From contig JAFUNB010000005.1 in the NCBI GenBank assembly GCA_017482345.1, positions 1 to 36,802 of the forward strand: DNA of 36,802 bases. The letters run 5' to 3'. Under the pieces are notes generated by a model. It worked only from the letters and a program-made list of their open reading frames with translations. It had not been told where the DNA came from and searched no databases. This DNA comes from Oscillibacter sp. Lineage in GTDB: Bacteria > Bacillota > Clostridia > Oscillospirales > Oscillospiraceae. Made by a program: the position numbers and the translations under genes. Positions 1 through 36,802 of this stretch are shown here, in pieces (position 1 is the first letter of the stretch; each line of letters starts with the position of its first letter).

Positions 1-426
1 GGCGCTTACAAGTTCACCCCCGAGCAGTGCACTGTCAACGAGCAGGGCATCCTGGTTCCTCCCGCTCTGCGCTTCGACATCCTGGAGGAAGTCTCCAAGC
101 GTCTGCCCGGCTTCCCCATCGTTCTGCACGGTTCTTCCTCCGTTCCTCAGGACTTCGTCGCCAAGGTGAACCAGTATGGCGGCGCTATGCCCAACGCCAT
201 CGGCGTGCCCGAGGAGCAGCTGCGTAAGGCCGCTTCCATGGCTGTCTGCAAGATCAACATCGACTCTGACCTGCGTCTGGCCATGACCGCTTCCGTCCGC
301 GAGTACCTGGCTCAGAATCCCTCTCACTTCGATCCTCGCCAGTACCTGAAGCCCGCCCGTACCGCCATCAAGGAGATGGTCAAGCACAAGCTGATCAACG
401 TCCTGGGCTGCGACGGCAAGGCCTGA
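1..426 (+). CDS. fba: Class II fructose-bisphosphate aldolase, C-terminal part (5' end outside window)
   Basis: The reading frame is open from base 1 to the TGA at 424-426 and encodes the last 141 residues of a class II (zinc-dependent) fructose-bisphosphate aldolase, which cleaves fructose 1,6-bisphosphate into dihydroxyacetone phosphate and glyceraldehyde 3-phosphate in glycolysis. Visible family features are the HGSSSVP segment (metal-binding and phosphate region, about residue 43), the KINIDSDLR segment and the C-terminal DPRQYLKPAR segment typical of the long class II type. Codon use is strongly biased to C-ending codons, as expected of a highly expressed gene. A strong terminator follows at once, so this is the end of its transcript. 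The start lies upstream of the window. Confidence 0.95.
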   Translation, partial: GAYKFTPEQCTVNEQGILVPPALRFDILEEVSKRLPGFPIVLHGSSSVPQDFVAKVNQYGGAMPNAIGVPEEQLRKAASMAVCKINIDSDLRLAMTASVREYLAQNPSHFDPRQYLKPARTAIKEMVKHKLINVLGCDGKA

Positions 427-445
427 TTATCACACTGAATACAAA

Positions 446-475
446 AGAGAGACGCTCCGGCGTCTCTCTTTTTTT
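446..475 (+). terminator. Rho-independent terminator after fba
   Basis: Perfect 9-bp stem AGAGAGACG / CGTCTCTCT (446-454 with 461-469) around a six-base loop, followed by a T run to 475. It ends the aldolase transcript. Confidence 0.93.
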
Positions 476-524
476 GTACCGTGGTTCCCGCTCCCGCATA
501 GAATGAAAAAGGGGAGGGGAGACC

Positions 525-1028
525 ATGCGTTTTTTACAGGACTACGACCGCAAGGCTGCCGTGCAGTACGCCCACCGCTGGGCTTACGGCCGCAATCCGG
601 CCTTTTACGATTATGAAAACCTGGGAGGGGACTGCACCAATTTCGCGTCCCAGTGTATTTTCGCCGGCAGCGGCGTTATGAATTTCACGCCCACGTTTGG
701 CTGGTACTATATCGACGCCAACCAGAAGGCGCCCGCCTGGACGGGTGTTCCTTATTTATATAATTTTCTGACCCGCAGGGAATTTTCCCTCGGCCCGGTT
801 GCGGAGGACAGCCGGCTTGAGGCCATGCGGCCGGGAGACATCGTGCAGCTTTCCTTCAAAGGGAATGAATTCCAGCACTGTCCCGTGGTGGTAGCAACGG
901 GCATGCCGCCCACGCTGGAAAACACGCTTGTCGCCGCCCACAGCTATGACGCCGACAACCGGCCGCTGTCCACCTACGAATTCCGGGCCATCCGCTTCCT
1001 GCACATCACGGGAACGATCCATCCTTAA
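525..1028 (+). CDS. Amidase-domain protein (Amidase_6-like)
   Basis: A 167-residue protein with no obvious signal peptide. The GGDCTNFASQ segment with Cys37 and the later FQHCPVV segment with His118 match the putative amidase domain Amidase_6 (a CHAP/NlpC-related cysteine peptidase fold), where Cys and His form the catalytic pair. Aromatic residues around WAYGRNPAFYDY are also typical of this family. It probably hydrolyses an amide bond in a cell-wall or other small substrate, but the substrate cannot be read from sequence. The start ATG has a strong GGGGAGGGG ribosome binding site. It stands alone between the fba terminator and an SLH-GH18 gene, both on the same strand. Confidence 0.8.
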   Translation: MRFLQDYDRKAAVQYAHRWAYGRNPAFYDYENLGGDCTNFASQCIFAGSGVMNFTPTFGWYYIDANQKAPAWTGVPYLYNFLTRREFSLGPVAEDSRLEAMRPGDIVQLSFKGNEFQHCPVVVATGMPPTLENTLVAAHSYDADNRPLSTYEFRAIRFLHITGTIHP

Positions 1029-1111
1029 CCATCTTTTAAGAGTCTGTTCACAATATTTTCCCGCAGATTTGCTATCATGGAGACAATTCCAGAACAGAGA
1101 GGATGTTTTTC

Positions 1112-2782
1112 ATGAGACGCATCACTTCCTGGCTGCTGGCTGCCGTGACGGCAGTTTCTCTCATTGTGCCGGCCGCGGCTGCTCCGGCCACCGGCTTTTC
1201 CGATGTTCCGGCGGAGGGCGCTCTGGCTGCTGAGGTGCAGAAGGCCGTGGATTACGGTCTGATGAACGGATATAACGAGACAACGTTTGGCTACAGCGAC
1301 ACCATGACCCGCGCCCAGTTCGTCACGGTGGTGGGCCGGATGATGGGCTGGATCCCCAGCGGAAGTACCGCCCATGTTTCCATGTGGCTGATTCCGCAGG
1401 CTATGCAGATCCCACAGAATCTCTCTAATGTCTATAAATTCGGCATCGAACAGGCTCAGCTTCACGACGCTGTGGACAACGACAGATCCTTCCGCCCCAG
1501 CGATCCCATCACCCGGGCGGAAATGGCGGAGATTCTGACCCGTGCGCTGGGCTTAAAAGGCGCCGCCACAATGGCTGAACAGGTAATTTCCTTGCCATTT
1601 ACTGACGTGACCCAGAACGCCGGGTACATCGCCGTCGCCTATGAGATCGGCATGACGAAGGGCACCTCTGCCACCACATTCTCGCCCAATGCCACCGCCA
1701 CCCGGGCGCAGGCGGCCGCCATGCTGGTGCGCATCTATGAGAAGCTGAACCGCCCGCTGGACTGGGTCCATGGCTTCTACGCCATCTCCTCCTACAGCCA
1801 GCTGGACTACGCCCAGGGCATGGATACCGTTAGCGCCGGCTGGAGCCGCATGACGTGGGACGGGGAGGAGGCGATGCTGGCCACCACCAGCGCCGACGGC
1901 AACGAATTCTTCGTGCCGGCCAGCTATCAGAGCGTCACTTCCTATATGGATGACCATGAAGTTGATCTGAACCTGAACGTGTTTATGACTGCCGGGGACG
2001 GCGCCGCAGAGCTGCTGGCCTCGCCGGAGGGCCGGGAACAGGCCGTGGAACAGATCATCCACGAGCTGACCGTGGACTACAACACCATCGGCAAAAATCC
2101 CTACGCCGGCGTGACCATCGATTTTGAGGGTCTGCGATCCGCACAGAAGGAGGATTTCGTGCGGTTCCTCCAGGCGCTGGAGCCCAAGGTCCACGCGCTG
2201 GACAAGACCATTTCCGTATGCGTTTCTCCCGTTCTGACCACCGGCGCCTATTACGACGGCTATGATTACGCGGCCATCGGCGAACTGGCGGACCGTGTCA
2301 TCCTCATGGCCTACGATTATGACGCCCGGGATCTGAGCGCCTTTATCGGCAGCGAGTATTATAAGGCCAACGCGCCGACTCCCATGGATCAGATCTTCCT
2401 GTCCATGCTGGCCATCACCGATGAGGAGACCGGCGTTGCCGACCACTCCAAAATCGCCCTGGGCTTCAGCAGCAAGCACACCGCCTGGCAGATCGACGGC
2501 AACAACAAGCTGGTTTCCGGCATACCCATCTATCCCGACAACGCCACCGTTTACAAGCGCCTGCAGCAGTCTGACACCACCCGTGGCTACTCCAATACGT
2601 ACCAGTCCCACTACGCCGTTTACTCCACCGAAAGCGGCGAACGCTATTTCCTGTGGTACGACGACGTACAGCCCAAGGTGGCTGCCGCGAAGCTGCTGGA
2701 CATCACCGGCGTCTCCGTCTGGCGTCTTGGCACCATGCCCATGTACGGCAGCTGGAACTGGACCGGCCTGCTGCACGGCTGA
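1112..2782 (+). CDS. SLH-domain glycoside hydrolase family 18 protein, secreted
   Basis: A 556-residue exported protein. An N-terminal signal peptide (RR, a hydrophobic stretch, cleavage near AAAAPA) is followed by three S-layer-homology units (about residues 27-205, with motifs such as FSDV, ITRAEMAEIL and FTDVTQNAGYIAVAYE) that should anchor it to the cell wall. The C-terminal part (about 215-556) is a GH18 catalytic domain of the YaaH/SleL type: GVTIDFEGL carries the presumed acid Glu339 and VILMAYDYDARD forms a later barrel strand. The likely substrate is peptidoglycan or another N-acetylglucosamine polymer. I chose the ATG at 1112 because GAGAGG (1097-1102) lies 9 bases before it; the ATG at 1103 directly abuts that site. 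Confidence 0.88.
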   Translation: MRRITSWLLAAVTAVSLIVPAAAAPATGFSDVPAEGALAAEVQKAVDYGLMNGYNETTFGYSDTMTRAQFVTVVGRMMGWIPSGSTAHVSMWLIPQAMQIPQNLSNVYKFGIEQAQLHDAVDNDRSFRPSDPITRAEMAEILTRALGLKGAATMAEQVISLPFTDVTQNAGYIAVAYEIGMTKGTSATTFSPNATATRAQAAAMLVRIYEKLNRPLDWVHGFYAISSYSQLDYAQGMDTVSAGWSRMTWDGEEAMLATTSADGNEFFVPASYQSVTSYMDDHEVDLNLNVFMTAGDGAAELLASPEGREQAVEQIIHELTVDYNTIGKNPYAGVTIDFEGLRSAQKEDFVRFLQALEPKVHALDKTISVCVSPVLTTGAYYDGYDYAAIGELADRVILMAYDYDARDLSAFIGSEYYKANAPTPMDQIFLSMLAITDEETGVADHSKIALGFSSKHTAWQIDGNNKLVSGIPIYPDNATVYKRLQQSDTTRGYSNTYQSHYAVYSTESGERYFLWYDDVQPKVAAAKLLDITGVSVWRLGTMPMYGSWNWTGLLHG

Positions 2783-2810
2783 GGCGGCAGGGAGGAGGCT
2801 CTATATGATA

Positions 2811-2838
2811 AAAACCGCTCCTTTCGGAGCGGTTTTTT
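2811..2838. terminator. Bidirectional terminator between convergent genes
   Basis: Perfect 11-bp stem AAAACCGCTCC / GGAGCGGTTTT (2811-2821 with 2826-2836) with loop TTTC. A runs on one side and T runs on the other let it serve both the SLH-GH18 gene (+) and the recombinase gene (-), which converge here. Confidence 0.9.
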
Positions 2839-2840
2839 CT

Positions 2841-3857
2841 TTATGCATCACTCTTTTTCCCAGTTTTTTTCACTCGTGACAAGGGATTTGCCTTTGCAGC
2901 AACCCGCAGGGAATCGTTGTCGATATGGGTATAAATTTCCGTGGTATTCAGGTGGTCGTGGCCCAGAACTTCCTGTACGGCGCGCACATCCACGCCGTTT
3001 TGCAGCATGAGCGTGGCGGCGGTGTGACGCAGCTTGTGGGAGGAATACTGACTGGCGTCGATGCCGGCTTCGCCCAGGCGCTTTTTTACCATGGCGTGCA
3101 CCGTGGAGCGGCTGATCCGCTCGTTCTGAGACGACAGGAACAGCGCGTTGGCATCCTTGCCCCGAATGGGCCGGCGGACGGCCAGATACTGGTTGATCGC
3201 CGTCTGACAGGCGTCGTTCAGGTAGATGATCCGCACTTTGTTGCCCTTGCCGAGCACCCGCAGCGCGTCTTCCTGAATGTCATTGAGGTTCAGGCCCACC
3301 AGCTCGGAGATTCGGAGGCCACAATTGAGGAATAAAGTTAGAATACAGTAGTCTCGCTCCTGATTTTTGCCGTCTACAGAGTCTAAAAGTTGCAAGCTTT
3401 CGTCCAAAGTCAGATATTTGGGCAGTGTTTTCTTCAATTTGGGCGAATCAATGTCTTTGACAGGATTTTCACGAAGTAAGTGCATTTTATTGGTCAGGTA
3501 ATTATAGAACGACCGGATCGTGGCGATCTTACGGGCCCGGGATGACGCGCTGAGACCGTATTCAGGATTGCGGCTGTTTTGATACTGGACGCGGTCGCGG
3601 CTCAGATAGGTCATGTAGCCGTAAATATCCGTCAGCGTGATGCTGCCGACAAACTCCAGATCCACGTCCATAATATCGATCTCGTCCAGCGCTTTGTCAG
3701 AGAGCTGCGGATCGCGGATCTGTTTCATGTAGCGGAAGAAATTCCGCAGATCAAGATAGTATTCGTCAACGGTGCGGCGGGAGTGCGCTTTGATGGTTTC
3801 ATGATACGCCAGAAAATCCCGCAGGATCTGCGGCGCTTCGGTACGGTAATCGGCCAT
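2841..3857 (-). CDS. Tyrosine recombinase (XerC/XerD family)
   Basis: A 338-residue site-specific tyrosine recombinase. The N-terminal SAM-like DNA-binding domain (about 1-120) is followed by a catalytic domain with the full set of active residues: Arg in CGLRISELVGL, Lys in GKGNKVRIIYL, His-x-x-Arg in SSHKLRHTAATL, His in LGHDHLNTT and the nucleophile Tyr in TEIYTHID. It cleaves and rejoins DNA; a housekeeping chromosome-dimer-resolving (dif) role is plausible from its setting beside radA, but a dif site is not visible here. The frame extends upstream to a TTG at 3932, but the ATG at 3857 (MADYRTEA) better fits the family N-terminus. It is somewhat longer than typical Xer proteins (about 300 residues), so a dedicated integrase cannot be excluded. 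Confidence 0.87.
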   Translation of the reverse strand: MADYRTEAPQILRDFLAYHETIKAHSRRTVDEYYLDLRNFFRYMKQIRDPQLSDKALDEIDIMDVDLEFVGSITLTDIYGYMTYLSRDRVQYQNSRNPEYGLSASSRARKIATIRSFYNYLTNKMHLLRENPVKDIDSPKLKKTLPKYLTLDESLQLLDSVDGKNQERDYCILTLFLNCGLRISELVGLNLNDIQEDALRVLGKGNKVRIIYLNDACQTAINQYLAVRRPIRGKDANALFLSSQNERISRSTVHAMVKKRLGEAGIDASQYSSHKLRHTAATLMLQNGVDVRAVQEVLGHDHLNTTEIYTHIDNDSLRVAAKANPLSRVKKTGKKSDA

Positions 3858-3973
3858 GGCAAATCTGCTGGAGCGGATACAAATAAACCAGAGTCCGTCT
3901 GGGCAGTCCCAGAATCGCTGGAAACCGGTCAAATTCGGGAGGGGCCTCGGAAATAGGCGTTTTCCTCTCCCCT

Positions 3974-4005
3974 AAATTGAACAAAATTTTTATTTTGTTC
4001 AATTT
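3974..4005. repeat. Perfect 14-bp inverted repeat, possible operator
   Basis: AAATTGAACAAAAT (3974-3987) and its exact reverse complement (3992-4005) are separated by TTTT. This AT-rich palindrome sits between the recombinase gene and the small Cys-rich frame in otherwise GC-rich DNA. The same 14 bases occur once more at 6387-6400 in the cwlD promoter, so it may be a protein-binding site rather than a terminator. Confidence 0.55.
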
Positions 4006-4104
4006 TATATATCCCTCCAAAAGCCTCCTCTCTGTCGTGTGTCGGTCATAAAATGCGTCGGAGTACGCAAACTACGGTTATCAAACTGTGAACGGATGAT
4101 CTTT

Positions 4105-4317
4105 ATGCGGCGGACTTCCTGCGCCCACAACTGCATTTATCAGCAAAACGGCTTCTGCGAGCTGGACAGCGCCGCGGCAGCCGGATCGAGCTTCGGCTGC
4201 GCGCAGCTTAAGCCTGCGGCCGCAGCGCGGCTCGGATCGCCTCACCGATATTGCGCGCCGGGATCAGTTCCAGTCCCTCCGGCGAACGCAGACCCTCAGC
4301 CCGGTGCGCCGGAATGA
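4105..4317 (+). CDS. Small Cys-rich protein (tentative)
   Basis: A 70-residue frame beginning MRRTSCAHNCIYQQNGFCEL. The spacing C-x3-C-x-Y-x5-C plus a later Cys (SSFGCAQL) resembles families of very small zinc- or metal-binding cysteine proteins seen in Clostridia. The first 35 residues lie in otherwise empty DNA, but the last 110 bases run antisense through the 3' end of radA, and that tail is Ala/Pro-rich and looks like shadow translation. A clear ribosome binding site is missing. A real ancestral protein may have ended near 4210. Function unknown. Confidence 0.35.
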   Translation: MRRTSCAHNCIYQQNGFCELDSAAAAGSSFGCAQLKPAAAARLGSPHRYCAPGSVPVPPANADPQPGAPE

Positions 4318-5590
4318 CGCATTTGGTAAAGCCAAGACGGTGCACCTCAGAGATCCGCTGGGCCAGCTGGTTCACGGAACGCAGTTCACCGGTCAAACCC
4401 ACTTCCCCGATGGCCACCAGATCGCTGGGGATCGGGCGGTCCAGATAGCTGGACGCCAGCGCCACCACGGCCGCCAGATCGGCCGCAGGCTCGTCCAGCG
4501 TCAGGCCGCCGATGATATTGAGATATGCGTCACATGTGGACACTTTCAGTCCGCCGCGTTTTTCAAGTACAGCCAGCAGCATGGACGCGCGGTTATAATC
4601 AAAGCCGTTGCTGGTGCGTCTGGGATTGCTGGCGGCAGACGTGACCACCAGCGCCTGGATCTCGGCCAATACGGGCCGCGCGCCCTCCATCACGCAGGTG
4701 ACACAGGTGCCCGGCGCGTCGTCAGGCCGGCCGGACAGCAGCATTTCCGAGGGATTTTCCACCTCGGCCAGTCCCCCGTCCTGCATTTCAAACACGCCGA
4801 TCTCATTGGTGGCGCCAAAGCGGTTTTTGGCCGCCCGCAGAATCCGGTAGGACGTATGCTGGTCGCCCTCAAAGTACAGCACGCAGTCCACCATGTGCTC
4901 CAGCACCTTGGGGCCCGCGATGGAGCCCTCCTTATTGACATGGCCTATGACGAACACCGTGATGCCCTGCCCCTTGGCCAGCTGCATCAGCGCCATGGTG
5001 CAGTCCTTCACCTGGCTGACGCTGCCCGCCGGAGAGTCCAGTGCCTCGTTGTAGAGGGTCTGGATGGAGTCCACGATGAGCACATCCGGCTGTTCCGTGG
5101 CCACGCACTCCAGCAGATCGCCCAGGCTGGTCTCGGAGATGACGAACAAACTGCCGCTTTCCACCCGCAGACGCTTGGCGCGCAGCTTCAGCTGGTGCTC
5201 GGATTCCTCACCGGATACATATAAAACCTTGGAAAATTCGCAGAGTTTGCTGCAAATCTGCAGCATCAGTGTGGACTTACCGATGCCGGGCGCGCCGCCC
5301 ACCAGCACGAGAGAGCCCTTGACGGCGCCGCCGCCCAGAACCCGGTCCAGCTCCCCCATTCCCGTGGGAAAGCGGATCTCCTCGTCCGTGTGCAGCTCCG
5401 TCACCGGGCAGGCACGGCGGGCGGGCATACCGCCGCGGACGGCCTTGCCGGCGCCCTTCACGCCGCTCAGCTTCGGTTTTTCCGGCTGCTCCACGATGGT
5501 GTTCCACGCACCGCAGGCAGGGCACTTCCCTGCCCATTTCGCCGTCTCGTTGCCGCACTCCGTGCAGTAAAATAGCGTTTTCTGTTTCAT
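4208..5590 (-). CDS. radA: DNA repair protein RadA
   Basis: A 460-residue RadA/Sms protein, a RecA-like ATPase that promotes branch migration of recombination intermediates. Domains in order: a zinc finger (Cys9, Cys12, Cys23, Cys26), a RecA-type ATPase with Walker A GGAPGIGKST (about 98-107) and Walker B-like DVLIVDSIQT, the RadA-specific KNRFG motif (AKNRFGATNEIG), and a C-terminal Lon-like domain (from about 340, with LNIIGGLTLDEPAADLA). The start is the ATG at 5590, preceded by GAAGGGTG; a TTG five codons upstream lacks such a site. It starts 4 bases after the cwlD stop and is probably co-transcribed with it. Confidence 0.97.
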   Translation of the reverse strand: MKQKTLFYCTECGNETAKWAGKCPACGAWNTIVEQPEKPKLSGVKGAGKAVRGGMPARRACPVTELHTDEEIRFPTGMGELDRVLGGGAVKGSLVLVGGAPGIGKSTLMLQICSKLCEFSKVLYVSGEESEHQLKLRAKRLRVESGSLFVISETSLGDLLECVATEQPDVLIVDSIQTLYNEALDSPAGSVSQVKDCTMALMQLAKGQGITVFVIGHVNKEGSIAGPKVLEHMVDCVLYFEGDQHTSYRILRAAKNRFGATNEIGVFEMQDGGLAEVENPSEMLLSGRPDDAPGTCVTCVMEGARPVLAEIQALVVTSAASNPRRTSNGFDYNRASMLLAVLEKRGGLKVSTCDAYLNIIGGLTLDEPAADLAAVVALASSYLDRPIPSDLVAIGEVGLTGELRSVNQLAQRISEVHRLGFTKCVIPAHRAEGLRSPEGLELIPARNIGEAIRAALRPQA

Positions 5591-5594
5591 ACGT

Positions 5595-6320
5595 TCACCC
5601 TTCAAATGCGCCGCAGCCGGCTGTGATTGCCGTGGCCAGCCGCAGCTGATAGTCCAGCTGCTGGAGCAGCGCGGTCTCCTCCCGGTTGGACAGGAAGCCG
5701 CACTCCACCAAAATTCCCGGAGCAGTGATGTTTTTCATCAGATAAATGGAATTTGGGATAGGTTTTGTCTTTTTTTCGTTCCCGATATTGATGCTCACAT
5801 TCAGCGCGTCCTGCACGCTCTGGGCCCAGTCCTGCGCCCCTTCCCCGCCGTTCCAGAACACCTGCGCCCCATGGGTCACCGGCGAGGACGGCAAGCTGTT
5901 CTGATGGATGCTCAACAGTACGGCGTCCGGCGTATTGTTGACCAGCGCCACCCGGTTGCGAAGGTCGGAGGCTTTCTTTTCCCGGATGCCGGAGGCACCC
6001 TCGGAATGGATGGACACGTCCTCCCTGCGGGTCATGACGGTCTCCTGCCCCAGCAGGGCCATGAGATCCTCGACCTTCAGAGCTATGGCCAGATTCAGAT
6101 CTCCCTCAGACACAGCGGGATCCACTGTGGAGACGGCGCCGCCGTCCTCCCCGCCGTGGCCGGCGTCGATGACCAGTACCACCGGCGGCTCCCTGTCCGG
6201 AGAAAAGACCGGCAGAAACGCCCCGCCCTGTCCACGAAACACCAGCAGACCGCAGAGGGCGGCAATGGTGCACACCAGTCCCGTGCACAAAACACGCCGC
6301 ATACGAATCACCAGAAACAT
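5595..6320 (-). CDS. cwlD: N-acetylmuramoyl-L-alanine amidase CwlD
   Basis: A 241-residue Amidase_3 family enzyme that removes the stem peptide from muramic acid; in spore formers CwlD works in the first step of muramic-delta-lactam formation in the spore cortex. An N-terminal membrane anchor (about 8-29) is followed by the catalytic domain with zinc ligands His55 in IDAGHGGEDGG, a Glu in the EGDLNLAIA region and His in LLSIHQNS, and the catalytic Glu in ILVECGFLSN. The ATG at 6320 has an excellent GGAGGTGA site 8 bases upstream. It is divergent from the cotJ operon and 4 bases from radA. A sigma-A-like promoter lies at 6375-6403; a sporulation promoter is also possible but not clear by eye. 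Confidence 0.93.
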   Translation of the reverse strand: MFLVIRMRRVLCTGLVCTIAALCGLLVFRGQGGAFLPVFSPDREPPVVLVIDAGHGGEDGGAVSTVDPAVSEGDLNLAIALKVEDLMALLGQETVMTRREDVSIHSEGASGIREKKASDLRNRVALVNNTPDAVLLSIHQNSLPSSPVTHGAQVFWNGGEGAQDWAQSVQDALNVSINIGNEKKTKPIPNSIYLMKNITAPGILVECGFLSNREETALLQQLDYQLRLATAITAGCGAFEG

Positions 6321-6374
6321 GTTACCCCTCACCTCCCGGAAAAACCATATGGCAGGAGCGAGGCTTCTATTCCG

Positions 6375-6403
6375 ATTATAGGCGCAAAATTGAACAAAAT
6401 CAA
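6375..6403 (-). promoter_or_regulatory. Sigma-A-type promoter of cwlD-radA
   Basis: On the minus strand TTGATT (6398-6403), a 17-base spacer, then a perfect TATAAT (6375-6380). The spacer contains the 14-bp motif (6387-6400) that forms the inverted repeat at 3974-4005. Confidence 0.65.
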
Positions 6404-6487
6404 GGGCAGGCTCCTATCACTCCCCGCTCACATATACTGGTCTGAGCGCATGTTATGCGCAGTTCCGAAAGGAGGATCCATTGCCAT

Positions 6488-6940
6488 ATGGAGAAACCCA
6501 ATCAATCCAACGCCTGCAGTGCGGACATGGGCATTCTGCCCGGCGTCTGCGCTCCCCTGGCGTTTCCCTATGTTCCCGTGCAGGAGAATAACCCTGTCCG
6601 GTTCAGCCGGGCCGAGGCGCTGCAGACCGGCACCCTGTTCCCCGGTCTGGATCTGCCCTTCAAGCGGGCCATGCAGGCCAGAAACAAGCTGCCCAACACC
6701 GCCTTAGTTGAACTGATGGCGCTGGACTTTGCCATCGACGAGCTGGGTCTGTATCTGGTGACCCACAAGGACGACCAGGAGGTCCTGCAGCTGTATTGGA
6801 CGTATCTGAAGCTGGCCCAGGAGGGCCGGGAAAAATACCAGAAGCTGTACGGCCCTCTGCAGATGACGGTGCCCACCCCCGAGGACGGCTTCGCCTGGCT
6901 GAAAGACCCCTGGCCCTGGGATGAAGGAGGGAACGACTGA
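6488..6940 (+). CDS. CotJA-CotJB fusion, spore coat protein
   Basis: A 150-residue protein that joins two spore-coat polypeptides usually encoded separately. Residues about 15-60 (FPYVPVQ, ALQTGTLFPGLDLPF) match CotJA; residues about 75-150 (ALVELMALDFAIDELGLYL, VTHKDDQEVLQLYWTYL, YGPL, LKDPWPWDEG) match CotJB. No stop or restart separates them. The CotJ proteins form a coat complex with CotJC. AAAGGAGG stands upstream of the ATG at 6488 with a long (12-base) spacing. The stop overlaps the cotJC start (TGATG at 6938-6942), so translation is coupled. The operon should be mother-cell expressed by family knowledge; no sporulation promoter was convincingly identified. Confidence 0.9.
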   Translation: MEKPNQSNACSADMGILPGVCAPLAFPYVPVQENNPVRFSRAEALQTGTLFPGLDLPFKRAMQARNKLPNTALVELMALDFAIDELGLYLVTHKDDQEVLQLYWTYLKLAQEGREKYQKLYGPLQMTVPTPEDGFAWLKDPWPWDEGGND

Positions 6941-7449
6941 TGTTTGTATATGAGAAAAAGCTGCAGTATCCGGTGAAGATCAAAACGCCGAACCCCAAGC
7001 TGGCGGCGGTCATCATCAGCCAGTACGGCGGCCCGGACGGCGAGCTGGGCGCCTCCCTGCGCTATCTGAGCCAGCGCTATTCCATGCCCTATCCCGAGCT
7101 GAAAGCGCTGCTGACCGACATTGGCACCGAGGAGCTGGGCCATCTGGAGATGGTGGGCACCATCGTCCATCAGTTGACCCGCAACCTGACGGAGGACCAG
7201 ATCCGCTCCGGCGGCTTCGATACCTACTTCGTGGATCACACCACCGGCGTCTATCCCCAGTTCGCTTCCGGCGCGCCCTGGACCTCCGCCACCATGCAGG
7301 TGAAGGGCGATCTGATCGCCGACCTGACCGAAGACCTCGCAGCAGATGGTGCGCTGCGGTTGGCGCGGAAAAAACCCCGGAGACGTTCCTCCGGGGGCAG
7401 TTTGCATATTCGGGATCAACTCATTCCGCCGTCGCCAGCGCGGCGCTGA
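6940..7449 (+). CDS. cotJC: cotJC 5' part, interrupted by the intervening element (manganese-catalase-like coat protein)
   Basis: Residues 1-135 are the N-terminal two-thirds of CotJC, a manganese-catalase-family spore coat protein. Metal ligands Glu35 (GPDGELGASL) and the EELGH group (Glu65, His68) are present. After IADLTEDLAA the family sequence stops at the 10-bp repeat TCGCAGCAGA (7337-7346), and the frame reads about 33 unrelated basic residues of element DNA before a stop at 7449. The missing part, with the remaining ligands, is found at 20429-20618. Joining 6940-7346 to 20429-20618 gives 597 bp, in frame, 198 residues, a normal CotJC length. AAGGAGG precedes the ATG. As it stands this allele should be inactive. 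Confidence 0.95.
   Translation: MFVYEKKLQYPVKIKTPNPKLAAVIISQYGGPDGELGASLRYLSQRYSMPYPELKALLTDIGTEELGHLEMVGTIVHQLTRNLTEDQIRSGGFDTYFVDHTTGVYPQFASGAPWTSATMQVKGDLIADLTEDLAADGALRLARKKPRRRSSGGSLHIRDQLIPPSPARR
7337..7371. other. Left attachment site: core repeat and element-side arm
   Basis: The core TCGCAGCAGA (7337-7346) is followed by the element-side half site 7347-7371, ending in GGCGCGGAAA (7362-7371). This arm is the exact reverse complement of TTTCCGCGCC at 20402-20411 at the other end. The centre between the arms falls on the GA at 7345-7346, the candidate crossover dinucleotide. Confidence 0.85.
7369..7396 (-). terminator. Terminator of the SLH gene at the element edge
   Basis: Read on the minus strand, CCCCGGAG / CTCCGGGG (7389-7396 with 7375-7382) forms an 8-bp stem followed by six T (7374-7369). 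It ends transcription from the SLH gene and borders, in part overlaps, the attachment arm, so element transcripts should not run into cotJ. Confidence 0.85.
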
Positions 7450-7933
7450 CCAGACCGGCCAGTTCACCGCGGGCCACGGTTCCGTTGGGGCATAGAGCGC
7501 CGTCCGAATTTCCGGCCAGGACGCCCTTCATGGTCATCCAGCACAGGGGCTCATAAGCCCATTCACGCACCTGTGCCACATCGGTATACCGCAGGGGGAA
7601 CATCCACATGCCGACAAAACCGCCGCCCTGACGCTGTACATAGCGGTACAGCACCGCCGCCAGCTGCTGGCGGGTGATGGGGTCTGCCGGGCCGAAGGTC
7701 TTTCCATCGTAGCCCTGCATGTATCCCTCCGCGGCGCACCAGCGCACCGCCTCCGTATAGAACGCGTCCTGGGGCACATCTCCAAAGGCCATGGCATAAT
7801 TGACCACCACCGGGCAGCCTGCCGCCTCCCAGAGAGCCGCGGCGGCTTCCGCGCGGGTAGCGGGGCTGTCAGACGCTGTGGCAAAGGCCGTTCCGGTCAA
7901 ACACAACACACTCAGCACTAGGGCGGCCATCAT
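7421..7933 (-). CDS. Secreted SLH-domain protein, element cargo
   Basis: A 170-residue protein with a signal-peptide core (MMAALVLSVLCLTGTAFA) followed by SLH-like repeats: ATRAEAAAALWEAAG, FGDVPQDAFYTEAVRWCAAEGYMQGYDGKTF with ITRQQLAAVLYRY, then YTDVAQVREWAYEPLCWM and a last TVARGELAGLVSAAL. It would bind secondary cell-wall polymer; it has no separate catalytic domain. A strong GGGGAGGGGAG site lies too far (about 20 bases) before the ATG at 7933, but is well placed for an in-frame ATA at 7948, which would add the basic stretch KRTR to the signal peptide. The start may therefore be a mutated or non-standard ATA. It is the first cargo gene inside the left boundary. Confidence 0.8.
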   Translation of the reverse strand: MMAALVLSVLCLTGTAFATASDSPATRAEAAAALWEAAGCPVVVNYAMAFGDVPQDAFYTEAVRWCAAEGYMQGYDGKTFGPADPITRQQLAAVLYRYVQRQGGGFVGMWMFPLRYTDVAQVREWAYEPLCWMTMKGVLAGNSDGALCPNGTVARGELAGLVSAALATAE

Positions 7934-7974
7934 GCGTGTTCTCTTTATGCTCTCCCCTCCCCTCGTTTTGTATC

Positions 7975-8003
7975 AGCATACCAGATTTTTTCCCGGTTTG
8001 CAA
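7975..8003 (-). promoter_or_regulatory. Promoter of the cargo SLH gene
   Basis: Minus strand TTGCAA (7998-8003), 17-base spacer, TATGCT (7975-7980) with an upstream TGG extended -10 element. Confidence 0.6.
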
Positions 8004-8005
8004 AG

Positions 8006-8037
8006 AGAGCGCCGCTTTCTTCCGAAAACGGCGCTCT
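8006..8037 (-). terminator. Probable terminator after the amidohydrolase gene
   Basis: Stem AGAGCGCCG / CGGCGCTCT (8006-8014 with 8029-8037), 9 bp, just after the stop at 8044 on the minus strand. The T-rich tail is weak (TCTCTTTG), so termination may be partial. Confidence 0.6.
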
Positions 8038-8043
8038 TGCGTG

Positions 8044-8889
8044 TTATGAAATTCCAAGCAGTTTTTGGGCGTTTTCCCCCAGAATGGCGGTGCGTTCCGT
8101 CGCCGTCAGAGGTGCGGTGCGCAGCCATGCGAGACTCTCCTGCTGGCCGCTCCAGGGGCTGTCTGTGCCGAACAGCACCCGATGGACGCCGTAGGCACGG
8201 ACCATGGCGACAAACTGCTCGCCCGTCAGCAGCTGCAGCTCTTCGCTCGAGTAGCCGCTGTCGGGGATCGGCTCCATGATGCCGATGGAAAAGGAGGTGT
8301 CCACAAACACATCCGTGTCCGCCAGCTGTTCCAGCGCCTCGTCCCACTGCTTCCAGCCGCCCATGTGGGCCGCCACGATTTTCACGGGGCCTACCTGCCG
8401 GATGGCACTGCGGAGCTTTTCCGGCGAGCATTGAGTTTCATCCGGATAGCCGATGTCGATGCCGGTGTGGGTCACCACGATGAGTCCCAGCTCCCCTGCC
8501 CGCTCCAGGATCCGGAGGTAGCGGATGTCATCCTGCTCCGCCTTCTGGTACACGGGGTGGATCTTGACGCCCTTCAATCCCAGCTGCACCATGCGGTCCA
8601 GCTCCGCGCTCCAGTCCGGAAAGTCCGGATGGATGCCGCCGAAGGAGATCAGGCCCTCTCCCTTGCTGTTCAGCTCTGCCGCGGCGTTGTTGATGCCGGC
8701 GACCTGCGCGGCCTTTGTGGCCACCGGAAGGAGTACGGAGTGATCCACCCCGGCGCGCTCCATAGAGGCCCGCAGTGCGGCTGCAGTGCCGTCTGTGAAG
8801 GGTTTTGTGCGGGAGACGCGGCTCAGCGCCGCAACGGTCTTCGCCGCGAAGGCGTCCGGAAAGGTGTGGGTATGGAAGTCTATGATCAT
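8044..8889 (-). CDS. Amidohydrolase family 2 (ACMSD-like) metal hydrolase
   Basis: A 281-residue TIM-barrel amidohydrolase. The metal-binding set is complete: DFHTHTFP (His-x-His) at the N-terminus, GVKIHP in the middle, VTHTG and AAHMGG histidines, and the catalytic Asp in LFGTDSPW near the C-terminus. Members hydrolyse or decarboxylate small ring or carboxylate substrates; the true substrate is unknown. It follows the symporter gene by 20 bases, with AAAGGAT before its ATG, so the two form an operon, suggesting that it acts on the imported compound or on a product of the aromatic pathway encoded upstream in the element. Confidence 0.85.
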   Translation of the reverse strand: MIIDFHTHTFPDAFAAKTVAALSRVSRTKPFTDGTAAALRASMERAGVDHSVLLPVATKAAQVAGINNAAAELNSKGEGLISFGGIHPDFPDWSAELDRMVQLGLKGVKIHPVYQKAEQDDIRYLRILERAGELGLIVVTHTGIDIGYPDETQCSPEKLRSAIRQVGPVKIVAAHMGGWKQWDEALEQLADTDVFVDTSFSIGIMEPIPDSGYSSEELQLLTGEQFVAMVRAYGVHRVLFGTDSPWSGQQESLAWLRTAPLTATERTAILGENAQKLLGIS

Positions 8890-8909
8890 GGACTCAGATC
8901 CTTTGAAGG

Positions 8910-10457
8910 TTATTCGTGATGGTCACCCAGAGCGTCGCGCTGGGCCACCAGGACCTTCTTATCATAGCAGGAGAAGGCGTCGTCCACAAGGGCCTTGTCC
9001 GGCTTGGCGGTGAACAGGGACACCACGGGAACGATGATCAGACCGGCGATCATGCAGAAGGCGCCGGCGTTGATGGGAGACTGCAGCAGCACGGGGAAGC
9101 TGGACTTCACCACCACGTTTGCCAGCATGAAGATGGTGGAGAACAGGAAGCTGCACCAGCAGGCGGCCTTGGTGGTCTTCTTCCAGTACAGACCGTACAT
9201 GAACGGAGCCAGGAAAGCGCCGGCCAGAGCGCCCCAGGAGACGCCCATCAGCTGTGCGATGAAGGTGACGCTGGACTTGTACTGGATGATGGCCAGCACC
9301 ACGGAGATGCCGATGAACACCACGATGAGGATCTTCATCCACCAGACCTGCTTCTTCTCGTCCATATCCTTAATGACATGGCCCTTCAGGAAGTCCAGGG
9401 TCAGCGTGGAGCTGGAGGCCAGCACCAGAGAGGACAGCGTAGACATGGAGGCGGACAGCACCAGGATCACCACGATGCCGATCAGCAGATCGGACAGGCC
9501 GGAGAGCATGGTGGGCACCACGGAGTCATAGCCGTTTGCAGCGATGTCGATCTGGTCGGAGAACAGGCGGCCGAAGCCACCGAGGAAGTAGCAGCCACCG
9601 GCCACGATAGCCGCGAAAATAGTGGAAATGATCATGCCCTTGTTGATGGCGGACTCGCTCTTGATGGCGTAGAACTTCTGCACCATCTGGGGCAGGCCCC
9701 AGGTGCCAAGGCTGGTCAGAACCACCACACCCAGCAGGTTGATGGGATCGGGACCGAAGAAAGAGGCGAACACGCCGGGGGCCTCGGAGACAGCGGGATC
9801 GCTGACCTGTGCCAGACCCTCCAGAGCCGCCATAAAGCCGCCCTTGCTGGAGAGCACCGCGCCGATGACGGCGATGATGCCCACGATCATGATGATGCCC
9901 TGAATGAAGTCGTTGATGGCGGTGGCCATGTAGCCGCCGGCGATGACGTAAACGCCGGTGAGGATGGCCATGACGATGACGCAGATGGAATAGTCGATAT
10001 CAAAGGCCATGCCGAACAGGCGGCTGAGTCCGTTGTAGAGAGATGCGGTGTACGGGATCAGGAAGATGAAGATGATGGCGGAGGCCAGCAGCTTCAAAGA
10101 CTCGCTGCCGAAGCGCTTGCCGAAAAACTCCGGCATGGTGGCGCTGTCCAGATGCTGGGTCATGATGCGGGTGCGGCGGCCCAGGACTGCCCATGCCATC
10201 AGAGAGCCCAGCAGCGCGTTGCCGATGCCCGCCCAGGTAGCGGCAATGCCGTACTTCCAGCCGAACTGACCGGCATAGCCTACGAACACCACGGCGGAGA
10301 AATAAGACGTGCCGTAAGCGAAGGCCGTCAGCCAGGGGCCGACATTTCGTCCGCCCAGAACGAAACCGTTCACGTCCGTGGCATGATTGCGGCAATAGAT
10401 GCCCACACCGATCATGATACCGAAGAATACAACCAGCAGTGCTACCTTGATGAACAT
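8910..10457 (-). CDS. Sodium:solute symporter (SSS family)
   Basis: A 515-residue membrane protein with about 13 predicted transmembrane segments, starting with VALLVVFFGIMIGVGIY. Family signatures include the first-core sequence GFVLGGRNVGPWLTAFAYG, GAFLAPFMYGLYWKKTTKAA and the segment around ITGVYVIAGGYMATAINDFIQG-like helices typical of PutP/PanF-type carriers. It should import a solute together with sodium. The specificity cannot be read, but its place in a catabolic element with a shared operator sequence suggests an amino acid or carboxylate used by the pathway. AGGAGATGA precedes the ATG, and a good promoter with a palindrome lies upstream (10484-10546). Confidence 0.92.
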   Translation of the reverse strand: MFIKVALLVVFFGIMIGVGIYCRNHATDVNGFVLGGRNVGPWLTAFAYGTSYFSAVVFVGYAGQFGWKYGIAATWAGIGNALLGSLMAWAVLGRRTRIMTQHLDSATMPEFFGKRFGSESLKLLASAIIFIFLIPYTASLYNGLSRLFGMAFDIDYSICVIVMAILTGVYVIAGGYMATAINDFIQGIIMIVGIIAVIGAVLSSKGGFMAALEGLAQVSDPAVSEAPGVFASFFGPDPINLLGVVVLTSLGTWGLPQMVQKFYAIKSESAINKGMIISTIFAAIVAGGCYFLGGFGRLFSDQIDIAANGYDSVVPTMLSGLSDLLIGIVVILVLSASMSTLSSLVLASSSTLTLDFLKGHVIKDMDEKKQVWWMKILIVVFIGISVVLAIIQYKSSVTFIAQLMGVSWGALAGAFLAPFMYGLYWKKTTKAACWCSFLFSTIFMLANVVVKSSFPVLLQSPINAGAFCMIAGLIIVPVVSLFTAKPDKALVDDAFSCYDKKVLVAQRDALGDHHE

Positions 10458-10483
10458 GAGATCATCTCCTAAAACGCTTTTTC

Positions 10484-10493
10484 ACTTTAAAGT
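10484..10493. promoter_or_regulatory. Candidate operator ACTTTAAAGT upstream of the symporter gene
   Basis: Perfect 10-bp palindrome; with the preceding C the same 11 bases (CACTTTAAAGT) recur at 16081-16091 in the iorA promoter. It lies downstream of the symporter -10 box, where binding would block elongation or initiation. Related elements CTTTTAAG and CTTAAAAG lie nearby (10499-10534). Confidence 0.55.
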
Positions 10494-10517
10494 TTAATAC
10501 TTTTAAGCATTGAAGAC

Positions 10518-10546
10518 AGTCTAATCCTTAAAAGCGTTAAAGTCAA
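10518..10546 (-). promoter_or_regulatory. Promoter of the symporter-amidohydrolase operon
   Basis: Minus strand TTGACT (10541-10546), 17-base spacer, TAGACT (10518-10523), about 60 bases before the start codon. Confidence 0.65.
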
Positions 10547-10565
10547 TAGGATATGCCATTATTTT

Positions 10566-10609
10566 TCATAAAAATACAAGGCGCCCTCCCCTGTCGGGAC
10601 GGCGCCTTG
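10566..10609 (-). terminator. Terminator of the aminotransferase transcript
   Basis: Stem CAAGGCGCC / GGCGCCTTG (10577-10585 with 10601-10609), extended by an inner TCCC/GGGA pair; read on the minus strand it is followed by TATTTTTATG. It separates the aminotransferase gene from the symporter promoter. Confidence 0.88.
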
Positions 10610-10625
10610 CGATTGATGGAATAAA

Positions 10626-11807
10626 TCAGCGATAGGACTCCGCCAGTGCGCGGAATTTGGGCAGAGAGCGCTGGATCATCTCCGGCTGGACACAGTAGGA
10701 GATGCGGAAGTGGCCGGGAGCACCGAAGCCGGCGCCAGGCACCAGCAGCAGGTCAAATTCCTTGGCCCGCTCACTGAAGGCCTTGTCGTCCGGCTCTAAG
10801 CTGCGGGGGAACAGATAGAACGCGCCGCCGGGCTGCACCACATGGTAGCCCATAGAGCGCAGCTCCTCCACCAGAAGCTTGCCGTTGCTCTCGTACACGC
10901 TGATGTCCGAGGTCATATCGCAGCAGAGACTGGTCACCTGCTGGAACAGGCTGGGGGCGTTCACATAGCCGAGGCTCCGGCCCGCACCAGCCACGGCCGC
11001 ATAAACATTCCGGCTGTCCGTCACCCGCTTGGGCACCAGCACGTAGCCAAGGCGCTCACCAGGCATGGACAGGGACTTGGAGAAGGAATAGCAGACGATG
11101 GTGTCCTTGTAGATCTGGGGGATCCAGGGCACCTCAAAGCCGGCGAACACGATCTCGCGGTACGGCTCATCGGAGATCAGGTAGATGGGATGGCCGTAGG
11201 CGGCGCTCTTCTCCTCCAGAATGGAGGCCAGCTTCTCCAGCGTCTGCCGGGAATAGACCACGCCGGAGGGGTTGTTGGGGCTGTTGACGATGATGCCCTT
11301 GGTGTGCTCGTTGATGAGGGCCTCGAAGGCCTCAAAATCGATCTGGAAGCCCTCGATCTCCGGCGGGACCACCTTCAGCGCGGCGCCCGCACCCTCCACG
11401 AACACCTTGTACTCCGGGAAATAGGGTGCGAAGGTGATGAACTCGTCGCCGGGGCAGCTGAGACCGTTCAGCACGCAGCACAGCGCGGCGGCAGCGCCTA
11501 CCGTGATGTAAAAATCATCGGGGCCGCAGTCCTCGCCAAAGCGGCGGTTCAGGGAGTCCGCAAACCGCTGCCGGGCGGTCAGGTCGCCCTGGGCGCTGGT
11601 GTAGCAGTGGATGGCGTCAGGATTCTCCTGCAGGATGCGGATGATGGCCTCGTTGACCTCCTTGGGGGCGGGAACGCTGGGATTGCCCAGAGAGAAGTCG
11701 AACACATTCTCCGCGCCCACGATGGCTTTGCGCTGATTGCCGTACTCAAACAATTCGCGAATGACGGACCGGGCGGTGCCCAGTCCCAGCATACGTTCAG
11801 AAACCAT
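10626..11807 (-). CDS. Pyridoxal-phosphate aminotransferase, class I
   Basis: A 393-residue fold-type I aminotransferase. Visible landmarks are SLGNPSVPAP near the N-terminus, the NSPNNPSGVVYS segment (cofactor ring contact), LISDEPYREIVF (Asp for the pyridine nitrogen, Tyr), the Schiff-base lysine in CYSFSKSLSMPGERLGY and the substrate-binding Arg in GHFRISYC. It would convert an amino acid to its 2-oxo acid. Next to indolepyruvate oxidoreductase genes the likely substrates are aromatic amino acids, giving aryl pyruvates; this is inference. A strong AGGAGGT precedes the ATG. A hairpin separates it from the upstream ACT-domain gene, so its expression may be partly uncoupled from the ior operon. 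Confidence 0.93.
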   Translation of the reverse strand: MVSERMLGLGTARSVIRELFEYGNQRKAIVGAENVFDFSLGNPSVPAPKEVNEAIIRILQENPDAIHCYTSAQGDLTARQRFADSLNRRFGEDCGPDDFYITVGAAAALCCVLNGLSCPGDEFITFAPYFPEYKVFVEGAGAALKVVPPEIEGFQIDFEAFEALINEHTKGIIVNSPNNPSGVVYSRQTLEKLASILEEKSAAYGHPIYLISDEPYREIVFAGFEVPWIPQIYKDTIVCYSFSKSLSMPGERLGYVLVPKRVTDSRNVYAAVAGAGRSLGYVNAPSLFQQVTSLCCDMTSDISVYESNGKLLVEELRSMGYHVVQPGGAFYLFPRSLEPDDKAFSERAKEFDLLLVPGAGFGAPGHFRISYCVQPEMIQRSLPKFRALAESYR

Positions 11808-11845
11808 AGAAAGGGACCTCCTCTTTTCGGAAAAATTGCTCAGGA

Positions 11846-11876
11846 AACAAAGCCGCCGTGCCGGAGCACGGCGGCT
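11846..11876 (-). terminator. Terminator or attenuating hairpin between ACT gene and aminotransferase gene
   Basis: Perfect 11-bp stem AGCCGCCGTGC / GCACGGCGGCT (11851-11861 with 11866-11876), loop four bases; on the minus strand it is followed by TTGTTTCC, a short interrupted T tract. Likely partial termination inside the cluster. Confidence 0.7.
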
Positions 11877-11888
11877 GGTGTTTGCTCG

Positions 11889-12323
11889 TTACAGCTGGGA
11901 GATATGCTCCTGATCCACGACCTTGATGCCCTTGGCACGCAGGGCAGCTGCGGCGGCCTTGCGGTCCTGCACCCGGAAGATCATATAGGCGTGCTCCGCG
12001 GAGGGGCCGCCCAAGAAGGCGTACATATACTCCACGTTGGCGCCGGCGTCGTTCAGCACCTGCAGCACCTGATGCAGTCCGCCGGGCTCGTCGGGGATGC
12101 ACACGCCCAGAACGGGGGTGATGTTGTAGATAAAGCCGGCTTCCTTCAGCGCGTCGGAGGCGGCGTACACATCATCCACGATGACGCGGGCAATGCCGAA
12201 ATCGCTGGCCTCTGCCAGAGACAGGGCGCGCATGTCGATCTTGCTGGCGGCCAGCAGGTCGGTCATACCCATCAGGGCGCCGGGCTTATTTTCCAGAAAT
12301 ACAGAAATCTGCTTTACGCTCAT
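11889..12323 (-). CDS. Tandem ACT-domain protein
   Basis: A 144-residue protein made of two ACT domains (about 3-70 with VFLENKPGALMGMTDLLAAS, and about 72-140 with VCIPDEPGGLHQVLQVLNDAG). ACT domains bind amino acids, and stand-alone tandem copies commonly accompany indolepyruvate oxidoreductase and phenylacetate-CoA ligase genes. It may sense the amino acid or modulate one of the neighbouring enzymes; no catalytic domain is present. It lies 14 bases after the phenylacetate-CoA ligase stop, with AAAGGAGGT upstream of the ATG, so it is in the same operon. Confidence 0.92.
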   Translation of the reverse strand: MSVKQISVFLENKPGALMGMTDLLAASKIDMRALSLAEASDFGIARVIVDDVYAASDALKEAGFIYNITPVLGVCIPDEPGGLHQVLQVLNDAGANVEYMYAFLGGPSAEHAYMIFRVQDRKAAAAALRAKGIKVVDQEHISQL

Positions 12324-12337
12324 GTCTGTTACCTCCT

Positions 12338-13648
12338 TTAAATCTTGCGCTTGTCAATGACGCGGACAGCCTTGCCCTCGCTGCGGGCGATGGTCTTGGG
12401 CGCCACCAGAGTGACCTTGGGAGAAATGCCCAGCATGGAGCGCATACCGTCCACCAGCTCCTTCTGGCGCTTGGCGATCTCACCCAGGTTATCGGTGAAC
12501 ATCTCGGGCGTCATCTCCACGTGGACGTCCAGGGTATCGGTGTGGTTGACACGGTCCACGATGATCTGATAGTTGGCGGGATAGCCGTAGTTCAGCAGGA
12601 CGGTCTCGATCTGGGACGGGAACACGTTGACGCCGCGGATGATGAGCATATCGTCGCTGCGGCCCTTGGGCTTCATCATCTTCACATGCGTACGGCCGCA
12701 GGGGCACTTCTCTCGGCTCAGGCGGCAGATATCACGGGTGCGGTAGCGCATCATGGGGAAGGCTTCCTTGGTGATGGCAGTGAACACCAGCTCGCCCTGG
12801 GCGCCCTCAGGCAGGACCTCGCCGGTATCGGGATCGATGATCTCGGCGATGAAGTGGTCCTCGTTGATGTGCATGCCGGTCTGGGCGGAGCACTCGAAGG
12901 AGACGCCGGGGCCGGACAGCTCCGTCAGGCCATAGATGTCGTATGCCTTGATGCCCAGGGTGTTCTGGATATCCTGGCGCATCTCCTCAGACCATGCCTC
13001 TGCGCCGAAGATACCGGCCTTCAGGGGGATCTGGTCGGGGGTCAGGCCCATTTCCTTCATGGTCTCGCCGATGTAAGCGGCGTAAGAGGGCGTGCAGCAC
13101 AGAATGGTGGCCTGCAGGTCCTGAATGAACATGATCTGGCGCTCCGTGTTGCCGGAGGAGGTGGGAATGGTCAGGCAGCCGACCTTGTGGGAGCCGCCGT
13201 TGAGGCCGGGGCCGCCGGTGAACAGGCCGTAGCCGTAGGACACCTGGCACACGTCCTCGTCGGTGCCGCCGGCAGCCATGATAGCGCGGGCGCAGCAGTC
13301 TTCCCACAGGTCGATGTCGTGCTGGGTATAGAAGGCGACCACGCGCTTGCCGGTGGTGCCGGAGGTGGACTGGATACGAACGCACTCCTTCAGAGGCTTG
13401 CCCATCAGGCCATAGGGATAGGCGTCGCGCAGATCGCTCTTGGTCAGGAAGGGCAGCTTGTGCAGATCGTCGATGGACTTGATGTCATCGGGAGTAACAC
13501 CCTTTTCTTCCATCTTCTTGCGATAGTAGGCCACATTGTCCCAAACGTGCTTCACCTGTTTGACCAGGCGCTCGTTCTGCAGGGCGATCATTTCTTCCCG
13601 GGGGGCACATTCGATTTCAGGCTGATAGTAGCGTTCCATTGAAATCAT
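12338..13648 (-). CDS. paaK: Phenylacetate-CoA ligase
   Basis: A 436-residue adenylate-forming enzyme of the PaaK family. The P-loop-like STSGTTGKR (about 93-101), the YGLTELSGPG motif, YRTRDICRL, and the C-terminal GRSDDMLIIRGVNVFPSQIE segment are characteristic. It joins arylacetates to coenzyme A through an acyl-AMP; in fermenting anaerobes it may also run in the ATP-forming direction on arylacetyl-CoA made by IorAB. The start could be the ATG at 13648 or the third codon later ATG at 13639; AGAGG lies only 2 bases before the first and 11 before the second. It stands between iorB and the ACT gene in one operon. Confidence 0.94.
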   Translation of the reverse strand: MISMERYYQPEIECAPREEMIALQNERLVKQVKHVWDNVAYYRKKMEEKGVTPDDIKSIDDLHKLPFLTKSDLRDAYPYGLMGKPLKECVRIQSTSGTTGKRVVAFYTQHDIDLWEDCCARAIMAAGGTDEDVCQVSYGYGLFTGGPGLNGGSHKVGCLTIPTSSGNTERQIMFIQDLQATILCCTPSYAAYIGETMKEMGLTPDQIPLKAGIFGAEAWSEEMRQDIQNTLGIKAYDIYGLTELSGPGVSFECSAQTGMHINEDHFIAEIIDPDTGEVLPEGAQGELVFTAITKEAFPMMRYRTRDICRLSREKCPCGRTHVKMMKPKGRSDDMLIIRGVNVFPSQIETVLLNYGYPANYQIIVDRVNHTDTLDVHVEMTPEMFTDNLGEIAKRQKELVDGMRSMLGISPKVTLVAPKTIARSEGKAVRVIDKRKI

Positions 13649-13678
13649 TACCTCTTTTCTTTCTGTTCAGTGTATGTA

Positions 13679-14251
13679 TCAGGCATTCTTGCCAAGTTCA
13701 AACGCTTTTTTGTTCAGTTCCAGGAACTTTGCGGGGACGATGGCCTCCATGGCCTCCAGCCATGCCTGCTCCGGCAGGTCAAAGTAGTGGGACAGGCGGC
13801 CCATCAGCACCAGGTTCACCGCCTTGGAGGAGCCTGCCTCGTTGGCCAGGGCCAGGCAGTCCAGCGCGTCCACCTTGGCGCCAGTAGCACGCATCTTCTC
13901 CACCAGCTCCTCGGGGTACTGGGCGGCGCCGGTGATGACCGGCATGGGGTCGATCCGCTGGGTGGAGGTGACGATCTGGCCGTCCGGCTTCAGGTAGGAC
14001 AGCCAGCGGGCAGCCTCCAGCAGCTCAAAGGAGACGATATAGTCCGCCTCTCCCCTGTCGATGACGGGAGACGCGACCTTGTCGCCGTAGCGGACGTAAG
14101 TGACCACGCTGCCGCCGCGCTGGCTCATGCCGTGGACTTCCGAAACCTTGACATCATAGCCCTGCTCCAGCAGCAGATGGCCCAGCAGCTTACTGGCAAG
14201 AAGACTTCCCTGTCCGCCGACGCCGACGATCATTACATTCTTGGTTTCCAT
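13679..14251 (-). CDS. iorB: Indolepyruvate:ferredoxin oxidoreductase, beta subunit
   Basis: A 190-residue subunit of the 2-oxoacid:ferredoxin oxidoreductase gamma type. The N-terminal VGVGGQGSLLASKLLG and the EVHGMSQRGGSVVTYVRYGD segment are diagnostic of the pyruvate/ketoisovalerate oxidoreductase gamma domain as found in IorB. With IorA it oxidatively decarboxylates aryl pyruvates to arylacetyl-CoA and CO2 while reducing ferredoxin. It begins 3 bases after the iorA stop, the classical arrangement of the pair. Confidence 0.96.
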   Translation of the reverse strand: METKNVMIVGVGGQGSLLASKLLGHLLLEQGYDVKVSEVHGMSQRGGSVVTYVRYGDKVASPVIDRGEADYIVSFELLEAARWLSYLKPDGQIVTSTQRIDPMPVITGAAQYPEELVEKMRATGAKVDALDCLALANEAGSSKAVNLVLMGRLSHYFDLPEQAWLEAMEAIVPAKFLELNKKAFELGKNA

Positions 14252-14254
14252 GGC

Positions 14255-15991
14255 TCAGACCTCCTTGCTCGTAAATGCGCCAAAGCCGCACAGCTGCTCA
14301 CACACGCCGCAGCCCACGCACTGGGTGGCGTCCACGCAGGCCTTGCCGTTCTTCATGGAGATGGCCGGGCAGCCGATCTTCATGCAGGCCTTGCAGCTGC
14401 GGCACTTGTCGGGATCCACCGCCAGAGGCGCCTTGTGCTTCACCGTCTTCAGCAGCGCGCAGGGACGGCGGGAGATGATGACGGAGGGCTCGTTTGCCGC
14501 CAGTTCTTCCTTGACGGCAACATCACAGGCCTTCAGATCATAGGGATCCACCACGCGCACACGGTTGAAGCCCATGGCGCGGCACAGGGATTCCAGATCG
14601 ATCTTGCCGGCGGGCTCGCCCCGCAGGTTCAGACCGGTGGTGGGATTCTGCTGGTGGCCGGTCATGCCGGTGATGGAGTTATCCACGATGATGACCGTGG
14701 AGTTGGACTGGTTGTAGGCGATGTTGGCAAGGCCGGTCATGCCGGAGTGCATGAAGGTGGAGTCTCCGATGACGGCAACGGTCCTGCCTTCGCTCTCGGC
14801 GCCGCGGGCCTTGTTGAAGCCGTGCAGCGCGCTGACAGAGCCGCCCATGCACAGGGTCATCTCCATGGCGCTCAGCGGCGCCACAGCGCCCAGGGTATAG
14901 CAGCCGATATCGCCCAGCACGGTGCACTTATTCTTGCTGAGGGTATAGAACAGACCGCGGTGGGGGCAGCCGGCGCACATAACGGGAGGACGGGGCGGAA
15001 TGGCCTCATCCAGCACGCGGCCGTCATGGACCTCGCCGCCCAGGGCTTCAGCCACCAGATTCTGGGAGAACTCGCCGATCATGGGCAGAACATCCTTGCC
15101 GATGACCTCAAGCCCCAGAGCCTTGCAGTGGTTCTCGATGATGGGATCCAGCTCTTCCACCACGGCCAGCTTGTCCACCTTGGCGGCGAAGTCGCGGATC
15201 AGCTGCACAGGCAGCGGATTGGCCATGCCCAGCTTCAGCACGGACACGCTGTCACCGAACACTTCCTTCACATACTGATAAGAAGTGGAGGACGTGATGA
15301 TGCCCATTCCGGTGCCACCCATCTCCACACGGTTGACGGGAGCGGTCTCCGCCCACTCCGTCAGCTTGCGGGTGCGCTCCTCCACGATGGGGTGGCGGCG
15401 CTTGGCGTTGCCGGGCATCATGACGTACTTGGCGATGTTCTTCTCATAGGGCTTCATGTCGGGCACCACACGCTCCGCCGTCTCCACGACGGACTGGGAG
15501 TGAGCCACACGGGTGCACATCTTCAGCAGCACGGGGGTGTCATATTCCTCGCTCAGCTCGTAGGCCAGCTTGGCGAAGGCCAGGGACTCGGCGGAGTCGG
15601 AGGGCTCCAGCATGGGCACCTTGGCGGCGATGGCGTGGTGGCGGGAATCCTGCTCGTTCTGAGAGGAATGCATGCCTGCGTCGTCGGCCACGCCGATGAC
15701 CAGACCGCCGTTGACGCCGGTGTAGCTCATGGTATACAGCGGATCGGCCGCCACATTGAGGCCCACATGCTTCATGGCGCAGAAGGCACGCCGGCCGGCC
15801 AGGCACGCACCGAAGGCCACCTCCATGGCCACCTTCTCATTGGGGGCCCACTCGCAGTACATCTCACTGTACTTGCCGGCCTCCTCGGTGATCTCCGTAC
15901 TGGGAGTTCCGGGGTAACTGGAAATAATGGAACAGCCCGCCTCATACAGGCCGCGGGCAACAGCCGCATTGCCCAGCATCAGTTGTTTCAT
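14255..15991 (-). CDS. iorA: Indolepyruvate:ferredoxin oxidoreductase, alpha subunit
   Basis: A 578-residue thiamine-diphosphate enzyme subunit. Order of domains: pyrimidine-binding domain from the start (MLGNAAVARGLYEAG, SSYPGTPSTEI), middle domain, thiamine-diphosphate domain (RPPVMCAGCPHRGLFY, LGDIGCYTLG, VAVIGDSTFMHSG and VDNSITGMTGHQQNP), and two C-terminal 4Fe-4S ferredoxin clusters (DPDKCRSCKACMKIGCP and DATQCVGCGVCEQLCGFG). It catalyses ferredoxin-linked oxidative decarboxylation of aryl pyruvates. It is the first gene of the ior operon, with its promoter and the ACTTTAAAGT palindrome about 80 to 110 bases upstream. Confidence 0.97.
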   Translation of the reverse strand: MKQLMLGNAAVARGLYEAGCSIISSYPGTPSTEITEEAGKYSEMYCEWAPNEKVAMEVAFGACLAGRRAFCAMKHVGLNVAADPLYTMSYTGVNGGLVIGVADDAGMHSSQNEQDSRHHAIAAKVPMLEPSDSAESLAFAKLAYELSEEYDTPVLLKMCTRVAHSQSVVETAERVVPDMKPYEKNIAKYVMMPGNAKRRHPIVEERTRKLTEWAETAPVNRVEMGGTGMGIITSSTSYQYVKEVFGDSVSVLKLGMANPLPVQLIRDFAAKVDKLAVVEELDPIIENHCKALGLEVIGKDVLPMIGEFSQNLVAEALGGEVHDGRVLDEAIPPRPPVMCAGCPHRGLFYTLSKNKCTVLGDIGCYTLGAVAPLSAMEMTLCMGGSVSALHGFNKARGAESEGRTVAVIGDSTFMHSGMTGLANIAYNQSNSTVIIVDNSITGMTGHQQNPTTGLNLRGEPAGKIDLESLCRAMGFNRVRVVDPYDLKACDVAVKEELAANEPSVIISRRPCALLKTVKHKAPLAVDPDKCRSCKACMKIGCPAISMKNGKACVDATQCVGCGVCEQLCGFGAFTSKEV

Positions 15992-16073
15992 ATCGGTTCC
16001 CTGCTTTCGTGATTGGTATTGGACTCCCGCGAATCGATCAGTGTCTTTCCAGCGAGAATTTTTGTTTCTAATA

Positions 16074-16102
16074 ATGTTAGCACTTTAAAGTACGGTTGTA
16101 AA
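16074..16102 (-). promoter_or_regulatory. Promoter of the iorA operon with ACTTTAAAGT in the spacer
   Basis: Minus strand TTTACA (16097-16102), 17-base spacer, TAACAT (16074-16079). The palindrome ACTTTAAAGT (16082-16091) fills the spacer, a position where a repressor would exclude RNA polymerase. Confidence 0.6.
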
Positions 16103-16214
16103 TAAAAAAATACAGCCTTATACATAAAAATTCCTTTCGGGATTTTAACAGTATCCACAAAGCCTTTCACCACGGGGTTTTCGCGGATCATGGTGAAATT
16201 TCCCCGTTCCGCCC

Positions 16215-16252
16215 TTGACACCTGTATTCAAATCCTGTATCCTCAACTTTAA
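16215..16252 (+). promoter_or_regulatory. Promoter of the acyl-CoA ligase gene with an operator half site
   Basis: TTGACA (16215-16220), 17-base spacer, TATCCT (16238-16243), then ACTTTAA (16246-16252), the same half site as in the two palindromes, close to the expected transcription start. The rest of the 296-base divergent region (16012-16307) shows no other clear signal. Confidence 0.6.
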
Positions 16253-16307
16253 TGATTAAAACAATAAAAGCGCGGATATTTCCCGCTTCAAGAAAGGAAC
16301 GTGTGGT

Positions 16308-17942
16308 ATGCCTATCACCGATCTGCTGGAACGTAACAGTAAGCTCTACGGAGACGAGGTCGCCCTTGTGGAGATCAACCCCGAGGTGCAGGAGACCCAG
16401 CGCGTCACCTGGAAGGAATACGCCCTGATCCAGCCCACCTCCACCGCTCCCTACCGCCGGGAGATCACCTGGTCTGTCTTTGACGAGAAGGCGAACCGCG
16501 TGGCGAACCTGCTTCTCAGCCGCGGCATCCAGCGGGGCCAGAAGGTGGCCATCCTGCTGATGAACTGCCTGGAGTGGCTGCCCATCTACTTCGGCATCCT
16601 GAAAACCGGCGCTGTGGCCGTGCCTCTGAACTTCCGCTACACGGCGGATGAGATTGACTACTGCGTGAAGCTGGCGGATGTGGACATCCTGTTCTTCGGT
16701 CCCGAGTTCGTGGGCCGTGTGGAATCCATCGCCGACGAGCTGGACAAGGACACCCTGCTGTACTATGTGGGCAATTCCTGCCCCTCCTTCGCCGAGGACT
16801 ACCACTGGCTGGTCAGCAACTTCTCCAGCAGTGCTCCCAAGATCCTGCTGGACGACGAGGACGAGGCCGCCATCTACTTCTCCTCCGGCACCACCGGTTT
16901 CCCCAAGGCCATTCTGCATAAGCACCGCGCCCTGACCCAGTCCGCCCGTATGGAGGCCCTCCACCACGAGACCACCCACGAGGACGTGTTCCTGTGCATC
17001 CCTCCCCTGTACCACACCGGCGCCAAGATGCACTGGTTCGGCTCCCTGTTCACCGGCAGCCGCTCTGTTCTGCTGAAGGGCAACTCCCCCAAGGCCGTGT
17101 TTGACGCCGTGACCCAGGAGCGCTGCTCCATCGTGTGGCTGCTGGTGCCCTGGGCCCAGGATATTCTGGCCGCTCTGGACCGGGGCGAGCTGGATGCCAA
17201 GGACGAGAATCTCGCCCAGTGGCGGCTCATGCACATCGGCGCCCAGCCGGTGCCTCCCAGCCTCATCAAGCGCTGGATGGAATACTTCCCCCATCATAAG
17301 TACGACACCAACTACGGCCTGTCCGAATCCACCGGCCCGGGCTGCGTCCATCTGGGCATGGAGAACATCCACAAGGTGGGCGCCATCGGCGTTCCCGGCT
17401 ACGGCTGGAAGGTGAAGATCGTGGACGAACACGGCCAGACCGTGCCCCAGGGCGAGGTGGGTGAGCTGTGCGTGAAGGGCCCCGGTGTCATGGTGTGCTA
17501 CTACCACGATGAAAAGGCCACCAACGAGGTGCTGAAGGACGACTGGCTCCACACCGGCGATATGGCCCAGCAGGATGAGGACGGCTTCATCTTCCTGGTT
17601 GACCGCAAGAAGGACGTCATCATCTCCGGCGGCGAGAACCTCTACCCCGTCCAGATCGAGGCCTTCCTGGCCGCTCATCCCAAGATCCACGACGTGGCCG
17701 TCATCGGTCTTCCTGATAAACGTCTGGGCGAGATCGCCGCAGCCATCATCCAGGTAAAAGACGGCTGCGAGTGCACCGAGGCGGAGATCGAAGAATTCTG
17801 CGGCGATCTGCCCCGCTACAAGCGTCCCAGAAAGCTCATTTTCGCCCCCGTCCCCCGCAACGCCACCGGCAAGATCGAAAAGCCCAAGCTGCGCCAGCAG
17901 TACTGCGCCGAGCGTCTGGTGGAAGCCCAGAACAAGGCATAA
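16308..17942 (+). CDS. Acyl-CoA ligase (class I adenylate-forming)
   Basis: A 544-residue AMP-forming acyl-CoA synthetase. Motifs: the phosphate-binding YFSSGTTGFPKA, the YGLSESTG segment, TGDMAQQDEDGFIFLVDRKKDVIISGG (A8 hinge region), and the C-terminal lysine in NATGKIEKPKL. The substrate may be an aryl-propionate, aryl-acetate or fatty acid; sequence alone does not tell. AAAGGA lies upstream of the ATG. It is transcribed divergently from iorA and shares an operator-like half site with it, so it probably belongs to the same pathway as a second CoA-activating or ATP-yielding step. Confidence 0.92.
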   Translation: MPITDLLERNSKLYGDEVALVEINPEVQETQRVTWKEYALIQPTSTAPYRREITWSVFDEKANRVANLLLSRGIQRGQKVAILLMNCLEWLPIYFGILKTGAVAVPLNFRYTADEIDYCVKLADVDILFFGPEFVGRVESIADELDKDTLLYYVGNSCPSFAEDYHWLVSNFSSSAPKILLDDEDEAAIYFSSGTTGFPKAILHKHRALTQSARMEALHHETTHEDVFLCIPPLYHTGAKMHWFGSLFTGSRSVLLKGNSPKAVFDAVTQERCSIVWLLVPWAQDILAALDRGELDAKDENLAQWRLMHIGAQPVPPSLIKRWMEYFPHHKYDTNYGLSESTGPGCVHLGMENIHKVGAIGVPGYGWKVKIVDEHGQTVPQGEVGELCVKGPGVMVCYYHDEKATNEVLKDDWLHTGDMAQQDEDGFIFLVDRKKDVIISGGENLYPVQIEAFLAAHPKIHDVAVIGLPDKRLGEIAAAIIQVKDGCECTEAEIEEFCGDLPRYKRPRKLIFAPVPRNATGKIEKPKLRQQYCAERLVEAQNKA

Positions 17943-17950
17943 TGATGCAA

Positions 17951-17983
17951 ACGGGAGAGCCAAAACCGGCTCTCCCGTTTTTT
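17951..17983 (+). terminator. Terminator of the acyl-CoA ligase gene
   Basis: Perfect 11-bp stem ACGGGAGAGCC / GGCTCTCCCGT (17951-17961 with 17968-17978), followed by six T. Confidence 0.93.
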
Positions 17984-18053
17984 CCTGCGTTGCAATCTCC
18001 CCTGCGTTTCTGTAAAATGAAACCACTGAACAACATTGACGGAGGAGACCGCC

Positions 18054-18983
18054 ATGAACGTTTTTTTGTGTGAGAGCATCCACCCCGCGGCACTGGAGCT
18101 GCTGAAAAGCCGGGCCGAAGTGGTGTCCGACTGGGCGGAGCTTGGCCGCGTACATGCCATCATCAACCGCAACCTGAAGCTGCCCCGCAGCGTATTGGAG
18201 CAGGCGCCGGAGCTGAAGGTCATCGCCGTCCACGGCACCGGCAGCGACGGCATCGACATGGAATACTGCGCCCAGCACGGCATCACCGTGCTGTACGTTC
18301 CCTATGAAAACGCCGACTCCGTGGCGGAGCTGATCGTGGCTCTGAGTCTGACGCTGCTGCGAAAGCTGCATCTGGCAGACCGGCTGGTAACATCCGGCGC
18401 CCCCATCGCCAACGCCCCGCCCCAGCTGTTCGGCCGGGAGCTGGCCGGCAAGACGCTGGGTCTTGTGGGCGCCGGCGACATCGCCCTCCGGGCCGCCCGC
18501 ATCATGCAGGCGGGGTTCCGTGTGAATGTGATCGGCTACTCCCCTTCTCTCACGCCGGAGCGTGCGGAGGAGTTGGGCATCGCCTGCTGCGCCACGCTGG
18601 ACGACGTGCTGCGTCAGGCGGATATCGTGAATCTGGGCGTCCATCTGCTGCCTACCACGGCCAATCTCATCAGTGACCGGGAATTTAGCCTCATGAAGCC
18701 GAACGCCATCCTCATCAATACCTCCCGGGGCGGCGTGCTGGACGAGGCCGCTCTGTATCGTGCGATTACCAATGGAACAATCGCCGGCGCTGCCTGCGAT
18801 GTGTTCGTGTCTGAGCCGCCGAGAAAGGGCGAAAACCCGCTGGTGGGTCTGGACAACGTGATCTGCACGCCCCATCTGGGCGCCAACACCGACGAGGCGC
18901 TGCGCCGGGTGGGCGTGACCATGGTGGAGGAGATCTTCACCGTGCTGGACGGCGGCGAGGCCCGCTACACCTACCACATCTGA
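18054..18983 (+). CDS. D-isomer-specific 2-hydroxyacid dehydrogenase
   Basis: A 309-residue NAD-dependent dehydrogenase. The Rossmann motif LGLVGAGDIALRAARI (fingerprint GxGxxA rather than GxGxxG), the catalytic Arg in LINTSRGGVLDEAAL, Glu in CDVFVSEPP and His in CTPHLGANT make the active set complete. It probably reduces a 2-oxo acid to the D-2-hydroxy acid; within this cargo that suggests aryl pyruvate to aryl lactate, a reductive branch that recycles NADH. The start at 18054 has GGAGGAG six bases upstream; an upstream ATG at 18036 would overlap that site. It is flanked by terminators on both sides and so has its own transcript. Confidence 0.92.
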   Translation: MNVFLCESIHPAALELLKSRAEVVSDWAELGRVHAIINRNLKLPRSVLEQAPELKVIAVHGTGSDGIDMEYCAQHGITVLYVPYENADSVAELIVALSLTLLRKLHLADRLVTSGAPIANAPPQLFGRELAGKTLGLVGAGDIALRAARIMQAGFRVNVIGYSPSLTPERAEELGIACCATLDDVLRQADIVNLGVHLLPTTANLISDREFSLMKPNAILINTSRGGVLDEAALYRAITNGTIAGAACDVFVSEPPRKGENPLVGLDNVICTPHLGANTDEALRRVGVTMVEEIFTVLDGGEARYTYHI

Positions 18984-18989
18984 ATACAT

Positions 18990-19039
18990 ATCACGCTCCC
19001 GAGCCGTATAGTCTGTACGGAAAGGAGCGTGATTTTTTT
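18990..19039 (+). terminator. Terminator after the dehydrogenase gene, overlapping a ribosome binding site
   Basis: Stem ATCACGCTCC / GGAGCGTGAT (18990-18999 with 19024-19033), with an inner CCGTA/TACGG pair, then seven T. The right arm contains GGAG, which is also the likely ribosome binding site of the next small frame. Confidence 0.9.
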
Positions 19040-19136
19040 GCAGAAACTCATCTGCACCCATGTGTTTTTCAGCGGAGAACCGGACAGTGAGCGGCTGCGG
19101 CAGCTGTGGCAGTCCTTGCTGGAGCGAGGTACATAA
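19038..19136 (+). CDS. Small protein translationally coupled to the recombinase (tentative)
   Basis: A 32-residue frame from TTG at 19038 (MQKLICTHVFFSGEP...) ending in TAA at 19134-19136, whose last A is the first base of the recombinase ATG (TAATG). Such overlap normally couples translation. Its GGAG site (19024-19027) lies in the terminator stem just upstream, so folding could limit its translation and hence that of the recombinase. The role is unknown; a leader peptide or a recombination directionality factor are two possibilities. Confidence 0.45.
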   Translation: MQKLICTHVFFSGEPDSERLRQLWQSLLERGT

Positions 19137-20401
19137 TGCCCATCGCCGCCATCTACTGCCGATTGTCCGAGGAGGACCGGAACAAGGCCACGCCCGATGA
19201 CGACAGCGCCAGCATCCGCAACCAGAAAGCCATGCTGACCGCCTACTGCGCCGAAAATCGCTGGCAAGTGTATGACATTTACAGCGATGATGATTACACA
19301 GGTTCCGACCGAAACCGTCCGGAGTTCCAGCGGCTCTTGGCAGACGCCCGCAAAAATCGGTTCGACATCGTCCTCTGCAAGACCCAGTCCCGCTTCACCC
19401 GTGAGATTGAGCTGGTGGAACGGTATATCCACGGCCTGTTTCCCCGCCTGGGCATCCGCTTCGTCAGCATTGTGGACAACGCCGATACCGCCGCTCCCGG
19501 CAACAAAAAGGCCCGCCAGATCAATGCGCTGATCAACGAGTGGTATCTGGAGGATCTTTCGGACAACATCCGCACCGTGCTAACCAGCCGCCGCCAAAGC
19601 GGCTTCCACATCGGCTCCTTCGCCCTGTACGGCTATCGGAAGGACCCTGAGCGGCACGGGCATCTCCTGATAGACGAGGAGGCCGCCGCCGTTGTGCGGG
19701 AAGTATTTTCCCTTTACAATACCGGTCACAGTAAGACTGCCATCGCCCGTATACTCAACGAGAAGGGCGTCCCCAACCCCACTGCCTACAAGCAGCAACA
19801 GGGACTCCGGTACCGCCAGCCAATGGGCGATGGCCGTGGTCTTTGGACATACTCTGCCATCTCCTCCCTGCTGCGCAACGAGATGTACACCGGCACGCTG
19901 GTGCAGGGAAAATACGGCAGCGTGTCCTACAAGACCAAGGAAAACCGCCCCCGGCCCCAGTCGGAGTGGCTGCGGGTGCCGGATACCCACGAGGCCATTA
20001 TTTCGCCGGAGCTGTGGGCCAGTGTTCAGAAGCGGCTGGCAGAGAGCGCCCGACCTATGGCCACGGGAGAGGTCGGCCCCTTCACCGGCAAGGTGCGCTG
20101 CGCCGGCTGCGGCCGACGCCTGCGCACCTCCAAAAGCCACGGCCGGCGGTACTTCCACTGCCCCACTCACCGTCTGGACAAGACCCTCTGCCCCGGCGCT
20201 TTCCTCTCCGCCGACGCATTGGCGCAGGCCGTTACAGATCAGCTGCGGGAACTGACGGCGCAGCTTCCCTCTCCGCCCCTTCCGCCGCAGGAAGTAACGG
20301 CAGACCGGAGGACGGTGGACACGTTCATCGACCGCATTGAGGTCTCCCGCCCCACCGAAAACAGCCGCGCGGTTCCGGTAAAGATCTTCTGGCGGTTTTG
20401 A
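19136..20401 (+). CDS. Large serine recombinase of the intervening element
   Basis: A 421-residue site-specific recombinase. The N-terminal resolvase domain (about 1-150) has the nucleophile Ser11 in IYCRLSEEDR and the arginine-rich LCKTQSRFTREIELVERY segment; the recombinase domain (about 160-280) is followed by a zinc ribbon (CAGCGRRLRTSKSHGRRYFHC, from about residue 322) and a short C-terminal part. This is the type of SpoIVCA, which excises skin from sigK. It is shorter than many large serine recombinases (450-550). GAGGT lies 5 bases before the ATG at 19136. The TGA (20399-20401) directly abuts the attachment arm at 20402. It should catalyse excision between 7337-7346 and 20419-20428; whether it is expressed only during sporulation cannot be seen. 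Confidence 0.95.
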   Translation: MPIAAIYCRLSEEDRNKATPDDDSASIRNQKAMLTAYCAENRWQVYDIYSDDDYTGSDRNRPEFQRLLADARKNRFDIVLCKTQSRFTREIELVERYIHGLFPRLGIRFVSIVDNADTAAPGNKKARQINALINEWYLEDLSDNIRTVLTSRRQSGFHIGSFALYGYRKDPERHGHLLIDEEAAAVVREVFSLYNTGHSKTAIARILNEKGVPNPTAYKQQQGLRYRQPMGDGRGLWTYSAISSLLRNEMYTGTLVQGKYGSVSYKTKENRPRPQSEWLRVPDTHEAIISPELWASVQKRLAESARPMATGEVGPFTGKVRCAGCGRRLRTSKSHGRRYFHCPTHRLDKTLCPGAFLSADALAQAVTDQLRELTAQLPSPPLPPQEVTADRRTVDTFIDRIEVSRPTENSRAVPVKIFWRF

Positions 20402-20428
20402 TTTCCGCGCCTGCGGGATCGCAGCAGA
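20402..20428. other. Right attachment site: element-side arm and core repeat
   Basis: TTTCCGCGCC (20402-20411) is the inverted partner of 7362-7371; the core TCGCAGCAGA is 20419-20428. In the circle, 20402-20426 and 7347-7371 form two half sites of 25 bp matching at 19 positions around GA. Confidence 0.85.
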
Positions 20429-20618
20429 GCAAAAGGCCCGCGCCACCTATGACAACATCCTGCGGCTCAGCGACGATCCCGACGTCAACGACGTCATCAA
20501 GTTCCTGCGGGCCCGCGAGGTTGTGCACTTCCAGCGCTTCGGCGAGGGTCTGGAGCTGGCCCGGGAGCGCATGAACCAGAAGAACGTCTACTATATGAAC
20601 CCCTCCTTCGACAAATAA
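20429..20618 (+). CDS. cotJC: cotJC 3' part, separated from its start by the element
   Basis: This stretch has no start of its own. Read in the frame that continues from the left part it encodes residues 137-198 of CotJC, after Glu136 whose codon is formed by GA of the core and the G at 20429. It begins EQKARATYDNILRLSDD (Glu136 included) and includes REVVHFQRFGEGLE with His169. Glu136 and His169 correspond to the second pair of manganese ligands of the manganese-catalase family. The stop TAA is at 20616-20618, followed by a strong terminator that must belong to the cotJ operon. It is a normal, undamaged sequence, which argues for selection and against simple decay. Confidence 0.95.
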
Positions 20619-20622
20619 GCAG

Positions 20623-20655
20623 CGCCCCCGAAGCTCGATGCTTCGGGGGCGTTTT
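20623..20655 (+). terminator. Terminator of the reconstituted cotJ operon
   Basis: Perfect 12-bp stem CGCCCCCGAAGC / GCTTCGGGGGCG (20623-20634 with 20640-20651), then TTTT. It also lies at the 3' end of the convergent adh gene. Confidence 0.9.
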
Positions 20656-20656
20656 G

Positions 20657-21697
20657 TCAGTTCTCCATGCGGACGGCCACCTTGATGACGCCGTCCCGCT
20701 TGTGTTCAAACAGGTCGTAGGCCGCCTCAATGTCCCGCAGAGCGTAGGTGTGAGTGATGAGGGGCACGGTGTCCAGCTTTCCCGCCTCGATGAGGGCCAG
20801 CGTCTCGGCGCAGTTGCAGCCGTCCACGCCGCCGGTCTTGAAGGTCAGGTTCTTGCCGTACATCTCCGGCAGAGGCAGCGTCTGCGGCCCGTCGTACAGG
20901 GCCACCACCGTGACGGTGGCGTTGGGCCGGGCCAGCTTCCACGCCATTTGGAAGGTCTCCTCCCCGCCTGCCACCTCCAGCACCACATCGGCGCCGCCGT
21001 GGTCGCTATAGGCCAGCACCAGATCCTCCACCTGTTCCGGCCCGCAGGTCAACACCGTTAGATAATGGTCCCGGACGAACTTCAGCCGGTGAGGGTCTTT
21101 GTCACAGACGATCACCCGTCTCGGCTCCTTCAGCAGGACGCACTGCAGCGTGCAGATACCGGTGGGGCCGGCGCCGAGAATGAGGACGGTGTCCCGCTTC
21201 TGGATACCCGAAATATCTGCCGCCCAATAGCCGGTGGCCAGCACATCGCCCACAAGCAATGCCTGCTCATCCGTCACCGAGTCCGGAATCCGGTTTAAGC
21301 CCTGGTCGGCGCAGGGCACCCGGACGTATTCCGCCTGGCCGCCGTCAATGCGGCAGCCCAGCGCCCAGCCGCCGTTGGGGTCCGTGCAGTTGTTGACCCA
21401 GCCGTTCTGGCAGAAAAAGCACTCCCCGCAGAAGGTCTCCACGTTCACCGTAACCCGGTCGCCGGGCCGGACGGTTTTCACGCTGCTGCCTACGGACTCC
21501 ACCACGCCCACCATCTCGTGGCCCACGGTGATGCCCGGCACAGCACGGGGCACAGAGCCGTGTTTGATGTGCAGGTCACTGGTGCAGATGCTGGCCAGGG
21601 TCACCCGCACGATGGCGTCCCCTGCGTCCAGCAGTACCGGTTTTTCCTTTTCCCGCAGTTCAAAGCGTCCCCGCTCCACATAGGTATAGGCCAGCAT
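20657..21697 (-). CDS. Zinc-dependent alcohol dehydrogenase family protein
   Basis: A 346-residue medium-chain dehydrogenase. Catalytic zinc ligands are the Cys in SICTSDLH and the His in TVGHEMVGVVES; the structural zinc lobe is CGECFFCQNGWVNNC; the cofactor motif is LILGAGPTGICTLQ. It oxidises an alcohol or reduces an aldehyde or ketone with NAD(P); the substrate is unknown. It is the last gene of a minus-strand operon with yaaA and a DUF6933-like gene (12-base gap), with AGGAGGAAAC before its ATG. Being outside the element, it is not part of the aromatic cargo. Confidence 0.92.
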   Translation of the reverse strand: MLAYTYVERGRFELREKEKPVLLDAGDAIVRVTLASICTSDLHIKHGSVPRAVPGITVGHEMVGVVESVGSSVKTVRPGDRVTVNVETFCGECFFCQNGWVNNCTDPNGGWALGCRIDGGQAEYVRVPCADQGLNRIPDSVTDEQALLVGDVLATGYWAADISGIQKRDTVLILGAGPTGICTLQCVLLKEPRRVIVCDKDPHRLKFVRDHYLTVLTCGPEQVEDLVLAYSDHGGADVVLEVAGGEETFQMAWKLARPNATVTVVALYDGPQTLPLPEMYGKNLTFKTGGVDGCNCAETLALIEAGKLDTVPLITHTYALRDIEAAYDLFEHKRDGVIKVAVRMEN

Positions 21698-21709
21698 AAT
21701 GTTTCCTCC

Positions 21710-22213
21710 TTATTCCCCAAGGCTCCGCCGCAGATGGGCCAGAGCCGTATCCGTTTCCGTAAATTCCGCGCACCGACAGAGAAGGCCGTTCGCCGCGCCG
21801 CCCAGCAGCAGTTGGTGGTGAGTGGACTCGTCCAGCAGCCAGTCCGCCGCCAGCACATCCTCCCACGCCCGGTTCAAAAAGGCCACTTCCCTGCGGCCGT
21901 GGGTGCGGGTGAAAACCACTTCCCCGCAGTCCGCCAGATACCGCTCCACCGTCTTCGGCTCCAGTCCCGCGTCCAGCAGTCCCTCCCGAATCTCCTCCGG
22001 CACGATGCGGCGAAGTGACGCCCAATCCCCCGGCGTCATGTCGAAGCGCACGCAGGTATAGCGGCTGGCGCAGTGGACCAGCAGCAGGCTGCTCCGCCCC
22101 CGCAGGGTGATGCAGTGAGCGTCCCAGCACTGATTTCTCGCCAATGGCTCGCCGTAGGGCACGTTTTTCAGTTTCAGCAGACCCTGCAGGGGCCATGTCA
22201 GTCCCAGCTGCAC
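21710..22213 (-). CDS. DUF6933-like protein of unknown function
   Basis: A 167-residue soluble protein. It resembles the uncharacterised DUF6933 family: a short start ending in KLKNVPY, then W-D-A-H, a strand RSSLLLVHCASRYTCV, a middle acidic helix, and the FTRTHGRREVAFLNRA segment (compare the family's F-T-K-T-x-N-R-S pattern). No catalytic motif can be named. It lies between yaaA (3-base gap) and adh (12-base gap), so the three are co-transcribed. Confidence 0.7.
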   Translation of the reverse strand: MQLGLTWPLQGLLKLKNVPYGEPLARNQCWDAHCITLRGRSSLLLVHCASRYTCVRFDMTPGDWASLRRIVPEEIREGLLDAGLEPKTVERYLADCGEVVFTRTHGRREVAFLNRAWEDVLAADWLLDESTHHQLLLGGAANGLLCRCAEFTETDTALAHLRRSLGE

Positions 22214-22216
22214 TGC

Positions 22217-22963
22217 TCATTCCTCCTTGATAAATACATAGGTATCCCCGGCGGACCGCTCCGATGCGAACCGGTAGCCAAGGCGGTCAAAATCTTTCAG
22301 TGCCTCCGGCGACTGCGCTTGCAACTCCGCCGCAAAGCGCACCATCTCGCCCCGGGCCATCTTGCAGAGAGTGCCTTTTTCGATGATTTTTCCGTTCTGT
22401 TCCTCACCGAACACGCAGGTGACCACCCGCTTCCCCGCCGGTATGTATTCCGTGACACAGCGGCTGTACTCCTTGGAGGCCAGATTCACCACGCAGTCCG
22501 TCTCGGAAAAGACCGACTCCGCCAATTGCCCGCCCCAGAAGTCGTATAAATCTCTGTGGCCGTCCACCGCCAGCTTGGCCTGCATCTCCAGCCGGTAGGG
22601 CGTCACGCCGTCCATGGGCCGCAGGAGGCCGTAAAACCCGGAGAGGATGCGCAGGTGCTCCTCCACATACGCCAATTCATCGGAAGTAAATACCCCCGGC
22701 GCCATGTAGCGGTACTGGATGCCCTCGTAGGAGACGATGGCTGGTGTCAGCCCCTGCCGGAGATCCATGTGCACCAGCCGCTCCACGTTCAGCTTCGAGA
22801 TGGCGTCGTTGCACTTCCAAAGTGCTTTTAAAGCCGGGGCATCCATCCCCTGCAGGGCATGGCAAAGCCGCTCTGTCCGCTCCAAAAACCGCGGCAGAGC
22901 GGAAACGGGAAAGCTGTCCCGGTCCACATTCATTTTTTTCGCTGGCGAAATAATGATGCGCAT
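22217..22963 (-). CDS. yaaA: Peroxide stress protein YaaA
   Basis: A 248-residue protein of the YaaA (UPF0246/DUF328) family, which in E. coli lowers intracellular free iron and limits oxidative DNA damage during peroxide stress. Family signatures are the exact N-terminus MRIIISPAKKM, GIQYRYMAPGVFTSDEL, LSGFYGLLRPMDGVTPYRLEM, LYDFWG and the ending GYRFASERS. AGGAGG precedes the ATG. A sigma-A-type promoter lies just upstream (22987-23014), divergent from that of the DUF401 gene. Confidence 0.95.
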   Translation of the reverse strand: MRIIISPAKKMNVDRDSFPVSALPRFLERTERLCHALQGMDAPALKALWKCNDAISKLNVERLVHMDLRQGLTPAIVSYEGIQYRYMAPGVFTSDELAYVEEHLRILSGFYGLLRPMDGVTPYRLEMQAKLAVDGHRDLYDFWGGQLAESVFSETDCVVNLASKEYSRCVTEYIPAGKRVVTCVFGEEQNGKIIEKGTLCKMARGEMVRFAAELQAQSPEALKDFDRLGYRFASERSAGDTYVFIKEE

Positions 22964-22986
22964 GGCGGCCTCCTGTCTTTTTTATC

Positions 22987-23014
22987 ACTATACCACATCA
23001 CAAATCACTCTCAA
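22987..23014 (-). promoter_or_regulatory. Promoter of the yaaA operon
   Basis: Minus strand TTGAGA (23009-23014), 16-base spacer, TATAGT (22987-22992). Confidence 0.65.
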
Positions 23015-23018
23015 AGCA

Positions 23019-23047
23019 TTGACTTTGTATTTTGTATTTTTTATACT
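23019..23047 (+). promoter_or_regulatory. Promoter of the DUF401 gene
   Basis: TTGACT (23019-23024), 17-base spacer, TATACT (23042-23047), 34 bases before the start codon; divergent from the yaaA promoter. Confidence 0.75.
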
Positions 23048-23081
23048 ATAGTTAAATCATTTCACAGGGAGTTTGCTGCCT

Positions 23082-24293
23082 ATGGAAGCTCAGTTTCTCT
23101 ATTTGGCTATCGCGTTCTGTACGATCATCGCTCTGCTGGCCCTCCACCGCCCCCTCTACCAGTCCATTCTGGGTGGCTTACTGGTGACAGCGGTGCTGTA
23201 CCGAATCCCGCCGGTGCAGTGGTTGCTGCTGACACTGCGGGTGTTCACGGACTGGAGCTCCTGCTCCGTGCTGGTGTCGCTGTATCTCATCACCTATCTG
23301 CAGCGAGCGCTGGAGGCCCGCAACCAGATCAAGCTGGCCCAGCAGGACTTAAACGGCCTATTCCATAACCGCCGGGTCAACGCCACCGGCGCGCCGCTGT
23401 TCATCGGCCTGCTGCCCTCCGCCGCGGCCATGATCCTGTGCGGCGACATTGTGAAAGACGCCACCGAAGGGTATCTGGACCGGAAGGAGCAGGCCTTTGT
23501 CACCAGCTGGCTGCGCCACGTGCCGGAGAGCATCCTGCCCACCTATTCCGGCGTGCTGCTGATGACCTCCCTGTCTCAGGTGCCCATCTCCAAATTCATG
23601 CTGGGCATGCTGCCGCCCACCATCATTCTGGTGCTGCTGGGCTACATTCCCTATATTCGCCGCCTGCCCAAGGATCCCGGCACGGAGAAAAGCACCGACC
23701 GCCGCAAGGACGCCCTGCATCTGGTGCAGCACCTGTGGTCCTTCCTGCTGATTTTGACGCTGATCCTGCTGTTTGACATGCAGGTGGTGACATCCATGGT
23801 GGTGACCATCGCCGCCGTCGCCGTGGTGTACCGGTTCAAGGCCGGGAACCTCGTCCGCATGGCCCGCTCCGCTTTTGAGATGCGGCTGCTGGTGAATACG
23901 TTCCTGGTGCTGGTGCTGAAGGAATTCATCGGCTACACCGGCGTGCTGGAGGATCTACCCACAGCTCTGTCCGCCCTGCCCATTCCCATGTATCTGATCT
24001 TCGCCCTGCTGTTTTTCGTGGGCGGCATCATCAGCGGCGCCGGCGGCATCATCGCGCTGGGCACGCCGCTGGCCTTCGCGGCTCTGCCGGACGGCGGAAT
24101 GCCTCTGATGGTCCTGCTCATGTGCATGTCCCATGCGGCCAGCCAGATCTCTCCCACCCATGTGTGTCTGGTGGTGGCGGCGGAATATTACGACGTCACC
24201 ATGGGCGATCTCATCAAAAAGAGTATCCCCTACTCCCTGTTGTTCGTAGTGATCTCTATCGGTTATTACCTGTTATCCATCCATCTGTTCTGA
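23082..24293 (+). CDS. DUF401 family integral membrane protein
   Basis: A 403-residue protein with about ten hydrophobic segments. It matches the DUF401/TIGR00529 family of ion-transporter-like membrane proteins: an N-terminal FLYLAIAFCTIIALLAL segment, a conserved GLLPSAAAMILCGDIVKD loop, HVPESILPTYSGVLL and a C-terminal MCMSHAASQISPTHVCL motif that may line a substrate path. Probable carrier of unknown specificity. The ATG at 23082 has GGGAG ten bases upstream; the frame extends to a TTG at 23073 without room for a ribosome site. Single-gene transcript with its own promoter and terminator. Confidence 0.88.
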   Translation: MEAQFLYLAIAFCTIIALLALHRPLYQSILGGLLVTAVLYRIPPVQWLLLTLRVFTDWSSCSVLVSLYLITYLQRALEARNQIKLAQQDLNGLFHNRRVNATGAPLFIGLLPSAAAMILCGDIVKDATEGYLDRKEQAFVTSWLRHVPESILPTYSGVLLMTSLSQVPISKFMLGMLPPTIILVLLGYIPYIRRLPKDPGTEKSTDRRKDALHLVQHLWSFLLILTLILLFDMQVVTSMVVTIAAVAVVYRFKAGNLVRMARSAFEMRLLVNTFLVLVLKEFIGYTGVLEDLPTALSALPIPMYLIFALLFFVGGIISGAGGIIALGTPLAFAALPDGGMPLMVLLMCMSHAASQISPTHVCLVVAAEYYDVTMGDLIKKSIPYSLLFVVISIGYYLLSIHLF

Positions 24294-24297
24294 GAAG

Positions 24298-24332
24298 AAA
24301 CGGCCCGCGGAATCCTCCGCGGGCCGTTTTTT
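24298..24332. terminator. Bidirectional terminator between DUF401 gene and def
   Basis: Perfect 11-bp stem CGGCCCGCGGA / TCCGCGGGCCG (24301-24311 with 24316-24326), extended by AAA/TTT and followed by T; serves both converging genes. Confidence 0.9.
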
Positions 24333-24334
24333 GT

Positions 24335-24751
24335 TCAGATCAGGATGCCGTTGCAGTGGTCGATCTCATGCTGGATGATCTGGGCGGGCCAGCCGGTAAA
24401 CGTTTTGAGGCGCACCTGCAGCTGCTCGTTCTGATAGCGCACCTTGATGGTGCGGAAGCGTTTTGTTTGCCGCACGCCGGGAAGGCTCAGGCAGCCCTCC
24501 TCCGTCTGGTACGGCTCGCTGCACTTCACGATCTCGGGGTTGAACATGACCATGTCCGTGCCCTCGTTGTCAAAGATGATGACCCGCTTGGCCACGCCGA
24601 TCATATTGGCCGCCATGCCCACGCAGCCATCCCGGTGGGCCGAGAGCGTATCCCGCAGATCCTGCGCCAGATACAGGTCCTCCGCCGTGGCGGGGGCAGA
24701 TTTTCGCCCCAGGAAAATGGGGTCTTTCATGATGGGTCTGATCATACGCAT
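24335..24751 (-). CDS. def: Peptide deformylase (variant motif 1)
   Basis: A 138-residue peptide deformylase, which removes the N-formyl group of nascent proteins. Motif 2 EEGCLSLPG (metal Cys) and motif 3 QHEIDHCNG (both metal His, catalytic Glu) are intact. Motif 1 reads GMAANMIG where the canonical enzyme has GLAAPQIG, so the Gln that helps form the oxyanion hole is Met. Short deformylase-like proteins of this type are known in Firmicutes. The start overlaps the end of mutT by 10 bases, indicating coupled translation. The change in motif 1 may lower or alter activity. Confidence 0.9.
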   Translation of the reverse strand: MRMIRPIMKDPIFLGRKSAPATAEDLYLAQDLRDTLSAHRDGCVGMAANMIGVAKRVIIFDNEGTDMVMFNPEIVKCSEPYQTEEGCLSLPGVRQTKRFRTIKVRYQNEQLQVRLKTFTGWPAQIIQHEIDHCNGILI

Positions 24752-25128
24752 CTCAGCCTTTCCAAAAATGATTGATCGGCAGGGCTGAAGGGATAGTCCG
24801 CCGCCTCCTTAAGCGTCATCCAGCGGATGTCATGGTGCTCCAGCGCCCGGGGCTCTCCCTCCGCCACGGTGGCTTCCAGCAGCGTCAGATGCACCGTCAC
24901 GTCCGGGTATTCGTGCACCACGTCCATGAGGGGCTTGCCCACGGCCAGCGTCACCGCCAGCTCCTCCCGGCACTCCCGGACAAGGGCCTCCGCCAGCGTC
25001 TCACCCGGCTCTACCTTGCCGCCCACGAACTCCCACGTCAGGCCCCGGGCCTTGTGGGGCGGGCGCTGGCAGGCCAGAAACTTCTCTTTCTCACCGCCCC
25101 AGATTAGGGCGGCCACCACTTCCATCAT
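24742..25128 (-). CDS. mutT: Nudix hydrolase (MutT / 8-oxo-dGTP diphosphatase-like)
   Basis: A 128-residue Nudix protein. The Nudix box is complete: GKVEPGETLAEALVREC followed by REELAV. The preceding sequence VVAALIWGGEKEKFLACQRP and length fit the MutT group, which hydrolyses oxidised nucleotides such as 8-oxo-dGTP. The frame continues upstream to 25221 but that part crosses the mscS terminator, so the start is one of the two adjacent ATG codons at 25128 or 25125. It overlaps def by 10 bases. Confidence 0.9.
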   Translation of the reverse strand: MMEVVAALIWGGEKEKFLACQRPPHKARGLTWEFVGGKVEPGETLAEALVRECREELAVTLAVGKPLMDVVHEYPDVTVHLTLLEATVAEGEPRALEHHDIRWMTLKEAADYPFSPADQSFLERLRCV

Positions 25129-25172
25129 CTGCTGCACCGGCCTTTCCTTTGTTTTCCCGCCCAGTATAGCAC

Positions 25173-25207
25173 AAAAAAAGCGCCTGCGGAAGTCCGCAGG
25201 CGCTTTT
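25173..25207 (-). terminator. Terminator of mscS transcript
   Basis: Stem AAAAGCGCCTGCGG / CCGCAGGCGCTTTT (25176-25189 with 25194-25207), followed on the minus strand by a T run; lies between mscS and mutT. Confidence 0.92.
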
Positions 25208-25221
25208 CTATGTAGCCGCAA

Positions 25222-26037
25222 TTACTTGTCGCCGATGACGCGGAAGGCGGGAGCCTGCACGCCGGCAGCACCCAGGGCCTCGGTGATGCCCTGAGTCAGG
25301 TCGAAGTACACGTCCCAGTAATCGGCGTTATTGCACCAGACGCGGCCGGCGAACTGCATGGAGTCGTTGGTGCCGCCGGACAGACGGGCGAAGGGAGCCT
25401 TGTCGCCCTCCTTCATGACCTTCTCGTGCTTGGCCATGACGCCCAGCATGATCTCCTGAACCTTACGGGGATCCTCGCCCTTGGCGCAGCTGAAGGACAG
25501 GTCCACGCGGCGGGTCTCCTCGGCGGAGTAATCCACCACGTTGCTGTTCATCAGGCTGCCGTTGGGCACGGTGATACGCTTGTTGTCGGGGGTGATCAGA
25601 ACGGTGTAGAACAGAGTCAGCTCGGTGACGGTGCCGGAGACGCCGGCGGCGTCCACATAGTCGCCCAGCTTGAAAGGCTTGAAGATCAGCAGCATAATGC
25701 CGCCGGCCAGGTTGCTCAGGGCGCCCTGCAGGGCCAGACCCACGGCAACACCGCAGGAGGCCACAGCTGCCACGATGGAGCTGGTCTCAACACCCAGAAT
25801 CCCGATGATGGAGATGAACAGCAGGGCGAACAGGCCCAGCTTCACAGCGCTGCGGGCAAAGGTCTGCACGGCGCCGTCCAGCTCGGCGAAGCGCTTGCTC
25901 TTCACCATCAGATTCACGACCTTGCCGATGAGCCACTTGCCCACCAGATACACGATCAGCGCAAACACGATCTTGCCGATCAGGGGCAGCAGCAGGCTGC
26001 CGAGACCGGCAGTAGCCATAATCAGAGAGTTAGACAT
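25222..26037 (-). CDS. mscS: Small-conductance mechanosensitive channel (MscS family)
   Basis: A 271-residue inner-membrane channel that opens under membrane tension to release solutes during osmotic downshock. Three transmembrane segments (about 12-38, 60-80, 85-110) precede the pore helix ASCGVAVGLALQGALSNLAGGIMLLI, which carries the Gly/Ala packing pattern of MscS TM3, and the cytoplasmic beta domain (FKLGDYVDAAGVSGTVTEL, ITVPNGSLMNSNVVDYS). The ATG has GAGGAAAA upstream. It follows ligA by 19 bases and may share its transcript, ending at the 25173-25207 terminator. Confidence 0.95.
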   Translation of the reverse strand: MSNSLIMATAGLGSLLLPLIGKIVFALIVYLVGKWLIGKVVNLMVKSKRFAELDGAVQTFARSAVKLGLFALLFISIIGILGVETSSIVAAVASCGVAVGLALQGALSNLAGGIMLLIFKPFKLGDYVDAAGVSGTVTELTLFYTVLITPDNKRITVPNGSLMNSNVVDYSAEETRRVDLSFSCAKGEDPRKVQEIMLGVMAKHEKVMKEGDKAPFARLSGGTNDSMQFAGRVWCNNADYWDVYFDLTQGITEALGAAGVQAPAFRVIGDK

Positions 26038-26056
26038 AATTTTTCCTCGCTTTCGA

Positions 26057-28042
<1,986 letters not shown>

Positions 28043-28747
28043 TCAACTTCCATTCAGGATATAGTCTTTCAAATCTTCTCCGTAGGTCTCCGGCGATGTG
28101 GCAAAATACGTATACGTCTCCGGTACAGAGCCTACGATGACGGTCTCCGCCACGATGAAGGAGTTTGACACCTTCGTGGCGGTGGTAAAGCCCGGCAGCA
28201 GTACGCTGACGGACACATCGATGCTCAGAATGATCTGGTGCTTGGTCTGGTTGATGCCGGCGGCGGTAAAATCGTTGCGGAAATTGGCCTCCGAGGAGCC
28301 AAGCGTCTCCATGCGCACCGTAATGCGGGGTCCGCGGCCCGCCAGCAGCGCGGAGCCGGTCAGGGTGCCGATGGGAATGGACAGCTCCCTTGCCGACACC
28401 TGCCCCACCCGGGTCAGGACGGTGTCCAGAATCTCGGACTGCAGGTGGTTAAAGGCGGCCATATTGCTGCGGACCGCCGTGATCCTTCCCTCGGTGTCCT
28501 TTTCAAAGGAGACCAGGCCATCGTACTGCAGCTCGCCCTGCTCGATGGCCTCATACACCGCCTCGGACACAATGCGGGTCACGGTGTTGGACACCCGTGT
28601 GGCCGCAAGGCTTGCCAGCAGCGGCCGCATCTGGGTGGTGGCCACCATGGTCACCGTCAGCGCGGCGGCGGTGATGAGCACAGCCAGCGCAAGCAGCATT
28701 TGCCGCCGGCTGAAGCGGCGGCGGTTGTAGAAAAAGCCCCGTCTCAC
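28043..28747 (-). CDS. yunB: Sporulation protein YunB
   Basis: A 234-residue protein with one N-terminal transmembrane segment (about 17-38), then the YunB signature region: NTVTRIVSEAVYEAI, LVSFEKDTEGRITAVRSNM, IPIGTLTGSALLAGRGPRI and HQIILSIDVSVSVLLPGF. YunB is a mother-cell protein needed for normal sporulation in B. subtilis; its molecular role is not defined. The frame opens with a GTG at 28756, but GGGAGGGG directly abuts it; the GTG at 28747 is nine bases downstream of that site and is preferred. It is upstream of ligA by 9 bases. Confidence 0.9.
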   Translation of the reverse strand: MRRGFFYNRRRFSRRQMLLALAVLITAAALTVTMVATTQMRPLLASLAATRVSNTVTRIVSEAVYEAIEQGELQYDGLVSFEKDTEGRITAVRSNMAAFNHLQSEILDTVLTRVGQVSARELSIPIGTLTGSALLAGRGPRITVRMETLGSSEANFRNDFTAAGINQTKHQIILSIDVSVSVLLPGFTTATKVSNSFIVAETVIVGSVPETYTYFATSPETYGEDLKDYILNGS

Positions 28748-28795
28748 GGGCCTCACCCCCTCCCGCCATGGTATGCGGTCAGGGGTTGGACTTAT

Positions 28796-30172
28796 TTATT
28801 GCTGGGCGTTGACGATACTTTTAAAGACCTGTCCCCGCTCCATGAAGTTTTTGAACCGGTCGAAGGAGGTGCTGGCGGGAGACAGGATCACCACGTCGCC
28901 CTCCACGGCACGGCTGCGTGCCAGGGCCACCGCCTCGTGGTAGTCCGCCACGTCGATGATCTCCAAGCCGGCGTAGTTCTCCGCCTTCTCCACGCTCTTG
29001 CGGATGACGCCTGCCGTGGCGCCGCACAGGAGCAGCAGCTTCACATGCTCGTTGACCTCGGGGCCCAGCTCGTCGTAGGAGATGCCCTTGTCCTTGCCGC
29101 CGGCGATGAGGATCAGCTTCTGGTCGAAGGACTTCAGGCCGGCGATGGTGCGGCTGGGACTGGAGGCAATGGAGTCGTTGTACCAGCGGACGCCGTCCAG
29201 CGTGCGGATCAGCTCGATGCGGTGTTCCACGCCGCCGAACTCCCGGGCAAAGTCCCGGATGATCTCGTCGGGCACGAGACCGTCCACGGCGGCGATGGCC
29301 GCCAAATAGTTCTCCACGTTATGGGTACCGGGCAGCTTGATGTCGGAAGTCTGCATGACCTCCCGCTCCGCCCCGTTATGGCGGGCGATGATGGCCGTTC
29401 CCCGCAGGAACACACCATCCTCCAGTTCCACTTTCCGGGAGAAGAGGCGGGCGCGTCCGGCAGCTCTGCCAGCTTCCTCGGCGGTGATGGCATTGTCGGC
29501 GTTGAATACGGCAATATCTTCTGCCGTTTGATGTGTAAAGATATTTTCCTTTGCAGTAATATACTCCGCAAAATCCTTATGGACATCCAGATGGTTGGGG
29601 GCCATGTTGGTGATGACGGCCGTTTGTGGGCTGTGGGTCATGGTCATCAGCTGGAAGCTGGACAGCTCCAGCACGGCGATGTCGTCCTGTCGCATCTCCC
29701 CCGTCTCCGCCAGCAGCGGATGGCCGATGTTGCCACCCAGGTGGACGGTGCGGCCGGCCTTGCGCAGCAACGACGCGATGATGGTGGTGGTAGTGGTCTT
29801 TCCGTCCGAGCCGGTCACGGCGATCTTCGGGCAGGGGCAGACCTCAAAAAAGACTTCCATCTCGCTTGTCAGCGTGCTGTCCCGCTCCACGGCGGCAGTC
29901 AGCTCCGGCAGGTCCGGGCGCATGCCGGGGGTGCGGAAGATGATGTCCTGATCCAGACCCTGCAGATAGCCCTCGCCCAGCTGCAGGCGGCAGCCCATGG
30001 CTTCGACCTTGTCCGCATAGTCGCCCAGGGCGGCCCGCTCCTGCCGGTCGCAGGCGGTGACACTTACGCCCCGGCGCAGCAGCAGCTCGATGAGGGGGCG
30101 GTTGGACACGCCGATGCCGATAACAGCCACGGTCTTATCCTGCAAAGACGCCAGATATTCCTCGAATTTCAT
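28796..30172 (-). CDS. murD: UDP-N-acetylmuramoyl-L-alanine--D-glutamate ligase
   Basis: A 458-residue Mur ligase that adds D-glutamate to UDP-MurNAc-L-alanine in peptidoglycan synthesis. The N-terminal UDP-binding region (VAVIGIGVSNRPLIELL), the ATP loop VTGSDGKTTTTT (about 113-124), LELSSFQL, NMAPNHLDVH and the C-terminal HRIELIRTLDGVRWYNDSIASSPS signature are all present. AAGGAG precedes the ATG, and a sigma-A-type promoter lies 54-82 bases upstream. No other mur or division gene follows, unlike the usual dcw cluster. Confidence 0.97.
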   Translation of the reverse strand: MKFEEYLASLQDKTVAVIGIGVSNRPLIELLLRRGVSVTACDRQERAALGDYADKVEAMGCRLQLGEGYLQGLDQDIIFRTPGMRPDLPELTAAVERDSTLTSEMEVFFEVCPCPKIAVTGSDGKTTTTTIIASLLRKAGRTVHLGGNIGHPLLAETGEMRQDDIAVLELSSFQLMTMTHSPQTAVITNMAPNHLDVHKDFAEYITAKENIFTHQTAEDIAVFNADNAITAEEAGRAAGRARLFSRKVELEDGVFLRGTAIIARHNGAEREVMQTSDIKLPGTHNVENYLAAIAAVDGLVPDEIIRDFAREFGGVEHRIELIRTLDGVRWYNDSIASSPSRTIAGLKSFDQKLILIAGGKDKGISYDELGPEVNEHVKLLLLCGATAGVIRKSVEKAENYAGLEIIDVADYHEAVALARSRAVEGDVVILSPASTSFDRFKNFMERGQVFKSIVNAQQ

Positions 30173-30225
30173 AGGATCGCTCCTTATAGCAAATCGTTTT
30201 CGCGCGATGTTCTCATACAGGGTTC

Positions 30226-30254
30226 ATTATAGCGCAGACGGCCGGAAATTACAA
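30226..30254 (-). promoter_or_regulatory. Promoter of murD
   Basis: Minus strand TTGTAA (30249-30254), 17-base spacer, perfect TATAAT (30226-30231). Confidence 0.75.
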
Positions 30255-30291
30255 CGGTTGGATTATCCCTCCATGTCTGTCGTCCCGCATG

Positions 30292-30320
30292 TTGATAGGC
30301 ACAGCGCCCTGTGGTAAAAT
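30292..30320 (+). promoter_or_regulatory. Promoter of the small leader gene upstream of rnpB
   Basis: TTGATA (30292-30297), 17-base spacer, TAAAAT (30315-30320). Confidence 0.7.
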
Positions 30321-30356
30321 GAATCACACAAACTTGAATTCCGGGGAGGCGTGAAC

Positions 30357-30431
30357 ATGAACGTCAGAGACGCCCAAAGATTGAGAAATACACTGATGCT
30401 TGTTGGCATCCTGATTATGTTTGGGGGATGA
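30357..30431 (+). CDS. 24-residue hydrophobic small protein upstream of rnpB
   Basis: A short frame beginning MNVRDAQRLRNTLMLV and ending in a hydrophobic stretch with FGG. GGGGAGG (30343-30349) stands seven bases before the ATG, and a good promoter lies upstream, so translation signals are much better than chance. A charged N-terminus followed by about 12 hydrophobic residues suggests a membrane-associated micro-protein or a leader peptide. It ends 52 bases before the rnpB -35 box. Not recognised as a known family. Confidence 0.5.
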   Translation: MNVRDAQRLRNTLMLVGILIMFGG

Positions 30432-30483
30432 GGATCCGGCGTCCGTCAAACCGGGTGTTCGGTGCGAAAAAGGCGGAAAACCA

Positions 30484-30512
30484 TTGACATTCCCTGCTTA
30501 CTCCTGTAAAAT
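30484..30512 (+). promoter_or_regulatory. Promoter of rnpB
   Basis: TTGACA (30484-30489), 17-base spacer, TAAAAT (30507-30512), with the RNA expected to start about seven bases later. Confidence 0.85.
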
Positions 30513-30518
30513 AATTGC

Positions 30519-31018
30519 CGCGAGTAAGACAGACAGTCGCGGGGCCAGGCCGAAAGGCCGGTCATGAGGAAAGTCCGGGCTCCACAGGGCAAGGATAACG
30601 GGTAACGCCCGCCGAAGGCGACTTCAGGAAAAGTGCAACAGAGATATACCGCCTCGTCGGCGCAAACTTCATATTGTTCAGATTCCCTTGCAACTCCCCC
30701 GTAAAAAATCCCGACGGAACCCAGCGAAGCGGATCCGGAGGGAAGAGGAGACGCAACGGAACGAATGAGACCTGCCGCGCAGCGGCGGGGCAAAGGATGT
30801 GAAGTTTGCGTCGACGAGGTAAGGGTGGAAAAGTGAGGTAAGAGCTCACTCGATGGCTGGAGACTGCCCATCGCTGTAAACTCTATCCGGAGCAACACCG
30901 GTATGGGAGCATATAGGCTTGCCCGGCCGCTCCCGGGGTGGCTTGAGCGCATTGGCAACAGTGCGCCTAGATAGATGACTGTCAAATACAGAACCCGGCT
31001 TACAGTTTTGCTCGCGCT
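30519..31018 (+). ncRNA. rnpB: RNase P RNA (rnpB), with enlarged P12
   Basis: Catalytic RNA of RNase P, which matures tRNA 5' ends. The conserved core GAGGAAAGTCCGGGCTCC (30567-30584), ACAGAGATATACCGCC and the 3' ACAGAACCCGGCTTACA are present, and CGCGAG (30519-30524) pairs with CTCGCG (31011-31016) as helix P1. The pattern is bacterial type A. At about 500 bases it is longer than the E. coli RNA (377). The excess comes from one arm: 30653-30670 pairs with 30801-30818 over 18 bp (one G-U), enclosing about 130 extra bases at the position of P12. Ends are estimated from P1 and from the promoter. Confidence 0.93.
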
Positions 31019-31025
31019 TTGATAT

Positions 31026-31062
31026 GGCCCCTTCCGCGTCAGTACGCGGAGGGGGCTTTTTT
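31026..31062. terminator. Terminator of rnpB, shared with the convergent gene
   Basis: Stem GCCCCTTCCGCG with CGCGGAGGGGGC (31027-31038 with 31045-31056, one G-U), followed by six T. Confidence 0.9.
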
Positions 31063-31066
31063 ATGC

Positions 31067-31375
31067 TCAGATGCCCTCTCCCTCCTGCTGGCGGCGCTTC
31101 TCTTCCTGACGGCGCAGGCGGGCCTCCCGCTGGCTGTGCCACTTGATGGTGTCCCGGGCGATGGTACCGCACATAAACTGCATGACGAAGCGGCTGTTTT
31201 CATCCAGCTCCGGAAACCGTTCCGCCACCTCCTCCCACTTCACAGACGCGTCCTCGGCCACCTCCGCGGCGAAGAAGATGATGGCCGTGATGAGCCATCC
31301 CCTCTGCTCCACCGGAAGCATGAAGAATAGCCGCATGGCGTCGAAGTACAGGACAAAGCTCTTTTTCTCGTTCAT
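31067..31375 (-). CDS. DUF6291-like protein
   Basis: A 102-residue protein starting MNEKKSFVLYFDAMRLFFML. The K-K-S-F-V-L-Y-x-D start, the following Leu-rich helix with EQRGWLITAIIFFAAE and the charged C-terminus (REARLRRQEEKRRQQEGE) resemble DUF6291 proteins, which are common in phage and mobile-element replication regions of Firmicutes. Function unknown. AAAGGAG lies 8 bases before the ATG at 31375; the frame extends further upstream to 31504 without a ribosome site. Confidence 0.7.
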   Translation of the reverse strand: MNEKKSFVLYFDAMRLFFMLPVEQRGWLITAIIFFAAEVAEDASVKWEEVAERFPELDENSRFVMQFMCGTIARDTIKWHSQREARLRRQEEKRRQQEGEGI

Positions 31376-31442
31376 GGAAACAACTCCTTTCACCCTTGGC
31401 TCCCAAAAGGCAAAACGTGTACGAAAACGTACACGCTGAACA

Positions 31443-31538
31443 CAAGTAAATGGTAAAGAAAATGTAAATGTTTCTGTAAAGGTCAACGGTACTGTTATGG
31501 TCATAGTAATGGTGGACGGGTTGTGGAAAATTTTGTGA
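31443..31538 (+). other. Low-complexity GTAAA/GTN-rich stretch, possible remnant of a mobile-element gene
   Basis: An AT-rich stretch with repeated GTAAA and GTN triplets. On the plus strand it reads, without a start codon, V-N-G-K-E-N-V-N-V-S-V-K-V-N-G to a TGA at 31536-31538. Such Val/Asn-rich tails occur in phage replisome-organiser proteins. It lies upstream of the DUF6291-like gene and differs in base composition from its neighbours. Confidence 0.3.
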
Positions 31539-31594
31539 ATAATTGCACAAAACTATTTTTTTGTTGAATCTATATATTGAAGCAGGTGTATAAC

Positions 31595-31644
31595 AGAAAA
31601 AACGCCCCTACATACCGGGTTTGTACCAGTCATGTAAGGACGTT
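31595..31644 (-). terminator. Terminator of the SLH gene
   Basis: AACGTCCTTACAT pairs with ATGTAGGGGCGTT on the minus strand (31632-31644 with 31601-31613, two G-U pairs), followed by a T run at 31602-31597. The G-U pattern fits only the minus-strand RNA. Confidence 0.8.
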
Positions 31645-31675
31645 TCTTTGTTTTTTCAGAATGAGGCACAAGTCC

Positions 31676-32959
31676 TCAGAACTTGTAGACCTTATATGTG
31701 GCGCTGTAGCCGGCGGCGGTGATGGTAACATAGCCGGTTCCGGTCCTGACACTGCGCAGCAGCAGCGTTCCGTTGGGCTGGATCGAGGCTTCCACCGGTG
31801 CGCTGTCGGAAACTGTCACCTGATAGTCGTCGATCTGACGGCCGTCCAGCATGACTTCACACACGAAATAGTCGCTGAAGTTGTCACCCAGTCCGTCTCC
31901 GTCAAAGAATGCCTCGCCCTTCTGCACAAAGTAGAGACCGTTATAGGCTCTCTCGTGCTGGAACGGCAGCGACGTCTTGGTCTTCCCGATGACGGTCTCC
32001 TCCTCCCCCGCATCGTTGATGACGGTTTCCACGGAGGTCACATAATAGACGGAAATGACGGTGAAATCGCCCTTCAGATCCACGGTGAAGGAGCCGTCGG
32101 CGTTTTTGGAAGCTCTGGATGTGGTTCTGCCGTCATTGATGTTTTCAATGACCACATCGTAGTCGGTCACAGGGCTGCCGTCCTTCCAGAAGGGTTCCAC
32201 AATATGCTTCCCCTGCTGGCCGCGCCAGGCCCAGCCCTCTCTCAGCCGCTGGCCGTCAATGACAAAGTACAGGTCCCGGATTTCCTCCTGTGGCTCCAGA
32301 CTCTCCAGCAGCTCCGGAATGTCGGCGTACTGCCGCCTGGTGAACACGCCGTCATTGATCAGCTTCTCCGCCAATGTGGAATCGCTGTCCTTCCGCTTCG
32401 TCTCCAGCGCGGCGGCGCTGATGAGGGCGATGTCGCCCCGCAGGAATGTCTTGCCAGCGGCGGTATAGCGGCCGTCCGTCAGGCCGATTTTGTCGGAAAG
32501 CTCCCAGGCGGTGGAAACCTTGAAATCCTCCCCGGAGACATAGCCCAGCGCCCGCAGGACGAAGGCGATATACTGGTTGGCCTTGATGGGGTTCGTGCCG
32601 CTGTAGGTGGTGGCAGAGGTGCCGTTGGTCAGGCCGTGGGTATACGCATAGCCGATGTAGGGATAGGCCGTCGAACCCTTGGCCACGTCCGTGAAGGGCA
32701 GCTCCCAGGTGCCCGCAAGGGCCTCCTCCTCTTTGCCCAGCAGGCGGACCAGCATGATGATGGCCTGATTGCGGGTGGGCGTTTTTTCAAGGTCGAACAC
32801 CGGCGTGCCGTCCTCGTTGGTTCCCGTTCCCCGGAACAGACCCAGCTCATACAGCGTCTCCGCTGCCAGCTGCTTTTCGGCGCTGACAGCGGCAGCCATC
32901 GGCAAAATGCCGCAGACCAGCACGATGGCCAGCAGCAGGCTTACCAGTTTCTTTTTCAT
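31676..32959 (-). CDS. Secreted SLH-domain protein
   Basis: A 427-residue exported protein. A classical signal peptide (MKKKLVSLLLAIVLVCGILPMAAAVSA) is followed by SLH units: about 30-75 (LYELGLFRGTGTNED, TRNQAIIMLVRLLG), 85-145 (FTDVAKGSTAYPYIGYAYTHGLTNG, IKANQYIAFVLRALGY) and a degenerate third to about 200. The C-terminal half (about 225-427) contains beta-rich repeats ending in a Big-like segment (TGTGYVTITAAGYSATYKV). It should be a wall-bound surface protein of unknown ligand. AAAGGAG precedes the ATG, with its own promoter and terminator. Confidence 0.88.
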   Translation of the reverse strand: MKKKLVSLLLAIVLVCGILPMAAAVSAEKQLAAETLYELGLFRGTGTNEDGTPVFDLEKTPTRNQAIIMLVRLLGKEEEALAGTWELPFTDVAKGSTAYPYIGYAYTHGLTNGTSATTYSGTNPIKANQYIAFVLRALGYVSGEDFKVSTAWELSDKIGLTDGRYTAAGKTFLRGDIALISAAALETKRKDSDSTLAEKLINDGVFTRRQYADIPELLESLEPQEEIRDLYFVIDGQRLREGWAWRGQQGKHIVEPFWKDGSPVTDYDVVIENINDGRTTSRASKNADGSFTVDLKGDFTVISVYYVTSVETVINDAGEEETVIGKTKTSLPFQHERAYNGLYFVQKGEAFFDGDGLGDNFSDYFVCEVMLDGRQIDDYQVTVSDSAPVEASIQPNGTLLLRSVRTGTGYVTITAAGYSATYKVYKF

Positions 32960-32994
32960 AGGGGTGCACTCCTTTCCCGTGATCCTTTGGTTTC

Positions 32995-33022
32995 AGCATA
33001 GCAAATCGGCCGGAAATGTCAA
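32995..33022 (-). promoter_or_regulatory. Promoter of the SLH gene
   Basis: Minus strand TTGACA (33017-33022), 16-base spacer ending in TTTGC, TATGCT (32995-33000), an extended -10 form like that of the element's SLH gene at 7975-8003. Confidence 0.7.
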
Positions 33023-33039
33023 GACGCGGCGGACGTAGA

Positions 33040-33069
33040 AACGCCCGGGGGCAAAAGCCTCCGGGCGTT
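33040..33069. other. Strong hairpin without T run
   Basis: ACGCCCGG/CCGGGCGT with inner GGC/GCC (33041-33052 with 33057-33068) between yebC and the SLH promoter. No T tract on either side, so it is a weak terminator candidate for yebC or an RNA processing or stability element. The remaining intergenic sequence to 33177 shows nothing else clear. Confidence 0.5.
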
Positions 33070-33177
33070 ATTCGTGGGTCGCACGCATGTCACAACTGGC
33101 GGGATGCCGTTTCTTCATTCAGAACTATTTCAGCAGAAATATAGGTGTTTTGTTGAAAAAAACAGCGTTTTCAGCAA

Positions 33178-33918
33178 TTAATCTTCCTGCTCCCAGTTGT
33201 GCCAGACGTTCTGGACGTCGTCGTTGTCCTCCAGCATGTCGATGAGCTTGGTCATGTTCTTGATGTCGCCCTCGTCGCTGAGCTTGATGTAGTTCTGGGG
33301 CACCATCTCGATCTCGGCGCTGGCGAAGGTGTAGCCCTTCTCCTCCAGACCCTTGACCACGTCGTTGAAGGAATCGGGATCGGTGTAGATGGTGAAACCG
33401 CCCTCTTCGGCCTCGAAGTCGTCGGCGCCGCAGTCCATGGCGTCCATCATCACGGTATCCTCGTCCAGCTCGCTGTCCTCGTCGGCGATGGCGATGACGC
33501 CCTTCTTGTCGAAGGACCAGCTGACGCAGCCCTGAGCGCCCATGGAGCCGTTGCACTTGGAGAATGCATGACGGACCTCGGGAGCGGTGCGCTGACGGTT
33601 GTCGGTCAGGGCCTCGACGATGACGGCCACGCCGGCGGGGCCGTAGCCCTCGTAGGTGACAGACTCGAAGCTCTCGGTGTTGCCGTTGCCCAGTGCCTTG
33701 TCGATGGTGCGCTTGATGTTGTCGTTGGGCATGTTGGCTGCCTTGGCCTTGGCGATGACGGTGGCCAGGCGGGAGTTGTTGGCGGGATCGCCGGAGCCGC
33801 CGCCTTCCTTGACGGCAACCAGGATCTCCTTGGCGATCTTGGTGAATGCGGCGCTGCGCTTGGCGTCGGCAGCACCCTTGGTCTTCTGAATATTATGCCA
33901 TTTGGAATGTCCGGACAT
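33178..33918 (-). CDS. yebC: YebC/PmpR family protein
   Basis: A 246-residue YebC family protein with the invariant start MSGHSKWHNIQKTKGAADAK, the NMPNDNIKRTIDKA segment, YEGYGPAGVAVIVEALTDN, and the acidic middle and C-terminal domains. The family includes DNA-binding regulators and, by more recent work on YebC-type proteins, factors that help ribosomes translate proline runs. AAGGAG lies upstream of the ATG. It begins 5 bases after the Nif3-like gene stop and closes the trmK-nif3-yebC operon. Confidence 0.97.
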   Translation of the reverse strand: MSGHSKWHNIQKTKGAADAKRSAAFTKIAKEILVAVKEGGGSGDPANNSRLATVIAKAKAANMPNDNIKRTIDKALGNGNTESFESVTYEGYGPAGVAVIVEALTDNRQRTAPEVRHAFSKCNGSMGAQGCVSWSFDKKGVIAIADEDSELDEDTVMMDAMDCGADDFEAEEGGFTIYTDPDSFNDVVKGLEEKGYTFASAEIEMVPQNYIKLSDEGDIKNMTKLIDMLEDNDDVQNVWHNWEQED

Positions 33919-33923
33919 AGTGA

Positions 33924-34712
33924 TTACTCTCCTTCAACATAGTACTGTACCACTTCCTTATGGGAAGCGGACTTCATGACGGTCAGTTCGGGGAACCGAT
34001 CCGTTAAATATGCGATCAGATTTTCGCAGACGGGATCCTCCGTGGGGAAATGCCCCGCGTCGATGAGGTTGATCCCCTTCCCCTTCGCGTCCAGGAACTG
34101 ATGGTAGCTCAGATCCGCGGTCACAAAGGTGTCGCAGCCGGCGGCGATGGCGGCCTCGTCAAAGTCGCCGCAGGAGCCGCCGCCCACCGCCACGCGGTAC
34201 ACCGGCCGGCCGGCGTTGGCATAGCGGACGCCGTTGCAGCCAAGAGTCCCGCAGACAAAGTCCACGAACTCCCGCAGGTCCACAGGCTCCTCCAGATGGC
34301 CGGCCCGGAGCAGATTGCTCTCCTCCACGGTCTCCACGTCCTGCAGCTCCAGACGTTCCGCCAGGGCGTCGTTGACGCCGCCCTCGGCGCAGTCCAGATT
34401 CGTATGCATACAGATGGCGGAGACGTAGCCGCGCAGCAGCTGCAGCAGCAGGTGGCCCTGGGGCCGGTCGCTGCGGACAGACTGCACCGGCAGCCACTTG
34501 CAGTTCATGACGGGGTGGTGCGCCACGATCAGCTGGCAGTCCTCGTCGATGGCCTCGGCGGCCACGTCCTCGGTGATGTCCAGCGCCACCAGCACCCGGT
34601 CCACTTCCTGATCCGGGTCGCCCAGCAGGTGGCCCACATTGTCGCCGTCCATGGCCAGCTCGAAGGGAGCCAGCTCAAAGAGGGCCTGTTCGATGTCACG
34701 TACCGTTGGCAT
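33924..34712 (-). CDS. Nif3-like dinuclear metal centre protein
   Basis: A 262-residue Nif3/YqfO-type protein. The metal-binding residues are visible in LIVAHHPVM (two His), the MHTNLDCAEGGVND segment (Asp), and near the C-terminus DAGHFPTEDPV (His and Glu). The precise function of the family is unsettled; it has been described as a GTP cyclohydrolase I type 2 homologue. The start overlaps the end of trmK by 17 bases; trmK-nif3 pairs are widespread in Firmicutes, supporting both calls. Confidence 0.95.
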   Translation of the reverse strand: MPTVRDIEQALFELAPFELAMDGDNVGHLLGDPDQEVDRVLVALDITEDVAAEAIDEDCQLIVAHHPVMNCKWLPVQSVRSDRPQGHLLLQLLRGYVSAICMHTNLDCAEGGVNDALAERLELQDVETVEESNLLRAGHLEEPVDLREFVDFVCGTLGCNGVRYANAGRPVYRVAVGGGSCGDFDEAAIAAGCDTFVTADLSYHQFLDAKGKGINLIDAGHFPTEDPVCENLIAYLTDRFPELTVMKSASHKEVVQYYVEGE

Positions 34713-35406
34713 GACGCCACTCCTCTCTCATTTCCAGCAGCGCGGTGATGACCTCCCGCGTCTGGTCCGCTTTTTCCCGGTCTGCCGCCACATTGGAGCG
34801 GTTGGCTCCCGCCACGGCGCCCTGCAGACGGACGATCCGCTGGATGAGGTAGCGGTCGCCGGCGGGGTCGCGGAGCAGCTTTGCGCCGCCCCAGATCTGG
34901 CCCAGAGACAGGGTCATCTCACCCTTCTCCACCTCCATGACGGGATAGAGGGTGTTCCGGTCGTCCACCAGTGCCTCCCGGCAGATCGCATAGCCGTTGT
35001 TCGCTAACCACTCCCGCAGCACCTCGGACTTGGTGTGGGGCGAGAGCAGCAGCTTGTACCGCGCGTCTTTCGTCCACGGGGCCGCCTCCAGAATGGCAGC
35101 GATGGTCTCGCCGCCCATACCGGCGATGGAGATGGTGTCCACCTCCTCGGGGCGGATGGCCGCAAGGCCGTTGCACAGGCGGTATTCCACGTGTTCAGCG
35201 CCGTAGCGCGCGCCGGTCTCCCGTGCGCGCTCCAGCGGGCCCTTGCGCAGATCGCTGGCAATGGCAAAGCTCACGCGGCCGTTCACGGCCAGCCAGACGG
35301 GCAGGTAGGCGTGATCTGTGCCAACATCAACGAGCCGCGCGCCCCGGGGCACCCAGTCGGCCAGCAGCTGCAGCCGCGGGGAAAGTTCCAGTTCTCGTTT
35401 CGCCAT
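34696..35406 (-). CDS. trmK: tRNA (adenine(22)-N1)-methyltransferase TrmK
   Basis: A 236-residue S-adenosylmethionine-dependent methyltransferase that modifies A22 of tRNA. Diagnostic sequence: LSPRLQLLADWVP, the SAM motif RLVDVGTDHAYLPVWL, ASDLRKGPLERA, ISIAGMGGETIAAIL (catalytic-site GMGG), and LLLSPHTKSEVLREWL. The ATG at 35406 has GGAGGAACC upstream; the frame continues upstream through a hairpin to 35469 but that part is not protein-like. It overlaps the Nif3-like gene. Confidence 0.95.
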   Translation of the reverse strand: MAKRELELSPRLQLLADWVPRGARLVDVGTDHAYLPVWLAVNGRVSFAIASDLRKGPLERARETGARYGAEHVEYRLCNGLAAIRPEEVDTISIAGMGGETIAAILEAAPWTKDARYKLLLSPHTKSEVLREWLANNGYAICREALVDDRNTLYPVMEVEKGEMTLSLGQIWGGAKLLRDPAGDRYLIQRIVRLQGAVAGANRSNVAADREKADQTREVITALLEMREEWRHANGT

Positions 35407-35431
35407 AGGGTTCCTCCGGCAGTCGGTGTAA

Positions 35432-35464
35432 GGACGCATACGGGAGAAAGACCCGTATGCGTCC
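35432..35464. other. Perfect 13-bp hairpin between DUF1858 gene and trmK
   Basis: GGACGCATACGGG / CCCGTATGCGTCC (35432-35444 with 35452-35464), loop seven bases. On the minus strand no T tract follows, so it is more likely a processing, attenuation or stability element within an operon than a complete terminator. Confidence 0.6.
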
Positions 35465-35487
35465 CGCAACGCTTGTTTTGGGGGTGA

Positions 35488-35694
35488 TTACTGGGGCTTG
35501 TTGGCCTCTTCGTTCACCAGAGCCAGCAGCTTCTCGCAGTCCACGCCGTGAACCATGCAGGCCTCTTCCACAGTCTCCATGCGGGAAGAGGGGCAGCCCA
35601 GGCAGTGCATGCCGATGGACAGGAAGATGGGAGCGGTGTGGGGTGCGATATCCAGGATGTCACCGATGATGGTGTCTTTGGTGATGTTGATCAT
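35488..35694 (-). CDS. DUF1858 domain protein (redox-disulfide type)
   Basis: A 68-residue protein starting MINITKDTIIGDILDIAP and carrying HCLGCPSSRMETVEEAC, the Cys-x2-Cys motif of the small DUF1858 (hybrid-cluster-protein-associated redox disulfide) family. A thiol-redox or metal-binding role is likely; partner unknown. GGAGG lies before the ATG, and a good promoter is at 35729-35757. It precedes trmK by about 80 bases with a hairpin between. Confidence 0.92.
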   Translation of the reverse strand: MINITKDTIIGDILDIAPHTAPIFLSIGMHCLGCPSSRMETVEEACMVHGVDCEKLLALVNEEANKPQ

Positions 35695-35728
35695 TGGGTT
35701 TTTCCTCCGTACAGAATTAATCGATGGT

Positions 35729-35757
35729 ATTATACTCTATTATCTAATGAAATTCAA
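35729..35757 (-). promoter_or_regulatory. Promoter of the DUF1858-trmK-nif3-yebC group
   Basis: Minus strand TTGAAT (35752-35757), 17-base spacer, perfect TATAAT (35729-35734). Confidence 0.8.
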
Positions 35758-35824
35758 TAGAGAATCCGGGAAAACCTCGAATTCCCCTGCCCTTCCGGAC
35801 GACAAAAAAGACGCACGATGGAAC

Positions 35825-35857
35825 AAAAAGGAACAAGGTGTATTTCAACCTTGCTCC
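35825..35857 (-). terminator. Terminator of the HEAT-like gene
   Basis: GGAGCAAGGT pairs with ACCTTGTTCC on the minus strand (35848-35857 with 35830-35839, one G-U), followed by five T. Confidence 0.8.
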
Positions 35858-35888
35858 TGTCAGGGTACTGGGCTCAACAAATTGTAGT

Positions 35889-36323
35889 TTACTCTGTTAA
35901 TAATCTTTCAGTTTCTTCCATGTCCTTCTCAATCAGCGGACGCATACTGCCTTTGTACATCGATAAATCAGCACTATGAAAACAGGAAAGTATCTTTGAA
36001 ATGTATTGTGGTTTTGCCATACCTACTTGCGCGAGAGCCTTAATGCACTGTCTGGCTGTAATTGGTTTTTCATCCGTAACATGGGCAATATAATCATCAA
36101 GAATCACATCAAAACGATTTTCATCGTCCCACTGTGCATTGGCGGCAAGAATGTACAACACTCGGTTTCTTACCAATGACTTTGGATGGTTAAGCAATGA
36201 TGCAAAGGTGTCAAAGTATTCATACCATTCATCGGTATCTTGACTTTCGGAGATGATTTTATCAGCAATGGCACAAGCATATTTATCATCTTTTGCTGTC
36301 AACTTTGCGACTATTTCCTGCAC
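35889..36323 (-). CDS. HEAT-repeat-like protein of unknown function
   Basis: A 144-residue all-helical protein with HEAT-like helix pairs (FASLLNHPKSLVRNRVLYILAANA; ITARQCIKALAQVGMAKPQYISKILSCF). Such small proteins are common in Firmicutes and sometimes labelled SufBD-like in databases, but no Fe-S assembly motif is visible; it probably acts through protein binding. It starts with GTG after an excellent GGAGGTGA site. Its base composition is clearly AT-richer than all its neighbours, suggesting recent acquisition. Confidence 0.75.
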   Translation of the reverse strand: MQEIVAKLTAKDDKYACAIADKIISESQDTDEWYEYFDTFASLLNHPKSLVRNRVLYILAANAQWDDENRFDVILDDYIAHVTDEKPITARQCIKALAQVGMAKPQYISKILSCFHSADLSMYKGSMRPLIEKDMEETERLLTE

Positions 36324-36433
36324 GGTAACTCACCTCCAAATTCTTATTTGTGTAACTCTTTTATGACTAGATTATAGCATATTTTTTGAAATTGTACATT
36401 TTCTGTTCACTAAATCATCGTACTACAGGCGAC

Positions 36434-36462
36434 AAAAAAGACGTCCGAAACGGACGTCTTTT
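36434..36462 (-). terminator. Terminator of the zinc-ribbon gene
   Basis: Stem AAAAGACGTCCG / CGGACGTCTTTT (36436-36447 with 36451-36462), loop AAA, T run on the minus strand. Confidence 0.9.
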
Positions 36463-36499
36463 CTGTTAGCAGTAATAAAAACCGAAGACCGGCTTGTTA

Positions 36500-36778
36500 T
36501 CAGTGCTGATCGCGCATCTTGGCGAAGCACTCGCTGCAGTAAACAGGGCGATCGCTCTTGGGCTCGAAGGGAACCTTGGCCTCGCCACCGCAAGCGGCGC
36601 AAACAGCGGTGAAGAACTCGCGGGGGCCGCGGGCGGCGTTCTTGCGAGCATCACGGCAGGCCTTGCAGCGCTGGGGCTCGTTCTGGAAGCCGCGCTCTGC
36701 GTAGAACTCCTGCTCACCGGCGGTGAACACGAACTCGTTGCCGCACTCTTTGCACACTAAAGTCTTGTCTTCGTACAT
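36500..36778 (-). CDS. Zinc-ribbon domain protein
   Basis: A 92-residue protein with two Cys-rich knuckle pairs: VCKECGNEFVFTAGEQEFYAE with RCKACRDARK, and VCAACGGEAKVPFEP with VYCSECFAKMR. The first half is the probable zinc-ribbon domain found in many small bacterial proteins, the second a CxxC-CxxC unit. It likely binds two zinc ions; partner or nucleic-acid target is unknown. AGAGAGGG lies upstream of the ATG; the promoter is outside the window. Confidence 0.88.
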   Translation of the reverse strand: MYEDKTLVCKECGNEFVFTAGEQEFYAERGFQNEPQRCKACRDARKNAARGPREFFTAVCAACGGEAKVPFEPKSDRPVYCSECFAKMRDQH

Positions 36779-36802
36779 GATTTTACCCTCTCTTTGAAAA
36801 GA

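Follow-up and report, generated by a model that had tools for sequence, protein, structure and literature searches.

If 13 kb of DNA interrupts a sporulation gene, is that gene broken, or is it reassembled when it is needed? This question is raised by cotJC, a small spore-coat gene, in the genome of a gut Oscillibacter. The DNA analysed here (the window, 36,802 bp) is the whole of the contig that carries it, in a MAG that is 72% complete. Split cotJC genes of this sort otherwise look broken. A sequence-only reading of the window had likened the intervening DNA to the skin elements of other spore formers. Here, we compared the locus with those of its relatives. The element is probably a sporulation gene-intervening element, inserted at site 136 of cotJC, whose recombinase would excise it and restore the gene, likely in the mother cell.

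The divided cotJC gene

In the window, cotJC consists of two pieces that are separated by the element (Table 1). As the sequence-only reading had described, the split falls at a 10-bp repeat; there is no further identity on either side of exactly these 10 bp. Joined in silico, segments 6940-7346 and 20429-20618 do rebuild the gene, as an open frame of 597 bp that encodes 198 amino acids and a stop, with no internal stop codon. The Mn_catalase family matches residues 1-184 of the joined protein with an E-value of 6.7e-56 (for a query with one residue in error), and the ORF of the 5' part alone with 4.4e-39. Uninterrupted orthologues of 198 amino acids, with identities of up to 90%, are continuous across the join, which disposes of the objection that the halves may never have belonged to a single gene. 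Pfam, the intact orthologues and the in-silico join all place the element inside a sporulation gene, within its coding region. At its right end lies the serine recombinase gene already recognised there (ORF 19136-20398 plus stop), with resolvase, recombinase and zinc-ribbon domains.

Table 1 Features of the cotJC locus and of the element that divides it.
Feature	Position	Strand	Match or remark
cotJA and cotJB domains, single 161-aa ORF just 5' of cotJC	6455..6940	+	Pfam CotJA 2e-11, CotJB 8.8e-22
cotJC, 5' piece	6940..7346	+	Codons 1-135 and two bases of codon 136; repeat at its end
Direct repeat TCGCAGCAGA, left junction (attL)	7337..7346		Inferred crossover GA 7345-7346
Intervening element	7347..20428		13,082 bp
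attP inverted repeat, left-end arm GGCGCGGAAA	7362..7371		15 bp from GA
S-layer-homology (SLH) domain ORF	7424..7933	-	Pfam SLH 4.3e-22
Amidohydrolase	8047..8889	-	Pfam Amidohydro_2 2.1e-31
Sodium:solute symporter	8913..10457	-	Pfam SSF 8.2e-57; TIGR02121 5.4e-56 (under its cut-off)
PLP aminotransferase	10629..11807	-	NF005305 2.8e-159 (over cut-off)
Double ACT-domain protein	11892..12323	-	Pfam ACT_8 1.3e-23
Phenylacetate-CoA-ligase-like	12341..13648	-	TIGR02155 2.6e-156 (under its cut-off)
Indolepyruvate oxidoreductase beta-like	13682..14251	-	Pfam POR 5.6e-38
iorA, indolepyruvate oxidoreductase alpha	14258..15991	-	TIGR03336 1.7e-212 (over cut-off)
Acyl-CoA ligase	16308..17939	+	Pfam AMP-binding 4.2e-75
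D-2-hydroxyacid dehydrogenase	18036..18980	+	Pfam 2-Hacid_dh_C 3.4e-50
Presumed -10 element CGTATAGT	19005..19012	+	Weak, sigma-E-like
Short ORF, candidate recombination directionality factor	19038..19136	+	32 codons, TTG start; overlaps recombinase start
Serine recombinase	19136..20401	+	421 aa, without coiled coil
attP inverted repeat, right-end arm TTTCCGCGCC	20402..20411		15 bp from GA
Direct repeat TCGCAGCAGA, right junction (attR)	20419..20428		Inferred crossover GA 20427-20428
cotJC, 3' piece	20429..20618	+	Separated from cotJC start codon and cotJ operon promoter

The predicted circle junction of the window element is an inverted repeat about the inferred crossover GA, in which 19 of 27 pairs match. 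This symmetry was reached by none of 400 null joins and, in a larger null, by 3 of 20,000 random joins. Among site-136 elements, the best symmetry centre falls on the identical cotJC base in 10 of 11 (one of the ten is weak; the eleventh, by a tie, is also weak). The best centre is at one cotJC base in 6/7 and 4/4 elements at two sites near codon 65, in 4/4 at site 30 and in 2/3 at site 176. Of 29 elements, 21 are more symmetric than the 5% null; the exceptions are G021, G094 and G098 at site 136, G053 and G021 near codon 65, G082 and G003 at site 30, and G018 at site 176. A common run of at least 5 bp on the homologous diagonal is found in 20 of 32 junction pairs, and the other 12 runs are shorter, including that of G021 near codon 65, where the anchor is one codon off. 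The junction check also revealed G049b to be a second, degenerate copy. Predicted attP strings of the excised circle, one for each of three types, had no exact match in IMG/VR, and that of the window had none in 227 loci. A degenerate attP pattern, sought in 14 genomes, occurred only at three attL sites (G000, G030 and G094) and in one other place.

cotJC in related genomes

Sorted by hand, the 99 genomes comprise 42 with a whole cotJC, 25 with the gene in complementary pieces and 32 left unclassified, in which it is missing, represented by one side only, paralogous or placed at contig ends. The cuts fall at five fixed sites (30, two near codon 65, 136 and 176), and a single gene can be cut at one to three of them. 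In G094, a genome of 10 contigs that is 100% complete, three elements divide one gene into four pieces, which lie in order on one contig, are open and join in frame. Pieces in order on one contig are also found in, for example, G021, G053, G013 and G098; some pieces are on separate contigs, and the relatives listed by name are mostly MAGs. Since cotJC of the window is divided by an element with its own recombinase, and many relatives have the gene cut as well, it can probably work only after removal of the intervening DNA during spore formation. The split 3' pieces remain open, with a median dN/dS of 0.072 (22 usable of 45 pairs), which may reflect recent insertion because the recombinases move between hosts. 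The value for intact cotJC is 0.099 (224 usable of 400 sampled pairs, from 61 loci of standard length among the 78 with a frame out of 88). The adjacent amidase gene, which served as a control, was found in 87 of the 99 genomes, and no complementary pieces at fixed sites were seen in its listing.

Recombinases and their insertion sites

The recombinases fall into groups that match the cotJC insertion site. Of 394 genomes surveyed in the order, 30 contain a window-type recombinase, and in all 30 it lies near a cotJC piece with its boundary at codon 132-136. The dS of the recombinases is 0.20, compared with 1.06-1.13 for host genes, and these enzymes are, by this measure, mobile between hosts. 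No window-type recombinase was found in G041 and G050, which are split at site 136, perhaps due to contig breaks. The window element carries its own recombinase, whereas that of G030 is on another contig than its element. For the recombinases of G032, G047 and G033, vertical inheritance was considered and ruled out (dS of 0.20-0.50 versus 1.04-1.32 for host genes).

In an alignment of 9 site-136 recombinases, the coiled-coil hairpin of the C-terminal domain is missing from the window protein and likewise from that of G094. By ORF length, these two are the only short recombinases among 31 matches. The G032 model contains two helices, 377-423 and 429-478, that are lacking in the window model, the overall confidence of both models being low. 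The window recombinase may thus be filed as a variant without the coiled coil, a hairpin that is usual in large serine recombinases and is not a Pfam domain here.

The short ORF of the window is a weak member of a short-protein family, with a score of 10.0 against 4.7 for the top reverse-strand control. A conserved short ORF lies 5' of the recombinase in 38 of 40 loci, eight of which gave the seed sequences, while a ninth, L193, encodes the same product as one of these seeds; the two loci that failed are L183 and L198. Four of the initial 44 loci were excluded, having no usable upstream stretch. The family is not limited to cotJC, because of the 6 usable stretches (out of 16) that precede other recombinases, 3 exceeded the top control, with scores of 26.4, 7.0 and 5.5. 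The conserved ORF is a candidate directionality factor.

Upstream of this ORF, CGTATAGT is what we take to be a weak sigma-E-like -10 element. CATA is found in 26 of 32 leaders, compared with 5 on average over 1000 shuffles that preserve base make-up only; in the window it lies at 18987, farther upstream than in most leaders. The spaced motif ATA-N15-18-CATA is present in 16/31 site-136 leaders, in 4/21 recombinases at other cotJC sites and in 1/20 cotJ leaders. Outside cotJC, 11 of 14 recombinases (16 before redundancy removal) have it too, and this enrichment in the control weakens the promoter claim, which we nevertheless retain. The promoter evidence for sporulation timing is mixed. An N-terminally cut PRK06851-like ORF adjoins the recombinase in 8 of the 10 genome-derived controls outside cotJC (L208-L217).

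Proposed excision and rival explanations

In the mechanism that we propose, the serine recombinase of the element would recombine attL with attR at the GA dinucleotide. The 13 kb would leave as a circle, and a whole cotJC would remain behind the cotJ promoter. Excision would most likely take place in the sporulating mother cell, whose genome is not passed on, and the forespore would retain the element with its ior cluster. In the source genome, spoIVA was found over its cut-off; no SigE over cut-off was found in this incomplete genome.

Recombinases common to diverged hosts, diverse element cargo, and cotJC pieces on IMG/VR contigs (with tail or virion genes on all three that were sampled) would also be expected if cotJC were merely a conserved, dispensable attachment site for phages and islands. 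Excision would then serve transfer, and cotJC function in the carriers would be irrelevant. We consider this unlikely, as the 3' pieces are open and conserved, four pieces still join in frame around three elements in one gene, and CATA is over-represented in site-136 leaders. A recombinase apart from its element, as in G030, would moreover gain nothing by transfer.

About equally unlikely is that loss of the coiled coil disabled the window recombinase and left cotJC here as a pseudogene, while relatives still excise. The window shares this loss with G094, and deletion of the coiled coil abolished the activity of phiC31 Int; LI Int, however, still recombined in both directions after such a deletion, at about 2% (PMC10754689). 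In the window, the recombinase frame and the short ORF are intact, as are the arms of attP and the two pieces of cotJC, and G094 has four open pieces despite the same loss.

An assembly or binning artefact is scarcely conceivable, although the window and most named relatives come from MAGs and some pieces lie on separate contigs, as the pieces are ordered on one contig in G094 and the others named above, five sites recur with matching recombinases, and the adjacent amidase gene has no such pattern.

Relation to known elements

Like the window element, gin in gerE of Bacillus cereus ATCC10987 has no phage genes and lies in a small sporulation gene with a short direct repeat. Its serine recombinase GirC and 42-aa directionality factor GirX may be compared with the window recombinase and short ORF. 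Unlike the window element, gin is 28.6 kb long, has three recombinases and another host gene, and is described as one insertion; its excision is proven, whereas that of the window element is deduced from sequence (PMC5595907). In C. difficile, excision of skin by the serine recombinase CD1231 similarly restores a mother-cell gene, and the small directionality factor CD1234 is under sigma-E/SpoIIID control. In contrast to the window element, skin has sigK as its host gene and is prophage-like, and the coiled coil is discussed in the control of its recombinase (PMC5025042). The likeness to skin put forward for the window holds in structure and logic and is strongly supported by the comparative data, but does not extend to the metabolic cargo, the lack of a recognised phage structural family and the recombinase without coiled coil.

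SP-beta in spsM, vfbin in spoVFB and yin in yabG also interrupt sporulation genes, but these host genes differ, the elements are prophage-like, and cotJC is not named in the accessible portion of that source (PMC10747680). In heterocyst-forming cyanobacteria, one gene can hold several elements, as cotJC does (up to four in nifD), the recombinases group largely by insertion position, and excision is tied to a specialised cell type; the organisms and genes are different, and heterocysts take the place of mother cells (PMC4874684). Several elements in one gene are therefore already known. The phi027 prophage of C. difficile has a CotJC homologue just downstream of attR, but is described as beside this gene and not as splitting it (PMC11222575, PMC12122855). 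In the literature searched, cotJC was not found as the host gene of an intervening element.

If our reading is true, the handful of host genes described for programmed DNA removal in spore formers would be joined by a pattern that is widespread among gut Clostridia, in which five recombinase groups use five sites in one small gene. The cotJC elements are a source of numerous natural attB/attP pairs and of candidate directionality factors, and the recombinases of the window and its relatives offer a test of the purpose of the coiled coil. More tentatively, cotJC of Oscillospirales could be a gene kept as up to four separate stretches of DNA, which several independent, site-dedicated recombinases join in each sporulating mother cell. 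These enzymes would work with short partner proteins, and one of the enzymes could act from elsewhere in the genome. The window recombinase, having lost the direction-control coiled coil, might then serve as a standing excision enzyme, ridding the doomed mother cell of the one ior cluster found in the genome.

Cargo of the window element

By its family matches, the cargo of the window element is metabolic, and the window would illustrate host metabolism carried on an element that the mother cell is predicted to lose. At an E-value threshold of 1e-150, iorA is the only match in the source genome, at its 72% completeness. In a comparison of the recombinase and each of the 10 cargo ORFs with PHROGs, no phage structural family was recognised in the element. 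Eight cargo ORFs had no match or matched only families of unknown function, and the amidohydrolase had weak matches to such families only. Weak matches of the SLH ORF to families of tail (1.3e-4) and endolysin (1.1e-3) proteins are, in our reading, due to SLH repeats in common.

Organization of the split cotJC gene

The window is one entire contig of a MAG that has 42 contigs and is 72% complete. The sequence-only reading, in which an element bounded by a 10-bp direct repeat splits cotJC, holds to the base, and the element measures 13,082 bp. As had also been claimed, the gene is rebuilt when the two pieces are joined in silico, giving a 597-bp frame. The top CotJC match has 90% identity across all 198 residues, and the close relatives with an intact gene, as retrieved by name, are MAGs carrying labels such as Oscillospiraceae or Oscillibacter.

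Coordinates and content of features in the window and in G094, a genome with four cotJC pieces
Feature	Sequence	Position
Unbroken frame shared by CotJA and CotJB domains	window	6455-6940
Direct repeat, left copy	window	7337-7346
Direct repeat, right copy	window	20419-20428
Element content between the cotJC pieces: SLH ORF; amidohydrolase; sodium:solute symporter; aminotransferase; double-ACT protein; phenylacetate-CoA-ligase-like enzyme; iorB; iorA; acyl-CoA ligase; D-2-hydroxyacid dehydrogenase; recombinase	window	
CATA before the short ORF	window	18987
cotJC piece 1	G094	785,663-785,472
cotJC piece 2	G094	773,858-773,631
cotJC piece 3	G094	768,027-767,896
cotJC piece 4	G094	760,367-760,290

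No phage structural genes were recognised in the cargo with the phage families searched. Third-position GC is 0.75-0.86 in the element genes, similar to the 0.76-0.84 of the flanks, and iorA has a single match at 1e-150 or better in the window's genome. A large part of the cargo cluster is found together in G009, G018 and G003, and portions of it in G026 and G079. Because cotJC of the first three genomes is split, with its pieces on separate contigs, their clusters may likewise sit inside cotJC elements. Another element inserted at codon 136 of cotJC, as in the window (L101, in G098), has among its cargo an N-6 DNA methylase and a large protein resembling helicases, which suggests a defence island.

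Five cut sites in cotJC

We surveyed 99 genomes: that of the window, 60 from its genus and 38 from other families of the order. By hand tally, 42 have an uninterrupted cotJC (22 within the genus, 20 from other families) and 25 have it in complementary pieces (19 within the genus, counting the window, and 6 from other families); the remaining 32, where the gene is missing, one-sided, paralogous or placed at a contig end, were left unclassified. At least two interruptions occur in 11 of the 25 split genomes, G072 being counted from a one-sided boundary. The crossovers lie at codons 31, 62, 65, 136 and 172 (labelled sites 30, ~65 for two of them, 136 and 176; the window's element is at site 136). 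In G094, which has 10 contigs and is 100% complete, four pieces lie in order on one contig and join into 597 bp with no internal stop. The adjoining amidase gene (Pfam Amidase_3), which we take to be cwlD, served as control; it is present in 87 of the 99 genomes, and no fixed-site pieces were seen in its matches. Two arrangements stand apart. In G047 (L108, G047:C11; L109) the 3' piece precedes the 5' piece by ~12.7 kb on the same strand, and the middle piece is on another contig; plain excision would not restore this gene, and the arrangement points to rearrangement or misassembly. A second cotJC copy in L119 (G049:C9), spanning about codons 64-176, has an in-frame stop and is apparently decaying.

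In a recombinase tree with 30 rows, a starred branch separates each of sites 30, 136 and 176 from the rest, and the two ~65 sites fall into two groups. The four site labels need 3 changes on this tree, the minimum possible, which none of 200 shuffles reached. By sequence, every cotJC site has its own recombinase group.

cotJC as a host of intervening elements was not found among the literature matches listed, in a search with most subscription journals outside it. In the part of PMC10747680 available, the hosts named are sigK, spsM, spoVFB, gerE and the paper's own, yabG; the accessible text of a large serine recombinase survey (PMC10083194) yielded no cotJC, manganese catalase or spore coat. 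The nearest case, as far as the available portions of PMC11222575 and PMC12122855 go, is the phi027 prophage, which adjoins a CotJC-like gene. Several elements per gene, up to four in nifD, are already known in heterocyst-forming cyanobacteria (excerpts of PMC4874684).

Association of the recombinase with cotJC

Recombinases at least 58% identical to that of the window occur in 11 of the 99 genomes, every one split at site 136; the next matches, at E 1e-100 or better, share 46-50% identity. Among the 13 genomes with a two-sided split at site 136, the enzyme was not found in G041 and G050. Order-wide, 30 of 394 genomes, from 23 genera, have a match at E 1e-135 or better (four of them, G000, G088, G094 and G098, already known; a second G279 match was left out). 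In 29 of these loci the flanking sequence taken, ~1.5 kb or less, contains a cotJC piece, its boundary always at codon 132-136 once three over-long alignments had been re-read with other queries; in the thirtieth, G384, it lies ~4.7 kb away. In IMG/VR, 14 recombinases of the family were found; a cotJC piece is in the fetched stretch for 6 of the 8 with at least 61% identity and for none of the six less similar ones (42-52%). The window-type recombinase thus placed beside cotJC seems to belong to this gene.

In G030 (L090) two cotJC pieces, 2.3 kb apart, flank a single PAS-histidine-kinase-receiver ORF. The recombinase that would act on this element, complete with its short ORF (L135, G030:C66:6000-15000), sits on a separate 253-kb contig next to a glyoxalase-family gene, and no cotJC piece was found in the 9 kb taken. 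In 8 of 10 further loci (L208, L209, L211-L213, L215-L217), serine recombinases sharing 45-48% identity with that of the window adjoin a PRK06851-like ORF that is without its first ~97-115 codons (NCBIfam matches below cut-off), which looks like a second host gene split by a related recombinase.

Attachment sites and proposed excision

The window's predicted attP, which a presumed circle would form by joining the right end of the element to its left end, reads TTTCCGCGCC-15-GA-15-GGCGCGGAAA. It is symmetric in 19 of 27 pairs, matched by 3 of 20,000 random joins inside the element. The best symmetry centre is cotJC base 405 (0-based) in 10 of 11 site-136 elements, and in the eleventh, of G098, it is tied with another centre. 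At the other sites the best centres are bases 183 (6/7), 192 (4/4), 90 (4/4) and 513 (2/3); taking all sites together, 21 of 29 elements have attP symmetry above the 5% null.

We propose that the recombinase, possibly aided by the short protein, would pair the element-cotJC junctions attL and attR and cut at GA, deleting the element, after which the cotJ promoter would read whole cotJC. Loss in the mother cell would cost the lineage nothing, because the forespore genome is the one inherited. The 3' pieces, severed from the start codon, are still open, with a median dN/dS of 0.072 (22 usable of 45 pairs), and intact cotJC has 0.099 (224 usable of 400 sampled pairs), but recent movement of the elements would limit the weight of the low value in the 3' pieces. 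Between G032 and G047 the recombinase dS is 0.20 and that of host genes 1.06-1.13; these elements therefore moved recently. CotJC matches on 14 IMG/VR contigs cover part of the protein only, the contig end accounting for this in some, and all three contigs sampled (L153, L159, L162) have tail or virion genes; phages make use of the cotJC sites as well.

The recombinase and its short partner ORF

The window recombinase has resolvase, recombinase and zinc-ribbon domains. About 100 residues kept in 7 of 9 aligned site-136 recombinases are absent from the window and G094 enzymes. This region is the coiled coil; in a model of the G032 enzyme it folds into a pair of long helices (377-423 and 429-478) that the window model does not have. 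The two models average pLDDT 62.8 and 57.6, respectively, and only the two helices, their blocks mostly near 90, are trusted. Deletion of the coiled coil lowers LI Int to about 2%, with recombination still in both directions, and inactivates phiC31 Int (PMC10754689). The window enzyme could thus retain weak excision with no control of direction, or could be dead. We slightly favour the weak, active enzyme, because its remaining parts are intact and G094 is a second such case.

Directly upstream of the recombinase lies an ORF of 32-50 codons (CKSxFKxG...LINQLE), read by eye in 11 site-136 loci and weakest in the window and G094. It outscores all reverse-strand controls in 38 of the 40 loci scored, a set with 8 seed sources and one locus identical to a seed. 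Among five members scanned, two had Pfam matches, far under cut-offs, and none a PHROGs match; relatives also precede some other recombinases (3 of 6). From its size and place it is a candidate directionality factor; the known factors GirX and CD1234 have 42 aa (PMC5595907) and 53 aa (PMC10747680).

CATA occurs in 26 of 32 non-redundant leaders before the short ORF (1000 shuffles: mean 5, maximum 12), and in the window it lies upstream of the expected -10 place. By consensus, we take this motif to be a sigma-E/K-type -10. A CATA-type motif is also present in 9 of 20 cotJ operon leaders (null mean 1.1). Counts for the spaced form ATA-N15-18-CATA are 16 of 31 leaders at site 136, 4 of 21 at the remaining cotJC sites, 11 of 14 outside cotJC and 1 of 20 among cotJ leaders. 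These motifs weakly favour developmental control. By eye, the s65 and s176 recombinases also seem to be preceded by short ORFs, from other sequence families, which are possible further directionality factors.
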